A model generated the notes under the pieces. It ran no database searches and was not told where the DNA came from. It saw only the letters and a list, made by a program, of their open reading frames with translations. Shown here one piece after another: positions 1-64,000 of a stretch of DNA of 64,000 nucleotides (positions are counted from its first letter, which is position 1; each line of letters opens with the position of its first letter). A program made the translations under genes and the position numbers. The stretch comes from Blautia sp. (GTDB lineage: Bacteria > Bacillota > Clostridia > Lachnospirales > Lachnospiraceae), in contig JAFVGK010000048.1 of NCBI GenBank assembly GCA_017475035.1, positions 22,430 to 86,429 on the forward strand, written 5' to 3'.

Positions 1-2
1 AC

Positions 3-737
3 TGGACCGAAACATCCGCGGCGGAAAGTCTGATGGAGTACATCAGCCAGGACTATAATGGACTGACAAAAACGATTGCGGAGCTGATCGGCGGCGTGAA
101 CGTAAAGGTAAATACAAACGGATTTGCCAATGATCTTGTGACCTTTAAGGGGAAGGACGATGTACTGACACTGATGATTCATCTGGGATATCTGGCGTAC
201 AATGCGGAAACAAAAACCGTGCATATTCCGAATGAAGAGATCAGGCTGGAATTCCAGAAATCCATCCGCGAAGTTAATCATACAGAAACACAGAGAAGAC
301 TGCAAGAGAGCGACAGGTTATTCCTTGATACCATCGAGGGAAATGAAGAGGCGGTAGCTTTACAGATAGAGAAGGTACACAGAGAAGAAACAGCCCCTCT
401 GCATTACAACAAAGAAGACAGCCTGAGAAGTGTGATCAAGCTTGCGTATTACACCTACAGGGATCATTACCTTCAATGGGAAGAGCTTCCTTCCGGAGAA
501 GGGTACGCGGATATCGTATATCTTCCGAAACATGATTCGGATTGGCCGGCATTGGTTGTGGAGCTGAAATGGAATGAGAGCGCTGAGGGGGCTGTCGCAC
601 AGATCCTGAATAAAAAATATCCTGAGAGTCTGAAAGGATATGGAAGCGAGATTCTGCTTGTCGGTATCAGTTATCAGAAAGATGCTTACAGGGGAGACAG
701 GAAACATACATGCAGGATTGTGAAAGCATATTGTTAA
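3..737 (+). CDS. AAA-ATPase-like / PD-(D/E)XK nuclease-domain protein, C-terminal part
   Basis: The reading frame is open to the left edge of the window, so the gene is 5'-truncated here; an internal ATG lies at 33. The visible part matches the C-terminal half of the clostridial family that joins an AAA-ATPase-like domain to a PD-(D/E)XK nuclease-like domain (families usually annotated AAA-ATPase_like and PDDEXK_9). The first visible residues (WTETSAAESL) resemble the segment that follows the ATPase core. Near the end the motif ADIVY, followed about 20 residues later by VVELKW, supplies the D and ExK of the nuclease fold. Proteins of this family are often multicopy in gut Firmicutes and Bacteroidetes; their function is not established. 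The gene ends with TAA and is followed by a separate promoter region. Confidence 0.8.
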   Translation, partial: WTETSAAESLMEYISQDYNGLTKTIAELIGGVNVKVNTNGFANDLVTFKGKDDVLTLMIHLGYLAYNAETKTVHIPNEEIRLEFQKSIREVNHTETQRRLQESDRLFLDTIEGNEEAVALQIEKVHREETAPLHYNKEDSLRSVIKLAYYTYRDHYLQWEELPSGEGYADIVYLPKHDSDWPALVVELKWNESAEGAVAQILNKKYPESLKGYGSEILLVGISYQKDAYRGDRKHTCRIVKAYC

Positions 738-816
738 TGAACTGTCTCTTGTATTTTTTAAGACTGCAACATTTTGAATTCTTATGTGTTAAGCCAGATA
801 CCGCACTTATTAAATC

Positions 817-845
817 TTGTCTTTACCGGATTTGCGTTGTATACT
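817..845 (+). promoter_or_regulatory. Probable sigma-A promoter of the repeat-protein operon
   Basis: TTGTCT at 817-822, a 17-base spacer and TATACT at 840-845. It lies about 90 bases before the start of the large repeat protein. A small GGGG/CCCC hairpin (about 907-920) sits just before the ribosome binding site. Confidence 0.55.
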
Positions 846-933
846 TAACGAAGTTATCTAAGAAACCGGTATTATAGCATGCTTATATCGTGCATATATT
901 TGTTCAGGGGTCTGCCCCCGGGAAAGGAAGTGA

Positions 934-3900
934 ATGATTGGAATGAAAAAAAGACGGTTTCAGCCATTTCTTTTTGCCGCTTTTGTCTGTGCTTTTGTCA
1001 TTGCAGGATCCGTAAGGACTGTGGCAGAACAGATAATCGTGGCAGAAAAAAATGAGGCGGATAAGCCTGTCGTTGAGAATGTAGTGAATGATGACAATGA
1101 ACTGATCATTGGCAAAGACGGTTATGCGGTGATCCGTAAAGAATATGATGAAAATGGACTGCTTGTCAGGGAAGCGTATTATGATCTGGAGGATCAGCCG
1201 GTAATCTCTCCGACGAAAGGGTATGCGAGTGTTGAGAGGGAGTATAATGACAGCCGGCTGGTTTCAAGAGAGTCCTATTTTGATCAGGATGGAAATCCCG
1301 TCTCACTGCCATCAGGCTATTCTTCTGTAGTCAGGGAATATGATGAAAATTCCCGGATCAGCTACGAAGCCTACTTTGACACAGCCGGTGAACCGATTAT
1401 GGTTCCCGGAAAGGGTTATGCCGCTCTTTCCCGAGAGTATGATGAAAACGGCCGTGTCGCCTATGAGTGTTATTATGACGGAGAGAGAAACCGTATCATG
1501 GCAACGGCCGGGTATTCCGGGATCTCTAAGGAATATGAATCCCATGGGTGGGTGACTAGGGAAGCTTATTTTGATGAAGAAGATCAGGCGATGATCGTCA
1601 CCGCAAAGAAATATGCTTCCGTAACGAAGGAATACAATGAAGCAGGCAAGGTGATAAAAGAAACATATTTTGATATTGATGGAGAGCCGGTTCGTTCGAA
1701 TTCCAACTATGCTTCAGTGGAAAGGGACTATGACGAAAAAGGCCAGGTGATCTACGAAGCCTATTTTGATGAAGCTGGGGAACCTCTTACCCTGTTATCC
1801 GGGTATCACGCCCTGTCCAGAGAATACAATGAGGCCGGAAAGGTATCCCGTGAGTCCTATTTTGACGCTGACGGTACTCCCGTTCTGAATACCAGCGGCT
1901 ATGCCTCTGTTGTCAGGGAGTATGATGACAAAGGACAGATTGTCGGAGAAGCTTATTATGATGAAGACGGAGCGGCTGTATTGCATACCAGCATGTATGC
2001 TTCTGTGGCGAAGGAGTATGACGATAAGGGAAGGGTGATCCGGGAAGCTTACTTTGATGAAAATGGAACAGCCGGACGGAACAAGACAGGCTATGCTTCC
2101 GTAACCAGAGAGTATGATGAAAACGGAAAAGTGACCCGTGAATCCTATTTTGGACCGGAAGGAGAGCCGGTTCTGAATACAAGCGGCTATGCCTCCGTGG
2201 CCAGGGACTATGACGAAAACGGCTGGATCATCCGGGAAGCATACTTTGATGAGGACGGAAATGCAATCCTGAATACCAGCGGATATGCATCGCTTACCAG
2301 GGAATACAATGAGAAGGGGTGGGTCATCCGGGAAGCCTATTTTGACGAGGAAGGGAATCCCATCCTGAGTACCAGCGGTTATGCCGTAGTAGAGAAGGAA
2401 TTTAACGACGCCGGCAAGGTAACGCAGGAACTGTTCTGCGACGAGGACGGATTACCGTTTTTAGTGACGTCAAAGGGATATGCGATGGTGGAACGGGAAT
2501 ATAACAGTGACCAGTTGGTATCCCTTGAGTCTTATTTCGATGAGGAAGGTGCTCCCGTTTCATCAACAGCGGGCTATGCCTCTGTAGCCAGAGAGTATGA
2601 CAGCTCCGGACGGATCAGCTACGAAGCTTACTTTGACACAATTGATGAACCTGAATTCCTGTCGGGAAAGGGTTATGCCGCACTTTCCAGAGAGTATGAT
2701 GAAAACGGACGTGTCGCCTATGAGTGTTATTATGACGGAGAGAGAAACCGTATCATGGCAACGGCCGGGTATTCCGGGATCTCTAAGGAATATGAATCCC
2801 ATGGGTGGGTGACTCGGGAAGCTTACTTTGATGAAGAAGATCAGGCGATGATCGTCACCGCGAAAAAATACGCTTCCGTGACGAAGGAATACAATGAAGC
2901 AGGCAAAGTAATCAAAGAAGCCTATTATGACATTGACGGAGAACCGGTTCGCTCGAATTCCAACTATGGTTCCGTGGAGAGAAAATATGACGAAAAAGGC
3001 CAGGTGATTTACGAAGCATACTTTGACGAAGATGGGAGACCTCTTACTCTTTCATCCGGCTATCAAGCTCTTTCCAGAGAATACAATGAGGCCGGAAAGG
3101 TATCCCGTGAATCCTATTTTGACGTTGACGGGGCTCCTGTACGGAATACTGCCGGCTATGCCTCTGTTGCCAGGGAGTATGATGACAGAGGACAGATTGT
3201 CAGAGAATCCTATTATGATGAAAGCGGAGCAGCTGCTTTACATACCAGCGGATTTGCTTCTGTGGCGAAGGAGTATGACGATAAGGGAAGGGTGATCCGG
3301 GAAGCTTACTTTGATGAAAATGGAACAGCCGGGCTGAACAAGACAGGCTATGCTTCCGTAACCAGAGAGTATGATGAAAACGGAAAAGTGACCCGTGAAG
3401 CATATTTCGGAGAGGAAGGAGAGCCGGTTCTGAATACAAGCGGCTATGCCTCCGTGGCCAGGGACTATGACGAAAACGGCTGGATCATCCGGGAAGCATA
3501 CTATGATGAGGACGGAAATGCAATCCTGAATACCAGCGGCTATGCATCTCTTACCAGGGAATACAATGAAAAGGGGTGGGTCATCCGTGAAGCCTATTTT
3601 GACGAGGATGAAAATCCCATTCTGAGTACCGGCGGCTACGCTGTAATAGAGAAGGAATATAACGACGCCGGCAAGGTAACGCAGGAACTTTACTTCGATG
3701 TGGATGCAACACCGTTCATAGTGGCAGCAAAGGGATATGCAGTGGTGGAACGGGAATATAACGATGACCAGTTAGTAACCCGGGAATCCTATTTCGATGA
3801 GGAAGGGGCTCCTGTCTCTTCCACAGCAGGTTATGTTTCTGTTGCCAGAGAATATGACGGGTTTGCCCGGATCATCCGCGAAGCCTATTATAACACTGCC

Positions 3901-6624
3901 GGTGAACCGATTATGGTTCCCGGAAAGGGCTATGCGGCTCTTTCCAGAGAGTATGATGAAAACGGCAGGGTAGCCTATGAGTGCTACTATGACGGAGAAG
4001 GGAACCGTGTAATGGCGACGGCAGGGTATTCCGGAATATATAAAGAATATGATTCTCACGGATGGGTCACCCGGGAAGCTTATTTCGGCACGGAAGACCA
4101 GGCAATTATCCTTGCTTCCAGGAAGTATGCTTCTGTAGTAAAAGAGTACAATGAAGCCGGAAAGGTCATAAAAGAATCCTACTTTGACCTCGCAAACAGA
4201 CCCGTGCGTTCCAATGCCAACTACGCTTCTGTTGAACGGGAGTACAACGAAGAAGGCTTGGTTTCGAAGGAAATCTACCTGAATGAAGAAGGAGACATTT
4301 TCGTGACGTCCTCCGGGTATGCTTCTCTGACCCGTGACTACGATACCTTCGGCCATGTCATTGAGGAGACCTATTTTGACCCGGAAGACGAGCCGATGGT
4401 CATCGCAGCCAAAGGTTATGCATCCTTACGAAGAGAATATGATGAAGAAGGCCATATGATGCGGGAAAGCTATTATGACCTGAAGGGAAAGCCGGTCAGG
4501 ATTGTTTCCGGTTATGCAGCCCTGACCCGTGAATACAACGAACTGGGCCAGATCATCGTGGAAAGCTATGAGGACGAGTCCGGCAGGCCTGTTCTTGGCG
4601 CCTCCGGATATGCCAGGGTCGAGCGGATGTACAATGATGAAGGTAAGGTTGTTGTGGAATCCTACTTTGATACAAATGGTGAACCTGTGCTGCTTGCCGG
4701 AAAGGACTATTCTACCTTAACCCGCGTTTACAATGAAGAAGGCCAGCTCGTTCGTGAGGACTATTTCGATCCCGGATATTCTCCGGTTATCACGCAGATG
4801 GGATATGCCGGAGTGGGACGCCGGTATGACGAGAATAACCGGGTTATCTGGGAGGAATACTATGACCGCTCAGACCGCAGACTGATGCTGGAAAACAAGG
4901 GATATTCAGCCTTTGCGAGAGAATATGACGAAGCGGGCAGAGTGAGCAGGGAAAGCTATTTTGACAGCTCTGATGAGCCTGTGATTGCCCTGGCAGGTTA
5001 TGCTGCCGTGGAAAAGGAATATGATGATAACGGCAAGGTAACTCTGGAATCTTATCTGGGTACCGACGGGGAATTGATGATCCCTGAGGACAGGACCTAT
5101 GCTTCGATAGCCAGGACGTATGATGAGAATGGTTTTGTTGCTTCCGAGATTTATCTTGGCACGGCAGGCCAGCCCAGGGCGAATGCAAACGGATATTCCG
5201 GTATCCGTTACGTACGTGATGAGATGGGCAGGGTTCTGGATACCGTGTATACGAATAATTCCAATCAGCCCGTTGCGGTCAACGGCAAGGCCCGGATTAC
5301 GAAAGCCTATGATGCCTATGGGTACGTGACACAGGAAATATCCTATGACGAAAACGGACAGGTGGTTGAAGGAAGCGGCGGCTACGCTTATATCGGCAAA
5401 CAGAATGATGACAAAGGGAAGGCTGTCCTGGAAGTGTTCCGTAATGCCAGGGGCGAGATCATGACCGCGAACGGATATGCCCAGACCCGGAAGACCTATG
5501 ATGATAAGGGCAATGTCATCTGTCAGTCCTGGTATGATGAGGAAGGGGAACTGATCGATCAGCCGAAGGGTTATGCCTATGTCATCAAAGAGTATAACGG
5601 GAATGGAAATGCTGTAAAGACTTCCTATTATAATCAGGAAGGAGAGCCCGTTATCATTACGGATGGGTACCACAGTATGGTAAACGCCTATGATGCTTAT
5701 GGGAACGCTGTCATGGAAGCCAGATATGATACCAATGGAAATCTGATGATACAGACAAAGGGCTATGCTTTTGTACGAAAGACCTTCAACAAGGAGAAAA
5801 AGGTAGTTCGCACGGAGTATCTGGATATCGACGGCAATCTGATGATGACGACGGATGGCTTTGCCATGTTGGCTAATACATATGATGTAAACGGAAACAA
5901 CATTCTGGATGCCTATTATGATACGGCAGGAAATCCCGTGACCCTCAAGGCCGGTTACAGTGCGATCCGCAAGACATATAACGCAAAGAACAGGATCATT
6001 CGCACGGAGTATCTTAACGCAGAAGGCGGCCGGGTGGCTTCCACATCCGGATATGCGGTGCTGGTGAATGATTACGATGAAGCGGGAAATAAGCTTTGCG
6101 ACGAGTATTATTCTGCTTCCCTGGAACGAACCTCTGTGAAACAGGGGTATGCGGCGATCCGCTATCAGTACAATAATAAGAATAAGGTGATCCGTACGAC
6201 CTATTATAACGCCAATGGAAATATCGTGGCGAGTACGGATGGCTTTGCGATTATTACAAATGAGTATAATGACGACGGCAAGGTGGTCTTCACCGGCTGG
6301 TTTGACGCCCAAGGCAACCGTGCCGTGAAGAAGGACGGTTCTTCTTTTTTGACCAAGGAATACCTGGATGACGGAAGGGTAAGAACACGGTACTTTGGCA
6401 GCAGTCAAAATCCGGTAACGCTGACCGCAGGCTATGCGGTACTGGAGGAAACCTTTAACGCGGCAAACCAGAAGACGGGCGAGGCGTATTTCAATGCAGG
6501 CCTGTCCCCGGTATATCGTCCGCGGCAGAATTATAATCGTTATACGATCACCTATGAAGCAGATGGGAAGAAAACTTATAAATATTATTCCGGGAATGAC
6601 CTGGTAAAAACGGAGGTAAAATGA
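934..6624 (+). CDS. Giant secreted tandem-repeat protein (about 56 units of 32-33 residues)
   Basis: This 1896-residue protein starts with a basic, hydrophobic signal peptide (about residues 1-32, MIGMKKRRFQPF then a hydrophobic core ending near VRTVAEQ). From about residue 62 to the end it consists of about 56 units with consensus GYASVxREYDENGKV followed by xREAYFDEDGxPV. Each unit holds two YD-like turns, so the fold is probably a long beta-rich solenoid or ribbon, distantly like YD or MORN-type repeats. Units 2-33 are arranged in a higher-order 13-unit repeat; units after about 34 are individually diverged. There is no LPXTG, SLH or membrane anchor at the C-terminus. The start at 934 has AAGGA five bases upstream; an alternative ATG lies at 943. 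The stop overlaps the next gene (ATGA), which encodes a peptidoglycan-binding protein, so the pair is probably a cell-surface module. Function unknown. Confidence 0.85.
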   Translation: MIGMKKRRFQPFLFAAFVCAFVIAGSVRTVAEQIIVAEKNEADKPVVENVVNDDNELIIGKDGYAVIRKEYDENGLLVREAYYDLEDQPVISPTKGYASVEREYNDSRLVSRESYFDQDGNPVSLPSGYSSVVREYDENSRISYEAYFDTAGEPIMVPGKGYAALSREYDENGRVAYECYYDGERNRIMATAGYSGISKEYESHGWVTREAYFDEEDQAMIVTAKKYASVTKEYNEAGKVIKETYFDIDGEPVRSNSNYASVERDYDEKGQVIYEAYFDEAGEPLTLLSGYHALSREYNEAGKVSRESYFDADGTPVLNTSGYASVVREYDDKGQIVGEAYYDEDGAAVLHTSMYASVAKEYDDKGRVIREAYFDENGTAGRNKTGYASVTREYDENGKVTRESYFGPEGEPVLNTSGYASVARDYDENGWIIREAYFDEDGNAILNTSGYASLTREYNEKGWVIREAYFDEEGNPILSTSGYAVVEKEFNDAGKVTQELFCDEDGLPFLVTSKGYAMVEREYNSDQLVSLESYFDEEGAPVSSTAGYASVAREYDSSGRISYEAYFDTIDEPEFLSGKGYAALSREYDENGRVAYECYYDGERNRIMATAGYSGISKEYESHGWVTREAYFDEEDQAMIVTAKKYASVTKEYNEAGKVIKEAYYDIDGEPVRSNSNYGSVERKYDEKGQVIYEAYFDEDGRPLTLSSGYQALSREYNEAGKVSRESYFDVDGAPVRNTAGYASVAREYDDRGQIVRESYYDESGAAALHTSGFASVAKEYDDKGRVIREAYFDENGTAGLNKTGYASVTREYDENGKVTREAYFGEEGEPVLNTSGYASVARDYDENGWIIREAYYDEDGNAILNTSGYASLTREYNEKGWVIREAYFDEDENPILSTGGYAVIEKEYNDAGKVTQELYFDVDATPFIVAAKGYAVVEREYNDDQLVTRESYFDEEGAPVSSTAGYVSVAREYDGFARIIREAYYNTAGEPIMVPGKGYAALSREYDENGRVAYECYYDGEGNRVMATAGYSGIYKEYDSHGWVTREAYFGTEDQAIILASRKYASVVKEYNEAGKVIKESYFDLANRPVRSNANYASVEREYNEEGLVSKEIYLNEEGDIFVTSSGYASLTRDYDTFGHVIEETYFDPEDEPMVIAAKGYASLRREYDEEGHMMRESYYDLKGKPVRIVSGYAALTREYNELGQIIVESYEDESGRPVLGASGYARVERMYNDEGKVVVESYFDTNGEPVLLAGKDYSTLTRVYNEEGQLVREDYFDPGYSPVITQMGYAGVGRRYDENNRVIWEEYYDRSDRRLMLENKGYSAFAREYDEAGRVSRESYFDSSDEPVIALAGYAAVEKEYDDNGKVTLESYLGTDGELMIPEDRTYASIARTYDENGFVASEIYLGTAGQPRANANGYSGIRYVRDEMGRVLDTVYTNNSNQPVAVNGKARITKAYDAYGYVTQEISYDENGQVVEGSGGYAYIGKQNDDKGKAVLEVFRNARGEIMTANGYAQTRKTYDDKGNVICQSWYDEEGELIDQPKGYAYVIKEYNGNGNAVKTSYYNQEGEPVIITDGYHSMVNAYDAYGNAVMEARYDTNGNLMIQTKGYAFVRKTFNKEKKVVRTEYLDIDGNLMMTTDGFAMLANTYDVNGNNILDAYYDTAGNPVTLKAGYSAIRKTYNAKNRIIRTEYLNAEGGRVASTSGYAVLVNDYDEAGNKLCDEYYSASLERTSVKQGYAAIRYQYNNKNKVIRTTYYNANGNIVASTDGFAIITNEYNDDGKVVFTGWFDAQGNRAVKKDGSSFLTKEYLDDGRVRTRYFGSSQNPVTLTAGYAVLEETFNAANQKTGEAYFNAGLSPVYRPRQNYNRYTITYEADGKKTYKYYSGNDLVKTEVK
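1219..4314 (+). repeat. Higher-order coding repeat, period 1257 bp (13 units, 419 residues)
   Basis: Two full copies (1219-2475 and 2476-3732) and a partial third (3733 to about 4314) lie inside the repeat protein. The same landmark, GKGYAALSREYDENGRVAYE, begins its GGT/GGC codon at 1414, 2671 and 3928, spacing exactly 1257 bases each time. Long stretches are identical at the DNA level, for example the segment around 1417-1560 compared with 2674-2817, which points to recent duplication or gene conversion. Confidence 0.9.
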
Positions 6625-7826
6625 TGCGCAGATCAACATGGATGACTTTTGCAGCGATTGTTTTTGGCTTGTTTCTTTGCCAGGCGAGTGTCTGGGGCGC
6701 TCAGGTGACGGTATCGGGGAAACCGGTTCCTTTGCCGGTGCATGCTTCTCTGGAGGGAGAAACTGCTGCGGCTCCTGTTCAGGAAGAGGCAGAGGACAGC
6801 TCTGATGAAACAGGAGAGCCCTCCGAGGATGCTGCGGAAACCCTGGAACCCGCAGCAGAGACTATGGAAGAAACAACTGTCGTCCGTCTGAAGAAATTTA
6901 AAGTATTCGGACTTGCCAGTCCGGACATGGTAGCGATCAGCTATAATGATGATACCATCGGCTATGTGGAAAGAACCCAGTTCCAGATGCTTTTGCCGAA
7001 GATTTCCCTGGATGAATTGCCTGATATCAGCCCCTATTCGACTCTTACTGTTGGCAGCAGAGGTTCCGAGGTGTCTTCCATGCAGCTCCAGCTGATTGAT
7101 CTGGGGGTATTAACCGGAGCCGCAGATGGAGTATACGGAAACGGCACCGCGGGGGCAGTGCGCAGTTTCCAGGAGGAAAACGGTCTGGAAGCAACCGGGA
7201 CCGCAGATCCTCTGACCCGGCTGTTTATCGGCGGCAGAGCCACGAAAACCCTGAATAAAAAGATCAAGACGGAATATCCGGCAGTCTTTACCGTGGAAGA
7301 CAAATTTGCTTCCATTCTGGATGGTGTGACAGAAAGTCTGGAGCCTTTTGTGACGCCGGAGTGGATCTTCTCCTTTGACAAATTTACGGGGCTCGGCGCC
7401 ATTGACCTTGGAGTTCCGGCCGGCACACCTGCAGTCGAAAGTCCGGCTGTCGACAGAATTGTGTTGGAAACGGCTTTTAAAGTCATCGTTGCAAAAAACA
7501 AAGCGGAAGGAACGATTGACATCATTCCCGCGATGACGATTGACTCCACCGGGGCCTGCCGGCCTTATGTGGAATCTGTCTTCTTCTCGGAAGGCAGTGA
7601 CATTTGCGAGATCACGGATGCGGTATACAGCGGCGGCCTGGACGGGATCACGCTCTATGAAAATGCGTATGTTCCGTTGACAAAAGAAGCAGCGGAATTT
7701 CTCACCAGCCATGAGAACATTTCCGTGCGGATCAATGGACGGAATAATGATTATGACTACAGTATGGGAGTTGACCGGGACAGCCTGGCAGCATTTTTGA
7801 CGGCTGTGGATGGATATCTGGAATAA
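6621..7826 (+). CDS. Secreted peptidoglycan-binding-domain protein, partner of the repeat protein
   Basis: A 401-residue protein with a signal peptide (about residues 1-27, ending near SVWGA). An acidic, Glu/Ala-rich low-complexity linker follows (about residues 50-90). A PG_binding_1-type domain lies at about residues 139-203, recognisable from LTVGSRGSEV, LQLIDLGVL, GVYGNGTAGAVRSFQ and NGLEATGTAD. The remaining 200 residues are a domain I do not recognise. The ATG overlaps the stop of the repeat protein by four bases, with GGAGG at 6612-6616, so the two are translationally coupled. The peptidoglycan-binding fold could hold the complex at the wall while the long repeat protein projects outward; that role is inferred. 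Confidence 0.75.
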   Translation: MMRRSTWMTFAAIVFGLFLCQASVWGAQVTVSGKPVPLPVHASLEGETAAAPVQEEAEDSSDETGEPSEDAAETLEPAAETMEETTVVRLKKFKVFGLASPDMVAISYNDDTIGYVERTQFQMLLPKISLDELPDISPYSTLTVGSRGSEVSSMQLQLIDLGVLTGAADGVYGNGTAGAVRSFQEENGLEATGTADPLTRLFIGGRATKTLNKKIKTEYPAVFTVEDKFASILDGVTESLEPFVTPEWIFSFDKFTGLGAIDLGVPAGTPAVESPAVDRIVLETAFKVIVAKNKAEGTIDIIPAMTIDSTGACRPYVESVFFSEGSDICEITDAVYSGGLDGITLYENAYVPLTKEAAEFLTSHENISVRINGRNNDYDYSMGVDRDSLAAFLTAVDGYLE

Positions 7827-7942
7827 TGGGGACAGAGGGCAGCAAACCCGGAATCTGCTCGATTTTTGTAAGAGCTCTGTTGCCTGAAAAATTCTATCAT
7901 GGTTCCGCGTGTTTATGCGCGGGGACATTGATGTAAATCTCA

Positions 7943-8053
7943 GAGTGACTGATTTTGCTGCTTTGACAGCGTTGCTGCCGAAGCAGCAAAATCGTCATCC
8001 GTGGTTATTGAGTCAACGAGTCAACGTATAAAACTTCGTTTTCGAAGGAGAAA
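7943..8053 (+). repeat. Element A copy (A1), supplies the RBS of the following gene
   Basis: Diverged copy of the dispersed element A: a GACTGATTTTG left end, a CAGCAAAATCGTCATCC middle, then ATTGAGTCAACG and a right end AAAACTTCGTTTTCGAAGGAG. The AAGGAG at its end is the Shine-Dalgarno sequence for the gene starting at 8059. Confidence 0.7.
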
Positions 8054-8058
8054 ATAGA

Positions 8059-9351
8059 ATGCCTGGTATCATCAACGAATTTGGCAATTATATTAATCAT
8101 CAAGCTCCTATGCATCCACAGCGCTGCAGGGAGCTTCTTTTGATGGCTTATCGCGCCTACGGGTTGAAGCTCAGGTATTTTCCGGAAAAGAGACTTCCGC
8201 CATCAAGACAGTATGCAGCCGTTCATATGAATCATGTAGTTACGAAAATGCTTGCGCATCCGGAACACGCGGCTTTGGTTAGCATATTTATGCCTTGCGA
8301 GCTTTTGGAGGTCATGGATGTGATCCCTATGTGCGCGGAGCTGTACTCCGCTTTCCTGAACGGAACCTACGCGGAGTCTGTCTTTGCCCAGACAGCAGAG
8401 GATGAAGGGATCCCTGAAACATATTGCTCATATCACAAGATATTGCTTGGCAGCGCGTATACCGGTATGCTCTCAGCGCCTGCGTTTATAGTCAATACCT
8501 CACATATCTGCGACGCAAATAACCTTACCTTTCGGGAATTGGCGGATTTTTACGGCATTGATCAGTTCTATCTGGATGTGCCGTTAGCCCGAAATGAAGA
8601 AAGTGTCGGGTATGTGGCTGAGCAGTTAAGGGAATTGCCGTCTTTTTTGGAAGAGCATACCGGGAAAAAGTTTGATGAAGAGAAGCTTTTCCGTATTATG
8701 CAGCGTTCTCAGCGTACGGTACAGAAACTGAAACAGGTTTTGGTGGAAAAGAAACGGGCTTATCTTTCGGGAGATGTGACCAGCGAGATGTATGAAATCT
8801 ATCTAGCCCATAACGGATTGGGATCTGCTGCTTCGGAGAGATATGCTGATCTGCTGCTGGGGGACATCCGGAAGGCCCCGAAGGCTGAGGGGCTCCGCCT
8901 TCTCTGGATTCATACAATTCCGAACTGGCAGACGCCGGTCAGGGAGAAGCTGAACTTTCATAAAGATTGTCAGATTATCTGCTGCGACATGTGTGTGGAG
9001 GGATTAACGGATGTCGATCCCCTGCATCCCTATGAGAGCATGGCAAAACGTCTGGTATACAGTCCTTTCAACGGAGGAAATTCCCGGGTGGAAAATTCTG
9101 TGAAGCTGGCAAAGGAACTTGAGGTTGACGGAGCGGTTGTGTTCTGTCATTGGGGATGTAAACAGACAATGGGGCTTTCTGCAGCACTCAGGCAGCGGCT
9201 GGAAATCGAAGGGTACCCTGCCCTGGTTCTGAATGGTGACGGCTGTGACAGAAGAAACTCTTCGGATGGCCAGACGGCAACCAGGCTGGATGCGTTTCTG
9301 GAGCAGCTGCGCCAGGGAGGAAGCAAAAAGCATATGATCCCCGAGGCGTAA
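8059..9351 (+). CDS. 2-hydroxyacyl-CoA dehydratase (HgdB-like) family subunit
   Basis: A 430-residue member of the 2-hydroxyacyl-CoA dehydratase D-component family, whose members bind [4Fe-4S] clusters and, after one-electron activation, dehydrate 2-hydroxyacyl-CoA or reduce related substrates. Visible hallmarks are several isolated cysteines in the family's usual contexts: FMPCELLEV, ETYCSYHK, HICDANN, CCDMCVEG, FCHWGCKQ and NGDGCD. The next gene encodes a matching activase fused to a second dehydratase-like domain, so this protein is probably one half of the redox enzyme and the fusion supplies the other half plus the activator. The substrate cannot be read from the sequence. The start has AAGGAG eight bases upstream, inside repeat element A. 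Confidence 0.8.
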   Translation: MPGIINEFGNYINHQAPMHPQRCRELLLMAYRAYGLKLRYFPEKRLPPSRQYAAVHMNHVVTKMLAHPEHAALVSIFMPCELLEVMDVIPMCAELYSAFLNGTYAESVFAQTAEDEGIPETYCSYHKILLGSAYTGMLSAPAFIVNTSHICDANNLTFRELADFYGIDQFYLDVPLARNEESVGYVAEQLRELPSFLEEHTGKKFDEEKLFRIMQRSQRTVQKLKQVLVEKKRAYLSGDVTSEMYEIYLAHNGLGSAASERYADLLLGDIRKAPKAEGLRLLWIHTIPNWQTPVREKLNFHKDCQIICCDMCVEGLTDVDPLHPYESMAKRLVYSPFNGGNSRVENSVKLAKELEVDGAVVFCHWGCKQTMGLSAALRQRLEIEGYPALVLNGDGCDRRNSSDGQTATRLDAFLEQLRQGGSKKHMIPEA

Positions 9352-9421
9352 TAAAAGTAATCATAGCCTGCCTGCTCACATTTTGGGAAGGTTTTTTGAT
9401 ACATATCCTTAAGGACTGTAT

Positions 9422-11380
9422 ATGAACGAAAAAATATATTATATCTGTAAATACACCCCGGTTGAGCTTTTAGCCGGTTTTGGCCTGGAAGCGGTTCGAC
9501 TGGACCCGGCTCCGGACAGCTTTTCCTGCGCGGATGCCTGCCTGCATCCGAATCTCTGCGGTTATGGAAAAGCTGTGGCAGAGGCTGTTGAAGAGCAGAA
9601 GATCCGGAGATTGATCGTCATCAATTGCTGCGATGTTTGTCAGCGCATCTATGATGTGCTGCTGCAAAAAGGTGAAATGGAACTGTTGTTTTTGCTGAAT
9701 CTGCCTCATAAGGCTTCTGATTCTGAGATCCATTTATTCCGGAAAGAATTGTCTCGCTTATGTACGTATCTGGAAAGCACCCTGGGCAGAACTCTGGATG
9801 TCAGCCTGGCCCGTAAGTCCTGGGAAGCCCTGATGTCGGAGCAGGGAGAGACTGATTTTGTCTTCGGCAGTCCAACTGCCGAAGCAGCAAAATCGTCATC
9901 CGGAAACATTGCGTTAGATTCCAAAACTGGTTTGGAGGAGACTGGTTTTGTGGAGAAGAAAAGGATAGCAGGACAGAAGATCATCCTTACCGGAGCACAC
10001 GGAGGGAGTTTTCTCCGCTCTTTGATCGAAGAGAAAAGTCCTTTGCCGATAGAGGATCAGACCTGTACAGGGATGAGGAAGCTGTCAGGGCTTCCAGACT
10101 GTCTTTCAACAGAAGAAGAGAGCGGAGCCTCTTTCCTGAAATCCTATGCAGAGGCTTTGCTGACACAGGAATATCCCTGCATGCGAATGCAGTTCCGTAA
10201 AGAGCAGGGGAGACTGATTCTGTCTTCGGCAGTTCAGCAGCCGAAGCAGCAAAACCGTGATCCGGAGACATTGAGTCAACCTGCAAAGCTGCATTTTGGG
10301 AGGAGACACAGAAAGCCGGAAAATGAGAGCGCTTCTGACGTGGCAGGAATCATCTGTCATACAATGAAATTCTGCGATTATTATGGGTTTTCGTACCGGC
10401 ATCTGCGAAAGGAGGAGGTTCCGCTGCTGAAAATAGAGACAGATAGCTCGCCCCAGTCCCTGGGACAGCTGCATACCCGGCTGGATGCCTTTTTTGAGAC
10501 GATCTTGATGAGAGGGGCCGGGAAGAAGGAAAAAGAAAGCCGGGGCATCGGGAAACCGGCTTCAGAGGAAACGGCCGGCGGAATATTTGTTGCCGGTCTC
10601 GACAGTGGTTCTGCCAGTACCGATGTTGTCGTGATGGATGAGCAGAAACAGATTGTGGGAAAAGCGATTCTTCCGACGGGTGCCGGCGCGGCGGCGGGGG
10701 CGCAAAAAGCTCTGGAGCTTGCCCTCAATGACGCTCATATTCCCAGAGACAGGCTTTCCCACATTGTATCAACCGGATATGGACGGGAAACGGTAGGTAC
10801 TGTGGAGAGATCTGTGACGGAAATAACCTGCCATGCGAAAGGGGCGTATTTTTTATGCCCGGAGGTACGCACGGTCATTGATATCGGCGGGCAGGACAGC
10901 AAGGTTATTCGACTGGATGCGGAGGGAAATGTGACAAACTTTGTCATGAATGATAAATGTGCTGCCGGAACCGGCAGATTTCTGGAAATGATGGCAAGGA
11001 CTTTGGGACTCGACCTGGCGGAGATGAGCAGGCTGGGTCTGACGGATGGAAATGAGACAGCGATTTCCAGTATGTGCACGGTTTTCGCAGAATCCGAGGT
11101 GGTTTCTCTCATTGCTGATAATACGCCGACAGCAGATATAATCAGAGGCTTAAATATGGCAGTCGCCAAAAAAACGGCTTCCCTTGCCAGACGGCTCGGC
11201 TTTGAGGAGAAGGTGGTGATGACGGGCGGCGTAGCCCGGAACCAGGGTGTTGTAAAGGCTCTGGAAAAGCGGCTGGGCGTACCTGTCACCGTGCCGGAAC
11301 ACGCACAGCTTTGCGGCGCGATCGGAGCTGCCCTGTACGCTTTGGAGTCTGTCACTGAGGGCGTTTCTGGCCTCATGTAA
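9422..11380 (+). CDS. Dehydratase-like domain fused to BadF/HgdC-type activase ATPase
   Basis: This 652-residue protein has two parts. Residues 1 to about 375 resemble an HgdB-type dehydratase subunit (TPVELLAGFGLE, VINCCDVCQRIYD, then KIILTGAHGG and a PCMRM segment). Residues from about 386 form an ASKHA activase: DSGSASTDVVV (phosphate 1), DIGGQDSKV (phosphate 2), TGGVARNQGVV, plus Cys513 (NDKCAAGTGRF) and Cys552 (SMCTVFAE), which match the two cysteines that bridge the [4Fe-4S] cluster in HgdC-type dimers. The activase hydrolyses ATP to push an electron into the dehydratase. Two copies of repeat element A are inserted in frame at about residues 143-174 and 263-295, both within the dehydratase-like half. 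AAGGA precedes the start by seven bases. Confidence 0.8.
   Translation: MNEKIYYICKYTPVELLAGFGLEAVRLDPAPDSFSCADACLHPNLCGYGKAVAEAVEEQKIRRLIVINCCDVCQRIYDVLLQKGEMELLFLLNLPHKASDSEIHLFRKELSRLCTYLESTLGRTLDVSLARKSWEALMSEQGETDFVFGSPTAEAAKSSSGNIALDSKTGLEETGFVEKKRIAGQKIILTGAHGGSFLRSLIEEKSPLPIEDQTCTGMRKLSGLPDCLSTEEESGASFLKSYAEALLTQEYPCMRMQFRKEQGRLILSSAVQQPKQQNRDPETLSQPAKLHFGRRHRKPENESASDVAGIICHTMKFCDYYGFSYRHLRKEEVPLLKIETDSSPQSLGQLHTRLDAFFETILMRGAGKKEKESRGIGKPASEETAGGIFVAGLDSGSASTDVVVMDEQKQIVGKAILPTGAGAAAGAQKALELALNDAHIPRDRLSHIVSTGYGRETVGTVERSVTEITCHAKGAYFLCPEVRTVIDIGGQDSKVIRLDAEGNVTNFVMNDKCAAGTGRFLEMMARTLGLDLAEMSRLGLTDGNETAISSMCTVFAESEVVSLIADNTPTADIIRGLNMAVAKKTASLARRLGFEEKVVMTGGVARNQGVVKALEKRLGVPVTVPEHAQLCGAIGAALYALESVTEGVSGLM
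9848..9942 (+). repeat. Element A copy (A2) inserted in frame in the activase gene
   Basis: Near-consensus left two thirds of element A, including the palindrome CTTCGGCAG-TCCAA-CTGCCGAAG. It is read as ETDFVFGSPTAEAAKSSSG; the usual TAA after CGTCATCC is changed here to GGA, keeping the frame open. Confidence 0.85.
10210..10305 (+). repeat. Element A copy (A3) inserted in frame, different reading frame
   Basis: Full-length element A, from GAGACTGATTCTG to TTTTGGGAGGAG, read as GRLILSSAVQQPKQQNR and onward to LHFGRRH. This uses another reading frame of the element than copy A2. It sits directly after the conserved PCMRM segment of the dehydratase-like domain, before VAGIICHTMKFCDYYG. Confidence 0.85.
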
Positions 11381-11477
11381 GAACATGATAACTCCTCACT
11401 TTCCCCGGTCTCCGTCATATTGTCCAAGTATAATCGGAGATTTTTTTCATTAAAAATGCAAAACGCACAAAAAAGAG

Positions 11478-11506
11478 TGGAAAATTATAAAAAGGTGTGC
11501 TATAAT
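11478..11506 (+). promoter_or_regulatory. Probable hpf promoter
   Basis: TATAAT at 11501-11506 preceded by TG-C; a weak -35 (TGGAAA, 11478-11483) lies 17 bases upstream. It leaves a 5' leader of about 55 bases before hpf. Confidence 0.55.
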
Positions 11507-11567
11507 AAAAACACGCAGGGAGGTATCTGCCTCCTCTCCGTGAATCTATAGCAAAGGGGATGAAGAT

Positions 11568-12095
11568 ATGAATTTTATCATCAGCGGAAAGAATCTCACG
11601 GTTAGTGAAGGGCTGCGTGCAGCCATTGAGGAGAAGCTGGGCAAGCTGGAGCGGTATTTCCGTCCGGAGACGGAGGTGATCGTGACACTCAGCGTGGAAA
11701 AGGAGAGACAAAAGATAGAAGTGACGATACCTGTCAAGGGCGGGATCATCCGGTCGGAGCAGGTGAGCAATGATATGTATGTCTCCATCGACCTTGTCGA
11801 GGAGGTCATCGAGCGTCAGCTTCGCAGATATAAGACAAAGATCGTTGACAGAAAGCAGTCGCCCGGAGTTTTCCAGCCGGAGTATCTGGAGCAGGACTAT
11901 GAGGAGGATGAGGAGATCAAGATCATCCGTTCCAAGAAGTTCGACATCAAGCCGATGTATCCGGAGGATGCCTGCCTGGAGATGGAGCTCCTCGGACACA
12001 GCTTCTATGTATTCAATAATGCCGAGACCGACCAGGTCAATGTCGTATATAAGAGAAAAGGAAATACTTATGGGCTGATTGAGCCGGATGTGTAA
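11568..12095 (+). CDS. hpf: Ribosome hibernation promoting factor, long form
   Basis: A 175-residue protein of the HPF/RaiA family. The N-terminal domain (residues 1 to about 100: MNFIISGKNLTVSEGLR, a first helix with LGKLERYF, then a basic second helix with LRRYKTKIVDRK) binds in the 30S decoding region. The C-terminal domain (about 118-175: IIRSKKFDIKPMYPEDAC, ending GNTYGLIEPDV) is the dimerisation domain found only in long HPF, which pairs ribosomes into 100S dimers. The length is typical of Firmicutes. It has its own promoter, an AAAGGGG ribosome binding site and a downstream hairpin terminator, so it is probably monocistronic. In related bacteria expression rises in stationary phase or stress. 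Confidence 0.95.
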   Translation: MNFIISGKNLTVSEGLRAAIEEKLGKLERYFRPETEVIVTLSVEKERQKIEVTIPVKGGIIRSEQVSNDMYVSIDLVEEVIERQLRRYKTKIVDRKQSPGVFQPEYLEQDYEEDEEIKIIRSKKFDIKPMYPEDACLEMELLGHSFYVFNNAETDQVNVVYKRKGNTYGLIEPDV

Positions 12096-12148
12096 TTACC
12101 CGGTTTTGCGTTGCCGGACGGCTTCATTTATAGATTTTTGAGAAATTC

Positions 12149-12200
12149 AGGCTGCGAAAATGCTTCCGACATGAGGGAGCCGTTTCGCAGCCTTTCTTCT
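12149..12200 (+). terminator. Rho-independent terminator after hpf
   Basis: Arms AGGCTGCGAAA (12149-12159) and TTTCGCAGCCT (12183-12193) with a 23-base loop, followed by the pyrimidine run TTCTTCT. Confidence 0.75.
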
Positions 12201-12328
12201 GTGGAACAAGCCCGCGCACCATAGAGAGTGTTCTGTCAGGATTTCATAAAGTCTGTTCGTTATTGAAGAATCTGAGTGTATATGATATTATGATTCAGGC
12301 GGCAAAAGGTCAAACAATGCCGTTATCT

Positions 12329-12931
12329 TCAGAAAAAGTGACTGATAAATATTTCCAGGCCGATTCCGATGAGGATACACCCGCCCAGGATAGACGCCTT
12401 ATTTTTTAGTTTTATCCCGAAGATACGTCCCAGGATCAGACCGCCGATGCAGATGGCAAAGGTGACGACAGCGATGATGACAGAGGACAGAAAAGCGTTT
12501 CCTGCTGAATACTCGGCAGTCGCGAAGCCTACCGAGAGGGCATCGATGGATGTGGCGATACCCTGCAGGATCAGTTTTCCGTTTCCCACGATATCGTCAG
12601 CCATATTCTTCTCACTGCCTTTTTCTTCCGGCTTTGACCGGATTCCTTCCAGGAGCATATCCCCGCCGATGAGACACAAAAGAATCAGGGCGATCCAGGG
12701 AATCAGGGATGTAAGAGCCGTAAAAGATTGTATGATGGTGTGTACTCCCAGCCATCCAAGCATTGGCATAAGAAATTGGAAAAAAGCATAGGTTCCGGCA
12801 ATGCGGGCCATTTCACGGCGTCTCATATGCGGAGCATGCAGGCCATTGGCAAGGGAAACGGAAAAAGCATCCATTGCCAGACCGACGCCGAGCAGGACAC
12901 TGTTGATAAAAAAAACAGGACTAAGATCCAT
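12329..12931 (-). CDS. mntP: Manganese efflux pump MntP family protein
   Basis: A 200-residue integral membrane protein with six predicted helices in two inverted repeats. Each half carries the family signature: AMDAFSVSLANG near residue 20 and SIDALSVGFATAE near residue 130, giving the acidic residues that handle Mn2+. A charged cytoplasmic loop (about residues 98-110) separates the halves. MntP-type pumps export excess manganese from the cytoplasm. In many bacteria the gene is controlled by a yybP-ykoY riboswitch or MntR; I see no riboswitch motif, but a long inverted repeat lies 31-70 bases upstream of the start. An AAGGAA-type ribosome binding site precedes the ATG. Convergent with hpf. 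Confidence 0.88.
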   Translation of the reverse strand: MDLSPVFFINSVLLGVGLAMDAFSVSLANGLHAPHMRRREMARIAGTYAFFQFLMPMLGWLGVHTIIQSFTALTSLIPWIALILLCLIGGDMLLEGIRSKPEEKGSEKNMADDIVGNGKLILQGIATSIDALSVGFATAEYSAGNAFLSSVIIAVVTFAICIGGLILGRIFGIKLKNKASILGGCILIGIGLEIFISHFF

Positions 12932-12961
12932 GAGGTTATTCCTTCCTATTTAAAATATTAT

Positions 12962-13001
12962 AGTAAACGAATAAAAATACCTGTATTTTGATTCGTTTAC
13001 T
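12962..13001. promoter_or_regulatory. Inverted repeat upstream of mntP (possible operator or hairpin)
   Basis: AGTAAACGAAT (12962-12972) and ATTCGTTTACT (12991-13001) are exact inverted copies; the inner AAAATAC/TATTTT bases extend the stem to about 18 bp with one mismatch and a 3-4 base loop. It lies just upstream of mntP on that gene's coding strand. Confidence 0.5.
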
Positions 13002-13237
13002 GCGTCGAATTTACGCCGCTGCAAGCGGCATGATGCCGCAGTAAAATCATGCGCAGACTATAGAATCAGCTCATTTTGCGCAGGAAGATCAGTAAAGCCA
13101 CGTCTCAATCGTGCAAAACAGCTGTTTCCCCGTATCTGCGGGTATTCCATTTTCATGCAAAAATCAAATCATATTATATAACCATGGAGCTGTTGCGTTA
13201 GTCAAGGGTAACTTATTGTTAGTTTCAACGAAAGCAG

Positions 13238-13338
13238 GAAGACTGATTTTGTCTTCGGCAGTCCAACTGCCGAAGCAGCAGAATCGTCATCCTAAGACAT
13301 TGAGTCAACCTGCAAAACTGCGTTTTGGGAGGAGGAGA
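13238..13338 (+). repeat. Element A copy (A4), close to consensus, supplies the next gene's RBS
   Basis: Left arm GACTGATTTTG, perfect CTTCGGCAG/CTGCCGAAG stem, CGTCATCCTAAGACATTGAG, and right end AAAACTGCGTTTTGGGAGGAG. The purine-rich end is the ribosome binding site for the GTG start at 13344. The rest of 12932-13237 holds the mntP inverted repeat, a GCCGC/GCGGC hairpin near 13013-13030 and nothing coding that I can support. Confidence 0.85.
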
Positions 13339-13343
13339 ACATA

Positions 13344-14963
13344 GTGAAGCTGAACCAGAAGGAGTTAAACAAGACCGGTCAGTGGATTGAAAAAGGATAC
13401 ATGATTCCGGGCTATAATCGTGCGGAAATGATCGAACGAACCAAAAAGGATCCCTGGTGGATTCATTTTGGGGCAGGCAACATTTTTCGCGCTTTTCAGG
13501 CAAATGTAGTGGAGCGCCTTTTAAATGAAGGTATTCTGGATCGGGGCTTGATCGTAACAGCAGGCAGTGAGCAGATCGAAAAGCTTTTTGCGCCGCATGA
13601 TAATTGTTTTGTTCTGGTTACGTTACGTGCGGACGGAAGAATGGAGAAAAAGGTTATCGGCAGCGTGGCCGAAATTCTGACGACGGATGAAGGCGCGGAT
13701 CAGGATTTTGCCAGGATGAAGGAAATCTTTCGATCTCCCTCTTTACAGATGGCAAGCTTTACGATTACGGAAAAAGGCTACGCGATCTGGGAACCGAACG
13801 GAGAACTCTTGCCTGAGATTGCGGAGGATATGAAAAACGGGCCGGAAATGGCACAAAGCTTTTTGGGCAAGGTGACGGCGCTTTTGGTCGAGAGATGCAA
13901 GGCCGGAGCGTATCCCATTGCAATGGTCAGCATGGATAATTGTTCTCATAATGGAGATAAGCTGGCGGATGCCGTTCTTTCCATCGCGGATGCCTGGTTT
14001 GAAAAGGGACTTGTCGGACAGGATTTTGCCGAGTACCTAAGCAATCCATTAAAGGTGTCCTTCCCCTGGACGATGATTGACAAGATTACACCACGTCCGG
14101 ACAGACAGGTACAGGAATTGCTGAGGCGGGATGAGATCGAGGGTATGGATCCCGTCATTACAGGAAAGCATAAAACCTATGCGGCTCCCTTTGTGAATGC
14201 GGAAGAATCGGAATATCTGGTTATAGAGGATAATTTCCCCAATGGCCGTCCTGCCCTGGAAAAGGGCGGCTTTCTGTTTACGGACAAGATGACGGTAGAT
14301 AAAGCAGAGAAAATGAAGGTTTGTACCTGTCTGAATCCTCTTCATACCGCCCTTGCTGTTTTTGGCTGTCTGCTGGGCTTTTCCAAGATTTCAGATGAGA
14401 TGAAGGATGCGGATCTTCGCGCCTTGGTGGAACGGATCGGGTATCAGGAGGGCTTGCCGGTTGCGACAGATCCGGGAATTATGAATCCGAAAGAGTTTAT
14501 AGATACTGTATTAAATGTCCGGGTGCCGAATCCGTTTATACCCGATACACCTCAAAGGATCGCTGTGGATACTTCCCAAAAGCTTTCTATAAGGTATGGG
14601 GAGACGATCAAGGCCTATTTATCGGATCCTGATCTTGATATCGCTTCATTAAAGGGAATTCCGCTTGTACTGGCTGCATGGCTGCGATATCTGATGGGAG
14701 TTGATGATGAGGGAAAGGCTTATGAACTGAATGCGGATCCGCTGCTTGACATGCTGCTTCCGGTGATTCAGACGATAGAGCCGGGAGAGACCGATCCGCA
14801 GGTCTTAAAGGAAAAGCTTTCCGATATTATAAGCAACGCATCGATCTTCGGCGTAGATCTGGAAAAAGCAGGCCTTGCAGACTGCGTGACCGGATACCTT
14901 TCCGGGATGATGCGTGGGAACGGGGCGGTCAGGGAGACGCTGCACCAGGTGGTTACGGAATAG
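13344..14963 (+). CDS. uxuB: Mannitol dehydrogenase family oxidoreductase, fructuronate reductase-like
   Basis: A 539-residue member of the polyol/long-chain mannitol dehydrogenase family. The N-terminal part holds the nucleotide-binding segment (WWIHFGAGNIFRAFQANV), and the middle shows VSMDNCSHNGDKL and FPWTMIDKITPRPD, the conserved segments of mannonate oxidoreductases. The closest function is NAD(P)H-dependent interconversion of D-fructuronate and D-mannonate in hexuronate breakdown; tagaturonate reductase or another polyol dehydrogenase cannot be excluded. The start is GTG at 13344, with GGAGGAGGAG at 13329-13338 from repeat A4. A thioesterase gene follows after 24 bases. No uxuA or uxaC is present nearby. 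Confidence 0.75.
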   Translation: MKLNQKELNKTGQWIEKGYMIPGYNRAEMIERTKKDPWWIHFGAGNIFRAFQANVVERLLNEGILDRGLIVTAGSEQIEKLFAPHDNCFVLVTLRADGRMEKKVIGSVAEILTTDEGADQDFARMKEIFRSPSLQMASFTITEKGYAIWEPNGELLPEIAEDMKNGPEMAQSFLGKVTALLVERCKAGAYPIAMVSMDNCSHNGDKLADAVLSIADAWFEKGLVGQDFAEYLSNPLKVSFPWTMIDKITPRPDRQVQELLRRDEIEGMDPVITGKHKTYAAPFVNAEESEYLVIEDNFPNGRPALEKGGFLFTDKMTVDKAEKMKVCTCLNPLHTALAVFGCLLGFSKISDEMKDADLRALVERIGYQEGLPVATDPGIMNPKEFIDTVLNVRVPNPFIPDTPQRIAVDTSQKLSIRYGETIKAYLSDPDLDIASLKGIPLVLAAWLRYLMGVDDEGKAYELNADPLLDMLLPVIQTIEPGETDPQVLKEKLSDIISNASIFGVDLEKAGLADCVTGYLSGMMRGNGAVRETLHQVVTE

Positions 14964-14987
14964 TTTCAGGAATGGAGAACAGATTTA

Positions 14988-15731
14988 ATGGGTTATATTT
15001 TTTCAAGCAGAGTCCGATACAGTGAAATTGGCGCAGATAGAAAGCTGACTCTGCCGGGAGTGCTGGATTATTTCCAGGATTGCTGTACCTTCCAGTCAGA
15101 GAGTATCGGACAGGGAATGGGTCCTCTGGAAGCAAGACACAGGGCCTGGGTGCTGAGCGCATGGCAGGTGGAGGTAAAACGATATCCGTCTTTGGGAGAA
15201 GAGATTCAGACAGAGACGATGCCTTATGAATTCCGGGCTTTTTTCGGGATGAGGAATTTCCTGATGCGAACGAAGGAAGGAGAACTCCTTGCCTATGCGA
15301 ATTCCTGCTGGGTGAATGTGAATTCGGAGACAGGGAAGCCGGAAAAGCTGACGCAGGAGGATATGGAAGGATACGTAGTAGAAAAGAAGCTGGAGATGGA
15401 TTATGCCTCCCGGAAGATTGCTCTTCCGGAGAAGATGGATGAGCTTTTACCCTTTACGATTCAGTCTCATCACCTGGATACCCATCATCATGTAAATAAT
15501 TGCCAATATGTCAGGATGGCGATAGACTGCCTGCCTGAAGATTTTGGTGTAATAGGAAAACTCAGGGTAGAATATAAGAAGCAGGCGCTGCTGGGCGACG
15601 TATTTTATCCGTCGATCGGCAGAATGCAGGACAAGACGTATATCGCGTTTTTCCCGGATAAACCGCAGGAGAATTTGCGTAAAGAGGAGCCATACGCGAT
15701 CGTGGAGGTCGGGAAAGCACATAACTGCTAA
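14988..15731 (+). CDS. Acyl-ACP thioesterase
   Basis: A 247-residue double-hotdog protein of the FatA/FatB-like bacterial acyl-ACP thioesterase family. These enzymes release free fatty acids from acyl carrier protein. Recognisable parts are FSSRVRYSEIGADRKLTLPGVLDYFQDC near the N-terminus (first hotdog, with the SEIGAD turn) and HLDTHHHVNNCQYV near residues 163-176, the second-hotdog segment with the catalytic Asn/His region. The length is normal for Clostridia. A GGAGA-type site precedes ATG 14988. It follows the oxidoreductase by 24 bases, so the two are probably cotranscribed although functionally unrelated. Confidence 0.88.
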   Translation: MGYIFSSRVRYSEIGADRKLTLPGVLDYFQDCCTFQSESIGQGMGPLEARHRAWVLSAWQVEVKRYPSLGEEIQTETMPYEFRAFFGMRNFLMRTKEGELLAYANSCWVNVNSETGKPEKLTQEDMEGYVVEKKLEMDYASRKIALPEKMDELLPFTIQSHHLDTHHHVNNCQYVRMAIDCLPEDFGVIGKLRVEYKKQALLGDVFYPSIGRMQDKTYIAFFPDKPQENLRKEEPYAIVEVGKAHNC

Positions 15732-15782
15732 AGGCGGACAGAACAAATGTGACGTTGACCCGGAATCCGGTAAATCCCCTGA

Positions 15783-15820
15783 GCCGGGCTTCAGGATGTC
15801 ATCTGACAATTGAAGCCCGG
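15783..15820 (+). terminator. Hairpin after the thioesterase gene
   Basis: GCCGGGCTTCA (15783-15793) pairs with TGAAGCCCGG (15811-15820). There is no T-run, so it may be an mRNA 3'-end stabiliser rather than a terminator. Confidence 0.4.
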
Positions 15821-15931
15821 AGCCTCCCGTCACTGACAGCATGAACAGGCGTCAGGCGGTTCAGCGGTGATGTACAGCTTTGGTTCCGGAATGATTTCGA
15901 AACATGAAAAAGAATCATAAAAAACAAACAT

Positions 15932-15965
15932 AAAAAAAGCTCTGGTGAAAAACCAGAGCTTTTTT
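15932..15965. terminator. Bidirectional rho-independent terminator
   Basis: A-run, AAGCTCTGGT, GAAA loop, AACCAGAGCTT, T-run. The symmetric A and T runs serve both the plus-strand thioesterase transcript and the minus-strand tRNA transcript. Confidence 0.9.
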
Positions 15966-15971
15966 AACAAG

Positions 15972-16045
15972 TCGAAGCGACAGGATTTGAACCTGCGGCC
16001 TCTGCGTCCCGAACGCAGCGCTCTACCAAACTGAGCCACGCTTCG
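15972..16045 (-). tRNA. tRNA-Pro (anticodon CGG)
   Basis: On the minus strand the acceptor arms CGAAGCG and CGCTTCG pair perfectly, followed by discriminator A. The D-arm is GCTC-AGTTTGGTA-GAGC, the anticodon stem-loop is CTGCG-TTCGGGA-CGCAG (anticodon CGG), and the T-arm contains GGTTCAAATCC. The length is 74 nt without an encoded CCA. It has its own promoter and terminator and stands alone. Confidence 0.95.
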
Positions 16046-16060
16046 TCAACTGCAAGTGAT

Positions 16061-16089
16061 ACTATACAACACTGTCAGGGATTTGTCAA
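16061..16089 (-). promoter_or_regulatory. tRNA-Pro promoter
   Basis: On the minus strand TTGACA (16084-16089), 17-base spacer, TATAGT (16061-16066), about 16 bases before the tRNA 5' end. Confidence 0.85.
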
Positions 16090-16193
16090 CAAAAAAGTAA
16101 AAGTTGCTCGATTGGAGAAAAAAGCTGCTATATACAGAAAATAATGCGGACAGTACAAAAACATTTCAAGAACCATACGCTTTAGTATTCGAT

Positions 16194-16230
16194 TGCTTCG
16201 TGGCTTCCGATGTCCGCGAAGCATTTTTTT
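16194..16230 (+). terminator. Orphan rho-independent terminator upstream of ileS
   Basis: TGCTTCG (16194-16200) pairs with CGAAGCA (16217-16223), followed by seven T residues. It lies upstream of the ileS promoter, and no gene precedes it on this strand, so it may end a short unannotated plus-strand RNA or be a remnant. Confidence 0.7.
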
Positions 16231-16304
16231 CTTAACACTACCGCCAAAGTTTTTCTTTAAACATTATAGCGAAGTAGTCAAAACAGAGAAAATCAGGAAA
16301 TAAC

Positions 16305-16334
16305 TTGACACGGCATTTTTATAGAAACTATAAT
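16305..16334 (+). promoter_or_regulatory. ileS promoter
   Basis: TTGACA at 16305-16310, 18-base spacer, TATAAT at 16329-16334. The resulting leader is only about 55 bases, too short for a T-box. Confidence 0.8.
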
Positions 16335-16396
16335 GAGCAAATGGGTTTTTATGCTTTGAAATGAAATAAACTTACGAGGACAAGGGGGTAAGTTCT

Positions 16397-19300
16397 TTGT
16401 ATCAGAAAGTAGACACAGATCTGAATTTCGTCGACAGAGAAAAGAGCGTCGAGAGATTCTGGAAGGAGCACCATATCTTTGAAAAAAGTATGGAGAACAG
16501 AAAAGAAGGACCGGTCTATACCTTCTATGACGGGCCTCCGACAGCGAATGGCAAGCCGCATATCGGCCATGTGCTGACACGAGTGATCAAGGACATGATC
16601 CCGCGTTATCGTACCATGAAGGGATATATGGTTCCGCGCAAGGCCGGCTGGGATACCCATGGGCTTCCTGTGGAGCTGGAGGTAGAGAAAAAGCTTGGTA
16701 TCAACGGAAAAGATCAGATTGAAGCCTATGGTATCGAGCCTTTCATCAAAGAGTGCAAGGAGAGCGTCTGGAAATACAAGGGCATGTGGGAAGACTTTTC
16801 CTCAACGGTCGGTTTCTGGGCAGATATGGATAACCCCTATGTCACTTATCATGATGATTTTATTGAGTCCGAATGGTGGGCGTTAACGGAAATCTGGAAG
16901 AAAGGCCTTTTGTATAAAGGCTTCAAGATCGTCCCCTACTGCCCGCGCTGCGGCACGCCGTTGTCTGCCCAGGAGGTTTCCCAGGGGTATAAGACCGTTA
17001 AAGAGCGTTCCGCTATCGTCCGTTTCCGGGCGAAGGATGATGATGCGTATTTTCTGGCGTGGACGACCACGCCCTGGACGTTATTGTCAAATACCGCCCT
17101 TTGTGTGAATCCGAAGGAAACCTATGCCAGAGTAAAGGCCGCAGACGGCAATACGTATATTCTTGCCCAGGCTCTTCTGGATACGGTTCTCGCGCCGTTG
17201 GCGGATAAAAAAGCCGGGATCCCTGCTTATGAGGTGCTAAAGACCTGCACTGGCAAGGATCTGGAATATAAAGAGTATGTGCCGCTCTATGAGTGCTGTG
17301 CGGCAGCTGCCGAAAAACAGCATAAAAAGGCACATTTTGTTACCTGTGACAACTATGTCACGATGTCAGACGGTACCGGCATTGTCCATATCGCCCCTGC
17401 TTTTGGTGAGGATGACGCGCGGATCGGCAGGCTCTATGACCTTCCTTTCATCCAGTTTGTGGATCAGAAAGGCGTGATGACGGAGGATCCGTTTAAAGGC
17501 ATGCGCGCAAAGCCGACCGAGAAGGAAGTCAAGGACGGGGCCGTCAGCGCGGATCCGGAGGTGATCAAGGAGCTGTCCGGAAGGAAGCTTCTCTTTGCTG
17601 CCCCAAAGTTTGAGCACGAGTATCCGCATTGCTGGCGCTGTGATACCCCGCTGTTATATTACGCGAGGGAATCCTGGTTTATCAAGATGACCGCTGTCAA
17701 GGATGATCTGATCCGGAACAACAACACGATTCACTGGATCCCGGAGAGCATCGGCAAGGGACGCTTCGGCGACTGGCTGGAGAATGTCCAGGACTGGGGC
17801 ATCAGCCGCAACCGTTACTGGGGTACTCCGCTGAATATCTGGGAATGCAGCTGCGGCTGTCAGGAGTCCATCGGAAGCCGTGCGGAGCTTGCCGAGAGAA
17901 GCAGTGATCCGGATGCGGCGAAGATTGAGCTTCATCGCCCTTACATTGATCAGGTGACGATTACCTGCCCGAAATGCGGCGGCACGATGCATCGCGTGAG
18001 TGAGGTGATCGACTGCTGGTTTGATTCCGGCGCGATGCCTTTTGCCCAGCATCACTATCCGTTTGAAAACCAGGATCTCTTTAAACAGCAGTTCCCTGCA
18101 GCTTTCATTTCTGAGGCAGTGGATCAGACCAGAGGCTGGTTCTATTCTCTTCTTGCCGAGTCGACCCTGCTCTTCAATAAGGCGCCGTACGAGAACGTTA
18201 TCGTTCTCGGCCATGTTCAGGACGAAAACGGACAGAAGATGAGCAAGTCCAAGGGAAATGCCGTGGATCCCTTTGAAGCTTTGGAGACCTATGGCGCGGA
18301 CGCGATCCGCTGGTATTTCTATATCAACAGCGCGCCGTGGCTGCCGAACCGTTTCCATGGCAAAGCCGTCGTAGAAGGACAGCGCAAGTTTATGAGTACT
18401 CTTTGGAATACTTATGCCTTCTTTGTTCTCTATGCGAATATTGATAATTTTGACGCAACACAATATTCATTGGAATATGATAAACTCTCCATCATGGATC
18501 GCTGGCTTCTTTCCAGGCTGGAGACCATGGTCCGGACCGTGGATGATGATCTGGACCAGTATCGGATTCCGGAGAGCGCCCGTGCGCTGCAGGCTTTTGT
18601 GGATGACATGAGCAACTGGTATGTCCGCCGCTGCCGCGAGCGCTTCTGGGCAAAGGGTATGGAGCAGGATAAGATTAATGCGTATATGACGCTTTATACT
18701 GCGCTTGTTACCGTGGCAAAGGCTGCCGCGCCTCTGATCCCCTTTATGACGGAGGATATCTATCAGAATCTTGTGCGCAGTATTGATGATAACGCTCCGG
18801 AGAGCGTACACCTGTGCGATTTCCCGAAGGTGGAGGAAGCCTGGATTGACACGGAACTGGAAGCAAATATGGCAGAGCTTCTGGAGATCGTGGTTCTTGG
18901 CCGTGCCTGCAGAAATACGGCAAATATCAAAAACCGCCAGCCTGTCATCAGAATGTATGTAAAGGCAGAGAAGAAGATGGACGCATATTTTACGTCTATC
19001 ATCGCGGATGAACTGAATGTAAAGGAAGTCGTCTTTACAGACGATGTGGAATCTTTTGTTTCTTATAAATTTAAGCCGCAGCTTCGTACTGTAGGACCAA
19101 AATACGGAAAGCTGCTGAATGGTATCCGTACCGCACTGGATCAGATCAATGGCAGCGCTGCCATGGCTGAGATCCGTTCTTCAGGAAAGCTTACCCTTAC
19201 GATTCAGGGAAGTTCTGTTGAGCTGGCTGAGGAGGATCTGCTGATCGAGACACAGAAGGCGGAAGGCTATGTGACGGAACAGTCTTCCCGCGTGGCAGTT

Positions 19301-19585
19301 GTTCTGGATACGCACATGACTCCGGAGCTGATCGAGGAGGGCTTCGTTCGCGAAATCATCAGCAAGGTACAGACCATGCGTAAGGAGGCCGGCTTTGAGG
19401 TGATGGACCGCATCAATGTTTATGCAAAGGATAATGCCCGGATCCTTGAAGTATTGGAAAAGAATAAGGAAGAAATCTCCGGAGAAGTTCTGGCAGAGGA
19501 GATGCGTCTGGGTGAGATGGGCGGATACGAAAAAACCTGGAGCATCAACGGAGAGAACGTTACTCTTGGCGTAGAGAAGCGTTGA
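16397..19585 (+). CDS. ileS: Isoleucyl-tRNA synthetase
   Basis: A 1062-residue class Ia synthetase that charges tRNA-Ile. The HIGH motif is PHIGHVL near residues 54-60 and the KMSKS loop is KMSKSKGN near residue 614. The CP1 editing domain lies between them, with the typical AWTTTPWTLLSNTALCV segment and GTGIVHIAPAFGEDD. The C-terminal part is the anticodon-binding domain, of the longer eukaryote-like (IleS2) type by length. The start is TTG at 16397, with AAGGGGG at 16382-16388 eight bases upstream; no in-frame ATG fits. glgP follows after 14 bases. No T-box leader is visible, unlike many Firmicute ileS genes. Confidence 0.95.
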   Translation: MYQKVDTDLNFVDREKSVERFWKEHHIFEKSMENRKEGPVYTFYDGPPTANGKPHIGHVLTRVIKDMIPRYRTMKGYMVPRKAGWDTHGLPVELEVEKKLGINGKDQIEAYGIEPFIKECKESVWKYKGMWEDFSSTVGFWADMDNPYVTYHDDFIESEWWALTEIWKKGLLYKGFKIVPYCPRCGTPLSAQEVSQGYKTVKERSAIVRFRAKDDDAYFLAWTTTPWTLLSNTALCVNPKETYARVKAADGNTYILAQALLDTVLAPLADKKAGIPAYEVLKTCTGKDLEYKEYVPLYECCAAAAEKQHKKAHFVTCDNYVTMSDGTGIVHIAPAFGEDDARIGRLYDLPFIQFVDQKGVMTEDPFKGMRAKPTEKEVKDGAVSADPEVIKELSGRKLLFAAPKFEHEYPHCWRCDTPLLYYARESWFIKMTAVKDDLIRNNNTIHWIPESIGKGRFGDWLENVQDWGISRNRYWGTPLNIWECSCGCQESIGSRAELAERSSDPDAAKIELHRPYIDQVTITCPKCGGTMHRVSEVIDCWFDSGAMPFAQHHYPFENQDLFKQQFPAAFISEAVDQTRGWFYSLLAESTLLFNKAPYENVIVLGHVQDENGQKMSKSKGNAVDPFEALETYGADAIRWYFYINSAPWLPNRFHGKAVVEGQRKFMSTLWNTYAFFVLYANIDNFDATQYSLEYDKLSIMDRWLLSRLETMVRTVDDDLDQYRIPESARALQAFVDDMSNWYVRRCRERFWAKGMEQDKINAYMTLYTALVTVAKAAAPLIPFMTEDIYQNLVRSIDDNAPESVHLCDFPKVEEAWIDTELEANMAELLEIVVLGRACRNTANIKNRQPVIRMYVKAEKKMDAYFTSIIADELNVKEVVFTDDVESFVSYKFKPQLRTVGPKYGKLLNGIRTALDQINGSAAMAEIRSSGKLTLTIQGSSVELAEEDLLIETQKAEGYVTEQSSRVAVVLDTHMTPELIEEGFVREIISKVQTMRKEAGFEVMDRINVYAKDNARILEVLEKNKEEISGEVLAEEMRLGEMGGYEKTWSINGENVTLGVEKR

Positions 19586-19599
19586 CAGGAGGAAAATGA

Positions 19600-22062
19600 A
19601 TGATCGACAGACAGTTTAAGAAAGAAACCTTTAAGAAAAATGTTGCGGATAATGTCAAGTTTCTATATAGAAAAAAACTGGAAGAAGCATCCCAACAGCA
19701 GATCTATCAGGCTGTGTGCTACACGGTCAAGGATGTGATTATCGACAACTGGCTGGAGTCTCAAAACGCATATGATGAGCAGGATCCGAAGATTGTCTAT
19801 TACATGTCCATGGAGTTTTTGATGGGTCGTGCCCTGGGAAATAACCTGATCAATCTGGGTGCCTACGGCGAGGTAAGGGAAGCCCTGGCTGAGCTCGGCA
19901 TTGATCTGAACATGGTGGAAGATCAGGAGCCGGATCCGGCGTTGGGAAACGGCGGACTTGGTCGTCTTGCGGCCTGCTTTTTGGATTCCCTGGCAACCCT
20001 TAATTATTGTGCTTATGGCTGTGGGATCCGTTACCATTATGGTATGTTCAAGCAGAAGATCAAAGACGGATTCCAGATCGAAGCGCCGGATAACTGGCTT
20101 AAGGAAGGCTATCCTTTTGAACTGCGTCGTCCGGAGTACGCAAAAGAGGTTCATTTCGGCGGGTATGTCCGTGTAGAATATGACGCCGCGAAGGGTGAAA
20201 ATGTTTTCATCCATGAAGGATATCAGGCAGTTCGCGCGATTCCGTTTGATATGCCGATCGTGGGCTACAATAATCATGTGGTCAACACTCTGCGTATCTG
20301 GGATGCGGAACCGATCGTGGATTTTGGTCTGGATTCCTTTGACAAGGGCGATTATAAAAAGGCAGTGGAGCAGGAAAACCTGGCGAGAAATATTGTCGAG
20401 GTCCTTTATCCCAATGACAATCATTACGCCGGTAAGGAGCTTCGTCTGAAACAGCAGTATTTCTTTGTTTCAGCAAGCCTGCAGGCTGCCATTGACAAGT
20501 TTAAGAAAAAACATTCTGATATCAATCTGCTTCCCACCAAGGTGGTTTTCCAGATGAATGATACCCATCCGACTGTCGCGGTTGCGGAGCTGATGCGTAT
20601 CCTGCTTGATGAAGAAGGCCTGGGCTGGGATCAGGCATGGGCGATCACGACCAAATGCGTTGCCTATACCAACCACACGATCATGTCCGAGGCGCTTGAG
20701 AAATGGCCGATCGAGCTCTTCTCGCGTTTGCTTCCGCGTGTATATCAGATCGTGGAAGAGATCAACCGCCGCTTTATCCTGCAGATTCAGGCAGAGTATC
20801 CCGGTAATTATGAGAAGATCAAAAAAATGGCGATCATCTATGACGGGCAGGTCAAGATGGCGCACCTCGCGATCGTTGCCGGCTATTCCGTCAACGGTGT
20901 GGCAAGGCTGCACACGGAGATCCTCAAGAATCAGGAGCTGCATGATTTCTACCAGATGATGCCGGGCAAATTTAATAATAAGACCAACGGCATCACTCAG
21001 AGGCGTTTCCTGCTTCACGGAAATCCGCTGCTGGCGGGCTGGGTCAGCGACCATATCGGACCGGACTGGATCACGGATCTTTCCGCGATTAAGAAGCTTG
21101 CGGTTTATGCGGATGATGAAAAAGCCCAGATGGAATTTATGAATATCAAGTTCCGCAACAAGCAGCGTCTTGCCAAATATATCCTGGATCATAACGGGAT
21201 CGAGGTGGATCCGCATTCGATCTTTGACGTACAGGTTAAGAGACTGCATGAATACAAGCGTCAGCTGCTGAATATTCTCCATGTGATTTATCTGTATAAT
21301 CAGATCAAGCAGCATCCGGAGATCGATTTCTACCCAAGGACCTTCATCTTCGGAGCGAAGGCCTCCGCGGGATATGAGAGAGCGAAGAAGATCATCAAGC
21401 TGATCAATTCTGTTGCAAATGTTGTCAATAATGATCCTGCTCTCGGCGGAAAGCTGAAGGTCGTCTTTATCGAAAACTATCGTGTTTCCAACGGCGAGAT
21501 CATCTTTGCGGCAGCGGATGTCTCGGAGCAGATCTCTACCGCCAGTAAGGAAGCTTCCGGTACAGGCAATATGAAATTCATGCTTAACGGCGCTCCTACA
21601 CTGGGCACGATGGACGGAGCCAACGTGGAGATCGTTGAAGAAGTCGGTATGGAGAATGCCTTCATCTTTGGCCTGTCTTCCGAGGAAATCATTAATTATG
21701 AAAGAAACGGCGGTTATGACCCGAATGTCATCTACAATACCGACGGTGATATCCGGCAGGTGCTGATGCAGCTGATTAACGGAACCTTCGATTCTGATAC
21801 GGATCTGTTCCGCGATATCTATGATTCGCTGCTGACGAGAAAATATTCTGACCGTCCGGATCAGTACTTCATCCTGGCCGATTTCCGTTCCTATGCGGAG
21901 GCACAGCATAAGGTTGAACAGGCTTACCGCGATGAAAAACGCTGGGCAAAGATGGCGCTTTTGAATACTGCCTGCAGCGGCAAGTTTTCATCCGATCGTA
22001 CGATCGAAGAATATGTCCGTGATATCTGGCATCTGGATAAGGTGGTTGTAAAACAGGCGTGA
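19600..22062 (+). CDS. glgP: Glycogen/maltodextrin phosphorylase
   Basis: An 820-residue family GT35 alpha-glucan phosphorylase, which releases glucose 1-phosphate from glycogen or maltodextrin. The pyridoxal phosphate lysine is in EASGTGNMKFMLNG (Lys659). Other hallmarks are YYMSMEFLMGRALGNNL, LGNGGLGRLAACFLDS, QMNDTHPTVAVAELMR and the DVQVKRLHEYKRQLLN segment. The length is normal for the bacterial family. CAGGAGG precedes ATG 19600. The gene lies 14 bases behind ileS and is probably read from the ileS promoter, an odd pairing. A strong 18-bp hairpin lies 45 bases after the stop. Confidence 0.95.
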   Translation: MIDRQFKKETFKKNVADNVKFLYRKKLEEASQQQIYQAVCYTVKDVIIDNWLESQNAYDEQDPKIVYYMSMEFLMGRALGNNLINLGAYGEVREALAELGIDLNMVEDQEPDPALGNGGLGRLAACFLDSLATLNYCAYGCGIRYHYGMFKQKIKDGFQIEAPDNWLKEGYPFELRRPEYAKEVHFGGYVRVEYDAAKGENVFIHEGYQAVRAIPFDMPIVGYNNHVVNTLRIWDAEPIVDFGLDSFDKGDYKKAVEQENLARNIVEVLYPNDNHYAGKELRLKQQYFFVSASLQAAIDKFKKKHSDINLLPTKVVFQMNDTHPTVAVAELMRILLDEEGLGWDQAWAITTKCVAYTNHTIMSEALEKWPIELFSRLLPRVYQIVEEINRRFILQIQAEYPGNYEKIKKMAIIYDGQVKMAHLAIVAGYSVNGVARLHTEILKNQELHDFYQMMPGKFNNKTNGITQRRFLLHGNPLLAGWVSDHIGPDWITDLSAIKKLAVYADDEKAQMEFMNIKFRNKQRLAKYILDHNGIEVDPHSIFDVQVKRLHEYKRQLLNILHVIYLYNQIKQHPEIDFYPRTFIFGAKASAGYERAKKIIKLINSVANVVNNDPALGGKLKVVFIENYRVSNGEIIFAAADVSEQISTASKEASGTGNMKFMLNGAPTLGTMDGANVEIVEEVGMENAFIFGLSSEEIINYERNGGYDPNVIYNTDGDIRQVLMQLINGTFDSDTDLFRDIYDSLLTRKYSDRPDQYFILADFRSYAEAQHKVEQAYRDEKRWAKMALLNTACSGKFSSDRTIEEYVRDIWHLDKVVVKQA

Positions 22063-22063
22063 C

Positions 22064-22113
22064 CGTCATCCGAAGTTTTTGCATAGCATACAAAACTGCG
22101 TTATGAGAGGGAG
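22064..22113 (+). repeat. Element A right-half remnant (A7)
   Basis: GTCATCCGAAG at 22064-22075 and CATACAAAACTGCGTTATGAG leading to GAGGGAGG: the middle and right end of element A. Its Shine-Dalgarno-like end is now inside the stem of the following hairpin. Confidence 0.6.
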
Positions 22114-22146
22114 GCATGTGCCGGGAGACCGGCACATGCCTCCCTC
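22107..22146 (+). terminator. Strong hairpin at the end of glgP
   Basis: A perfect 18-bp stem, GAGGGAGGCATGTGCCGG against CCGGCACATGCCTCCCTC, with a GAGA loop. It is followed by TGTTCTGTT rather than a clean T-run. Confidence 0.7.
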
Positions 22147-22177
22147 TGTTCTGTTAGCACAGACATTCTCATCCAAA

Positions 22178-22219
22178 TAAAAAAGGGACGTCCCGACTTT
22201 CTCGTCATCGGAACGCCCC
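22178..22219 (-). terminator. Rho-independent terminator of the tiny-ORF unit
   Basis: On the minus strand GGGGCGTTCCGA (22208-22219) pairs, with G-U pairs, to TCGGGACGTCCC (22185-22196), followed by a run of six T residues. Confidence 0.85.
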
Positions 22220-22243
22220 TTACAGCGGTTCAAATAATCTCAT
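22220..22243 (-). CDS. Tiny ORF D, 7 codons (MRLFEPL)
   Basis: ATG at 22243-22241 to TAA at 22222-22220, directly abutting the terminator stem. AAAGGAGGA lies 6-9 bases upstream. Too short for homology; supported only by the ribosome binding site and its place in the transcript. Confidence 0.4.
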   Translation of the reverse strand: MRLFEPL

Positions 22244-22290
22244 ACGAAATCCTCCTTTATGAAATTTTCTTTTACTTATGCGATAAATCG

Positions 22291-22311
22291 TTATGGATCT
22301 CTGCCTTTCAT
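22291..22311 (-). CDS. Tiny ORF C, 6 codons (MKGRDP)
   Basis: ATG at 22311-22309, TAA at 22293-22291. AAAAGGAGGAGA lies about 7-9 bases upstream. Its ATG overlaps the TGA of ORF B (ATGA), which suggests translational coupling if ORF B is translated. Confidence 0.4.
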   Translation of the reverse strand: MKGRDP

Positions 22312-22370
22312 TGTAAATCTCCTCCTTTTCGTATCACAAATATCATCATCAAACACAAGTCAACGACCAA
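22308..22370 (-). CDS. Tiny ORF B, 20 codons, TTG start (hydrophobic)
   Basis: TTG at 22370-22368, TGA at 22310-22308. The peptide is hydrophobic in the middle (VVDLCLMMIFVI) with a basic RKGGDLQ tail. AGGAGGAG lies about 12 bases upstream, a long spacing, so this start is uncertain. Another 13-codon frame without its own ribosome binding site (MFFFLYNLQEEFT) ends six bases before it. Confidence 0.3.
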   Translation of the reverse strand: MVVDLCLMMIFVIRKGGDLQ

Positions 22371-22430
22371 TATCTATGTGAACTCCTCCTGGAGATTATA
22401 AAGAAAGAAAAACATGGGATCTGAAATTAC

Positions 22431-22439
22431 CTAGCGCAT
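22431..22439 (-). CDS. Minimal ORF A, 2 codons (Met-Arg-stop)
   Basis: ATG CGC TAG at 22439-22431 with GGAGGG at 22447-22452, seven bases upstream. Spacing and strength are ideal, yet the ORF has only one sense codon after the start; it could be a ribosome-stalling or loading site rather than a gene. Confidence 0.3.
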   Translation of the reverse strand: MR

Positions 22440-22513
22440 TGGTCCACCCTCCATAAATAAAACGATCAGTATCTGAATATTTAGAATTGATTTATCTCTT
22501 TTGTTATGTCTGC

Positions 22514-22542
22514 ATTATACATCAATTGATTTTCCTTGTCAA
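22514..22542 (-). promoter_or_regulatory. Consensus promoter of the tiny-ORF unit
   Basis: On the minus strand TTGACA (22537-22542), 17-base spacer, TATAAT (22514-22519): a perfect sigma-A-type promoter. Confidence 0.9.
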
Positions 22543-22769
22543 GTACTTTTTTAAAAAAATTAGTCCTGAATAGTATTAAATGATTGAATAGTATAAATAT
22601 AACAAACTTTTACGCAAACAATATGAACAAAACATTCTTCCTGCTTGTTCTCTTATCCTGATTGTGATATACTTTTTTAAAAGAACCAGCCTGCGGCTTT
22701 ATATTTGTTTGACGTACCGCAATTACGCCGCACAAGCGGCATCCTTCAGACTTCGTTTCGGGAGTCATA

Positions 22770-22847
22770 TTCTGTCCCCGAGCGGGAAGCCCGACAGGCA
22801 GCAAAACAGTCATCCGGACGGTATGACTGTTTACAATTATGGAGGAG
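22770..22847 (+). repeat. Element A-like remnant (A8) upstream of the EAL gene
   Basis: A diverged left half (CTGTCCCCGAGCGGGAAGCC, then GGCAGCAAAACAGTCATCCGG) followed by a TTATGGAGGAG end that is the ribosome binding site of the next gene. The rest of 22543-22770 is AT-rich with a GCCGC/GCGGC hairpin near 22725-22740; nothing coding is supported. Confidence 0.5.
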
Positions 22848-22857
22848 TTGATCTGCT

Positions 22858-24786
22858 TTGAATTATAATATTTCTTATGATATTGCCGCGTTGCTTCTTT
22901 CGGCAATCACATTTGCGGGAGTTCGCCTTACAAAAGACATGAACCGCCGGGAGAATGTGATCTTTTCGATACTGATCGCGGTGAATTTTGCAACAGCCTT
23001 CCTTGATATTTTAAGTGCGTATTGCATCATGCATCCGAGTACCGTGGATTATATTTTCACGGATCTGGCGGCATATATGTATATCATTATTCATAATATG
23101 CTTCCCTTTCTGTACTATCTGTATGTTTTACAGGCTTCCAGCGGTACACTCAGGCCTTTAATGAGTTACCGGGGTCTGCAGATTATACCTTTGCTCTGCA
23201 GTATAGTCATGATTGCTTTGCAGCCTTTTTTTCACCAGCTTTATATTATCGGATCGGATGGAGTATATTACAGGCAGCCGCTTTTAAGCGTGCTGTATCT
23301 GAATGCCGCGATCTACATCATGCTGGGATCCGGCTATGCGGTAATCCACAATTGGCGTCTGACCTCCTGGAGGGTGCCGATGTTTTTGGGATATACCGCC
23401 GCTACGGGCGTGGCAATTATCCTCCAGGTTTTATGGCCGAGTCAGCTGATAGAGGTTTTTTGCCAGACATTGGCTTTCATTGTTCTTATGTATACGATCG
23501 AGGATTCGGAAAGTATCTATGACGCAAAAGAGAAGCTTTATAACCGGAAGGGTTTTTTGATTGATATGGAAAAGCATTTTTCCGGCAGGGAACCCTTCGG
23601 CCTTATTATGGTGCGTTTTACGAATATCGGTCGATACGCCAGTCTGATCGGATCCTCGGCTCTGTACAGCTGTTATATAGAGAATCTGAATGAGCTGATT
23701 ATGGGCGTGTCACGCAGTAAATGGTATGATTTGGGAAATTATACATTTGCGTTTGATATCAGACAGAGGGATACGAGGTGGATCAATTCTTTCCTTCGAC
23801 GTGTAGAAACAAAGTTCCGGCAAAACTGGACATATGGAAACAGAGAATTATTTCCTGAAGCACAGCTTTTTGCGCTTCGGATTCCGGATGATTTTGACCG
23901 GACAGATATGCTGTTAAAGATTGCCGATCGTTTTCATTTAAATCTTCCACTGAATAAAGTATTGTCAGGGAATGCCCTGGCTGGCATAAAACGGGAGTTT
24001 CAGATTGAGGAGGCTTTGGGCAGGGCACTGGTTGAAGATCATTTTGAAGTTTATTACCAGCCGATCTGGGAAGTGGCTACAAAACGGTTTCATTCTGCGG
24101 AGGCATTGCTTCGTCTTCATGATGAGTTATTAGGGGAGATTCCGCCTGATGAATTCATACCGATTGCGGAAAACAATGGCATGATTGTCGAAATTGGCCA
24201 GGTGATGCTGAAAAAGGTCTGCGCATTTGTCAGACAGAGCGATCTGCGAAGCGTAGGCATTCAGTTTATCGACATAAATCTCTCAATTGTTCAATGTATG
24301 GTTGGAAATTTCACAGATTCGATGACCAGGATTATGCAGGATTATGGAGTTCCTGCCAATGTTATCAATTTTGAGATCACGGAGGCGGCTTCCAGGGAAA
24401 ATTATCCCGGACTGCATCAGACGATCCAGGCATTACACAGTATTGGATCCGGCTTTTCCCTTGATGATTTCGGAACGGGGTATTCCAATCTATCAGCAGT
24501 AGTACAGATGGATTTTGATAATATAAAAATAGATAAAAGCGTTCTTTGGGACGCAGACGAAAACAAAAATGCCAATATTTTATTGAGAGAGGTGATCAAA
24601 ACCCTCCAGAATATGAACAGAAAAATCGTTGTGGAAGGCGTAGAGACAGAGTGGCAGAAACAGAAGCTGCTCGATTTTGGCTGTGATTATCTGCAGGGCT
24701 TTTATTTCAGCCGACCTCTGGAAAGCGGGAAGTTTGTGGACTTTGTGAAAGAATATAATCTTTCGGCAGCGGAAGAGGAGGATTAG
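22858..24786 (+). CDS. Membrane-bound EAL-domain cyclic-di-GMP phosphodiesterase with degenerate GGDEF
   Basis: A 642-residue protein. Residues 1 to about 215 contain about seven hydrophobic helices, an uncharacterised membrane sensor module. A degenerate GGDEF-like domain follows (about 225-375, no GGDEF motif). The EAL domain lies at about 395-635 with the catalytic set visible: EALLRL, FIDINLS (Asn), FEITEAA (Glu), LDDFGTGYSN (Asp-Asp), IKIDKS (Lys) and VVEGVET (Glu). It should therefore hydrolyse c-di-GMP to pGpG at the membrane, with the GGDEF remnant perhaps binding GTP. The start is TTG at 22858, ten bases after GGAGGAG. It appears monocistronic. Confidence 0.88.
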   Translation: MNYNISYDIAALLLSAITFAGVRLTKDMNRRENVIFSILIAVNFATAFLDILSAYCIMHPSTVDYIFTDLAAYMYIIIHNMLPFLYYLYVLQASSGTLRPLMSYRGLQIIPLLCSIVMIALQPFFHQLYIIGSDGVYYRQPLLSVLYLNAAIYIMLGSGYAVIHNWRLTSWRVPMFLGYTAATGVAIILQVLWPSQLIEVFCQTLAFIVLMYTIEDSESIYDAKEKLYNRKGFLIDMEKHFSGREPFGLIMVRFTNIGRYASLIGSSALYSCYIENLNELIMGVSRSKWYDLGNYTFAFDIRQRDTRWINSFLRRVETKFRQNWTYGNRELFPEAQLFALRIPDDFDRTDMLLKIADRFHLNLPLNKVLSGNALAGIKREFQIEEALGRALVEDHFEVYYQPIWEVATKRFHSAEALLRLHDELLGEIPPDEFIPIAENNGMIVEIGQVMLKKVCAFVRQSDLRSVGIQFIDINLSIVQCMVGNFTDSMTRIMQDYGVPANVINFEITEAASRENYPGLHQTIQALHSIGSGFSLDDFGTGYSNLSAVVQMDFDNIKIDKSVLWDADENKNANILLREVIKTLQNMNRKIVVEGVETEWQKQKLLDFGCDYLQGFYFSRPLESGKFVDFVKEYNLSAAEEED

Positions 24787-25213
24787 GAATACCAAAATAG
24801 ATTTTGTGCATATTCTGCATTATTATGCATGCCTGCTGTATTCCCGGCTTTTGTAATAAATGGGGGTATGAGAGGTATAATAAGTGAATAAGAGTATATT
24901 ATTTCTATCAGAGAAAATATTATTTCATTTTGAAATGATTCTCGGAAATCAACTGTGATAGAAAAAACGACCATGAGATTTTGTGCTCCGGGATCAGATA
25001 AAATCCGGAACGGGCAAAAAGAATCCAAGGTTTACCGGGATCCTATCTGTAATGTATTTTTATTCATTTTTTAACAAAGAATTCATAGAGAAAACACTTC
25101 GTTTTCACAATTGCTCGTTACGATATTACCGTAGTCTGCTATAAGCATTCTACAATTTTCTTTTTCATACGCGCCGGTTCGTAAATACTCGTACCGGCCT
25201 CCTTCCTCTTTTT
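24787..25213. other. Non-coding stretch, no gene supported
   Basis: AT-rich intergenic DNA. ORFs here have no ribosome binding site or family resemblance. A GCCGG/CCGGC hairpin lies near 25172-25198 just before the terminator at 25214. Confidence 0.5.
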
Positions 25214-25240
25214 GAGTCGGCTCGCTGCCGGCTCTTTTTT
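25214..25240 (+). terminator. Rho-independent terminator
   Basis: GAGTCGGC (25214-25221) pairs with GCCGGCTC (25227-25234, one G-U), followed by six T residues. It would end plus-strand transcription from the EAL gene or from an unseen short RNA. Confidence 0.7.
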
Positions 25241-25242
25241 AT

Positions 25243-25396
25243 GTCAGGGGCGCCGAAATATCATATTGCGCCGCCCCGTCGGAGAGTAGAGGGGGGCAGG
25301 CCTTCCACTACCCTGTTCCTTACCCCGGGCAATCCGAAGGAAGGTCACCTGACAGTGACGTTCGGTTCGGGGAGGAAAAAAGATCCGCTGCTCCAG
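25243..25396. ncRNA. Candidate structured RNA locus, strand and family unknown
   Basis: A GC-rich block within AT-rich surroundings. It contains an imperfect GGGGCGCCGAAATAT/ATATTGCGCCGCCCC hairpin (about 25248-25278) and a nested stem set near 25324-25373: CCCCG with CGGGG, CCGAA with TTCGG, and GTCAC with GTGAC. No SRP, 6S, RNase P or tmRNA signature was recognised. It may be an RNA or only GC-rich repeat debris. Confidence 0.3.
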
Positions 25397-25552
25397 GCTT
25401 GGATTTTGCCGTATTAAAGAAACATCGAATGTGGGTCTGAACATAAATCTGTAAACATTAGGATAGAGTCAGAAATAAATGTCACGAATAACGAAGGATT
25501 TTTGTTTGGGAGTGAACCTTAAAAAATCAGTTACATAGTAAGAAGAATAGAA

Positions 25553-25588
25553 AAGGCAGTAGGTGTGAAGCTTCACACCTACTGCCTT
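25553..25588. terminator. Perfect 36-bp palindrome downstream of the DUF1294 gene
   Basis: AAGGCAGTAGGTGTGAAG followed at once by its exact reverse complement, flanked by AAAA on the left. As RNA it folds into an 18-bp hairpin; on the minus strand the T residues beyond make it a plausible terminator for the 25.7-27.4 kb operon. Between 25397 and 25552 I see nothing else. Confidence 0.6.
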
Positions 25589-25685
25589 ATTCTGATTTCG
25601 TTTATGGGTGTCAACAGCGTTTTATCATGCAAAAGTTATGGGCAGTGCTCTCAGACAAAAACACCGGAATGCGGATTTCCTTTTT

Positions 25686-25946
25686 CTATCTTGTAAAATA
25701 GAAGACGAGTCCGGCGTGAAGGACAATGAATGCCGGTACAAGGATGCGAAAATTCATATGCCGGGTTTTGTGATGAAAGATTTCCATCGCCAGAAACGCC
25801 CCGGGAGCGCCGCCTGCCGCGGCGATCCCCAGCAGTAAGCTTTCCGGGATCCTCCGCTTACGATGACGGGCAAAATATTTGTCAAGACCGTAGAGAAAAA
25901 AGGCAAGCAGGGATAGTATTCCATAAAAGACGGCGAGGTATTTCAT
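25686..25946 (-). CDS. DUF1294 family small membrane protein
   Basis: An 86-residue protein with three hydrophobic segments and the family pattern: [17 protein letters not shown] near residues 19-35, [17 protein letters not shown], then a charged HHKTRHMNF turn. DUF1294 proteins are common in Firmicutes and their function is unknown. The start overlaps the end of deoC by four bases, so the two are cotranslated in one minus-strand operon. A perfect palindrome lies about 100 bases beyond the stop. Confidence 0.85.
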
Positions 25947-26596
25947 TTCAGTTCCTTTGCGAGCTTGACGATACGGCTGGTGCCAAGCCGGTCCGCGCCG
26001 AGCGAGATGAATTTCTCAGCGTCTTCGATGCTGGAAATGCCGCCGGCCGCTTTGATCCGGGCACGGTCACCCATCCCTTTTTTCATCAGCTCGACAGCGT
26101 GGAAAGTAGCCCCTGCTTTTGAGAAACCTGTACTGGTTTTAATATAATCCGCTCCGGAGTCGGCCACAATATCGCACATTTTGAGAATTTCATCATCTGT
26201 CAGCAGACAGGTCTCTATGATGACTTTGAGGATTCTGCCTTCGCATGCGCTGCGGATCTGACGGATTTCAGCCAGAACTTCATCGGTCCGGCCTTCCTTT
26301 AACATACCGATGTTTATGACCATGTCGATTTCATCCGCCCCGTTTGATACGGCATCGGCCGTCTCAAATACTTTGGACGCCGTAGTAGAATATCCATTCG
26401 GGAAGCCGATCACAGTGCAGATCTTAAGACGGTCACCGACATAATCTTTTGCTCTTTTGACAAATGAGGGCGGAATGCAGACGGAAGCAGTCTCAAACCG
26501 CATGCCGTCATCGCAGATAGCCCGGATCTGTTCCCAGGTACTGTCGACAGCAAGAAGCGTGTGATCACATTTGGCCAGTATCTCTTTGATATTCAT
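25943..26596 (-). CDS. deoC: Deoxyribose-phosphate aldolase
   Basis: A 217-residue TIM-barrel aldolase that cleaves 2-deoxyribose 5-phosphate into glyceraldehyde 3-phosphate and acetaldehyde in deoxynucleoside breakdown. Catalytic residues are visible: Asp91 in [10 protein letters not shown], Lys124 in ILKVIIETC, the Schiff-base Lys153 in [11 protein letters not shown], and the lysine in RIKAAGGIS. The length is typical of the short bacterial form. AAAGGGGGATT precedes the ATG. No other deo gene (deoA, deoD, deoB) is in the neighbourhood. It is upstream of, and overlaps, the DUF1294 gene. Confidence 0.95.
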
Positions 26597-26626
26597 ACTA
26601 ATCCCCCTTTATTGAATGTGCCATGG

Positions 26627-26687
26627 TAAGGATCTGTACAATAAAAACCTTTACCATCTGTATAGGTTATTATTGTACAACTCCTTA
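26627..26687. repeat. Element C, full-length palindrome
   Basis: TAAGGATCTGTACAATAA...TTATTGTACAACTCCTTA: outer arms TAAGGA/TCCTTA and inner arms TGTACAATAAAAACC/GGTTATTATTGTACA (one mismatch). Half-copies of the ends occur elsewhere in the window (near 28947, 32974, 38681, 42868 and 59697). It sits between deoC and the upstream gene of unknown function. Confidence 0.65.
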
Positions 26688-26713
26688 AAGTTTATCATTA
26701 TGGGAAAAGGATG

Positions 26714-27388
26714 TCAAATATCAGAAGCAGTTTTTTCATATTTGCCCGACAGAAAATGAATGAATCTCCGGACATACTCCATGTCTGAAGAACTGTCCAG
26801 TCTTCCGAGATAAACAGGGGAATAGGATGTCAGGGCGTAGCTGTTCCATATTTCCAGATCAGAAAGATCCAGACGGCCTTCAGGAGCGAAAAGAGTCTGG
26901 TATTCTTCATATTCTTCGCCCAGTATCTCCGTCCAGTCTGTAAACGCTCCTTGTTCTTCCAGGTTCAGATAGGTTTCTTCATTGCAGATCAGAAGGTCAG
27001 TGAGACCTCCTCCGACGACAACCGTCAGCTTGGATACGGCGGCCACCGTATCGCCGGACATAAGGGAGGTATCAAGCTCTATCTTCTCATGTTCGATTCC
27101 GTTTCCGATGGCAGCCAGAAGATCCTGCCTGAACTGTTCAACCTCCCGGTCACGGTCGATGGGTACATCCATGATGGCAATCGAAAGCAGTTTGATCTCC
27201 TGCAGACGGTGATAGATCCCGATTCCTTCCGCTATGAAAAAAATGACGATGGCGGCGACAAGCAGTGTCCATTTATAATAATCCCAGAAATATTCCAGTT
27301 TCTGAGATACATTCATTTTTTTGAATTTTTCCCATTCCAATAAACGCCGTTCTTTAGGTGTCAGGTCGGATTCGTGTTTTTCTTCCAT
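26714..27388 (-). CDS. Single-pass membrane protein of unknown function
   Basis: A 224-residue protein. The N-terminus is charged and cytoplasmic (about residues 1-40, with MNVSQKLEYFWDYYKW), one transmembrane helix follows (about 41-60, LLVAAIVIFFIAEGIG), then a mostly acidic extracytoplasmic domain of about 160 residues. It resembles a group of Lachnospiraceae hypothetical proteins with an EYFWDYYKW juxtamembrane motif, but I know no function. Its ribosome binding site (GAGGAG, 27400-27405) lies in a diverged, minus-strand copy of repeat element A. deoC and DUF1294 lie downstream on the same strand. Confidence 0.7.
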   Translation of the reverse strand: MEEKHESDLTPKERRLLEWEKFKKMNVSQKLEYFWDYYKWTLLVAAIVIFFIAEGIGIYHRLQEIKLLSIAIMDVPIDRDREVEQFRQDLLAAIGNGIEHEKIELDTSLMSGDTVAAVSKLTVVVGGGLTDLLICNEETYLNLEEQGAFTDWTEILGEEYEEYQTLFAPEGRLDLSDLEIWNSYALTSYSPVYLGRLDSSSDMEYVRRFIHFLSGKYEKTASDI

Positions 27389-27399
27389 GATATGAAATT

Positions 27400-27491
27400 C
27401 TCCTCTTAATACGCAGTTTTTTATAAGGACTTATGATTCCCGCATGACGTTTTGCCGCTTTGTCAGCTGAAGCTGCTGAAAAAACAGTCAC
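27400..27491 (-). repeat. Element A diverged copy (A12), minus strand
   Basis: Read on the minus strand: GTGACTGTTTTTTCAGCAGC, a CAGCTTCAGCTG core, GGCAAAACGTCATGC, then AAAAAACTGCGTATTAAGAG ending in GAGGAG. All landmarks of element A occur in order, and the right end faces the gene it serves. Confidence 0.65.
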
Positions 27492-27583
27492 CCCGGAAGA
27501 TGATGGTGAGTCAGACGGCATGAGGTCATATATTGAGTGTACCTTATCCTGTCTTTGTTTGTCAATGTACAACAGTTTTTCCA

Positions 27584-27613
27584 TTGACAGGCGGCAAAGC
27601 CCTGCTTTACAAT
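27584..27613 (+). promoter_or_regulatory. Promoter of the CARF-nuclease gene
   Basis: TTGACA (27584-27589), 18-base spacer, TACAAT (27608-27613). The predicted start lies just before element B, so the palindrome would be in the 5' leader. Confidence 0.7.
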
Positions 27614-27627
27614 ACATTTACGGGTAT

Positions 27628-27686
27628 TATATGATTCAGGCGACAAAATGTCATGCAAAAATGAGCGGGCTCATTTTTGCATGCAG
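27628..27686 (+). repeat. Element B copy, truncated on the right
   Basis: ATATGATTCAGGCGACAAAA, then CATGCAAAAATGAG/CTCATTTTTGCATG forming a near-perfect 14-bp stem; the outer right arm (CGCCTGAATC) is missing. The hairpin ends three to four bases before the ribosome binding site of the next gene. Confidence 0.75.
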
Positions 27687-27698
27687 GATGGAGGAAAC

Positions 27699-28865
27699 AT
27701 GACTCTGATTGAACTATATGATGAAAGACCATTGGAGAATGTATTGGGAGTAGAGGTTTTCTGCCCTTCCCGGGTTGTCTATGTATGTCCGGAAAGGGTT
27801 TCCTCCGATCCGGGTCACGTAAGGAAACTGGAAGCCTATTTTGCGCATCGGAAACTGGATATCCCGATCCATTTCTTTTATACGAGTGTCTATGATGCGG
27901 CAAAGGTTGTGGAGCTGCTGCGCAAAATTGTGACACAGTATCAGGAATGCGCAATTGATATTACAGGCGGCACGGATGCCGTGTTATTCGCGGCGGGAAT
28001 GCTGTGCTCCGAAAAGGAAATCCCGGTATTTACCTACAGCAGGCGCAAGAATGCATTTTATAACATTAAAGATGCCGCTTTCGCCGATGCTTTGCCGTGT
28101 ACGGTGACTTATACAGTGGAGGACTGTTTCCGGATGGCAGGCGGAGCGATGCGGACAGGGCGCGTGGAAAATGAAAAATTAAAGGCATATCATTCCTTTA
28201 TCGAGCCTTTTTTTGCCGTTTATCTGAAATACCGTACACAATGGACGAATATTGTGACTTATATCCAGAAAATATCCATGACCAAAAACGACGAACCTGC
28301 TTCCATGACGGCGATGGGGGAGTTTGCGGTAAAAGGAGAACGAGGCTCGAAAATTATTGCTCCGGAAGAGGCATTGAAGGCTTTGGAACGAATCCGTCTG
28401 ATTCAGGGGCTTCGTTTTGAAGCAAAACGGACCGTGAGCTTTCAGTTTTATGATGCTCAGGTAAGGATGTGGCTCAGAGATGTCGGAAGTGTGCTGGAGC
28501 TCTATGTCTATAAGGCTTGTCTGGACACGGGATTGTTTGATGATGTGCGGCTGAGCGCCGTCGTGGATTGGGAAGGCCAGGGAGAGAAAGACGCGGTGAC
28601 AAATGAACTGGATGTGATGTGTACCAGAGGCGTGGTTCCCTATTTCTTCAGCTGCAAAACCTGCGAGATCCATACGGAAGCACTCAATGAACTGGCAATT
28701 CTGCGTGACCGCTTTGGCGGAGAGATCGCAAAAGCGGCGATTGTCACGGCAGAGACGGCAAATGCCGCCATGCGGAACCGCGCGGCAGAGCTTGATATTA
28801 TCGTAATCGATCTCGATGACCTGACTTCTGAGCGGATCAAGGAGAGGATCATACAGATGGTATGA
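27699..28865 (+). CDS. DUF1887/Card1-like protein: CARF domain plus PD-(D/E)XK nuclease
   Basis: A 388-residue protein. The N-terminal CARF-like domain (about residues 1-150) has AIDITGGTDAVLFAAG at 85-100, the ligand-pocket motif of the DUF1887 family. The C-terminal nuclease domain (about 255-388) shows VLELYVYKA (Glu267), NELDVMCTRG (Asp305) and YFFSCKTC (Lys320). Characterised relatives Card1/Can2 are activated by cyclic oligoadenylates from type III CRISPR systems and cut nucleic acid. The residue two before the catalytic Lys is Ser318; in ExK-type relatives it is Glu, which may alter activity. I chose ATG 27699 because GGAGG lies four bases upstream; an in-frame ATG at 27648 lies inside element B. 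No cas gene or CRISPR array is in the window. Confidence 0.8.
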   Translation: MTLIELYDERPLENVLGVEVFCPSRVVYVCPERVSSDPGHVRKLEAYFAHRKLDIPIHFFYTSVYDAAKVVELLRKIVTQYQECAIDITGGTDAVLFAAGMLCSEKEIPVFTYSRRKNAFYNIKDAAFADALPCTVTYTVEDCFRMAGGAMRTGRVENEKLKAYHSFIEPFFAVYLKYRTQWTNIVTYIQKISMTKNDEPASMTAMGEFAVKGERGSKIIAPEEALKALERIRLIQGLRFEAKRTVSFQFYDAQVRMWLRDVGSVLELYVYKACLDTGLFDDVRLSAVVDWEGQGEKDAVTNELDVMCTRGVVPYFFSCKTCEIHTEALNELAILRDRFGGEIAKAAIVTAETANAAMRNRAAELDIIVIDLDDLTSERIKERIIQMV

Positions 28866-28960
28866 AAAGAAACCGGAGATGAACGGAGTCTTTTCATGTC
28901 AGAAAAGCGGAATCAATCCTTAAGGCGCCCCGGATGTAAAGGCTATTATTGCACAGATCC

Positions 28961-28994
28961 GAAGAGCCCCGCGCGGAAATGCGCGGGGCTCTTC
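28961..28994. terminator. Strong hairpin between convergent genes
   Basis: GAAGAGCCCCGCGC (28961-28974) and GCGCGGGGCTCTTC (28981-28994), a perfect 14-bp stem with a six-base loop and no T-run. It follows a half-copy of element C. Confidence 0.6.
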
Positions 28995-29033
28995 GCAATC
29001 TTCGTAAAAAGAAAGGATGGCCGTCCGTTTGCG

Positions 29034-30869
29034 TCAGGAATGCCGCAATGCGGCATCGGCATCCTGCACCCAGGAGAGTTCTTCATATTGTCTGGTGTAA
29101 AGGCTGCGGTAATAGCCTTCCTGCTTCATGAGCTCCCGGTGAGATCCACGCTCAACGATCTTCCCGTCCCGGACCACAAGAATGATATCTGCTCCGACGA
29201 TGGTGGAGAGACGGTGCGCAATGACAAAGGAGGTTCTTCCCTCTGTCACTTTTGCGATTGCATTCTGGATAGCCCGCTCCGTGACTGTGTCCACGGAGGA
29301 GGTGGCTTCGTCAAGGACCAGGATCTTCGGATCAGCCAGGATTGCCCTTGCAAAGGAAAGAAGCTGCTTTTCACCGGTAGACAGCAGTTCTCCGCCTTCT
29401 CCTACATCCGTATCAAGCCCTTTCTCCATTTTATCCAGGATTTTCCTGGCAGAAACCAGGTCCAGAGCATGCAGGATTTCCTGATCGTCGGCATCCGGGT
29501 TACCATAACGCAGATTGTCTCTGACGGTTCCCGAAAAGAGGTAAGGCGTCTGCAGCACGTATCCGATATTGCTGTGCAGCCAATGGGCGGAACGTTCTCT
29601 GACATCCCGTCCGTCAATCAATACTTTTCCGCTTGTGGGTTCATAAAACCGACAGACAAGGTTGACCAATGTAGTCTTTCCTGCGCCTGTTTCTCCGACG
29701 ATGGCTACATTCGTTCCCCGCGGGATTTTCAGATTAAAGTGTGAAAGAACCAGTTCTTCACCATCAGGATATACAAAAGAAACATCCTGAAATTCCACTT
29801 CTCCTTTTAATTCTTCCCAATTCTCTTTTTTCGGCTGAAAAGCATCTCCATATTTTTCAATGACGGCAGGAGTATCCGATACGTCAGAGATCTGTGACAG
29901 AAGCTTTGTCAGTCGCTCAATATTGACCTGGATTGCCACGAAGGCAGAGATGGTTTCGATAATATTCTGGATGGGATCCAGCATCTGCAGGGCATAAGAC
30001 ATAAAAACAGAAAGAGTGCCGATACGCATAAATCCTTCACCTGTAAGTCTCCCTCCCTGCCAGAGCACCAGAGCAAGCGCGAGAGAGGACATCATGGCAA
30101 CAGAAGAGAGAAACAGCGCCGAAAAATGGGCTTCACGGATAGAGGCATGGCGCATGGACGCGGTATCGCTTTCAAACTCCTTCGTGATTTTTCTATGCAC
30201 GCCTAAGATCTTGATGCTCCGAAGTCCGGTGATTCCCTCATTGTAGTCGCCGGTGATTCTGGAATTGATTTCTCTGATCTGACGATTGTAATGCAGCAGC
30301 TTTCTTTGAAAATACCACATCAGGATAACCGCCAGCGGAAGGAGCAGAAAAATCATCAGTGCCAGCCTGATATCGACAAGGAGCATGACAATCAGAATAC
30401 CGATCAAAAAGGATCCGTGCCAGACGAGATTCATCATACGCCAGGAAACGAGGTCTCCGATCATTCCTGTATCCGACATGACTCTGGCGTGGATATAACC
30501 TACGGCATTCTGATTATAGTAAGAGAATGACAAGGTCTGCAAATGACGGAAAGCAGTATTCCTGAGATCCCGGTTGATGGTGATCTCCATTCGGCCGCAG
30601 TCATATGCGCTTTTGTAATTGATAACAGCCTGTCCTGCTATGAGAAGGAGATAGGCTGAGATGAAAGTCGGCATTCCCGAAAGTGTCCGTTCCGCGATAA
30701 AGTGATCGAGGGCATATCTGTTAAACAGAGGATATACTGCGTCGATCATGCTGGTCAGGCCTCCGAGCAATATCATGAAGACGAAGGTTTTCCGGTATGG
30801 TTTCAGATAGGGAAGAATTTTGGGAATGCCGAAAAATCGAAGCTTTATCTGACTGTCGGTTTTATTCAT
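29034..30869 (-). CDS. ABC exporter subunit, fused permease and ATPase
   Basis: A 611-residue half-transporter of the multidrug/lipid exporter type. Residues about 20-320 hold six transmembrane helices. The ATPase domain follows with Walker A GETGAGKTTL, Q-loop YVLQTPYLFSG, signature LLSTGEKQLLSFARA, Walker B ILVLDEATSS and H-loop FVIAHRLST. LSTGE replaces the canonical LSGGQ, while the catalytic Glu after Walker B is present. Its partner is encoded just upstream (24 bases) on the same strand, the arrangement of heterodimeric exporters such as BmrC/BmrD. The start is preceded by GGAGG. The substrate cannot be read from the sequence. Confidence 0.9.
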   Translation of the reverse strand: MNKTDSQIKLRFFGIPKILPYLKPYRKTFVFMILLGGLTSMIDAVYPLFNRYALDHFIAERTLSGMPTFISAYLLLIAGQAVINYKSAYDCGRMEITINRDLRNTAFRHLQTLSFSYYNQNAVGYIHARVMSDTGMIGDLVSWRMMNLVWHGSFLIGILIVMLLVDIRLALMIFLLLPLAVILMWYFQRKLLHYNRQIREINSRITGDYNEGITGLRSIKILGVHRKITKEFESDTASMRHASIREAHFSALFLSSVAMMSSLALALVLWQGGRLTGEGFMRIGTLSVFMSYALQMLDPIQNIIETISAFVAIQVNIERLTKLLSQISDVSDTPAVIEKYGDAFQPKKENWEELKGEVEFQDVSFVYPDGEELVLSHFNLKIPRGTNVAIVGETGAGKTTLVNLVCRFYEPTSGKVLIDGRDVRERSAHWLHSNIGYVLQTPYLFSGTVRDNLRYGNPDADDQEILHALDLVSARKILDKMEKGLDTDVGEGGELLSTGEKQLLSFARAILADPKILVLDEATSSVDTVTERAIQNAIAKVTEGRTSFVIAHRLSTIVGADIILVVRDGKIVERGSHRELMKQEGYYRSLYTRQYEELSWVQDADAALRHS

Positions 30870-30893
30870 AGTAAATCCTCCGGGCTTACGCGG

Positions 30894-32710
30894 TTATACC
30901 ACCGCTGTCTGCAGTCCGTAAATTCTGCTGTAGAGGCCGCCTTTTCTGATCAGTTCCTCGTGTGTGCCTTCTTCCGTAAGCTTTCCCTTATCCAGTACCA
31001 GAATCCGATCCGCATGCATGATTGTAGTGATGCGATGAGAAATCAAAAGCACAGTGGAGTTCTTTGTCTTTTCGCGAAGGGCATGACGGATCATGGCATC
31101 CGTGCGGGCATCAACCGCAGAAAGAGAATCGTCAAATATCATGACCGGTGTTTGGCGGATCAGCATCTGGGCTATGGCTACCCTTTGTTTTTGCCCTCCG
31201 GAGAGGGTTACCCCCCGCTCGCCAACGAAGGTGTCATATCCTTTTTCAAAGCCTTCGATCGTATCGTGCACGCAGGCAGTCCTGGCGGCTTCCCGTATTT
31301 TTTCCGGATCGGCGTCATCAAGGGCAAAGCCGATATTTTCCGCAATGGAACGGGAAAAGAGGTATGGCTCCTGCAGGACGATCCCGATATATGCCCGAAG
31401 GTCCGAAGCCTTCATCTGAGCAATATCGATGCCTCCGATTGTAATTCTCCCGCTGTCGGCAGGAAGCTCGTACAGCCGTTCCAGAAGATACATCAAAGTG
31501 GACTTTCCCGAACCGATACCGCCGAGAATTCCTATTGTCTCGCCGGGAAGGATATGGAAGGATACATCGGAGAGAACTTCATGGCTGCTTCTGCGCCGTC
31601 AGGGTTATTGTCGTAAGAAAACGTAACGTGATCGAATATGATTTCACCATTTTCCGGAATGGGTACGGTGATGTCAGGATGTGTTTCGGGCTTGGAATTC
31701 ATGATATAACGTAATCGTTCGAGGGAAATCCCCGCTTTGCTCATCTCTGAAATCACCCGCCCCAACATCCTGACCGGCCAGGTCAGCATCAGATTGTAAG
31801 AATTCAGGGCGATAAATTCCCCGGCTGTGAGCTGCCCCTGTACGCAAAAGACAGAACCGATGATGACGACAGTCAGAACCTGCAGGCAGGTGAGAACGTC
31901 GCCGCTTGTCCAGAATGCGGACATGAGCCGAAACAGATGGATCCAGTAATTGGAATAGCTTTCATTTTGCGTTTCGAAGCGTTCCCGCTCATAAAGCTCT
32001 CTGCCAAACGCCCGGACAACCCGTACCCCGGTCAGGTTTTCCTGGGCTATGGCGGAAAGACGGCCTTCTTCTATATCTGCTTTTCTGAAAGCGCTGCCGA
32101 TCCTGGAATGGAAGAACAGGGAATATCCTACGACAATCGGTATAAAGGCGATGCATACCAGCATAATCTTCTGATTGATGCCGGCCATGAAGGCAACGGC
32201 CAGAATAATGAGTATGATGGTCCGCACCAGGGCTGTCAGTTGCTCGGAAACGAAACGCTTGATTGTCTGGACATCGGAGGTACAGCGTTGGATGATGTCG
32301 CCGGTACTGTTCTGCGACAGCCAGGTATAGGGAAGGTACAGAATGTGATGAAAAAGCTCATTTCGCATTCGTTCCACGAAATGCTCCGCGCCTCTGGCGT
32401 TGAAGGAACGGAAACAGTAACGGCAGAAAGCGGCACAAATCCCGACTGCGGCTGCAGCCAGCGCCAGAATCAGAGGCTTCATCCGAAGGGTGGAAATGCC
32501 TCCGCCCATTGCGACAAGCCGCATGGCAAACGGGGAAAGTTCAGGTGTTTCCGATCCGATGATAGAGTCAACTACGAAGGAAATGATCTTCGGACTTACG
32601 AGATCCAGAAAAGAGACGAGAGTGGAAAAAACGGCACTCAGAATAAAATAGAAGATCGAGCCTTTCAGGTAATAAAAAATCAGGCGGCGTTTTGTGTCAA
32701 ATTTAATCAT
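30894..32710 (-). pseudogene. Second ABC exporter subunit, disrupted by a one-base frameshift
   Basis: Two minus-strand ORFs together make one exporter half-subunit of about 605 residues. Positions 32710-31580 encode the six-helix permease and the start of the ATPase domain (IIFDHVTFSYDNN). After the codons GCC ATG AA near 31578-31582 one base is missing: the next frame continues as VLSDVSFHILPGETIGILGG with Walker A GGIGSGKST, and runs to 30894. The rest of the domain is intact: YIGIVLQEPYLFSRS, signature LSGGQKQR, Walker B VMIFDDSLS and LLISHRITT. Walker B ends in Asp rather than Glu, as in the degenerate site of heterodimeric exporters. It may be a true pseudogene or a sequence error; no slippery run is present. 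Confidence 0.85.
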
Positions 32711-32905
32711 GTGTTTCTCTTTTTCCTATATTTGCTTGTCCCTTATATTACAGAGCAGACCTGAAGGAGGAGACACCTTTAGAGGGCGTGTCTCACCGGC
32801 GGCAGGAAATGCCTGTGAATTCTGCTTGTTAACGCCTGAATCATATCATATCTCTATTTTTGTGGCAAGGGAGTATTTTACAGCCGGCTGTTGCGAGAAC
32901 CGCTC

Positions 32906-32934
32906 TTGCCGAAGCCCGGTTTTTCTGATACAAT
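32906..32934 (+). promoter_or_regulatory. Probable promoter of the FMN-dependent enzyme gene
   Basis: TTGCCG (32906-32911), 17-base spacer, TACAAT (32929-32934). The leader of about 155 bases contains a half-copy of element C and a full element A. The rest of 32711-32905 holds a GAGACAC/GTGTCTC hairpin (about 32773-32797) and an element B end (about 32833-32847). Confidence 0.6.
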
Positions 32935-32996
32935 CATGATGACAGTCAAAGAATGTACTATTACGGTAAGGATCTGTGCACCCTATACACGTACAG

Positions 32997-33092
32997 GAGA
33001 CTGATTTTGTCTTCGGCAGCCCGACTGCCGAAGCAGCAAAATCGTCATCCTAAGACATTGTGTCAACGCACAAAGCTTCGTTTTGGAGGAGG
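32997..33092 (+). repeat. Element A reference copy (A5)
   Basis: Full-length: GAGACTGATTTTG, stem CTTCGGCAG/CTGCCGAAG with loop CCCGA, CAGCAAAATCGTCATCC, TAAGACATTGTGTCAACG, then AAAGCTTCGTTTTGGAGGAGG. The outer GATTTTG and CAAAATC also pair, extending the palindrome to about 41 bases. Confidence 0.9.
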
Positions 33093-33097
33093 TTATC

Positions 33098-33982
33098 ATG
33101 GAAAAAGCAGGAAATTCTAATCACATTACAAGGCGCTATATTGATTCTCTCCTGATTGAAACGAGATATCTGGATTCGACAGTTCCGACAACAGAGTTTT
33201 CTTTATATGGAGAGACCTTTTCCACACCTGTTATGACTGCCGCGATCTCACATCTGGATCATCATATTTTTGAAGGTGCCAGTACAGCTTTGGCTGAGGG
33301 AGCGAAGAACGCCGGCGCGGTCGTCTGGTTCGGGATGGCGGATGAGGCGGAGATTGAGTCGATTGCGGCTACCGGCGCCCGATTGATCGAGATCATCAAG
33401 CCCTATGCAGACCGAGAGCTGATTTATCAGAAAATAAGACATGCCGAGAAGCTGGGCCTGCTGGCAGTTGGCATCGATATAGATCATCCCTTTGCAAATG
33501 ACGGTTCCTGGGATATCTGTTTTGACTATGAACTGAAAGCGCTGACGACCATAGAACTTGCGCAGATCTGTAAGTCGACGAAACTGCCTGTGATCGTGAA
33601 AGGGGTTTTAAGCTGGAAGGATGCTGAGAAAGCCCTGGCAGCGGGTGTGAAGGGTATGGTTCTGTCACATCATAATAATCGGATTGAATACGCTGTTCCG
33701 CCTCTGGCGATCCTGCCCGAGATCGTTGAGCGGGTAAGCGGCAGGGTTCCCGTTTTTGTGGACTGTGAAATTCAGACCGGTATGGATGCCTTTAAGGCTC
33801 TTGCTCTCGGCGCGGCGGGAGTTTGTATCGGGAGGCCTCTGATGGCGGCTCTGCAAAAAGATTCGGCAAAAGGCGTGGAAGAGTATATCAGGAATGCCAC
33901 GAATGAATTGAAGAAAGCGATGGCGTTTACCGGATGTACAGATCTGGGGAAAATGGATCCGACAGTGATCAGAAAGATCTGA
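33098..33982 (+). CDS. Divergent FMN-dependent alpha-hydroxy-acid oxidising enzyme
   Basis: A 294-residue TIM-barrel protein of the glycolate oxidase/L-lactate dehydrogenase family. The order of segments fits: FSTPVMTAAISHL near the start, LPVIVKGVLSWKDAEKAL (the FMN-binding Lys), LSHHNNR (canonical SNHGGR) and FVDCEIQTGMDAFKALALGAAGVCIGRP (canonical DGGIRRGTDVLKALALGA). The catalytic His and Arg of HxxR are kept, but both glycine pairs and the second Arg of the phosphate site are changed, and the protein is about 60 residues shorter than typical members. The substrate is therefore uncertain. The start is ATG 33098, five bases after GGAGGAGG from element A; a TTG at 33083 lies within that site. 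Confidence 0.7.
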   Translation: MEKAGNSNHITRRYIDSLLIETRYLDSTVPTTEFSLYGETFSTPVMTAAISHLDHHIFEGASTALAEGAKNAGAVVWFGMADEAEIESIAATGARLIEIIKPYADRELIYQKIRHAEKLGLLAVGIDIDHPFANDGSWDICFDYELKALTTIELAQICKSTKLPVIVKGVLSWKDAEKALAAGVKGMVLSHHNNRIEYAVPPLAILPEIVERVSGRVPVFVDCEIQTGMDAFKALALGAAGVCIGRPLMAALQKDSAKGVEEYIRNATNELKKAMAFTGCTDLGKMDPTVIRKI

Positions 33983-34045
33983 AAAAACAGTTTTAAATAT
34001 AATCGTCTCTGCCGTAACGGACCGCACATTTAGTTGATACAATCA

Positions 34046-34119
34046 TATGATTCAGGCGCCCCAATCTCATGCAAAAATGAGTGAGCTCATTTTGTATGAC
34101 CTTTTGTCGCCTGAATCGT
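34046..34119 (-). repeat. Element B, complete copy in inverted orientation
   Basis: Outer arms GATTCAGGCG and CGCCTGAATC, inner stem CATGCAAAAATGAG/CTCATTTTGTATG. The unpaired middle arms are CCCCAATCT on the left and ACCTTTTGT on the right, the reverse of the copy at 63863. Confidence 0.8.
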
Positions 34120-34162
34120 CCAATGAGTGCATCGACAAAAGCGCAAATCTTAATTGATATAG

Positions 34163-36085
34163 ATGAGATGGATGCACATGAGTAAAGCGAAAAAAAATAA
34201 GAGGTATCGTGTGAATCGTCAAGGACAGCGGACAGGAGCAGATCCTTTGTACAAGGATCTGCTTTTTCCGATTTTAGGCGTACTTTGTGTACTGCCGTTC
34301 GTTGTCAGACTGGAAATCTACGATACGGGGTATGACAGATATGTCTGGTATGTCAGTGAGAACGGATGGAGCACGGATTTGTTTTCCCTTGCAAAAAGCA
34401 GATTGTTTGTGCTTCTGGCTATCGTGATGGCGGTGATTCTTTTGCTTCGATGGCTGTTTTTCCGTAACTCTATGCGGTTTGGGAAAGAACTGTTTTTTTT
34501 GGCAGGGTATGGTATCTGCGTCGTTCTCTCTTCCCTTTTATCAAAATACAAGATCGCAGCGGTCAGGGGAAATCTGGAATCCTTCGAAAATGTATTTGTA
34601 CTGCTGGGATATGTGGTGCTTGCCTTCTATGTTTATGAAACCGTGCAGAGAGAAGAAGACTATCGTTTGATATGGCGGGGATTTCTCGTGGCTTTTATTC
34701 TGCTGGCTTTTGTGGGAATTCTGCAGATTTTCAATATCCGGCTCCTGGATCAGGACTGGATCCAGCGTCTGATCATGAGGGAAGAGGATTATGAAGTATT
34801 GGGAGGCAGGCAGGAATATATCTTTATCGGAAGATATGTGTTCTCCACGCTTGCGAACCCGAATTACGCGGGAGTCTGGTTTTCGATGGCGTTTGTCCTG
34901 CTTTTTGCCATGTCCTGGACGGAAACAAAGAGACGGAAAAGAATTGGCCTGACTCTTCTGACCATACTGGCACTGGTGCTGATGTGGTTCACCTATTCCA
35001 GAACGGCACTCGTATCTTCCGCCGCGGGGCTTTGCTGTGTTGTGTACCGCCGGAAGCTTGAGGAAGACCGCATTACCGGATCCGAAAGCTTTCGTGTGAA
35101 GGAACTGATCCGGGCTGCTGTCATTTTAGCGGCGGCAGCAGCCGGACTGCTTATCCTTGACGGACTGACGGGTTTTCACTTTCTGTCGCGGTTAAAGGAT
35201 TCGGGACATCAGGAACCGCTGGAAAAGATCCTGACTTTACCGGAGGGAGTGCTTGTCAGATATGACGGCAGGGAATATGTGATTTCCATGCAGGAAGGCA
35301 GGCTGCTGGTAAGAGCGGACGGAAAAACAGCGAATGACCCATTGCTTACGGATGACGGTTCTCAAGCTTCGGCACCATCGACGGAAAAAGAAACGTCCGC
35401 CTCCGGATATGAAGATGGTTTGCTGAAAGATGGCATTTTCTATATTTCCGCAAAAGATCAGGTAAAAGCATATCCGGATGAACGACTGGTCCCGGAGGGC
35501 TTTTCCCTTGAGGCTGCCGGTCAGAGGATGGATTTTGTCCGGGAAGACGATACGTGGTGGTATCTGACAAAGCTGGGGGAAAAAGATCAGATGGCGGAGA
35601 TTCCGAAGGTGAGCTTTGGTGGACTGGAATATCTCGGTTCTTCCCGCCTTTATATCTGGTCGAGAACCTTGCCCCTTGCGGGAAAATATATCCTGGCAGG
35701 CAGTGGTCCGGACAGCTTTCCGGAAGTTTTTCCGCAAAATGATTATGCAGGAAAGGCAGTTTATGCGGATCGGGCGGAAAGGGTGATAGAATCTGCCCAC
35801 AATGCATATCTGAATCAATGGATCCAGACCGGCGGACTGTCCCTGGTGTGCCTGCTTGCTTTTTATTTTTCTTTAGTGCGGAAATTCCGTCAGAAAAGAA
35901 GAAAAATGGCGGAGACACAACGTTGCGGCCGGACGATGGAGGCGGATTTGTCAAACCCGTTTGTAAATCGTCTGCAGGCCGGTGCTATGGGAGCGTTCCT
36001 ATGTTTTCTTACCGCTTCCCTGTTTATTGATTCAACGGTCCAGACAGCTCCCTTTTTTTGGATTCTGGCAGGACTGATCATGTAA
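34163..36085 (+). CDS. O-antigen ligase/polymerase-like membrane protein
   Basis: A 640-residue polytopic protein. A basic cytoplasmic N-terminus (SKAKKNKRYRVNRQG) is followed by about ten hydrophobic helices. The Wzy/WaaL-type core (about residues 80-350) includes FSTLANPNYAGVWFSMAF and WFTYSRTALVSSAAGL. A hydrophilic extracellular loop of about 200 residues (about 345-545) precedes the signature SAHNAYLNQWIQTGG. In Gram-positive bacteria such proteins join or polymerise surface glycans, but no glycosyltransferases lie nearby. Start choice is uncertain: ATGs at 34163, 34172 and 34178 are all in frame and none has a strong ribosome binding site. Confidence 0.75.
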   Translation: MRWMHMSKAKKNKRYRVNRQGQRTGADPLYKDLLFPILGVLCVLPFVVRLEIYDTGYDRYVWYVSENGWSTDLFSLAKSRLFVLLAIVMAVILLLRWLFFRNSMRFGKELFFLAGYGICVVLSSLLSKYKIAAVRGNLESFENVFVLLGYVVLAFYVYETVQREEDYRLIWRGFLVAFILLAFVGILQIFNIRLLDQDWIQRLIMREEDYEVLGGRQEYIFIGRYVFSTLANPNYAGVWFSMAFVLLFAMSWTETKRRKRIGLTLLTILALVLMWFTYSRTALVSSAAGLCCVVYRRKLEEDRITGSESFRVKELIRAAVILAAAAAGLLILDGLTGFHFLSRLKDSGHQEPLEKILTLPEGVLVRYDGREYVISMQEGRLLVRADGKTANDPLLTDDGSQASAPSTEKETSASGYEDGLLKDGIFYISAKDQVKAYPDERLVPEGFSLEAAGQRMDFVREDDTWWYLTKLGEKDQMAEIPKVSFGGLEYLGSSRLYIWSRTLPLAGKYILAGSGPDSFPEVFPQNDYAGKAVYADRAERVIESAHNAYLNQWIQTGGLSLVCLLAFYFSLVRKFRQKRRKMAETQRCGRTMEADLSNPFVNRLQAGAMGAFLCFLTASLFIDSTVQTAPFFWILAGLIM

Positions 36086-36244
36086 GGATCACGAGAGCGG
36101 CTCCGCTGTTATTTTCCGGCAGAGCGAAAGTGACATCGATCCGGGAGCAGGAACAAGCCTTGAAGCCGGACTTCCGGCTATCGTCTGCATCCCTGAAGCG
36201 GTATGATGTTCATGTACGCAATTTCAGGGATGCGCACTTTTTCA

Positions 36245-36273
36245 TTGCGTTTGTGCAGATCATGGAGTATAAT
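36245..36273 (+). promoter_or_regulatory. purC promoter
   Basis: TTGCGT (36245-36250), 17-base spacer, TATAAT (36268-36273). A GCTGCC/GGCAGC hairpin (about 36299-36336) lies in the leader before purC. The stretch 36086-36244 shows nothing I can name. Confidence 0.65.
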
Positions 36274-36375
36274 AGTACGGCGATTTCGTGGACACTTGCT
36301 GCCGGGAGCATTTTCAGCTGTCTCCGGGGGCAGCTTTAACCTGTATATAGTAAGTATCATGCAGAGGTGACTTAT

Positions 36376-37083
36376 ATGGAAAAACGAGAGCAGATTTATG
36401 AGGGCAAAGCAAAAAAAGTATATGCAACGGATGATCCGGATATCGTGATCGTCAGCTACAAGGATGACGCGACTGCCTTTAACGGAGAGAAAAAAGGAAC
36501 GATTCAGGGAAAAGGCGTGATCAACAACCGCATGACGAACCTGGTCTTTAAGAAATTTGAGGAGGCAGGTATTCCGACACATCTGATCGAGGAGCTTTCG
36601 GACAGAGAAACCGCGGTAAAAAAAGTGGATATCGTTCCGCTGGAGGTGATCGTGCGTAATGTGGCTGCCGGCAGCTTCTCCAAGCGCATGGGTGTTGCGG
36701 AAGGCACCGCGCTTGCCTGCCCGATTCTGGAGTTCAGCTATAAGAATGATGCTCTGGGAGATCCGTTTATCAACGATGATTATGCACTTGCGCTTTCGCT
36801 GGCAACCAGGGAAGAGCTGGATCAGATTCGCTCCTATACAATGAAGATCAATGAGATCATGAAAGCGTATTTCCTGCAGGCAGGCCTGAAGCTTATCGAT
36901 TTTAAGATCGAGTTCGGACGCTATCATGGACAGATCCTTCTGGCGGATGAGGTGTCGCCGGATACCTGTCGTTTGTGGGATGTGAAGACGAACGAAAAAC
37001 TGGATAAGGATCGTTTCCGCAGAGATCTCGGAAACGTTGAGGAAGCATACAACGAAGTGTTCCATCGTCTGGGACTGGATTGA
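36376..37083 (+). CDS. purC: SAICAR synthetase (phosphoribosylaminoimidazole-succinocarboxamide synthase)
   Basis: A 235-residue enzyme that joins aspartate to CAIR using ATP in purine synthesis. Family segments are visible: [14 protein letters not shown] at the N-terminus, [25 protein letters not shown], and [26 protein letters not shown] chose ATG 36376, eight bases after AGAGG; a GTG at 36367 lies in that site. purB follows after 69 bases, so the two are probably cotranscribed; purA lies 4.5 kb downstream. Confidence 0.95.
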
Positions 37084-37152
37084 AAAGAAATCAGAACAAG
37101 GAACAGAAGATAAGGCGTTTATTTCCTGCCTATCAGACAAAGGGGGAGTGTC

Positions 37153-38586
37153 ATGTCCAAAGACCGATATGTCAGCCCGCTCTCGGAGCGGTATGCCGGC
37201 AGACAGATGCAGTATATTTTTTCGCCGGATATGAAGTTTCGCACCTGGCGCAGATTATGGATTGCTTTGGCGGAGACGGAGATGGAGCTGGGCCTTGCGA
37301 TTACGCCGGAGCAGATCGAGGAGCTTAAAGCCCATGCCGAGGATATCAATTATGAGGTTGCAGAGGCAAGGGAAAAAGAGGTGCGCCATGATGTGATGTC
37401 ACATGTCTACGCCTATGGCGTCCAGTGCCCGAAAGCGAAAGGAATCATTCATCTCGGAGCAACCAGCTGCTATGTCGGTGACAATACCGACATCATTCTC
37501 ATGGCTGAAGCTCTGAAACTGGTACGTTCAAAACTGGTTGGCGTGATTTCGGCGCTTTCCGGTTTCGCGGATCAGCATAAGGCACTGCCGACTCTGGCGT
37601 TCACGCACTTCCAGCCTGCACAGCCTACTACTGTGGGAAAAAGGGCGACTCTGTGGCTTCAGGATTTCGTGATGGATCTGGAAGACCTGGAGTATGTGCT
37701 CGGTTCTTTAAAGCTTTTGGGCTCCAAGGGAACGACCGGGACCCAGGCCAGTTTTCTGGAGCTGTTTGACCAGGATCAGGAGAAGGTGGATCAGATCGAT
37801 CCGAAGATTGCCGAAAAGATGGGCTTTTCGGCGTGTTACGCGGTTTCAGGGCAGACCTATTCCCGTAAGGTGGATACCCGTGTGCTGAATGTGCTCGCCG
37901 GAATTGCTGCGACCGCGCACAAGATGTCCAATGACATTCGTCTTCTGGCTCATCTGAAAGAGGTAGAGGAACCATTTGAAAAGTCTCAGATCGGGTCCTC
38001 GGCAATGGCTTACAAGCGTAATCCCATGCGTTCCGAGAGAATTGCCTCTCTGGCCCGTTATGTGATGATCGATGCGTTGAATCCTGCCATTACCTCAGCA
38101 GTACAGTGGTTTGAGCGGACGTTGGATGACTCTGCGAATAAGAGACTTTCTGTTCCGGAAGGCTTTCTTGCGATTGACGGCATTCTGGATCTTTGCCTGA
38201 ATGTCGTGGATGGACTGGTTGTCTATCCGAAAGTGATAGAAAAACATCTGATGGCGGAGCTGCCGTTTATGGCCACGGAAAATATCCTCATGGATTCCGT
38301 GAAGGCAGGCGGTGACAGGCAGGAGCTGCATGAGCGTATTCGCACGCTCAGCATGGAAGCGGGACGCAGGGTAAAAGAGGAAGGATTGGACAACGATCTC
38401 CTCTCCAGGATTGCAGCGGATCCATCTTTCCCGATGGGGGAGGAAGAGCTTGCCGACGCAATGGATCCGTCCCGATATGTGGGAAGAGCCAGGGAACAGA
38501 CTGAATGCTTCTTAAAAGAGGTAGTGGCTCCCATCCTTGCCTCTCATGCAGACATGATCGGGGCGGGATCGGAGATCCGTGTCTGA
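37153..38586 (+). CDS. purB: Adenylosuccinate lyase
   Basis: A 477-residue fumarase/aspartase-superfamily enzyme. It performs two eliminations in purine synthesis: SAICAR to AICAR and adenylosuccinate to AMP. Visible motifs are the SPLSERYAG start, HDVMSHVYA (catalytic His region), TSCYVGDNTD, THFQPAQPTTVGKR and the superfamily signature SSAMAYKRNPMRSE. The length matches the longer, eukaryote-like type found in many Clostridia. AAAGGGGGAG precedes ATG 37153. It follows purC. Confidence 0.95.
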   Translation: MSKDRYVSPLSERYAGRQMQYIFSPDMKFRTWRRLWIALAETEMELGLAITPEQIEELKAHAEDINYEVAEAREKEVRHDVMSHVYAYGVQCPKAKGIIHLGATSCYVGDNTDIILMAEALKLVRSKLVGVISALSGFADQHKALPTLAFTHFQPAQPTTVGKRATLWLQDFVMDLEDLEYVLGSLKLLGSKGTTGTQASFLELFDQDQEKVDQIDPKIAEKMGFSACYAVSGQTYSRKVDTRVLNVLAGIAATAHKMSNDIRLLAHLKEVEEPFEKSQIGSSAMAYKRNPMRSERIASLARYVMIDALNPAITSAVQWFERTLDDSANKRLSVPEGFLAIDGILDLCLNVVDGLVVYPKVIEKHLMAELPFMATENILMDSVKAGGDRQELHERIRTLSMEAGRRVKEEGLDNDLLSRIAADPSFPMGEEELADAMDPSRYVGRAREQTECFLKEVVAPILASHADMIGAGSEIRV

Positions 38587-38645
38587 TTTTACGGCAGCAT
38601 TCAGGCGGAGCATCACCGGCTGACGCCGGCGCAGCCCGGGCGGAT

Positions 38646-38692
38646 TCAGACGCGCCGGATGTAAAGATTTTTATGCACAGATCTTAACCATT
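38646..38692 (+). repeat. Element C half-copy
   Basis: GCCGGATGTAAAG...TTATGCACAGATCTTAACC, the same arrangement as near 28930-28958 and 42848-42880. Confidence 0.5.
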
Positions 38693-38743
38693 TGATACCT
38701 GCGAAAGGAAATGCGGGAACACACAAGATAAGGAGGAAAAGGT

Positions 38744-39298
38744 ATGATCGTTTTAGGTATTGTATTGGCTGTAGCAGTGGTCATCGGTATTTGGGTAATT
38801 TCTGCTTATAACGGGTTTGTCCGTATGAGAAACAAAGGGGAAGAGGCTTTTTCCGCAATGGATGTTTCCCTGAAAAAGAGATATGACCTGATTCCGAATC
38901 TGGTTGAAACTGTGAAGGGCTATGCAAAGCATGAAAGAGAGACGTTAGAGGCTGTTATTGCGGCCCGCAACCAGGCTGCCGGTGCAACAACGGCAGAGGC
39001 CAGGATTGAATCTGACGCGGCTCTTACCTCTACGCTGAAATCTCTTTTTGCCGTTGCGGAAAGCTATCCGGAGCTCAAGGCAAACCAGAACTTCATGGAC
39101 CTGCAGAATCAGCTTTCCCGCATCGAGGAAGAGATCGCCGGTGCGAGAAGATATTATAATGGCGTTGTCACGAAGTACAATACCATGACCGAAGTATTTC
39201 CGGGAAGCATTATCGCCGGTATGTTTAATTTTGCCCGCAAGCCTCTGTATGAAGTGAATTCCGAGGCAGAGAGGGAGAGCGTAACGGTTTCCTTCTGA
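38744..39298 (+). CDS. lemA: LemA family protein
   Basis: A 184-residue protein with an N-terminal transmembrane helix (about residues 2-23) and a long helical domain outside. The family core is complete: SAYNGFVRMRNKGEEAFSAM, SLKKRYDLIPNLVETVKGYA, then AESYPELKANQNFMDLQNQL and RRYYNGVVTKYN. The function of LemA is not firmly known. The gene downstream encodes a DUF2207 protein, the usual LemA neighbour, which supports a shared envelope role. ATAAGGAGG precedes the ATG. The pair interrupts the pur gene series. Confidence 0.92.
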   Translation: MIVLGIVLAVAVVIGIWVISAYNGFVRMRNKGEEAFSAMDVSLKKRYDLIPNLVETVKGYAKHERETLEAVIAARNQAAGATTAEARIESDAALTSTLKSLFAVAESYPELKANQNFMDLQNQLSRIEEEIAGARRYYNGVVTKYNTMTEVFPGSIIAGMFNFARKPLYEVNSEAERESVTVSF

Positions 39299-39324
39299 AG
39301 ATTTTATTCATGGGGGTACCGCGT

Positions 39325-39353
39325 TTGCGGGGCATGTTGGTTTGCTTTATAAT
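39325..39353 (+). promoter_or_regulatory. Possible promoter before the DUF2207 gene
   Basis: TTGCGG (39325-39330), 17-base spacer, TATAAT (39348-39353), only 18 bases before the start codon, so transcription would begin close to the ribosome binding site AAGGAGGGG. Confidence 0.5.
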
Positions 39354-39371
39354 TTATAAGGAGGGGATGCG

Positions 39372-41357
39372 ATGAAGAAGCCAACCCTTATCCTGCTTTT
39401 TGTGATCTGGATCGGAGTCTTTCTTGCCGGGCTTTATGCGGCAACGCATGGCGCCGAGCCTTATACCGCATATAACAGTGTAAACCGGGATTATAACATG
39501 GAAACCGACAGCTATCAGACAAAGGTTGTTTTGTCTGAAAACATGTCGATGGATATTACCGAAATCATCGACGTACGGTTCCTGGAATACCGGCATGGTA
39601 TTTACCGCTATATCCCTTATAAAGGGGTGATAGAAGGCACAGGCCCGAATGGGGAGCTAAGACGTATGCCCTATGCGGCTGAAACCAGTCTGGGCTATTG
39701 TTCCGAGACAGTCAGTGACGAAAAGACCAGCGGCAATTATGTGCTTCGGGTGGGAAGCGCCGATTTTTCCGTGATCGGGCCACACAAATATACCCTGGAA
39801 TATTCGTTAAAGCCCCGGGTTATGGAAAAGGACTTTTCGATCGCTTATATCAACCTTTTCCCTACGGGGTGGCAAAATATGATTCCTGCAGGGAGCAGGT
39901 TCGAGGTTTCCTTCCCGAAGGAAGTGCCCCATGAGGCTGTGAAGCTTTATATTGGCGGTTACGGGGACGGAACCGAGGGAAATGACAGATTCCTGCTGTT
40001 GTGGACAGGAAACATTCTTTCCGGACAGCTGCTGGAGGATCTTCCTCTGGGTTCGGGCGTGACTTTGTATGCCCAGCTTCCGCAAGGATATTTTTCCGGC
40101 CTGGCAACCTTTATGCCGGTCAGCCTGGGGGTCGTGATCTGCACCCTGGCGGTCCTTCTTGTCACGCTGATCATGTTCTTCCTGTTTGGCCGGGACCGCG
40201 AGCTGATTCCATCCATCCAGTATCAGCCTCCGGAGGGACTGGACAGTGCTGCGGTGGGATATATTATTGACGGCGTCGTGGAGGACAGGGATATCATATC
40301 CTTGATTCTGTATTGGGCGGATCAGGGGTATCTGACAATAGAAGAAAAGGAAAAAGGAAATCTGGTTCTTCACCGCACGATGAAGGAATTTCCTTCCGCG
40401 CAGCCCAAGTATGCCCGCATTTTCTATCAGAAACTGTTCGGGAAAGGCGACAGCGTAGAGATTAAATCCCTCGAAAAGAAGACTTTCCAGACGATTGAGG
40501 CAGCAAAGGGGCAGGTCAAGGCTTTTATACAATCAAAGGGAGACCTGTATACATCCTCGTCAAAAGCATGCAGGGTGCTTTCTTTCCTGCTTTGTACACT
40601 TCCCCTGGTGATCTTTCACCTGGTTATGATGGACAGTTCTTATCTTGCGGCAGGACAGACAGTGGTTAATATCGCGGGAACGGCTTTTGTTCTGATTGGC
40701 TGTTTCCTTTACAGCTATATCATTGATTTGTTTTACGTGAAGTCTGAACGGGTAAGAACAGCGTATGTCGGACTGGGTCTTGGCATGGTAACAGCCGGAA
40801 TCAGCTGGATGTGCGGAGGGTATGCCGTGCGTATGGCCAGGAGGGAGATCCCTGATCTGAGGCCGGCGTTCTTTATAATCTGTCTGTGTGCGCTGGTCTG
40901 TGTCGTTTTAACCGGTTTTATGAAGAAAAGAACGGATATCTGTCTGGACTGGATGGGGCGGCTCATCGGCTTGAGAGATTTTATTGAAACGGCGGAGCTG
41001 GATCGCATGAAGGTATTGGCGGAGGATAATCCGGAATGGTTTTATCATATCCTTCCCTATGCATATGTGATGGGATTGTCTGATATCTTTGCAAAAAAAC
41101 TGGAAGGATTGGCTCTTCCTGCGCCGACCTGGTATGTTTCAGATTCGCATACAGGGTATGCCAGCTGGAATTATTATACCTTCCATCATGTGATGATGCA
41201 TGATATGGCACAGGCCACGAGGAGCCTTACCACACCGCCGCCGTCTTCTTCCGGCGGGAGCGGGAAACACGGTTCCGGCGGATTTTCCGGATTCAGCGGC
41301 GGCGGAGGCGGCTTCTCGGGAGGCGGCTTCGGCGGCGGAGGCGGCGGAAGCTGGTAA
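39372..41357 (+). CDS. DUF2207 domain membrane protein
   Basis: A 661-residue protein. A signal-anchor helix (about residues 5-26) is followed by an extracellular DUF2207 domain (about 30-240, with YRYIPYKGVIEG). A transmembrane helix lies near 250-275. A cytoplasmic segment (about 276-395) with QYQPPEGLDSAAVGYIIDG and DIISLILYWADQGYLTIEE follows, then three or four further helices (about 400-515). The C-terminus is a Ser/Gly-rich tail with runs of GGG, ending GGSW, as is usual in this family. It is encoded next to lemA, a conserved pair of unknown envelope function. AAGGAGGGG precedes ATG 39372. Confidence 0.88.
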   Translation: MKKPTLILLFVIWIGVFLAGLYAATHGAEPYTAYNSVNRDYNMETDSYQTKVVLSENMSMDITEIIDVRFLEYRHGIYRYIPYKGVIEGTGPNGELRRMPYAAETSLGYCSETVSDEKTSGNYVLRVGSADFSVIGPHKYTLEYSLKPRVMEKDFSIAYINLFPTGWQNMIPAGSRFEVSFPKEVPHEAVKLYIGGYGDGTEGNDRFLLLWTGNILSGQLLEDLPLGSGVTLYAQLPQGYFSGLATFMPVSLGVVICTLAVLLVTLIMFFLFGRDRELIPSIQYQPPEGLDSAAVGYIIDGVVEDRDIISLILYWADQGYLTIEEKEKGNLVLHRTMKEFPSAQPKYARIFYQKLFGKGDSVEIKSLEKKTFQTIEAAKGQVKAFIQSKGDLYTSSSKACRVLSFLLCTLPLVIFHLVMMDSSYLAAGQTVVNIAGTAFVLIGCFLYSYIIDLFYVKSERVRTAYVGLGLGMVTAGISWMCGGYAVRMARREIPDLRPAFFIICLCALVCVVLTGFMKKRTDICLDWMGRLIGLRDFIETAELDRMKVLAEDNPEWFYHILPYAYVMGLSDIFAKKLEGLALPAPTWYVSDSHTGYASWNYYTFHHVMMHDMAQATRSLTTPPPSSSGGSGKHGSGGFSGFSGGGGGFSGGGFGGGGGGSW

Positions 41358-41439
41358 GAGCCGAAACGCGAAAGCAGCCCCTCTGCGAAACGATCCGTAG
41401 AATCAGGCTTTCGTTGAAGAAACATAGACATTATTTAGG

Positions 41440-41522
41440 AGACATCGAGTCAACGTACAAAACTTCGTTATGACAGGAGACATTGAGTCAACTTACAAAA
41501 ACGGCGTCGTTAAGGTAGGAGG
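41440..41522 (+). repeat. Two tandem right-end fragments of element A (A6) before purA
   Basis: GAGACATCGAGTCAACG-TACAAAACTTCGTTATGACAG and GAGACATTGAGTCAACT-TACAAAAACGGCGTCG, the second ending in AGGAGG. They supply the purA ribosome binding site. Confidence 0.65.
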
Positions 41523-41532
41523 AATGGGATTC

Positions 41533-42816
41533 ATGGTAAAGGCTGTGGTTGGAGCAAACTGGGGCGATGAGGGCAAGGGTAAAATTACGGATATGCTCTC
41601 GGCGCAGGCTGATATTGTCATCCGCTTTCAGGGCGGAGCAAATGCCGGGCATACGATTGTGAATAATTATGGGAAGTTTGCCCTGCATACACTGCCCAGC
41701 GGCGTTTTTTATGATCATACGATGAGCATTATAGGAAACGGCGTTGCTCTGGATATTCCCGGTTTTTTTAAGGAATATGGCGAACTTCTGTCAAGAGGGG
41801 TGCCTGCGCCTAAAATCATGATCTCGGACAGGGCGCAGATCGTGATGCCATATCACCGTTTGTTTGATCAATATGAGGAAGAAAGGCTTGCCGGAGCCTC
41901 CTTCGGCTCCACAAAGTCCGGAATTGCTCCGTTCTATTCTGATAAGTATGCGAAGGTCGGCATACAGGTGAGTGAATTGTTCGATGAGCCACGGCTTCGT
42001 GAAAAGCTGGAACGTGTGATTGTGACGAAAAACATTCTCCTTGAGCATCTGTATCATAAGCCTTTGCTTGCAGTGGATGAGCTGATGGAGACACTGAAGG
42101 AATACCGGGAAATGGCAGCTCCTTATGTCGGTGATGTATCCGCGTATCTGGATGAGGCGGTCAGGGCAGGCAAGAATATTCTTCTGGAAGGTCAGCTTGG
42201 ATCACTCAAGGACCCTGATCACGGGATATATCCGATGGTAACCTCTTCCTCCACACTTGCCGGCTTTGGCGCGGTCGGAGCCGGGCTTCCGCCCTATCTG
42301 ATCAAAGATGTCATTGTTGTCTGCAAGGCTTATTCCAGCGCGGTCGGAGCCGGGGCTTTTGTATCTGAGATTTTTGGCGACGAGGCGGCAGAGCTCCGCA
42401 ATCGTGGCGGAGACGGGGGTGAATATGGCGCGACAACCGGTCGTCCTCGCCGGATGGGCTGGTTTGACTGTGTGGCATCAAGATATGGATGCCGTATTCA
42501 AGGCGCGACGGATGTTGCTTTTACGGTCCTGGATGTGCTTGGATATCTGGATGAAATTCCGGTCTGTGTCGCATATGATATAGACGGTGAGATTACCGGA
42601 GATTTCCCTGTCACTGCAAGACTGGAGAGGGCAAAACCTGTGTGGAAGACGCTTCCGGGATGGAAGACGGATATCCGCGGCATCAAAGAGTACGAAAAGC
42701 TTCCAAAGGAATGCCGGGATTATATTGAATTTATTGAAGCTGAGCTTGGCTATCCGATCACGATGGTGTCCAACGGACCGGGAAGAGACGATATTATCTA
42801 CCGCAAAGTGAAGTGA
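41533..42816 (+). CDS. purA: Adenylosuccinate synthetase
   Basis: A 427-residue enzyme that uses GTP and aspartate to convert IMP to adenylosuccinate, which PurB then cleaves to AMP. The P-loop-like GANWGDEGKGKITD lies at the N-terminus, followed by RFQGGANAGHTIV (catalytic His), GTTKSGIAP-type SFGSTKSGIAPFYSD, LLEGQLGSLKDPDHG and TTGRPRRMGWFD. I chose ATG 41533, ten bases after AGGAGG, because it gives the family's normal N-terminus and length; the ATG at 41524 is too close to the ribosome binding site and the open frame further upstream is repeat DNA. Confidence 0.95.
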   Translation: MVKAVVGANWGDEGKGKITDMLSAQADIVIRFQGGANAGHTIVNNYGKFALHTLPSGVFYDHTMSIIGNGVALDIPGFFKEYGELLSRGVPAPKIMISDRAQIVMPYHRLFDQYEEERLAGASFGSTKSGIAPFYSDKYAKVGIQVSELFDEPRLREKLERVIVTKNILLEHLYHKPLLAVDELMETLKEYREMAAPYVGDVSAYLDEAVRAGKNILLEGQLGSLKDPDHGIYPMVTSSSTLAGFGAVGAGLPPYLIKDVIVVCKAYSSAVGAGAFVSEIFGDEAAELRNRGGDGGEYGATTGRPRRMGWFDCVASRYGCRIQGATDVAFTVLDVLGYLDEIPVCVAYDIDGEITGDFPVTARLERAKPVWKTLPGWKTDIRGIKEYEKLPKECRDYIEFIEAELGYPITMVSNGPGRDDIIYRKVK

Positions 42817-42847
42817 CAGATACCTGCAGCTTGCTGCGTTGATTACG

Positions 42848-42880
42848 CCGGATGTAAAAGTTATTTATGCACAGATCCTG
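42848..42880 (+). repeat. Element C half-copy
   Basis: GCCGGATGTAAAAGTTATTT followed by ATGCACAGATCCTGA; matches the half-copies at 28930 and 38650. Confidence 0.5.
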
Positions 42881-42919
42881 AATTTGTGCGTATGCTGTAA
42901 TGGGAACGGGGATGATGTT

Positions 42920-43738
42920 TTGAATAAAAAAGCTAAGCGTGTGGCTGCGATTCTGGGAATTATCATATTACTTGCTGCCGCTGTTATGCCCATGGTCTTT
43001 GCGTTCGGCAAAGGAGAAGCAGCAGCGGGTATGTTTCGGGCTTCGTTAGCCGTGGCTGTTATGTTGCCGGTCCTGGCTTACGGCATGTTTCTGGTTTACA
43101 GATTGCTGAAAAAGAAAGGGGAAACGCCTTCAGGTACTTACCGGAACATAGTTTTTGACGTAGGGCAGGTTCTGATGCGTTTTGACTGGGAAGGGTATCT
43201 GGATTCCTATGGGTTTCCTGAAGAAAAAAGAGATGCCATTGCCCGGAGCGTTTTTCTGAGTCCCATATGGGGTGAGCGAGACAGAGGTGCTTTCTCGGAG
43301 GAAGAATATATAAAGCAGTTTGTAAATCTTGCCCCGGAGCTGGAAAACGAGATCCGAAAGGTTGTAGAAGACTCGGATCAAAGCCTGACGCAGATGGACT
43401 ATGCTCAGGCATGGACGGCATATCTTAAAAGCAAGGGATATCGGCTTTATGTTTTGTCAAATTACGGGAAGGTCAGCCTTGACAAAACAAGAGGTAAAAT
43501 GAATTTCCTGAAGAACATGGACGGGGCAGTTTTCTCCTGTGATGTGAAGGTGATCAAACCGGAGCCGGAAATATACCGGATTCTCCTGGATCGATACAGC
43601 CTGGATCCTGCACAGACGGTTTTTCTGGACGACAGTGAGAAAAATTGTGCCGCAGCCCGAAAGCTGGGTATCACGGCGATTCATTTTAAGAATCTGCAGC
43701 AGGCAGAAGAAGAGTTAAGGAAGCTTGGGATCGAATGA
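42920..43738 (+). CDS. Membrane-anchored HAD-superfamily phosphatase
   Basis: A 272-residue protein. Two hydrophobic helices come first (about residues 8-28 and 38-60), then a class IA HAD domain from about residue 73. Its motifs are NIVFDVGQVLMRFDW (nucleophile Asp, motif I), YVLSNYGK (motif II), KVIKPEPEIYRILL (motif III Lys) and TVFLDDSEKNCAAARKLG (motif IV Asp-Asp). The FDVGQVL variant resembles the YihX sugar-phosphate phosphatase group rather than DxDGT-type enzymes. The membrane anchor is unusual for this group. I chose TTG 42920, about eight bases after GGGGA, since the open frame upstream is element C DNA and would give no better start. Confidence 0.7.
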   Translation: MNKKAKRVAAILGIIILLAAAVMPMVFAFGKGEAAAGMFRASLAVAVMLPVLAYGMFLVYRLLKKKGETPSGTYRNIVFDVGQVLMRFDWEGYLDSYGFPEEKRDAIARSVFLSPIWGERDRGAFSEEEYIKQFVNLAPELENEIRKVVEDSDQSLTQMDYAQAWTAYLKSKGYRLYVLSNYGKVSLDKTRGKMNFLKNMDGAVFSCDVKVIKPEPEIYRILLDRYSLDPAQTVFLDDSEKNCAAARKLGITAIHFKNLQQAEEELRKLGIE

Positions 43739-43776
43739 TTCAGGCAGGCATTTTGTTTCGTTTACCCCAAAAAATA

Positions 43777-43794
43777 CCGCACAGGAATGTGCGG
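43777..43794. other. Small hairpin between HAD and SEC-C genes
   Basis: CCGCACA-GGAA-TGTGCGG with no T-run; preceded by a short element B end (ATGATTCAGGC, about 43735-43745). Confidence 0.4.
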
Positions 43795-43824
43795 CGATCT
43801 GACGTAAGGAAAGGATGATAAAAG

Positions 43825-44379
43825 ATGGAACAATTTGATCAGTTACAGATGAATGCAGAGGACACGGCACCGAAGAGCCTGTATGAACAGTGGAATGAGC
43901 TCGGTTATCCGAAACAGGGTAATAAGGCAAAGGTGAAAAAATTCTGGGATGATTATTTTAAGGTGGAGAAGGAAATCTACGCAAAGATCCTCTCACAGCC
44001 GGGCGAGGTGATTTCCGGTACGCTGTCTGAGCTTGCTCAGAAATTCGGCCAGCCGGTACTGACCATGTTCGGATTCATGGACGGCACCAATGACAGTCTG
44101 AAAACACCTTATACGCTGGAAGAGCTTACGGAAGAATCTCAGATTTCTCTCGATTATGACCTTGCTGTTCTGTATAAAAATATGGTGAAGGCGAAAGCGG
44201 ACTGGCTGTATCATCTTCCTCAGTGGAAGGAAATCTTTCCGGAGGAAAAGCTGCAGGAGCTGTATCAGGAGCAGATCAAATCCGGCACCATCGTCAAGCC
44301 TGCGAAGATCGGCAGAAATGATCCCTGCCCCTGCGGAAGCGGAAAGAAATACAAATTCTGCTGCGGCCGTACAGCGTAA
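43825..44379 (+). CDS. SEC-C motif protein
   Basis: A 184-residue protein with an uncharacterised helical N-terminal region (about 1-155) and a C-terminal SEC-C zinc-binding motif at about residues 163-181 ([19 protein letters not shown]). The same motif ends SecA, where it binds zinc and SecB or ribosomes; free-standing SEC-C proteins are thought to interact with the translation or secretion machinery, but this one is uncharacterised. AAGGAAAGG precedes ATG 43825. It converges on aroE with a gap of only 19 bases. Confidence 0.8.
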
Positions 44380-44398
44380 AACAGACAATCATCTGAAA

Positions 44399-45277
44399 TT
44401 ACATTTCCGGTAATAAAGGACGGATGTTCTCTACGGGCATCTGTCTGCCGGTCCAGAGTTCGAAGGCTTTCGCGCCTTGCCACAGAAGCATAGGGAGGCC
44501 GTTCAGGGTCGGGCAGCCGATACTGGCGGCCTCTTTTAATAACCTTGTCTGGCCCGGATGATAGATGACATCCGTAACGGCGAGCCCGCTTCGCAGCAGA
44601 CTCATATCCTGCAGCGGCGTTTCGTCTTCATGCGGCGCCATTCCTACACTGGTGGCGTTGGCCAGAAGTACGCTGCTTTGCAGGGCTTTCTTAAGGGAAG
44701 CGCTGTCCTCCATGGCGTATTGTTCGATCCGGCATGCGGTCCGCGAGCCGATCTGATCGGCAAGATGCTTCATTTTCGGGGCAAAGCGGCTTGAGGGGCG
44801 ATAAAAGACATTAATTTTGCTTACTCCGTCCAGGGCAGCCTGGGCAATGATGGCAGTTGCGGCGCCGCCGGCTCCCAGGACCGTGATTTCTTTTCCGATC
44901 ACATGAATCCCGGATTGAGCGAGGCCTTTCATATATCCGAATCCGTCGGTATTGTATCCGCACAGCTTTCCATCCTTGCAGACAACCGTATTTACGGCAC
45001 CGATTAAGGCGGCTTCCGGGGAGATCACGTCGAGAAGCTCCAGGATTCTGGTTTTGTTTGGCATGGTCAGGTTAAAACCGCTGATCCCACAGATCCGGAG
45101 CCCTTCGACAGCATGGGCAAGCTCTTCTTCCCCAACCTCAAAACAGAGATAAACATAATCCAGGCCAAGAATGCGAAACGCGGTATTATGCATGACCGGA
45201 GAAAAGCTGTGTCGTACCGGGCTGCCTAAGAGCCCCATGAAACCGGTATGCCCCGTGATGGAAGGTAATTCGTACAT
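44399..45277 (-). CDS. aroE: Shikimate dehydrogenase
   Basis: A 292-residue NADP-dependent enzyme that reduces 3-dehydroshikimate to shikimate in aromatic amino acid synthesis. The substrate domain shows GSPVRHSFSPVMHNTAF and LTMPNKTRILELL (catalytic Lys); the NADP domain shows VLGAGGAATAIIAQA; the C-terminal part has TDVIYHPGQTRLL and LPMLLWQGAKAFELWTG. I chose ATG 45277, seven bases after AGGAGG; the frame is open a little further upstream. It is divergent from aroD, which performs the preceding step. Confidence 0.94.
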   Translation of the reverse strand: MYELPSITGHTGFMGLLGSPVRHSFSPVMHNTAFRILGLDYVYLCFEVGEEELAHAVEGLRICGISGFNLTMPNKTRILELLDVISPEAALIGAVNTVVCKDGKLCGYNTDGFGYMKGLAQSGIHVIGKEITVLGAGGAATAIIAQAALDGVSKINVFYRPSSRFAPKMKHLADQIGSRTACRIEQYAMEDSASLKKALQSSVLLANATSVGMAPHEDETPLQDMSLLRSGLAVTDVIYHPGQTRLLKEAASIGCPTLNGLPMLLWQGAKAFELWTGRQMPVENIRPLLPEM

Positions 45278-45479
45278 GATGCTGCCTCCTAAGTGAAATT
45301 GACGATGCAATCATAACATGGATGAGGAATGCAGGCAAGATAAAAGACTTTTTTTACAGGAAATGAAGAGATGCCTCGTAAGTATGTGATGGCCTGCCTG
45401 GATCAATGCGGTCAGAACATCACACACTTACGGTTACCGCACAGGTCGGAAAATTTCTTTTTGAAAGGAGAACATCACA

Positions 45480-46220
45480 GTGACACAACCACTTAAGATT
45501 CTGGACACGATTCTGGGCGAGGGAAGCTCCAAGATCTGTATTCCCCTCATTTCTGAAACGATGGATGAACTATTGCAGGAGGCAGAAGAAATCAGGCTTT
45601 TGCACCCGGATCTGGTGGAGTGGAGGGCAGATCATTTAAAATGTCTGAGTCCTGATATCATCGGGGCAATATGCGGACGGCTTTATGAGATATTCTTTCC
45701 GATTCCTGTGATTTTTACCCTTCGGACTAATCTGGAGGGCGGAAGCTTTTTTTATGATTCGGTTTTTTATGAGAATGCTCTTCTTGCCGCAGCGGAATCA
45801 CAAAGAGTCCAGCTGATTGATGTAGAGGCTTTGACCGGACAAAGCTTTAAGATGAATCTGATCCGGGAGCTGAAAAAGCGCTCTGTCTTTACGATTGCTT
45901 CTTATCATAACTTTGCTGAAACGCAAAGCAAAGAAGCGCTGCTGGAGAAGTGGAAACTTCTCGATGACAGCGGCGCGGATATTCTGAAGCTTGCCGTGAT
46001 GCCGGAAACAGCGGAAGATGTGAAGCGACTCATGGAGGTGACGAAGCTGTACAGCCAAAAAACGAACAAGCCGTTGATTTCCATGTCAATGGGGGAAACA
46101 GGACGCATAAGCCGGATCCACAGCGAAGCTTTCGGCTCCTGCGTAACCTTCGCATCGGGCAAGGCCGCCTCTGCTCCGGGGCAGATTTCCATTCAGGAAT
46201 TGAGAAGTTACTTTTCATAA
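45480..46220 (+). CDS. aroD: 3-dehydroquinate dehydratase, type I
   Basis: A 246-residue class I enzyme that dehydrates 3-dehydroquinate through a Schiff base. Active-site residues are visible: VEWRADHL (Glu and Arg), SYHNFAETQ (His), DILKLAVMPE (Schiff-base Lys), MSMGETGRISR and the C-terminal GKAASAPGQISIQEL. The start is GTG at 45480, with GAAAGGAG about eight bases upstream. It is divergent from aroE with 200 bases between, so the two steps may share control, but no operator is visible. Confidence 0.95.
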   Translation: MTQPLKILDTILGEGSSKICIPLISETMDELLQEAEEIRLLHPDLVEWRADHLKCLSPDIIGAICGRLYEIFFPIPVIFTLRTNLEGGSFFYDSVFYENALLAAAESQRVQLIDVEALTGQSFKMNLIRELKKRSVFTIASYHNFAETQSKEALLEKWKLLDDSGADILKLAVMPETAEDVKRLMEVTKLYSQKTNKPLISMSMGETGRISRIHSEAFGSCVTFASGKAASAPGQISIQELRSYFS

Positions 46221-46238
46221 CCTTCCGCCGTCTGAATC

Positions 46239-46286
46239 GTTACAGTTCACAGACTGAGCCGCCTGCGGCTGAGCCGGTACTGTAAC
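46239..46286 (+). terminator. Hairpin after aroD
   Basis: GTTACAGT (46239-46246) pairs with ACTGTAAC (46279-46286), with an inner AGCCGC/GCGGCT stem. No T-run. Confidence 0.45.
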
Positions 46287-46324
46287 CCTGAATGATACAG
46301 ATTTCAGCCTTGTTCAGGAATTCT

Positions 46325-46352
46325 TTGACATTCTTGTAAACCGTGTTATAAT
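46325..46352 (+). promoter_or_regulatory. trkA-trkH promoter
   Basis: TTGACA (46325-46330), 16-base spacer, TATAAT (46347-46352). Confidence 0.85.
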
Positions 46353-46358
46353 CAATGA

Positions 46359-46534
46359 TGAATAATTTTGCATCGACATAGCCTGATTCTGCGGATCGCT
46401 TTCAGGCAAAGCTTTGCCGCGTATCGCCTCCGGGGTCAGTCGTTGCTGAACGCATTCTATTCATTAGAATCCCCATATGGTCCGGGGAAAGAGGCAGAAG
46501 TACCTGTAAGGAATGTTTCGCTAGGAGGATATTT
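46359..46534 (+). promoter_or_regulatory. Long 5' leader of trkA-trkH, possible structured element
   Basis: About 175 bases separate the promoter from trkA. The leader contains an ATTCTA/TAGAAT hairpin (about 46454-46471), CCCCATATGG-TCCGGGG (about 46472-46489) and a partner CTCCGGGG near 46428-46436 that could compete for pairing. I do not recognise a c-di-AMP (ydaO) or other known riboswitch consensus. Confidence 0.35.
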
Positions 46535-47896
46535 ATGAAGATCATCATCATAGGCTGCGGAAAAGTCGGGAAGACCCTGGCTGAGCAGCTTCAGGCAGAG
46601 TCGGAACTGGATTTGACATTGGTAGATATCTCACAGTCAAAGCTCGACGCCATGGATGATACGGATGTCGATGCCTTGACTGTTTTGGGAAATGGCGCAA
46701 GCATCAATACACTGATGGAAGCTGATGTCGAACATGCGGATCTTCTGATCGCCGTGACCGGAAGCGATGAACTGAATCTGCTTTGCTGCCTGATTGCGCA
46801 GAGAGCAGGGCACTGTGCAACGATTGCACGTGTGAGAAATCCTGTTTACAGCAAAGAGATAGAATTCATTAAAGACAGGCTGGAAATTACAACAATCATC
46901 AATCCTGAGCTGGCAGCGGCGCGGGAGATTTCCAGACTTCTTCGCCTGCCTTCCGCGATCAGGATTGATACCTTCGCAAAACGTCAGATTGAACTTCTGA
47001 AGTTTAAGATTCTTCCGGAATTCGGGCTGGACGGAATGACCGTGAGTTCGATTTTAGAGAAGTTAAAGGTAGATATCCTTTTCTGCGGCATTGAGAATAA
47101 AGGCGCCGTTCTGATTCCTAAAGGAAATGATATCATTCATAACGGGGATATTGTTTCATTCCTTGCTACGCCGGAAAACACGTCCAGCTTTTTCAGAAAA
47201 ATCGGTCTGAAGACAAAGCAGGTCAAAAATGCCCTGATTATCGGAGGCGGCACAACAGCCATTTATCTGGCCAGAGAGCTCTCCGGCATGAATATCGATG
47301 TCAAGATCATTGAAAAGAATGAAGAACGCTGCGTTTTTCTGAGTGAGGCGCTTCCCGATGTGACGGTGATCCACGGGGACGGGACGGACCGGACTTTGCT
47401 GATGGAGGAAGGCCTTCTGATTGCGGAATCGATTGTCTCCCTTACTCCGGTGGATGAGGAAAATATTTTTCTTTCCCTTTATGCGAAAACCCGGACAGAC
47501 GCAAAGCTTGTTGCGAAGGTAAACAGGGCAGAGTATAATGAGATTGTGGATACTCTCGATATCGGCAGTGTGATTTATCCCAAGAATATCACTGCCGATT
47601 ATATCGTTCAGTATGTCCGTGCGATGCAGAACTCCATAGGCAGCAATGTGGAAACACTATACCATATCATGGACGGAAAAGCGGAAGCCCTGGAGTTTGT
47701 CATTCGGGACGAATCTCCGGTTTTGGGAAAGCCTCTTTCCGACCTGAAGCTGAAGCCGAATCTTTTGGTGGGCTGTCTGCACCGCAATGGGAAAATCCGC
47801 ATCCCCAGAGGACAGGATACGATCAAAATAGGCGATACGGTAGTAATCGTAACGACACAGCAGGGGCTGAAGGATATCAGCGATATATTGGCATAA
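46535..47896 (+). CDS. trkA: Trk potassium uptake regulatory NAD-binding subunit TrkA
   Basis: A 453-residue cytoplasmic protein with two RCK units, each an NAD-binding Rossmann fold followed by a TrkA-C domain. The first Rossmann fold begins IIIGCGKVGKTLAEQL and the second (about residue 230) begins ALIIGGGTTAIYLAREL; in the second, GGGTTA deviates slightly from GxGxxG. The TrkA-C domains lie at about 140-220 and 370-450. The ring of RCK domains gates the TrkH channel. TAGGAGG lies seven bases before the ATG. trkH follows after 37 bases in the same operon. Confidence 0.95.
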   Translation: MKIIIIGCGKVGKTLAEQLQAESELDLTLVDISQSKLDAMDDTDVDALTVLGNGASINTLMEADVEHADLLIAVTGSDELNLLCCLIAQRAGHCATIARVRNPVYSKEIEFIKDRLEITTIINPELAAAREISRLLRLPSAIRIDTFAKRQIELLKFKILPEFGLDGMTVSSILEKLKVDILFCGIENKGAVLIPKGNDIIHNGDIVSFLATPENTSSFFRKIGLKTKQVKNALIIGGGTTAIYLARELSGMNIDVKIIEKNEERCVFLSEALPDVTVIHGDGTDRTLLMEEGLLIAESIVSLTPVDEENIFLSLYAKTRTDAKLVAKVNRAEYNEIVDTLDIGSVIYPKNITADYIVQYVRAMQNSIGSNVETLYHIMDGKAEALEFVIRDESPVLGKPLSDLKLKPNLLVGCLHRNGKIRIPRGQDTIKIGDTVVIVTTQQGLKDISDILA

Positions 47897-47933
47897 GGAA
47901 CAGGTAACGGACCGTTCCGTAGGGGTAATAAAA

Positions 47934-49373
47934 ATGAATTATGGTATCATTTTTTATCTGGCTGGCTGGATCATGCTGATTTGTGGCTGCCTGATGGCGG
48001 TTCCGCTGCTGACTGCCGTGATTTATATGGAAAAAGCAGGTTTTGCCTTTTTGATTACCATGGTATTCAGCTTTTTAGCCGGCACTTTGATTATCCGCAA
48101 AAAACCTCGCAATAAGGTTTTTTATATCCGCGAGAGCTATATAGCCGTTGCTGTCAGCTGGCTTCTGTTAAGTCTCGTGGGCTGTGTTCCTTTTATTCTC
48201 ACCGGGAGTATTCCGAGCTTTATCAATGCTTTGTTTGAGACGGTTTCCGGCTTTACGACTACGGGCGCGAGTATCCTGAGCGCTGTGGAAGGACTTCCCA
48301 GGAGTATCCTGATCTGGAGAAGCTTCACACATTGGATCGGCGGAATGGGGGTTCTGGTTTTTCTGCTCACCCTGATTCCTTTGACAGGCGGATTCAATAT
48401 GGGTCTGATGAAAGCAGAGAGCCCGGGGCCTTCTGTCAGCCGACTTGTGCCAAAGGTACGTACAACCGCGGTCATTCTGTACCAGATCTACTTCGTACTG
48501 ACCCTTACTCAGGTTGCCCTTCTGCTTTTGGGAGGGCTGCCTCTGTATGACTGCCTGTGTCTTTCCTTTGGTACTGCCGGAACTGGAGGCTTTGGTATTT
48601 TGAATGACAGCTTCGGATCATATTCCAGCTATATTCAGATAGTAACCACAATCTTCATGATCCTTTTCGGCGTGAATTTTAATGTGTACTTTTTCATCAA
48701 GTCCTTCAAGATAAAAAGTGCTTTTCTTATTGAGGAATTCCGGTATTACCTCTGCACGATTCTGATAGCGGTTGTCTTGATTACGGCTAATGTGAGAAGC
48801 TTTTTCCCGACTCTGGGAGAAACGATTAAGCATGCGGCCTTCCAGGTTGGGTCCATTATTACCACAACCGGTTTTTCTACCGCGGATTTTGATCAGTGGC
48901 CTTCTTTTTCCAAGACGATCCTTGTGATGCTGATGTTCTGCGGTGCCTGCGCCGGCAGTACCGGAGGCGGCATCAAGGTTTCCCGTCTTGCCATGCTGGT
49001 AAAGTCCGTAAGCAAGGAGATCCAGATTTATCTTCATCCTAATATCGTGAAAAAGGTGAAAATGGATGGCAAAGTGGTTCCGCATGAAACAATGCGGGCG
49101 ACCAATATATTTCTGACAGTTTATATTGTGATTTTTGCCGCGTCTGTCCTGATCATCTCGCTGGATAATTTTGACGTGACGACAAATTTTACGGCTGTTG
49201 CCGCAACAATCAATAATATCGGCCCCGGTTTATCCAAGGTAGGGCCTGCGTGTAATTTTGACCTGTTTTCGACTCCGTCCAAGCTTATTCTGATTTTCGA
49301 TATGCTGGCGGGGAGACTTGAGATCATTCCGCTGCTGATGTTTATTACACCACGGACATGGAAGAGGTTTTAA
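47934..49373 (+). CDS. trkH: Trk potassium uptake membrane subunit TrkH
   Basis: A 479-residue polytopic potassium transporter subunit with four repeated helix-pore-helix units. The selectivity-filter segments are visible as VSGFTTTGASIL, LSFGTAGTGGFGILN, TTTGFSTADFDQWP and ATINNIGPGLSKVG. The intramembrane gating loop region includes CAGSTGGGIKVSR. The length is normal. It works with TrkA encoded just upstream. A GGGG-containing weak ribosome binding site precedes ATG 47934. A long hairpin terminator follows the stop. Confidence 0.95.
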   Translation: MNYGIIFYLAGWIMLICGCLMAVPLLTAVIYMEKAGFAFLITMVFSFLAGTLIIRKKPRNKVFYIRESYIAVAVSWLLLSLVGCVPFILTGSIPSFINALFETVSGFTTTGASILSAVEGLPRSILIWRSFTHWIGGMGVLVFLLTLIPLTGGFNMGLMKAESPGPSVSRLVPKVRTTAVILYQIYFVLTLTQVALLLLGGLPLYDCLCLSFGTAGTGGFGILNDSFGSYSSYIQIVTTIFMILFGVNFNVYFFIKSFKIKSAFLIEEFRYYLCTILIAVVLITANVRSFFPTLGETIKHAAFQVGSIITTTGFSTADFDQWPSFSKTILVMLMFCGACAGSTGGGIKVSRLAMLVKSVSKEIQIYLHPNIVKKVKMDGKVVPHETMRATNIFLTVYIVIFAASVLIISLDNFDVTTNFTAVAATINNIGPGLSKVGPACNFDLFSTPSKLILIFDMLAGRLEIIPLLMFITPRTWKRF

Positions 49374-49384
49374 GAGTGAAATCG

Positions 49385-49436
49385 GGACGGTTCCTCGTTT
49401 CATTCCTGAATGAAGCGCTGGAACCGTCCTTTCGGT
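49385..49436 (+). terminator. Rho-independent terminator after trkH
   Basis: GGACGGTTCC (49385-49394) pairs with GGAACCGTCC (49420-49429), and the inner CGTTTCATTC/GAATGAAGCG extends the stem to about 20 bp; TTTCGGTT follows. Confidence 0.8.
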
Positions 49437-49493
49437 TATTGTAAAGAGTTGGGTTGTAAAGACGGAATAAAAAGAAAGGCAGGTGAGAAAAGG

Positions 49494-50693
49494 GTGTCAT
49501 GGGTGGACAGATTTTTGGGAAGAAGCCAGGTCAGGATTCACCGGCGGCTTCTGAAAAACGAGTCGGAATATTATGATTTCAGTCTGCTGGCGGTGATTAT
49601 CGCTTTAACAGGGTTCGGGTTGATTATGCTTTACAGTGCAACCGCATATTCGGCCCGGGTTTCCGAAGGAAATGACATGACGTATTTCAGCAAGCAGGGG
49701 GCGATATCAGTAGCTTGTCTGATTATATCCATCGTAGTTTCTCAGCTTGATTATCATCTTCTGGCAAAAGTAGCGGCTCCGTTATATCTGGCATCCCTGG
49801 TTTTGATGGGATTGGTACATACCCCGTTGGGAATCGATTCCCATGGGGCAAAGCGATGGATCGGATATGGACCTGTGAACTTTCAGCCTTCCGAGGTTGC
49901 TAAAATAGCCGTTATCGTAATTCTTTCTTCCTGTATTGTAAGAATGGGAAGAAGGATAGAAAGACTGGGCGGCATTGCCTTTCTTTTAGGCCTGGGCGCT
50001 GTACAGGCAGTATTTTGCTGGCTTGTAACAAATAATCTGAGTACCGGGATTATCATTATGTCAATCACGGCGGGGATGGTGTTTCTGGCGCATCCCAGAA
50101 CCAAGGTCTTTGTCATAGCCGCCGCGGTTATTTCAGGCCTGGTGGGTGTTTTTATACTGGTGATCTCGCGTGCTCCTATACTGAGCTCAAATTTCAGACT
50201 TCGACGGATCATGGTCTGGCTGCAGCCGGAGAAATATGCGGATGGGTACGGATATCAGACGATGCAGGGGCTGTATGCGATCGGGGCCGGAGGAATCATG
50301 GGCAGGGGCCTGGGAAACAGTATCCAGAAGCTGAGCAGTATTCCTGAAGCCCAGAATGATATGATTTTTGCGATTATCTGCGAAGAACTTGGGATTGTCG
50401 GAGCGGTTTTTTTGCTGGGAATGTTTGCTTACATGCTGTACAGACTTTTGTTTATCGCGCAGAACGCGCCGGATTATTTTGGATCGCTTCTGGTGGGAGG
50501 CGTGTTTCTGCACATTGCCTTGCAGGTCATCTTAAACGTCGCGGTTGTGGTGAACCTTATACCAAATACAGGTGTGACGCTGCCGTTTATCAGTTATGGC
50601 GGAACATCTATCCTTTTCCTGATGTTTGAGATGGGAATTGCCCTGAGCGTCTCGAAACAGATCACACTGAGGCATGACAGGCCGGCGTTGTAG
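49494..50693 (+). CDS. ftsW: FtsW/RodA/SpoVE family peptidoglycan polymerase
   Basis: A 399-residue SEDS-family membrane glycosyltransferase with about ten helices. The conserved segments are visible: GLIMLYSATAYSA in helix 1, AKRWIGYGPVNFQPSEVAKIAVI, TNNLSTGIIIMSI, GYGYQTMQGLYAIGAGGIMGRGLGNS with QKLSSIPEAQNDMIFAIICEELG, and IPNTGVTLPFISYGGTS near the C-terminus. FtsW, SpoVE and RodA are hard to separate by eye; the ISYGGTS and PEAQNDMIF motifs fit the FtsW/SpoVE branch. I chose GTG 49494, with AGGTGAG six bases upstream; the open frame before it overlaps the trkH terminator. Confidence 0.85.
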   Translation: MSWVDRFLGRSQVRIHRRLLKNESEYYDFSLLAVIIALTGFGLIMLYSATAYSARVSEGNDMTYFSKQGAISVACLIISIVVSQLDYHLLAKVAAPLYLASLVLMGLVHTPLGIDSHGAKRWIGYGPVNFQPSEVAKIAVIVILSSCIVRMGRRIERLGGIAFLLGLGAVQAVFCWLVTNNLSTGIIIMSITAGMVFLAHPRTKVFVIAAAVISGLVGVFILVISRAPILSSNFRLRRIMVWLQPEKYADGYGYQTMQGLYAIGAGGIMGRGLGNSIQKLSSIPEAQNDMIFAIICEELGIVGAVFLLGMFAYMLYRLLFIAQNAPDYFGSLLVGGVFLHIALQVILNVAVVVNLIPNTGVTLPFISYGGTSILFLMFEMGIALSVSKQITLRHDRPAL

Positions 50694-50699
50694 ACAGGC

Positions 50700-50728
50700 T
50701 TGACAAAAAACTGCCCTTTGCCTATACT
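50700..50728 (+). promoter_or_regulatory. acpP promoter
   Basis: TTGACA (50700-50705), 17-base spacer, TATACT (50723-50728), giving a leader of about 95 bases. Confidence 0.85.
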
Positions 50729-50828
50729 TGTAAGCTATACCAGTCAGACTGATTTTTTGATGAAGTGCAATCAAAGGAAAGACAGAATTAATTTTTTCAT
50801 GGATAGATTCTAAAAAAGGAGGCCAATT

Positions 50829-51062
50829 ATGTTAGAAAAAATGAGGGAAATGTTATCTGAGCAGTTTAATGTTCCTTCCGAGAATATCGGTGAAGATACT
50901 TCTTTTAAGGATGACCTGGGCGCGGATTCCCTTGATCTGTTTGAATTTGTCCTGGCGATCGAGGAGCAGTTCGATATTGAGCTCCCGCAGGAGGAACTGA
51001 CAGAGCTTTATACTGTGGGAGATTTTCTTGCTTACCTTCGCGGGAAGGGGATTGAGATTTAA
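50829..51062 (+). CDS. acpP: Acyl carrier protein
   Basis: A 77-residue acidic four-helix carrier for fatty acid synthesis. The phosphopantetheine attachment serine is Ser34 in LGADSLDLFEFV. The third residue after the DSLD core is Phe-Glu-Phe rather than the more usual Val-Glu, a small difference also seen in Clostridia. AAAGGAGG lies about six bases before ATG. It has its own strong promoter. gltX follows after 131 bases, in which two element A pieces lie; rnc, a frequent acpP neighbour, is absent here. Confidence 0.95.
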   Translation: MLEKMREMLSEQFNVPSENIGEDTSFKDDLGADSLDLFEFVLAIEEQFDIELPQEELTELYTVGDFLAYLRGKGIEI

Positions 51063-51187
51063 ACCTGTAAAACTGCGTTTTGGGAGGAGACATATTTTGC
51101 CCACGGCTGCGTTTTTTTGCAGGCGTGGCTGCAAAATAGTCATCCGTGACCATTGAGTCAAAGTACAAAACTTCGTTTTGAGAGGAG
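51061..51187 (+). repeat. Two element A pieces (A9) between acpP and gltX
   Basis: A right end (AACCTGTAAAACTGCGTTTTGGGAGGAG, split here for reading, 51061-51088), then a more complete diverged copy with GGCTGCAAAATAGTCATCCGTG, CATTGAGTCAAAG and AAAACTTCGTTTTGAGAGGAG (about 51095-51187). The last GAGAGGAG is the gltX ribosome binding site. Confidence 0.75.
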
Positions 51188-51193
51188 AAGAAG

Positions 51194-52657
51194 ATGGCAG
51201 AGAAGATCAGGACAAGGTTTGCGCCCAGCCCGACAGGAAGGATGCACGTTGGTAACCTGCGGACAGCCCTGTATGCATATTTAATTGCAAAGCATGAAGG
51301 CGGAGATTTTATCCTCAGGATCGAAGATACGGATCAGGAAAGATATGTCGAAGGCGCGGTGGATATCATTAACCGTACTCTTGAAGCGGCAGGACTGAGT
51401 CATGATGAAGGGCCGGACAAGGATGGCGGAGTTGGTCCCTATGTGCAGAGTGAACGTCAGGCAGCGGGAATTTATCAGAAATACGCGGATATTCTGATTG
51501 AGCAGGGAGATGCTTACTGCTGCTTCTGCAAGGAAAAAGAGCTTGCGGACATGAAGCGTGTCGTAAACGGGAAGGAGATTTCCATTTATGACAAGCGGTG
51601 CCTGCATCTGCCGAAGGAGGAGGTTGCCAGAAGACTGGCCGCGGGAGAGCCTCACGTGATCCGGTTTAATATGCCTCAGGAGGGTACAACCACGTTCCAG
51701 GATGTTATATATGGGGAGATTTCCGTAAATAATGAAGAACTGGAAGATCTGATTCTGATTAAATCAGATGGTTATCCTACTTATAATTTTGCAAATGTCG
51801 TGGATGATCATCTGATGGGAATCACCCATGTCGTCAGAGGAAATGAGTATTTATCCTCTTCTCCGAAGTATAATCGGATTTATGCGGCTTTTGGCTGGGA
51901 TGTCCCGGTTTATGTCCATTGCCCGCTGATCACGGATGAAACACATGCGAAGCTTTCCAAGCGCAGCGGCCATTCTTCTTATGAGGATCTGCTGGAGCAG
52001 GGCTTCCTTTCTGAGGCAATTGTCAATTATGTGGCTCTGCTGGGATGGAGTCCGGCTGACAATGAAGAGATCTTCAGCCTGAAGGAATTGGTGGACAAAT
52101 TTGACTATACTCATATCAATAAGTCTCCTGCGGTTTTTGACATCGGGAAGCTTCGGTGGATGAACGGGGAATACATCAAAAAGCTCTCAGAGGACACCTT
52201 CCTGTCCATGGCAAAACCTTATATCACCCGGGCATTGGGTGAGGAGCTTTCTGAGGATAAAATCCGTAAAATCGCTGCCATGGTACAGACGAGGATCGAA
52301 GTATTTCCGGATATTCCGGAACTCATTGATTTCTTTGCCCGGGTTCCGGATTACGATCCGGAGATGTACCGTCATAAGAAAATGAAGACAACGCCGGAAA
52401 CTTCACTTTCTGTATTGGAAGAGACTCTGGAGCTGTTAAAGGCACAGGAGCAGTATGATAATGATTCTCTGTATGCCATGCTCAGCGCCTATGTTGCCGA
52501 TAAGGGATACAAAAACGGTTTTGTGATGTGGCCTCTTCGGGTAGCTGTTTCCGGCAGACAGATGACGCCGGCCGGAGCTACGGAAATTATGGAGATTCTT
52601 GGAAAAGAAGAAACGCTGCGGCGGATCTGCGCGGCGATTGATAAGTTAAAGAATTAA
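51194..52657 (+). CDS. gltX: Glutamyl-tRNA synthetase
   Basis: A 487-residue class Ic synthetase. The HIGH-type motif is in FAPSPTGRMHVGNLRTALYA near residues 8-26, and the KMSKS-type loop is AKLSKRSGHSS near residue 255. The catalytic middle shows RIEDTDQERYVEGA and VVRGNEYLSSSPKY. The C-terminal helical part is the anticodon-binding domain. It charges tRNA-Glu, and in bacteria lacking GlnRS also tRNA-Gln. AGAGGAG from element A lies about six bases before ATG 51194. A helicase gene follows after 25 bases. Confidence 0.95.
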   Translation: MAEKIRTRFAPSPTGRMHVGNLRTALYAYLIAKHEGGDFILRIEDTDQERYVEGAVDIINRTLEAAGLSHDEGPDKDGGVGPYVQSERQAAGIYQKYADILIEQGDAYCCFCKEKELADMKRVVNGKEISIYDKRCLHLPKEEVARRLAAGEPHVIRFNMPQEGTTTFQDVIYGEISVNNEELEDLILIKSDGYPTYNFANVVDDHLMGITHVVRGNEYLSSSPKYNRIYAAFGWDVPVYVHCPLITDETHAKLSKRSGHSSYEDLLEQGFLSEAIVNYVALLGWSPADNEEIFSLKELVDKFDYTHINKSPAVFDIGKLRWMNGEYIKKLSEDTFLSMAKPYITRALGEELSEDKIRKIAAMVQTRIEVFPDIPELIDFFARVPDYDPEMYRHKKMKTTPETSLSVLEETLELLKAQEQYDNDSLYAMLSAYVADKGYKNGFVMWPLRVAVSGRQMTPAGATEIMEILGKEETLRRICAAIDKLKN

Positions 52658-52682
52658 AACAAGAGATTGAAACAGTATCTAT

Positions 52683-54614
52683 ATGCCAGAAGAAAAGAAA
52701 ATTGTACGTAATCCATCTCAAAAAAGAGCGATCGCTCACCTGCAGGGACCTATGATGGTCCTTGCAGGACCGGGTTCAGGGAAAACCTCCGTCATTGTGG
52801 AAAGAACTGCATATATGATCCGGGAAGGAGGAATCGATCCCGGGAACATTCTCGTCGTCACCTTCTCGAATGCGGCAGCCAGGGAGATGAAGGAGAGATT
52901 TCAGCGCTTTATCGGAAGCACTTCCAGCGAAGTGACTTTCGGAACGTTTCATGGGATTTTTTATGGCATCCTGAAACATGCTTATGGTTATGGCTCGGAA
53001 AACATATTATCCGGGGAAGAAAAAAATGCAATTCTAAAGGAGCTTGCCAATGAATATGCTCCGGATCAGGCCCAGGAGAAGGATTTTCTGGACGATATAG
53101 CCAGAGAAATCAGCCAGGTGAAGTCAGATCGCATTCAGCTGGCTTATTATCATTCCGTGAGCTGTTCCGATGAGGTTTTTGCTTCCATGGCCAGGGGATA
53201 TGCCAGAATCCTGCAATCCAGAAGAAAACTGGATTTTGACGATATGCTGGTGGGGTGCTATGAACTGTTCCGACGCAGGGAGGATATTTTATCTCTGTGG
53301 CAGAAAAAGTTTACGTATATTCTTGTGGATGAATTTCAGGATATTAATCCGCTGCAATATGATATCGTCAGGATGCTCGCAGCCCCTTTGAACAATCTGT
53401 TTATTGTGGGAGATGACGATCAGTCCATTTACCATTTCCGGGGGGCGAGACCGGAATTGATGCTTCATTTTCCGAAGGATTACCCATCCTGCGAAACCGT
53501 TTTGCTGGATGTGAATTACCGCTGTACGCAGAATATTCTTCAGACAGCGATGGATGTTGTCAGGCACAACAAAAAAAGATTTGACAAAAACCTTTCTACG
53601 CCGAATCCGGAAGGAAAACCGGTGGGCGTACGTTTTTTTTCGACGCCCCGGGAGGAGAGCCTGCAGATCGTTAGAGACTGTAAAGCGATGCTGGAGCGCG
53701 GTGAAAAGCTGGAGGATGTGGCTGTTTTATTCCGGACGAATCAAGAGGCTGAAAGTCTGGTAAGTACATTGATGGAGTATCAGATTCCGTTTACCATGAA
53801 GGAAAAACTGCCGAACCTGTTTTCACACTGGATCGCGAGAAATATCCTGTCTTATCTTTCACTGGCTTCCGGACAGATGGACCGGGGAGCTTTTCTGGAG
53901 GTGATGAACCGCCCAAACAGATATATCTCCAGGGAAGCGGTTTCCTTTGCCTCTACGCGTGCTTCCGGGCAGAAAACGCAGGTCAGCCTGGATCTGCTCA
54001 AGGCTTTTTACCGGGAGAAGCCCTGGATGGCCGAGAGAATTGAACAGATGAAGCAGCATCTTGCGATGCTGGGCAGCCTTGCGCCTTACGCTGCGATTAC
54101 GTATCTTCGCAAGGCAATGGGATATGAGGAATATCTGGATGAGTATGCGCAGTTTCGCAGGATGAGACCGGAGGAGCTGCTGGATGTATTGAACCGCATC
54201 CAGGATTCTGCCAGAAGTATCCCGACAGCCCGGGCGTGGGAAAAGCATATCGAGGAGTATACGATAGCTTTAAAGGAGCAGGCGAAGAGGCAGCAGGCCA
54301 GAACGGAGGGTGTGGCGCTGTCCACTTTGCATGCTTCGAAAGGCCTGGAATATAAAAAAGTATATATTATCAATGTGAATGAGGAGAGCATCCCTTACAA
54401 AAAGGCGGTGCTGCCGGAAGCGATGGAGGAGGAGCGCCGCCTGTTTTATGTAGGTATGACCAGGGCGAAGGAAGAGCTGCTTCTGTTTCTGGTAAGAAAA
54501 CAATATGAAAGCCCGAGGCAGCCTTCCCGGTTTTTGTTGGAGGCAGGAATGAATACGGCCAAGGGAAGCCGGAATCATACCGCAGATTCAGGAGGTGCGG
54601 AGTGTCAGACCTAA
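52683..54614 (+). CDS. UvrD/PcrA-type superfamily 1 DNA helicase
   Basis: A 643-residue 3'-5' helicase of the UvrD/Rep/PcrA group. Motif Q/I is NPSQKRAI...VLAGPGSGKTSV (residues about 13-37); Ia is VTFSNAAAREMKERF; II is ILVDEFQDINPLQY; III is VGDDDQSIYHFRGA; IV is NYRCTQNIL; V is ALSTLHASKGLEYKKVY; VI is EERRLFYVGMTRAKEEL. It is about 100 residues shorter than PcrA and lacks its extended C-terminus, matching a shorter helicase common in Lachnospiraceae. Likely role: DNA repair or replication fork handling. It overlaps prfC by 13 bases. Confidence 0.9.
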   Translation: MPEEKKIVRNPSQKRAIAHLQGPMMVLAGPGSGKTSVIVERTAYMIREGGIDPGNILVVTFSNAAAREMKERFQRFIGSTSSEVTFGTFHGIFYGILKHAYGYGSENILSGEEKNAILKELANEYAPDQAQEKDFLDDIAREISQVKSDRIQLAYYHSVSCSDEVFASMARGYARILQSRRKLDFDDMLVGCYELFRRREDILSLWQKKFTYILVDEFQDINPLQYDIVRMLAAPLNNLFIVGDDDQSIYHFRGARPELMLHFPKDYPSCETVLLDVNYRCTQNILQTAMDVVRHNKKRFDKNLSTPNPEGKPVGVRFFSTPREESLQIVRDCKAMLERGEKLEDVAVLFRTNQEAESLVSTLMEYQIPFTMKEKLPNLFSHWIARNILSYLSLASGQMDRGAFLEVMNRPNRYISREAVSFASTRASGQKTQVSLDLLKAFYREKPWMAERIEQMKQHLAMLGSLAPYAAITYLRKAMGYEEYLDEYAQFRRMRPEELLDVLNRIQDSARSIPTARAWEKHIEEYTIALKEQAKRQQARTEGVALSTLHASKGLEYKKVYIINVNEESIPYKKAVLPEAMEEERRLFYVGMTRAKEELLLFLVRKQYESPRQPSRFLLEAGMNTAKGSRNHTADSGGAECQT

Positions 54615-56191
54615 GAAAAGAAATCGAAAAAAGACGAACATTTGCGATCATATCGCATCCGGACGCCGGAAAAACGACATTGACGGAAAAGCTTTTGCTG
54701 TACGGAGGCGCGATCAATCTGGCCGGAAGCGTCAAGGGAAAAGCAACCATGCGTCACGCCGTATCTGACTGGATGGAAATCGAAAAACAGAGAGGTATTT
54801 CGGTGACTTCCTCTGTGCTGCAGTTTCATTATGACGGTTATTGCATCAATATTCTTGACACGCCGGGACATCAGGACTTTTCGGAGGATACATACCGCAC
54901 TTTGATGGCAGCGGATTCCGCTGTGATGGTGATTGACGGTTCCAAGGGCGTGGAGGCGCAGACACGTAAGCTGTTCAAAGTCTGTGTCATGAGGCATATT
55001 CCGATCTTCACGTTTATCAACAAGATGGATCGGGATGCCAACGATACCTTTGATCTGATGGATGAGATCGAAAAGGAGCTGGGGATTGCTACCTGCCCGA
55101 TCAACTGGCCGATCGGCTCCGGAAAAAAATTCCGGGGAGTTTATGACAGAAATACGAAAAAGGTTCTTATTTTTTCTGATACCCAGAAAGGAACGAAGGA
55201 AGGGGTATCCGAAGAAATCCCTCTCGAGGACGCAAGACTGGATGAGGTCGTCGATCAGGAGCAGAAGGAGCAGCTTTTAGAGGAAATTGAGCTTCTGGAT
55301 GGAGCCAGCGCTGATTTTGACCTGGAAAGGGTTCGCCGCGGAGAATTATCTCCGGTTTTCTTTGGGTCCGCTTTAACGAATTTCGGGGTGGAGACTTTCC
55401 TGGAACATTTTCTGGCCATGACTACTTCTCCTTTGCCGAGACTCTCGGATGAAGGAGTGATAGATCCGATGGGAAGTGATTTTTCTGCTTTTGTTTTTAA
55501 GATTCAGGCCAATATGAATAAAGCTCATCGTGATCGCATCGCTTTTATGAGGATCTGCTCCGGGAAATTTGAGGCGGATAAGGAAATTTACCATGTACAG
55601 GGAGATAAGAGGATGCGGCTTTTGCAGCCTCAGCAGATGATGGCGGAATCCAGGCATGTGGTGGATGAGGCTTATGCCGGTGATATTATCGGCGTGTTTG
55701 ACCCGGGTATTTTTGCCATCGGTGACACAGTCTGCTCTCCGGGCAGGCGATTTGCGTTCGAGGGAATACCGACCTTCGCTCCGGAGCATTTTGCCCGGGT
55801 AACGCAGCTGGATACCATGAAGCGGAAGCAATTTGTCAAAGGAATTACCCAGATCGCCCAGGAAGGAGCGATCCAGATTTTCCAGGAGATGAATACAGGC
55901 CTGGAGGAAATCATCGTCGGAGTGGTCGGCGTTCTGCAGTTTGATGTATTGAAATTCCGGCTGGAAAATGAATATAATGTGGATATCCGACTTGAAATGC
56001 TTCCGTATGAGCATATTCGATGGATTGCAAACAAGGATGAAGTGGATGTCGAAAAACTTACCGGGACTTCGGATATGAAGAAGGTTACGGATCTGAAGGG
56101 AAATCCGCTGCTGCTGTGGGTGAATTCCTGGAGCGTGGGTATGACGCAGGAAAGGAATCCGGGACTGGTGTTGACGGAATTCAGCAGGTAG
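54602..56191 (+). CDS. prfC: Peptide chain release factor 3
   Basis: A 529-residue translational GTPase that recycles RF1/RF2 after peptide release. G1 is SHPDAGKTTLTEKLL, switch II/G3 is DTPGHQDFSEDTYRTL and G4 is NKMDRDANDTFDL. The RF3-specific run MRHAVSDWMEIEKQRGISV in switch I and the C-terminal HIRWI-type region (YEHIRWIANKDE) distinguish it from EF-G. The start is GTG 54602 with CAGGAGG upstream, inside the end of the helicase gene, so the two are coupled. Confidence 0.95.
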   Translation: MSDLRKEIEKRRTFAIISHPDAGKTTLTEKLLLYGGAINLAGSVKGKATMRHAVSDWMEIEKQRGISVTSSVLQFHYDGYCINILDTPGHQDFSEDTYRTLMAADSAVMVIDGSKGVEAQTRKLFKVCVMRHIPIFTFINKMDRDANDTFDLMDEIEKELGIATCPINWPIGSGKKFRGVYDRNTKKVLIFSDTQKGTKEGVSEEIPLEDARLDEVVDQEQKEQLLEEIELLDGASADFDLERVRRGELSPVFFGSALTNFGVETFLEHFLAMTTSPLPRLSDEGVIDPMGSDFSAFVFKIQANMNKAHRDRIAFMRICSGKFEADKEIYHVQGDKRMRLLQPQQMMAESRHVVDEAYAGDIIGVFDPGIFAIGDTVCSPGRRFAFEGIPTFAPEHFARVTQLDTMKRKQFVKGITQIAQEGAIQIFQEMNTGLEEIIVGVVGVLQFDVLKFRLENEYNVDIRLEMLPYEHIRWIANKDEVDVEKLTGTSDMKKVTDLKGNPLLLWVNSWSVGMTQERNPGLVLTEFSR

Positions 56192-56212
56192 CAGGAACAA
56201 AGGGAAGGCCGG

Positions 56213-56241
56213 TTGATTTTTAGCCTTTGATCAGGTATACT
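56213..56241 (+). promoter_or_regulatory. Promoter of the Asp23-nusB-xse cluster
   Basis: TTGATT (56213-56218), 17-base spacer, TATACT (56236-56241), about 57 bases before the Asp23 gene start. Confidence 0.75.
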
Positions 56242-56298
56242 GTAAATAAGGATATGGCAGTGCTTCCGACGGAAGCGATGAGAGCAGGAGGGATCCGT

Positions 56299-56694
56299 AT
56301 GGCAGAAAAACGTACGACATATAAGATCAAGGAATTTGGAGATAAGGGCAAGGTTATTATCTCAGAGGAGATTATTACTGTGGTTGCGGCACTGGCTGCC
56401 ACGGAGGTTGAGGGGATCGCTTCCCTTGCCGGAAATATCACTCATGATCAGGTAGGCAAGGTTGGGGCAAAGAATCTGAGCAAAAGTATGAAGGTATCCG
56501 TGGTTGACGACGCGGTGAGCGTGGATGCAAATCTTATGATGGAGTATGGGAAAAACATTATAAAGACAAGCCAGAACGTTCAGGAAAAAATACGTACTTC
56601 GATTGAGAGCATGACCGGGATGAGTGTAAGTGATGTCAATGTCCATATCGCCGGTGTCGAAATGGATGCGCAGACACAGCAGTATACGGGGTGA
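56299..56694 (+). CDS. Asp23/Gls24 family envelope stress response protein
   Basis: A 131-residue DUF322 protein. The family core is visible: KGKVIISEEIITVVAALAA, EVEGIASLAGN, VDANLMMEYGKNI and VQEKIRTSIESMTGM-SVSDVNVHIAGV. In staphylococci Asp23 lies at the membrane and influences cell-wall stress; in Clostridia this gene sits before nusB, exactly as here. I chose ATG 56299, with CAGGAGGG five bases upstream, over earlier in-frame ATGs. nusB begins ten bases downstream. Confidence 0.92.
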   Translation: MAEKRTTYKIKEFGDKGKVIISEEIITVVAALAATEVEGIASLAGNITHDQVGKVGAKNLSKSMKVSVVDDAVSVDANLMMEYGKNIIKTSQNVQEKIRTSIESMTGMSVSDVNVHIAGVEMDAQTQQYTG

Positions 56695-56704
56695 TGAGGG
56701 ATAT

Positions 56705-57196
56705 ATGCAAAAAAGCTCTAATAAAGGATTACGTACGAGGAGGGAGCATCTGCTCCGGATGCTCTATATGGCAGCCTTTTACCCGAAGGGAGAAGAAGAA
56801 CGGGTGGCCGGCGAATATTTTGATCATTTTACGGGCAGTTCTGAAGACGAGGAAATTGATATTCTTACGGAAACGGAATCGGACTATCTGAAGGATAAAC
56901 TTTCAAAAATCCTGGAACATCTGGCTGAGATTGATACAGAAATCAATGCGGCCAGCGAGGGATGGAAAACGAAACGAATGAACCAGGTGGATCTGAGTGT
57001 GCTGCGGCTGGCTGTTTATGAGATGAAATGGGATGATGAGGTTCCTGTTAAGGTAGCGATCAACGAAGCGGTTGATCTGGTGAAAAAATATGGGATGTCA
57101 TCTTCCGGCGCTTTTGTAAACGGTATCCTGGGAAAAATCGCCAGGGAAATGCCGAAAAAGAATCCGGAGACAGTTTCCGGTGAAGCACTTTCGTGA
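56705..57196 (+). CDS. nusB: Transcription antitermination factor NusB
   Basis: A 163-residue all-helical protein that, with NusE (S10), binds boxA in rRNA leaders and supports antitermination. The N-terminal RTRREHLLRMLYMAAF and C-terminal LSVLRLAVYEMKW, VPVKVAINEAVDLVKKYG and AFVNGILGKIAR are the family landmarks. I chose ATG 56705 (MQKSSNKG), which follows GAGGG by six bases. It lies between the Asp23 gene and xseA in a conserved clostridial order. Confidence 0.95.
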   Translation: MQKSSNKGLRTRREHLLRMLYMAAFYPKGEEERVAGEYFDHFTGSSEDEEIDILTETESDYLKDKLSKILEHLAEIDTEINAASEGWKTKRMNQVDLSVLRLAVYEMKWDDEVPVKVAINEAVDLVKKYGMSSSGAFVNGILGKIAREMPKKNPETVSGEALS

Positions 57197-57233
57197 AACG
57201 GTTCCATTCAGGCGGAGGTCATAAACCGTATTT

Positions 57234-58502
57234 ATGGAAACAACAGGCAGGATATTTACCGTAGGCGAAATCAATCGGTACATTAAACGAATGTTCAGCT
57301 CGGATTTATTGCTTCACAATCTGACAGTGGAGGGTGAGGTCTCAAATCTGAAATATCATACAAGCGGGCATATTTATTTTTCCCTGAAGGATGAAGGCGG
57401 GACGCTTTCCGCGGTAATGTTTGCCGGACAGAGAAGAGGTCTTGGCTTTCGGATGAAGGATGGAGACCATGTCCTTGTCAGGGGAATGGTGGACGTCTAT
57501 GAGAGAGACGGAAAGTATCAATTGTATGCCAGGGAAATTACGCTGAAGGGAGCCGGGCTTTTGTATGAAAGGTTTCTTCAGCTCAAGGAGGAGCTTCTTG
57601 AGATGGGGATGTTTGATGCCGCATATAAAAAGCCGATTCCCGGGATGATCCGTACCCTTGGGATTGTGACGGCTCCGACAGGAGCTGCCGTACAGGACAT
57701 ACGGAATGTGTCTTTGCGAAGGAATCCCGGTTTGCAGCTGATCCTTTATCCGGCGCAGGTACAGGGGGAAGGAGCGGCTGAGAGTATCGTTAAGGGGATC
57801 CGCACACTGGATGCCTATGGCGTTGATGTGATGATTGTCGGACGCGGAGGCGGATCGATTGAGGATTTATGGGCGTTTAATGAAGAGATCGTTGCAAGGG
57901 CGATTTTTGCCTGTCAGACTCCGGTTATTTCTGCGGTAGGCCATGAGACGGATTTTACGATTGCTGATTTTGTTGCGGATTTACGGGCCCCTACACCTTC
58001 TGCAGCAGCCGAACTGGCCGTGGAGGATTCTTCGGCGCTGATCCGGAGTCTGTCCGGGCAAAAGGGACGGCTTTTGCAGGCGATGCAGAGAAAACTGCTG
58101 CATTTGTCGGACCGGCTGGCTTCTTATGAAACAAAGCTGCATTATCTGGATCCCAGATCGAGGCTCAGGGATCATCAGCTGCATCTGGATGATCTCTCGG
58201 AACAGATCCGGCGGGGGATGCAGATGAAGCTTATGCAAAGCCGGCATCGTCTGGAGGTACTGGAAAGAAGAATTGCGGGACAGTCGCCTTTCCTGAAGCT
58301 GGACCAGGGATATGCATATGTAAGTACATCTGATGGCAAAGCATTAAAGAGCATACGTCAGGTAACAAAGAAGGATGAACTGTTGATATATGTCACAGAC
58401 GGCATCTTAAAAACGATCGTATCCGAGACACGGGAGACGGATTCTGTTTTCGGCAGCCCAACTGCCGGAACAGCCCAATCGTCATCCGCAGACATTGATT
58501 AA
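57234..58502 (+). CDS. xseA: Exodeoxyribonuclease VII large subunit, with a repeat-derived C-terminus
   Basis: A 422-residue subunit of exonuclease VII, which degrades single-stranded DNA. The N-terminal OB-fold (about 6-100: VGEINRYIKRMF, VEGEVSNLKYHTSGHIYFSLKD) is followed by the catalytic domain with GIVTAPTGAAVQDI, VGRGGGSIEDLWAFNEE and SAVGHETDFTIADFVAD, then a long coiled-coil region and a final KLDQGYAYVST segment. The last about 23 residues (ETDSVFGSPTAGTAQSSSADID) are encoded by repeat element A, not by the native gene. GGAGG lies 15 bases before ATG 57234, a long spacing. Confidence 0.94.
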   Translation: METTGRIFTVGEINRYIKRMFSSDLLLHNLTVEGEVSNLKYHTSGHIYFSLKDEGGTLSAVMFAGQRRGLGFRMKDGDHVLVRGMVDVYERDGKYQLYAREITLKGAGLLYERFLQLKEELLEMGMFDAAYKKPIPGMIRTLGIVTAPTGAAVQDIRNVSLRRNPGLQLILYPAQVQGEGAAESIVKGIRTLDAYGVDVMIVGRGGGSIEDLWAFNEEIVARAIFACQTPVISAVGHETDFTIADFVADLRAPTPSAAAELAVEDSSALIRSLSGQKGRLLQAMQRKLLHLSDRLASYETKLHYLDPRSRLRDHQLHLDDLSEQIRRGMQMKLMQSRHRLEVLERRIAGQSPFLKLDQGYAYVSTSDGKALKSIRQVTKKDELLIYVTDGILKTIVSETRETDSVFGSPTAGTAQSSSADID

Positions 58503-58528
58503 ACCTGCAGAACTGTGTTTTGGGAGGA
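58434..58528 (+). repeat. Element A copy (A10) forming the end of xseA and the xseB RBS
   Basis: GAGACGGATTCTG, stem TTCGGCAG/CTGCCGGA, CAATCGTCATCC, GACATTGATTAAACCTGC and GTGTTTTGGGAGGAAAG. The in-frame TAA within it ends xseA, and its GGGAGG starts xseB. Confidence 0.85.
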
Positions 58529-58537
58529 AAGAAAAAT

Positions 58538-58795
58538 ATGGCAGAAAAGGAAAAAGCGAAGCATCTGACCGAGCCGGGGGATTCTTCGGCGGCAGAGCGG
58601 CCGATGGAAGAGATTTTTTCAAGACTGGAAGAAATATCGTCCTGTCTGGAGAAGACAGAAACTACGCTGGAGGATTCTGTCCGGCTCTATCAGGAAGGAA
58701 TGGAGCTGGTAAAAGCCTGTCAGGTCAGACTCGATATGACGGAAAAGAAGATGCTGCAGATAAGTGAGGATGGTACGTTACGTGAATTTCCATGA
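58538..58795 (+). CDS. xseB: Exodeoxyribonuclease VII small subunit
   Basis: An 85-residue helical protein that binds the coiled coil of XseA. The family core is clear: EEIFSRLEEISSCLE, EDSVRLYQEGMELVKAC and LDMTEKKMLQISEDG. The N-terminal 20 residues are a charged extension. I chose ATG 58538, nine bases after GGGAGGAAAG from element A; a TTG at 58520 lies inside that site. The 3' end overlaps the start of ispA by 14 bases. Confidence 0.93.
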   Translation: MAEKEKAKHLTEPGDSSAAERPMEEIFSRLEEISSCLEKTETTLEDSVRLYQEGMELVKACQVRLDMTEKKMLQISEDGTLREFP

Positions 58796-59669
58796 AATAT
58801 TGAAGCAAAAGACGGATCGGGCTAATGCGGTGATCCGGGCTTACCTTCCAAAGGAGGAGGGAGCTCCGGCAAGACTGATCGAAGCGATGAATTACAGCAT
58901 GACGGCAGGCGGGAAACGGCTGCGTCCGATTCTGATGGAGGAGGCTTATCTCATTTTCGGCGGAACGGAGACGGTCATTGAGCCTTTCATGGCGGGGATT
59001 GAGATGATTCATACCCACTCTCTGGTACACGATGACCTGCCTGCTCTGGATAATGATCTTTTACGCCGGGGAAAGCCGACGACCCACGCTGTTTATGGGG
59101 AGTCCTGCGCAATCCTGGCCGGCGACGCACTTTTGAATTATGCTTATGAGATCATGCTGGGGAGCTTTTCCCAGACTGCCCGTCCGGAGCTGGCGGCAAG
59201 AGCGCTGCGCCTGCTGTCACTAAAGACGGGCATTTTTGGTATGTTGGGCGGACAGGGTGTGGATGTGGAGAATGACGGCAGGGAGATTACGGCAGACCTT
59301 CTGCAATATATTTATGAAAAAAAGACTGCCGCTTTACTGGAAGGCTCTTTGCTGACAGGAGCCATCCTTGCCGGAGCATCAGATGAGGAAACAGCGGTTG
59401 TTGAGGCTGCGGCAAAAAATATCGGGCTGGCGTTCCAGATATATGATGATATTCTGGATGTGACAGGAACCTGCGAAGAGCTGGGGAAGCCAATCCACAG
59501 TGACGAAAAGAATCATAAGACGACCTACGTCACTCTTTATGGCCTGAAAGAGGCACAGGAGCGGGCTGAAGCTTTGACCCGGGATGCCGTAGAGCGGATC
59601 AGGCTGCTGAGAGGCGATACTGCCTTTCTTGTGGAGCTGGCCCTGAGCCTGACCAGCCGCAGGGTATAA
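58782..59669 (+). CDS. ispA: Polyprenyl synthetase, farnesyl diphosphate synthase type
   Basis: A 295-residue trans-prenyltransferase that condenses isopentenyl diphosphate with allylic diphosphates. The first Asp-rich motif is HDDLPALDND, the second is YDDILDVTG; GGKRLRPIL and the K(T) region HKTTYVTLYG are also present. The FARM region (THSLVHDD) fits a farnesyl/geranyl chain length. I chose GTG 58782 (VNFHEILKQ) because it matches the usual N-terminus of the family; GTG 58764 and ATG 58770 are alternatives. It overlaps xseB, and dxs follows. Confidence 0.92.
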   Translation: MNFHEILKQKTDRANAVIRAYLPKEEGAPARLIEAMNYSMTAGGKRLRPILMEEAYLIFGGTETVIEPFMAGIEMIHTHSLVHDDLPALDNDLLRRGKPTTHAVYGESCAILAGDALLNYAYEIMLGSFSQTARPELAARALRLLSLKTGIFGMLGGQGVDVENDGREITADLLQYIYEKKTAALLEGSLLTGAILAGASDEETAVVEAAAKNIGLAFQIYDDILDVTGTCEELGKPIHSDEKNHKTTYVTLYGLKEAQERAEALTRDAVERIRLLRGDTAFLVELALSLTSRRV

Positions 59670-59680
59670 TAATCAGGCAG

Positions 59681-59787
59681 GTGAGGAGAACGGTTTTGTA
59701 CAGATCCTTAGGCAGTCCGGCTGCCAAAGCAAAATCGTCATCCGAAAACAGAATGTCAGTACGAATCGGCATTCTAAGAGGAGTATA
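59681..59787 (+). repeat. Element A/C composite (A11) between ispA and dxs
   Basis: GAGAACGGTTTTG, a TACAGATCCTTAGG element C end, CAGTCCGGCTGCC stem, AAAGCAAAATCGTCATCCG and a right end CATTCTAAGAGGAG that provides the dxs ribosome binding site. Confidence 0.6.
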
Positions 59788-59792
59788 TTCCG

Positions 59793-61658
59793 ATGATACT
59801 GGAAAAGATCAATAAACCAAATGATATCCACGAAATCCCTCTCTCTGATTTTCCCCTTCTGGCAAAGGAAATCAGGGAATTCCTGATTGAACATGTAAGC
59901 CGGACCGGAGGACACCTGGCCTCAAACCTGGGGGTTATAGAGATGACACTGGCTCTTCATAATGTTCTGGATCTTACCAGGGATAAGCTGATCTGGGATG
60001 TGGGTCATCAGGCATATACACATAAGCTTCTTACGGGAAGACGGGATGCGTTTGATACGCTTCGCAAGGAAAACGGATTGAGCGGTTTTCCGAAAAGATC
60101 GGAGAGTGAAACAGATGCGTTTGATTCCGGCCACAGTTCCAACTCTATATCAGCCGGGCTGGGTTATGTGTGTGCGAGGGATCTTTTGGGACAGGATCAC
60201 CATGTTGTGTCTGTGATCGGCGACGGCGCTTTGACGGGAGGACTTGCATATGAGGCTCTCAATAACGCGGCGGAGCTGAAAACAAACTTTATTATTATTC
60301 TGAATGACAATGAGATGTCCATTGCCCCGAATATCGGAGGTGTTTCGACGTATCTTTCCGCGGTTCGTACGATGGAGGGATATACGGGAATGAAGCTGGC
60401 GATTACAAGAACCCTGAATAAGATTCCTTCTGTCGGACCCAGGATTGTCGGAACGGTCCGCAGGACAAAGAGCAGTATCAAACATCTTTTTATTCCGGGC
60501 ATGTTGTTTGAGGACATGGGGCTGACATATCTTGGCCCCGTAGACGGGTATCATTTACGTCAGATGATGCGCCTTTTCAATGAGGCAAAGAAGGTTCAAG
60601 GTCCGGTGATTGTCCATGTTCACACGAAAAAGGGATATGGTTACGGACCGGCAGAGGAGAATCCGGAACAGTTTCACGGAACCGGTCCCTTTGACATCAA
60701 AACCGGAAAGCCTCTGTATCCTAAGACCGCGCCTACCTATACAGATGTTTTTGCTTCGACTCTTTGCAGGCTGGGTGAAAAGGAGCCAAGGCTGGTTGCC
60801 ATCACGGCAGCGATGCCCGAGGGTACCGGTCTGGTTTCTTTTAAAGAACGGTTTCCGGACCGGTTTTTTGATGTGGGCATAGCGGAAGGTCATGGGGTCA
60901 GCTTTGCTGCCGGGTTGGCTTTGGGAGGGTTGCTGCCGGTTGCGGCTGTATATTCTTCCTTTTTGCAAAGAGGGATTGATCAGCTGGTGCACGACATCTG
61001 TATGCAGCATCTGCATGTCATTTTCGCGATTGATCGTGCCGGTTTTGTCGGGGCGGACGGAGAGACGCATCATGGGGTGCTGGACCTGTCCTATCTTGGC
61101 ATGATTCCGGGGATGACGATAATGGCTCCGGCCAGCGCGAAGGAACTGGAGCTGATGCTGGAGGCTGCGGTTGTCTTTGAAGGTCCGGTAGCGATCCGAT
61201 ATTCGAAGGAGACAGCTGCGTCCGGACTGAAGGGGGAGGATACCCCGGTTATTTCAGGTAAAGGTGTACAGCTTGTTTCGGGCAGGAAAATTGCTCTCAT
61301 CGGCGTCGGGACAATGGTGGAGAACTGCTTGGAGGCAGCCGGGATCCTGGAAGAGGATGGTTATTCTCCGTCTGTAGTAAATATCCGTTTTGTAAAACCG
61401 ATAGATGAAGGATTATTAAGGGAACTGGCTGCATCTCACGATTGTTTTGTGATTGCGGAGGAAAATGTCGGCCGGGGAGGCTGTGGTCAGGAAATCTGTG
61501 AGTATCTGTCAGAGAATCATCCGGGAAGCCGCATAAAGTGTCTGGCAGTACCGGATACCTTTGTAACGGCTGCCTCTGTCACGGCACAGCGCAAAAAATC
61601 GGGCCTGGATGCCGAAAGCATCAGCAGGGCCGCACGGGAACTCTTAGAGGAGGCCTGA
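59793..61658 (+). CDS. dxs: 1-deoxy-D-xylulose-5-phosphate synthase
   Basis: A 621-residue thiamine-diphosphate enzyme, the first step of the MEP isoprenoid pathway: pyruvate plus glyceraldehyde 3-phosphate to DXP. Visible motifs are WDVGHQAYTHKLLTGR, GHSSNSISAGLGYV, GDGALTGGLAYEALNNA (ThDP/Mg site), LNDNEMSIAPNIGG and, in the second domain, DVGIAEGHGVSFAAGLA and HHGVLDLSYL. In the usual family motif the first of these activating residues is DVGIAEQHAV; here the Gln-His pair is Gly-His, a small deviation. AGAGGAG lies about 11 bases before ATG. tlyA begins at the next base after the stop. Confidence 0.95.
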   Translation: MILEKINKPNDIHEIPLSDFPLLAKEIREFLIEHVSRTGGHLASNLGVIEMTLALHNVLDLTRDKLIWDVGHQAYTHKLLTGRRDAFDTLRKENGLSGFPKRSESETDAFDSGHSSNSISAGLGYVCARDLLGQDHHVVSVIGDGALTGGLAYEALNNAAELKTNFIIILNDNEMSIAPNIGGVSTYLSAVRTMEGYTGMKLAITRTLNKIPSVGPRIVGTVRRTKSSIKHLFIPGMLFEDMGLTYLGPVDGYHLRQMMRLFNEAKKVQGPVIVHVHTKKGYGYGPAEENPEQFHGTGPFDIKTGKPLYPKTAPTYTDVFASTLCRLGEKEPRLVAITAAMPEGTGLVSFKERFPDRFFDVGIAEGHGVSFAAGLALGGLLPVAAVYSSFLQRGIDQLVHDICMQHLHVIFAIDRAGFVGADGETHHGVLDLSYLGMIPGMTIMAPASAKELELMLEAAVVFEGPVAIRYSKETAASGLKGEDTPVISGKGVQLVSGRKIALIGVGTMVENCLEAAGILEEDGYSPSVVNIRFVKPIDEGLLRELAASHDCFVIAEENVGRGGCGQEICEYLSENHPGSRIKCLAVPDTFVTAASVTAQRKKSGLDAESISRAARELLEEA

Positions 61659-62462
61659 ATGAAAAAAAGGCTGGATGTCTGGATTGCGGAGAAAGGGCTT
61701 GCGCCTTCGAGGGAGAAGGCAAAGGCTCTCATTATGGCCGGAAACGTTTACGTGGATGGACAAAAGGAAGATAAAGCCGGGACTATGGTTCCGGAAACGG
61801 CTCTCATTGAAGTGAGGCAGGATAAACTGCCCTTCGTGAGCCGGGGAGGTCTGAAACTGGAAAAGGCAGTGACAGAGTTTGCCTTGTCCTTAAAAGAAAA
61901 AACCTGTCTGGATATCGGCGCATCGACAGGCGGATTTACAGATTGCATGCTGTCCCATGGCGCCAATAAAGTATATGCCATCGATGTGGGATACGGACAG
62001 CTTGACTGGACACTTCGGAATGATCCTCGTGTTGTTTGTATGGAAAAGACGAATATCCGCTATGTTAAGCCTGAGGATCTTCCGGAAACGGCTGATTTTG
62101 CTTCCATCGATGTTTCTTTTATTTCTTTGCGGAAAGTGCTGCTGCCGGTGAAAGAGCTTTTACGGAAAGAAGCTCTGATAATGTGTCTGATAAAGCCTCA
62201 GTTTGAGGCCGGCAGAGAGAAGGTTGGAAAAAAAGGAGTTGTTCGTGATCCCGATATCCATCTGGAAGTGATAGAAGAAGTAACAGGCTATGCCCGGAGT
62301 ATCGGTCTTGTTCCCCTGAAACTCAGTTACTCACCGATCAAAGGCCCCGAAGGCAATATAGAATATCTTTTGCTGCTGGGACAAGGGGAGGAAACAGACG
62401 GAGTGACCTTGGAGCTTGAGAGGGAAACTGTCCGGCTTGCACATCAGGAGCTGAAAGGCTGA
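61659..62462 (+). CDS. tlyA: TlyA family rRNA (cytidine-2'-O)-methyltransferase
   Basis: A 267-residue protein with an N-terminal S4 RNA-binding domain (about 1-60: RLDVWIAEKGLAPSREKAKALIMAGNVYVDGQ) and an FtsJ-like methyltransferase domain with SAM motif LDIGASTGGFTDCMLSHGA and DVGYGQLDW. TlyA-type enzymes methylate 16S and 23S rRNA cytidines; some were once called hemolysins. The ATG directly follows the dxs stop, with GAGGAGG inside the end of dxs. nadK follows after 54 bases, as in many Clostridia. Confidence 0.94.
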   Translation: MKKRLDVWIAEKGLAPSREKAKALIMAGNVYVDGQKEDKAGTMVPETALIEVRQDKLPFVSRGGLKLEKAVTEFALSLKEKTCLDIGASTGGFTDCMLSHGANKVYAIDVGYGQLDWTLRNDPRVVCMEKTNIRYVKPEDLPETADFASIDVSFISLRKVLLPVKELLRKEALIMCLIKPQFEAGREKVGKKGVVRDPDIHLEVIEEVTGYARSIGLVPLKLSYSPIKGPEGNIEYLLLLGQGEETDGVTLELERETVRLAHQELKG

Positions 62463-62516
62463 AAAGGCTGACGCAGGCCATGATCAAAAATCTTTGAAAA
62501 GAAAGGGACAGGACCT

Positions 62517-63371
62517 ATGCGAAGGTTTTATATCATCGCGAACGAAACAAAAGAGCGGGGCCTGGCAAATGCCGGGGTGATAGAACGTTATCTGAAAGAC
62601 CGCGGATGCTCCTGCCGGATTGCGGAGGTTGGAGAGCGGCCTGCCCCGCCCTATCGGTATACGGATCCGGAAAAAATCCCACAGGATATGGAATGTATTA
62701 TCGTATTAGGCGGAGACGGAACGCTTCTTCAGGCTGCGCGTGACGTTGTGGAAACACAGATTCCCCTGATCGGCATAAACTTCGGGGATCTTGGATTTCT
62801 GGCGGAAGTAGACAGATCGTCTATGTATACGGCGCTGGATAAGCTGATCTGTGATGAAGCGACAATCGAAGAACGGATGATGCTTGAAGGAGAGATTATC
62901 CGGGACGGAAAGATCATAGGAAATGACATCGCGCTGAATGATATAGTGATCTGCAGGGACGGAAATCTTCGTGTTGTGAAGTTTATCAATTATGTAAACG
63001 GTGAGTATTTAAATGCATATCCCGCGGACGGCATAATCATTTCGACCCCTACCGGTTCTACAGGCTACAGTCTTTCCGCCGGAGGACCGATCGTAGCCCC
63101 GCGTGCAATGATGACGATCATGACGCCTATCGCGCCTCATACCATGAATACGAGAAGTATTGTTTTTCCGGGAGATGACGTTTTAACGATAGAAATCGGA
63201 CAGCGCAGGCAGGAGGATACGGAAAAATGTATCGCGGCTTTTGACGGCGGCACGCTTGTGGAAATGAAAACCGGGGACAGGATACGGATCACAAAGGCAG
63301 ATGTGAAAGCACGTATCTTTAAGCTCAATCACTTAAGCTTTGTGGAGGTGCTCAGAAGAAAAATGAGGTAA
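62517..63371 (+). CDS. nadK: NAD kinase
   Basis: A 284-residue enzyme that phosphorylates NAD to NADP. The kinase signature GGDGTLLQAAR lies near residue 64-74, followed by INFGDLGFLAEV, the NDIALNDIVI segment (usual NE/D) and ADGIIISTPTGSTGYSLSAGGPIV. The C-terminal part is the beta-sandwich domain. The length is normal for Firmicutes. GAAAGGGACAGG precedes ATG 62517. argR follows after 30 bases. Confidence 0.95.
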   Translation: MRRFYIIANETKERGLANAGVIERYLKDRGCSCRIAEVGERPAPPYRYTDPEKIPQDMECIIVLGGDGTLLQAARDVVETQIPLIGINFGDLGFLAEVDRSSMYTALDKLICDEATIEERMMLEGEIIRDGKIIGNDIALNDIVICRDGNLRVVKFINYVNGEYLNAYPADGIIISTPTGSTGYSLSAGGPIVAPRAMMTIMTPIAPHTMNTRSIVFPGDDVLTIEIGQRRQEDTEKCIAAFDGGTLVEMKTGDRIRITKADVKARIFKLNHLSFVEVLRRKMR

Positions 63372-63401
63372 TAAAAAGAGCGTACCGGAAATGAGGAAAT
63401 T

Positions 63402-63845
63402 ATGAAACCGGCGAGGCAGGAGAAAATATTGGAATTAATCAGCCGCTATGAGGTGGAAACCCAGGAAGAACTTGCGGCAAAGCTGAAGGAAGCGGGCTTC
63501 AACGTAACCCAGGCAACGGTTTCCCGGGATATTCGTTCTTTGGGGCTGACGAAGGTAGTCGGAAAGAACGGAAAGGTATATTATGCCCCGCTGCCTGTCA
63601 CAATGGAAGGAAACACAGACCGTGTAAGGATTTTTGCTGAGGAAATGATCAGCGTCGAGACAGGCCGGAATATCGTGGTGATCCGTACAGTACCGGGAAT
63701 GGCAATGGGGCTTGCTACAGCACTGGATGCCATGAAGCTGCCTCAGATCCTTGGATGTATAGCCGGAGATGATACGATTTTCTGTGTCTGCCCTTCCGAC
63801 CAGGAAGCGGCGGAGGTCAGAAGCAGCCTGCTGGCGTTGTTGTAA
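63402..63845 (+). CDS. argR: Arginine repressor
   Basis: A 147-residue ArgR/AhrC regulator. The N-terminal winged helix (about 1-70: RQEKILELISRYEVETQEELAAKLK, NVTQATVSRDIRSLGL) binds ARG boxes. The C-terminal domain (about 80-147: GRNIVVIRTVPGMAMGLATALD, ILGCIAGDDTIFCVC) binds arginine and forms the hexamer; GDD is the arginine-contact motif. A GGAAATGAGG site precedes ATG 63402. In Clostridia recN usually follows argR, probably beyond this window. Confidence 0.95.
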   Translation: MKPARQEKILELISRYEVETQEELAAKLKEAGFNVTQATVSRDIRSLGLTKVVGKNGKVYYAPLPVTMEGNTDRVRIFAEEMISVETGRNIVVIRTVPGMAMGLATALDAMKLPQILGCIAGDDTIFCVCPSDQEAAEVRSSLLALL

Positions 63846-63862
63846 AGCCTGGGATCTGTATA

Positions 63863-63935
63863 ATATGATTCAGGCGACAAAAGGTCATGCAAAAAGGAGC
63901 TCGCTCATTTTTGCATGAGATTGGGTCGCCCACAG
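63863..63935 (+). repeat. Element B copy after argR
   Basis: ATGATTCAGGCGACAAAAGG, inner stem CATGCAAAAAG-GAGC/GCTCATTTTTGCATG, then AGATTGGGTCGCC. A TATAAT sits directly on its left edge. Confidence 0.75.
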
Positions 63936-63950
63936 ACACGAGGAAGCAGC

Positions 63951-63999
63951 CATTTTGCACTATATACACTTGATTTTACAAATCTTTCTGTGCAAAATG
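63951..63999. repeat. Inverted repeat at the right edge of the window
   Basis: CATTTTGCAC (63951-63960) and GTGCAAAATG (63990-63999), 10-bp exact arms separated by 29 AT-rich bases. It may continue beyond the window. Confidence 0.5.
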
Positions 64000-64000
64000 A

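What the first reader, a model, noticed from the sequence alone, without database searches (positions are those of the whole stretch)
7943..59787. Dispersed palindromic element that carries a Shine-Dalgarno sequence to unrelated genes
Element A (about 95 bp) has a GATTTTG...CAAAATC outer arm, a CTTCGGCAG/CTGCCGAAG core, CGTCATCC, GACATTGAGTCAAC and a right end AAAACTGCGTTTTGGGAGGAG. Full or partial copies lie directly before the genes at 8059, 13344, 22858, 27388 (minus strand), 33098, 41533, 51194, 58538 and 59793, and the right end supplies their ribosome binding site, always in the orientation of the gene. The genes share no function. It therefore behaves like a mobile or spreading 5'-leader module; the hairpin could also tune translation or RNA decay.
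Basis: partly seen in the sequence, partly recalled or inferred. Interest (0 to 1): 0.82.

Follow-up and report, generated by a model that had tools for sequence, protein, structure and literature searches.

The report
Mobile hairpin element targeting ribosome-binding sites
A short hairpin-forming DNA element has spread through a gut bacterium's genome, apparently by landing in the signal that recruits ribosomes to genes and putting an equivalent signal back, so that it can sit at the start of many unrelated genes, or add about 31 amino acids inside one, without obviously breaking it.

Summary
All nine reported sites have the element's right end, or a variant of it, as ribosome-binding site. 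The own genome has at least 150 scored copies. In 0.91 Mb (window plus stretches) I found 241; 140 have a start codon of a coding ORF within 40 nt of their 3' end, against 1 when mirrored and about 10 at random. Flanks of solitary copies look like the halves of a native Shine-Dalgarno (SD) sequence, AAAGGAG^G. One copy interrupts another repeat whose unoccupied copy has GGGAG at that place. In-gene copies with defined ends keep the frame, 13 of 13, against 69 of 154 elsewhere. Both copies in the window ORF are missing from 17 orthologues; the gltX locus is empty in 19 of 19 relatives. Subfamilies with other hairpins but the same plan occur in other genomes. Best reading: a non-autonomous mobile palindromic element that inserts 3' of GGAG and restores it. 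The enzyme is unknown. Nine literature searches listed no such SD-restoring element.

The parts
7944..8050 (+). element, type A, longer than consensus; its end is the SD of the ORF at 8059
9422..11380 (+). host ORF (2-hydroxyglutaryl-CoA dehydratase D-component plus BcrAD/BadFG ATPase domains) carrying two in-frame copies
9847..9942 (+). element, type A, inside the ORF, in frame, frame ETDFVFGSPTAEAAKSSS
10209..10305 (+). element, type A, inside the ORF, in the second open frame (GRLILSSA...)
13238..13334 (+). element, type A, full; SD of the GTG-start gene at 13344 (mannitol dehydrogenase family)
22060..22110 (+). right-end fragment, no start codon of a coding ORF within 40 nt
22761..22851 (+). 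variant copy (C core, D tail) ending ATGGAGGAG; SD of the TTG-start gene at 22858 (EAL domain)
27400..27492 (-). diverged copy; SD of the gene starting at 27388 on the minus strand
32996..33092 (+). element, type A, full; SD of the ATG at 33098 (FMN-dependent dehydrogenase)
41437..41522 (+). two tandem palindrome-less derivatives before the adenylosuccinate synthetase gene (start about 41533)
   Evidence: the second derivative read by eye
51069..51187 (+). right-end remnant (51069-51089) followed in tandem by a full type B element (about 51086-51187); SD of gltX at 51194
58433..58529 (+). element, type A; encodes the C-terminus of ORF 57234-58502 and is the SD of the ATG at 58538
59685..59783 (+). 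diverged copy; SD of dxs at 59793

Best explanation
It is a non-autonomous, strand-specific mobile palindromic element of about 93-97 bp that inserts immediately 3' of the tetranucleotide GGAG. Plan, 5' to 3': [target GGAG]-AC-large hairpin whose foot GGAGAC pairs with GTCATCC - small GAC-N5-GTC stem - second hairpin - GGAGGAG. Because GGAG is the core of the SD sequence, most surviving copies sit inside a split native SD in the orientation of the gene. The native SD becomes the foot of the hairpin and the element's own GGAGGAG, commonly 7-9 nt before the start codon, takes over as ribosome-binding site. When it lands on a GGAG inside a gene, the 93-nt insert keeps the reading frame and two of three sense frames of the consensus are open, so the host protein gains about 31 residues. 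Shown here: genome-wide bias, split-SD flanks, one unoccupied counterpart of an occupied site, in-frame insertions missing from orthologues, pairing conserved with compensatory changes, and the same plan in several subfamilies. Inferred: that GGAG is read by the enzyme, that the element moves in trans as single-stranded hairpin DNA in the manner of IS200/IS605-derived elements, and that its SD is the one used by ribosomes.
For: Start-site bias: 140 of 241 own copies and 66 of 85 in other genomes, against 1 and 1 when mirrored, means of 10.1 and 3.7 at random positions, and 29.8 and 10.8 at random intergenic positions. Orientation: 168 intergenic copies have a same-strand downstream gene and 11 an opposite one, of 215 hits. 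Split SD: positions -3/-2/-1 before the left GGAG are A in 62/48/77%, against 45/56/63% at native SDs and 22/26/23% at GGAG in coding sequence; the base after the right end is G in 57%, 56% and 28% (65 solitary copies with exact left GGAG). Unoccupied counterpart: L117's flanks align across the junction with a copy of a second repeat in L138 (80% over 164 nt) that reads GACGGGAGAAGACTC there. Frame: 13 of 13 in-gene copies with defined ends add whole codons, against 69 of 154 others. Phases follow GGAG supply: sense GGAG phases 2/0/1 are 1729/1141/221, phase 0 meets stops in the consensus, and 22 of 26 in-gene sense copies are phase 2. Orthologues lack it: 17 of 17 aligned and 19 of 19; TrpE has about 35 residues more than 7bvd at the element. 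Pairing: 26 of 28 pairs have changes on both sides, 170 such cells against 53.9 shuffled. Other subfamilies keep the plan: G065 18 of 20 and G054 14 of 20 at starts, mirrored 1 and 0. Adjacent tandem pairs (ends within 12 nt): 29 in the own genome, 4 in others.
Against: No transposase is tied to it. Y1_Tnp is absent from G080 (106 copies), G054, G082, G084, G085 and G018, and only fragments or partial genes were found in G000, G065 and G077. No left-half/right-half pair within 6 kb that could bracket an autonomous copy was found in the stretches. Only one occupied/unoccupied pair emerged from 253 full copies tried, and a third relative of that repeat (L168) has 17 extra nt at the site. Insertion without duplication cannot be told from duplication of GGAG: left and right GGAG co-occur somewhat more than expected (p 0.015), though only 4 of 68 non-GGAG left ends have an identical right end. 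101 of 241 own copies fail the strict start test; by a looser one 71 intergenic copies fail, 29 of them unexplained. Genes were called with my own codon-usage script. The structure count used an alignment fitted to the structure. Selection alone could produce much of the bias.
Confidence: 0.7

Rival explanations
1. Insertion is roughly random, and purifying selection alone leaves copies where their SD-like end helps or does no harm (starts, frame-preserving sites).
For: Partial copies keep the right end more than the left: 32 right-only (22 with a start codon) against 14 left-only (4 with one), own and other genomes together. In-gene copies keep the frame.
Against: Flanks show a split native SD rather than an arbitrary 5' UTR site. 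The L117 copy, not placed before a start on its strand, also follows a GGGAG site. In-gene phases and sense bias track the supply of GGAG.
Confidence: 0.17
2. It is a cis-regulatory RNA (riboswitch-like or protein-binding leader) copied to a regulon.
For: Hairpins with compensatory changes and a position just before the start codon.
Against: Downstream genes, eight in the window and 20 sampled from 94, have no common function; only transport components recur. Distribution is patchy, 7 of 64 genus genomes. Copies exist inside coding sequence and in tandem. Rfam has no match in the window except a tRNA.
Confidence: 0.04
3. It is a RAYT/REP-type system in the strict sense, moved by a resident REP-associated tyrosine transposase.
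For: A tetranucleotide at the foot of a hairpin, many dispersed copies, diverged Y1 proteins in G048 and G078. Y1 is present in 8 of 14 carriers.
Against: The tag is GGAG, not GTAG or GTGG. The diverged Y1 genes have other short repeats next to them by eye. Y1 is absent in 6 of 14 carriers, including the one with 106 copies, and present in 2 of 5 non-carriers tested.
Confidence: 0.09

Closest known systems
Rickettsia palindromic elements (RPE)
   Same: Short palindromic repeats inserted in frame in unrelated protein genes and adding a peptide (review PMC10969869, passages read).
   Different: Here most copies are at gene starts and provide the SD; in-gene copies are a minority (30 of 215). Host group differs; no sequence comparison with RPEs was made.
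PATEs, IS200/IS605-related palindrome-associated elements (Haloquadratum)
   Same: No terminal inverted repeats, palindromes near both ends, short conserved oligonucleotide at the 5' end that acts as target, no target duplication (PMC3119063, passages read). Of these, absence of duplication could not be decided here.
   Different: No parental IS605-type transposon found; the target is the SD core and the element ends with the same motif, so a translation signal is restored.
REP/REPIN repeats with RAYT (GTAG and CGTC families)
   Same: Tagged hairpins, dispersed, sometimes inside genes and at ORF ends; CGTC families also seem to lack a dedicated transposase (PMC3733652, passages including the abstract).
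   Different: Tag GGAG, two hairpins plus a terminal SD, strong gene orientation. REPs are 20-40 bp (abstract in the listing) and lie largely between genes (PMC6006769, passages).
BOX, RUP and SPRITE repeats of pneumococcus
   Same: Short dispersed structured repeats, probably mobile (PMC3049150, passages read).
   Different: Those were overrepresented between convergent genes; this element is at gene starts.

Membership tests
Rickettsia palindromic elements | palindromic repeat inserted in frame in coding sequences | tested here: met
   13 of 13 in-gene copies with defined ends add whole codons; two copies in the window ORF absent from 17 orthologues
Rickettsia palindromic elements | nearly all copies inside ORFs | tested here: not met
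   30 of 215 inside called genes
Rickettsia palindromic elements | sequence homology to a named RPE family | not tested
   no RPE sequence was compared
PATE / IS200-IS605 derivative | no terminal inverted repeats, palindromes near both ends | tested here: met
   ends GGAGAC and GGAGGAG are not inverted repeats of each other (by eye); paired regions at both ends with compensatory changes
PATE / IS200-IS605 derivative | short fixed target sequence 5' of the element, one orientation | tested here: met
   GGAG with split-SD flanks; one occupied/unoccupied pair
PATE / IS200-IS605 derivative | no target duplication | tested here: inconclusive
   the element end equals the target, so both readings fit
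PATE / IS200-IS605 derivative | ends shared with a transposon carrying a Y1 transposase | tested here: not met
   no bracketing half copies in the stretches, which are a part of the genome; Y1 absent in 6 of 14 carriers
REP / RAYT | GTAG or GTGG tag 5' of the hairpin | tested here: not met
   left tag is GGAG in 99 of 167 copies; neither GTAG nor GTGG among the 15 commonest left variants listed
REP / RAYT | RAYT gene flanked by copies | tested here: not met
   diverged Y1 loci of G048 and G078 viewed, other repeats beside them; Y1 absent in 6 of 14 carriers; the Y1 loci of G081, G083 and G086 were not examined for flanking copies
MITE (classical) | terminal inverted repeats | tested here: not met
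   sequence of the ends
cis-regulatory RNA family | match to a curated RNA family | tested here: not met
   Rfam 15, gathering cut-off, only a tRNA in the window

The most novel reading that the evidence does not exclude
A new class of mobile element whose insertion chemistry is keyed to the Shine-Dalgarno core, with the hairpin foot GTCATCC acting as guide by pairing with GGAGAC. It is moved by an enzyme outside the known Y1/RAYT lineage, and has replaced the ribosome-binding sites of well over a hundred genes in one genome, creating a shared translation leader that could be co-opted for regulation.
Probability: 0.25. Interest if true: 0.92.

Novelty: new variant of a known kind. Interest (0 to 1): 0.8.

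Why it matters
Small mobile repeats are usually thought of as tolerated in intergenic space. This one appears to have found a safe site at very many genes by targeting and restoring the ribosome-binding site, and is frame-compatible when it misses. It makes testable how a genome accepts replacement of a sizeable share of its translation leaders, offers a natural series of leaders with one common SD context, and points to an unknown mobilising enzyme with an unusual target preference. It also affects annotation: ORFs can carry element-derived insertions and C-termini.

Tried and rejected
Rejected: riboswitch or regulon (unrelated genes, patchy distribution). Classical MITE (no terminal inverted repeats). 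RAYT/REP in the strict sense. IS91-type Y2 transposase (PF04986): in 1 of 8 carriers. Phage or plasmid carriage: no match for type B in plasmids or phages, nor for type A in plasmids (type A was not searched in phages); three patterns without a match in viral contigs. The exact type A 26-mer had no match in genome contigs, where near records of the own genome may be left out; the type B 21-mer matched 69 stretches.

Led nowhere: search for autonomous copies as left and right halves within 6 kb; replication-strand proxy (element-led genes 87 to 15, others 530 to 126, p 0.34). SD accessibility differs little (unpaired 0.45 against 0.38, p 0.002). Of 31 spanning rows in the joined-flank search (253 copies), I judged all but one to be self, overlapping-locus or tandem matches; the one is the L117/L138 pair. 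The comparison of element-led starts between species gave 10 rows with an element and 82 without, but its 'empty' label was not backed by a scan for part of the loci, some rows are the same record or misplaced starts, and the stretches were chosen for having elements; so only the gltX rows are used, after scanning the 48 loci of relatives left (no match, positive control 4 matches). The weak hit at 35335-35375 (21 bits) is taken as chance. One paper passage (PMC3196728) proved unrelated.

Full report
What was checked. All nine reported sites carry the right end of the element, or a variant of it, before a start codon on the gene's strand. The 19-mer right end has 8 matches in the window against 0.04 expected. 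The repeat scan added two intact copies inside the ORF 9422-11380. Rfam at gathering cut-offs shows only a tRNA in the window.

Genome-wide distribution. The 17-mer CAGCAAAATCGTCATCC with up to 2 mismatches occurs 183 times in the own genome (116 forward, 67 reverse; reversed control 0). A covariance model from 23 copies gives 150 matches, which is the scoring cap. I fetched stretches around copies; with the window they make 0.91 Mb of 5.08 Mb. In the window and the stretches the covariance model found 230 matches (116 and 114), 215 after dropping overlaps. DNA profiles built from types A and B found 241 in the own genome and 85 in other genomes after five duplicates were dropped. The 85 come from loci chosen for having an element match.

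Position and orientation. Genes were called with a codon-usage script trained on these stretches. Of the 215, 168 are intergenic with a downstream gene on the same strand, 11 with an opposite one, 6 without a downstream gene, and 30 inside genes (26 sense, 4 antisense). With a strict definition, 140 of 241 own copies and 66 of 85 others have a start codon within 40 nt of the 3' end; mirrored 1 and 1; random positions mean 10.1 and 3.7; random intergenic positions mean 29.8 and 10.8 (20 repeats). For full right ends the commonest distance to the start codon is 7-9 nt. Of 71 own intergenic copies without a start by the looser test, 21 are followed by another element, 11 lack the right end, 9 face an opposite gene, 1 is at a locus end and 29 are unexplained.

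The target is the SD core. I compared 65 solitary copies with an exact left GGAG (of 132 intergenic copies with both ends defined; 80 have exact GGAG and a full flank, 15 of these tandem) with 172 native SDs and 3091 GGAGs in coding sequence. The three bases before the left GGAG are A-rich as at native SDs. The base after the right end is G in 57%, 56% and 28%. The element therefore sits inside what looks like a split SD. One copy (L117) lies within a different dispersed repeat. A copy of that repeat in L138 aligns with both flanks across the junction (80% over 164 nt) and reads ...GACGGGAGAAGACTC..., where L117 has ...GACGAG-element-...GATGGCTC.... Of the 15 other copies of its right half in the window and stretches, 10 read GGGAGATGGCTCGG at this point, mostly with a different left half; one of them, L168, shares the left flank but has 17 extra nt. 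The next gene after this element is on the opposite strand, so GGAG itself rather than a working SD seems to be the target.

Copies inside genes. The 13 such copies with defined ends and at least 45 nt from the gene ends all have a length that adds whole codons, against 69 of 154 others. Consensus A has two open sense frames. In the window ORF both inserts are missing from all 17 orthologues aligned, out of 29 fetched from the genus; at the first site a few orthologues have other, unrelated extra residues. Other hosts are TrpE (about 35 residues more than solved anthranilate synthase 7bvd, at the element), two UvrD-family helicases, a CobB/CobQ-like protein with three tandem copies, CitG, a DUF2264 protein and a permease. 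Phases 2, 0 and 1 of sense GGAG in genes are 1729, 1141 and 221. Phase 0 would read stops in the consensus, and 22 of 26 sense copies are phase 2, the other 4 phase 1. GGAG is twice as frequent on the sense strand, 3091 to 1537.

Structure. 26 of 28 pairs have changes on both sides, 170 cells against 53.9 in shuffles, and slid controls are far lower (114 rows, an alignment fitted to the structure that includes some overlapping opposite-strand hits). Subfamilies A, B, C/D and E have different stems but keep GGAGAC, GTCATCC, a small stem (GAC-N5-GTC in most) and a terminal AGGAG. The left GGAG is predicted paired at 0.92-0.99 in 5 of 6 sequences folded, the right end at 0.15-0.43. The SD in element leaders is slightly more open than in native leaders, 0.45 against 0.38 (108 and 168 leaders). 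Partial copies keep the right end (32) more often than the left (14).

Distribution among genomes. 7 of 64 genomes of the genus match, own included: G065 23 matches, G054 22, G077 7, G048 6, G078 6, G018 1; none of the 34 high-quality genomes matches (with filters that lose weak matches). That RUG genomes are from the rumen is my own knowledge. In G065 a further subfamily is at starts in 18 of the 20 copies fetched of 23, and in G054 in 14 of the 20 fetched here of 22; mirrored 1 and 0. The gltX locus has no element match in 19 of 19 relatives fetched. Type A copies share a median 75% identity and type B 85%, so the spread was not all recent.

Mechanism. Insertion 3' of a fixed tetranucleotide, one orientation, no terminal inverted repeats, hairpins at both ends and tandem copies (29 adjacent pairs in the own genome) that share one GGAG by eye resemble IS200/IS605-type single-strand transposition and its derivatives, the PATEs (PMC3119063 and PMC6006769, passages read). 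In that family a guide next to the hairpin interacts with the target; here GTCATCC pairs with GGAGAC, which I offer as an analogy only. The enzyme was not found. Y1_Tnp is present in 8 of 14 carriers tested, only as fragments or partial genes in G000, G065 and G077, absent from six including G080, and present in 2 of 5 non-carriers. Y2_Tnp is in 1 of 8.

Known relatives. RPEs insert in frame in genes (PMC10969869, passages). REPs occur within genes and their CGTC families seem to lack a transposase (PMC3733652, passages). Nine searches of the open-access library listed no paper that I recognised from titles and the starts of abstracts as describing an element that targets and restores SD sequences; most subscription papers are not held there. 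Gene names that no call gives, and the general account of IS608, are my own knowledge.

Noticed in passing
window 934-6624: 1896-aa ORF largely made of 32-33-codon tandem repeats with a higher-order repeat of 1257 nt.
   Followed up: no
window 36106 and loci L063, L078, L104, L117, L128, L130, L138, L141, L145, L168: A second dispersed repeat family (...GGGAGATGGCTCGGCTGTTATTTTTCGGCAGAGCGAATGTGACATC...), 16 matches in the stretches and window; one is interrupted by the element.
   Followed up: partly
L241 and L242: Diverged Y1 (RAYT-like) proteins of G048 and G078 with different short repeats next to them, by eye.
   Followed up: partly
L154, L237 (G048), L294 (G086): The same gene start (glutamate-synthase-like by eye) carries an element in three genomes, scored as type A in two and type B in one; possibly a recurrent target.
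   Followed up: no
window 58433-58529: The upstream ORF 57234-58502 ends inside the element, so its last residues are element-encoded.
   Followed up: partly
window 41437-41522: Palindrome-less derivatives in tandem, as if deletion between GGAGAC and GAAGACATT removed the hairpin but left an SD.
   Followed up: no
L168 about 1-70: A relative of the second repeat with 17 extra nt (ACTGAAACCGATGGGAG) exactly where L117 carries the element; perhaps the remnant of a deleted copy.
   Followed up: no
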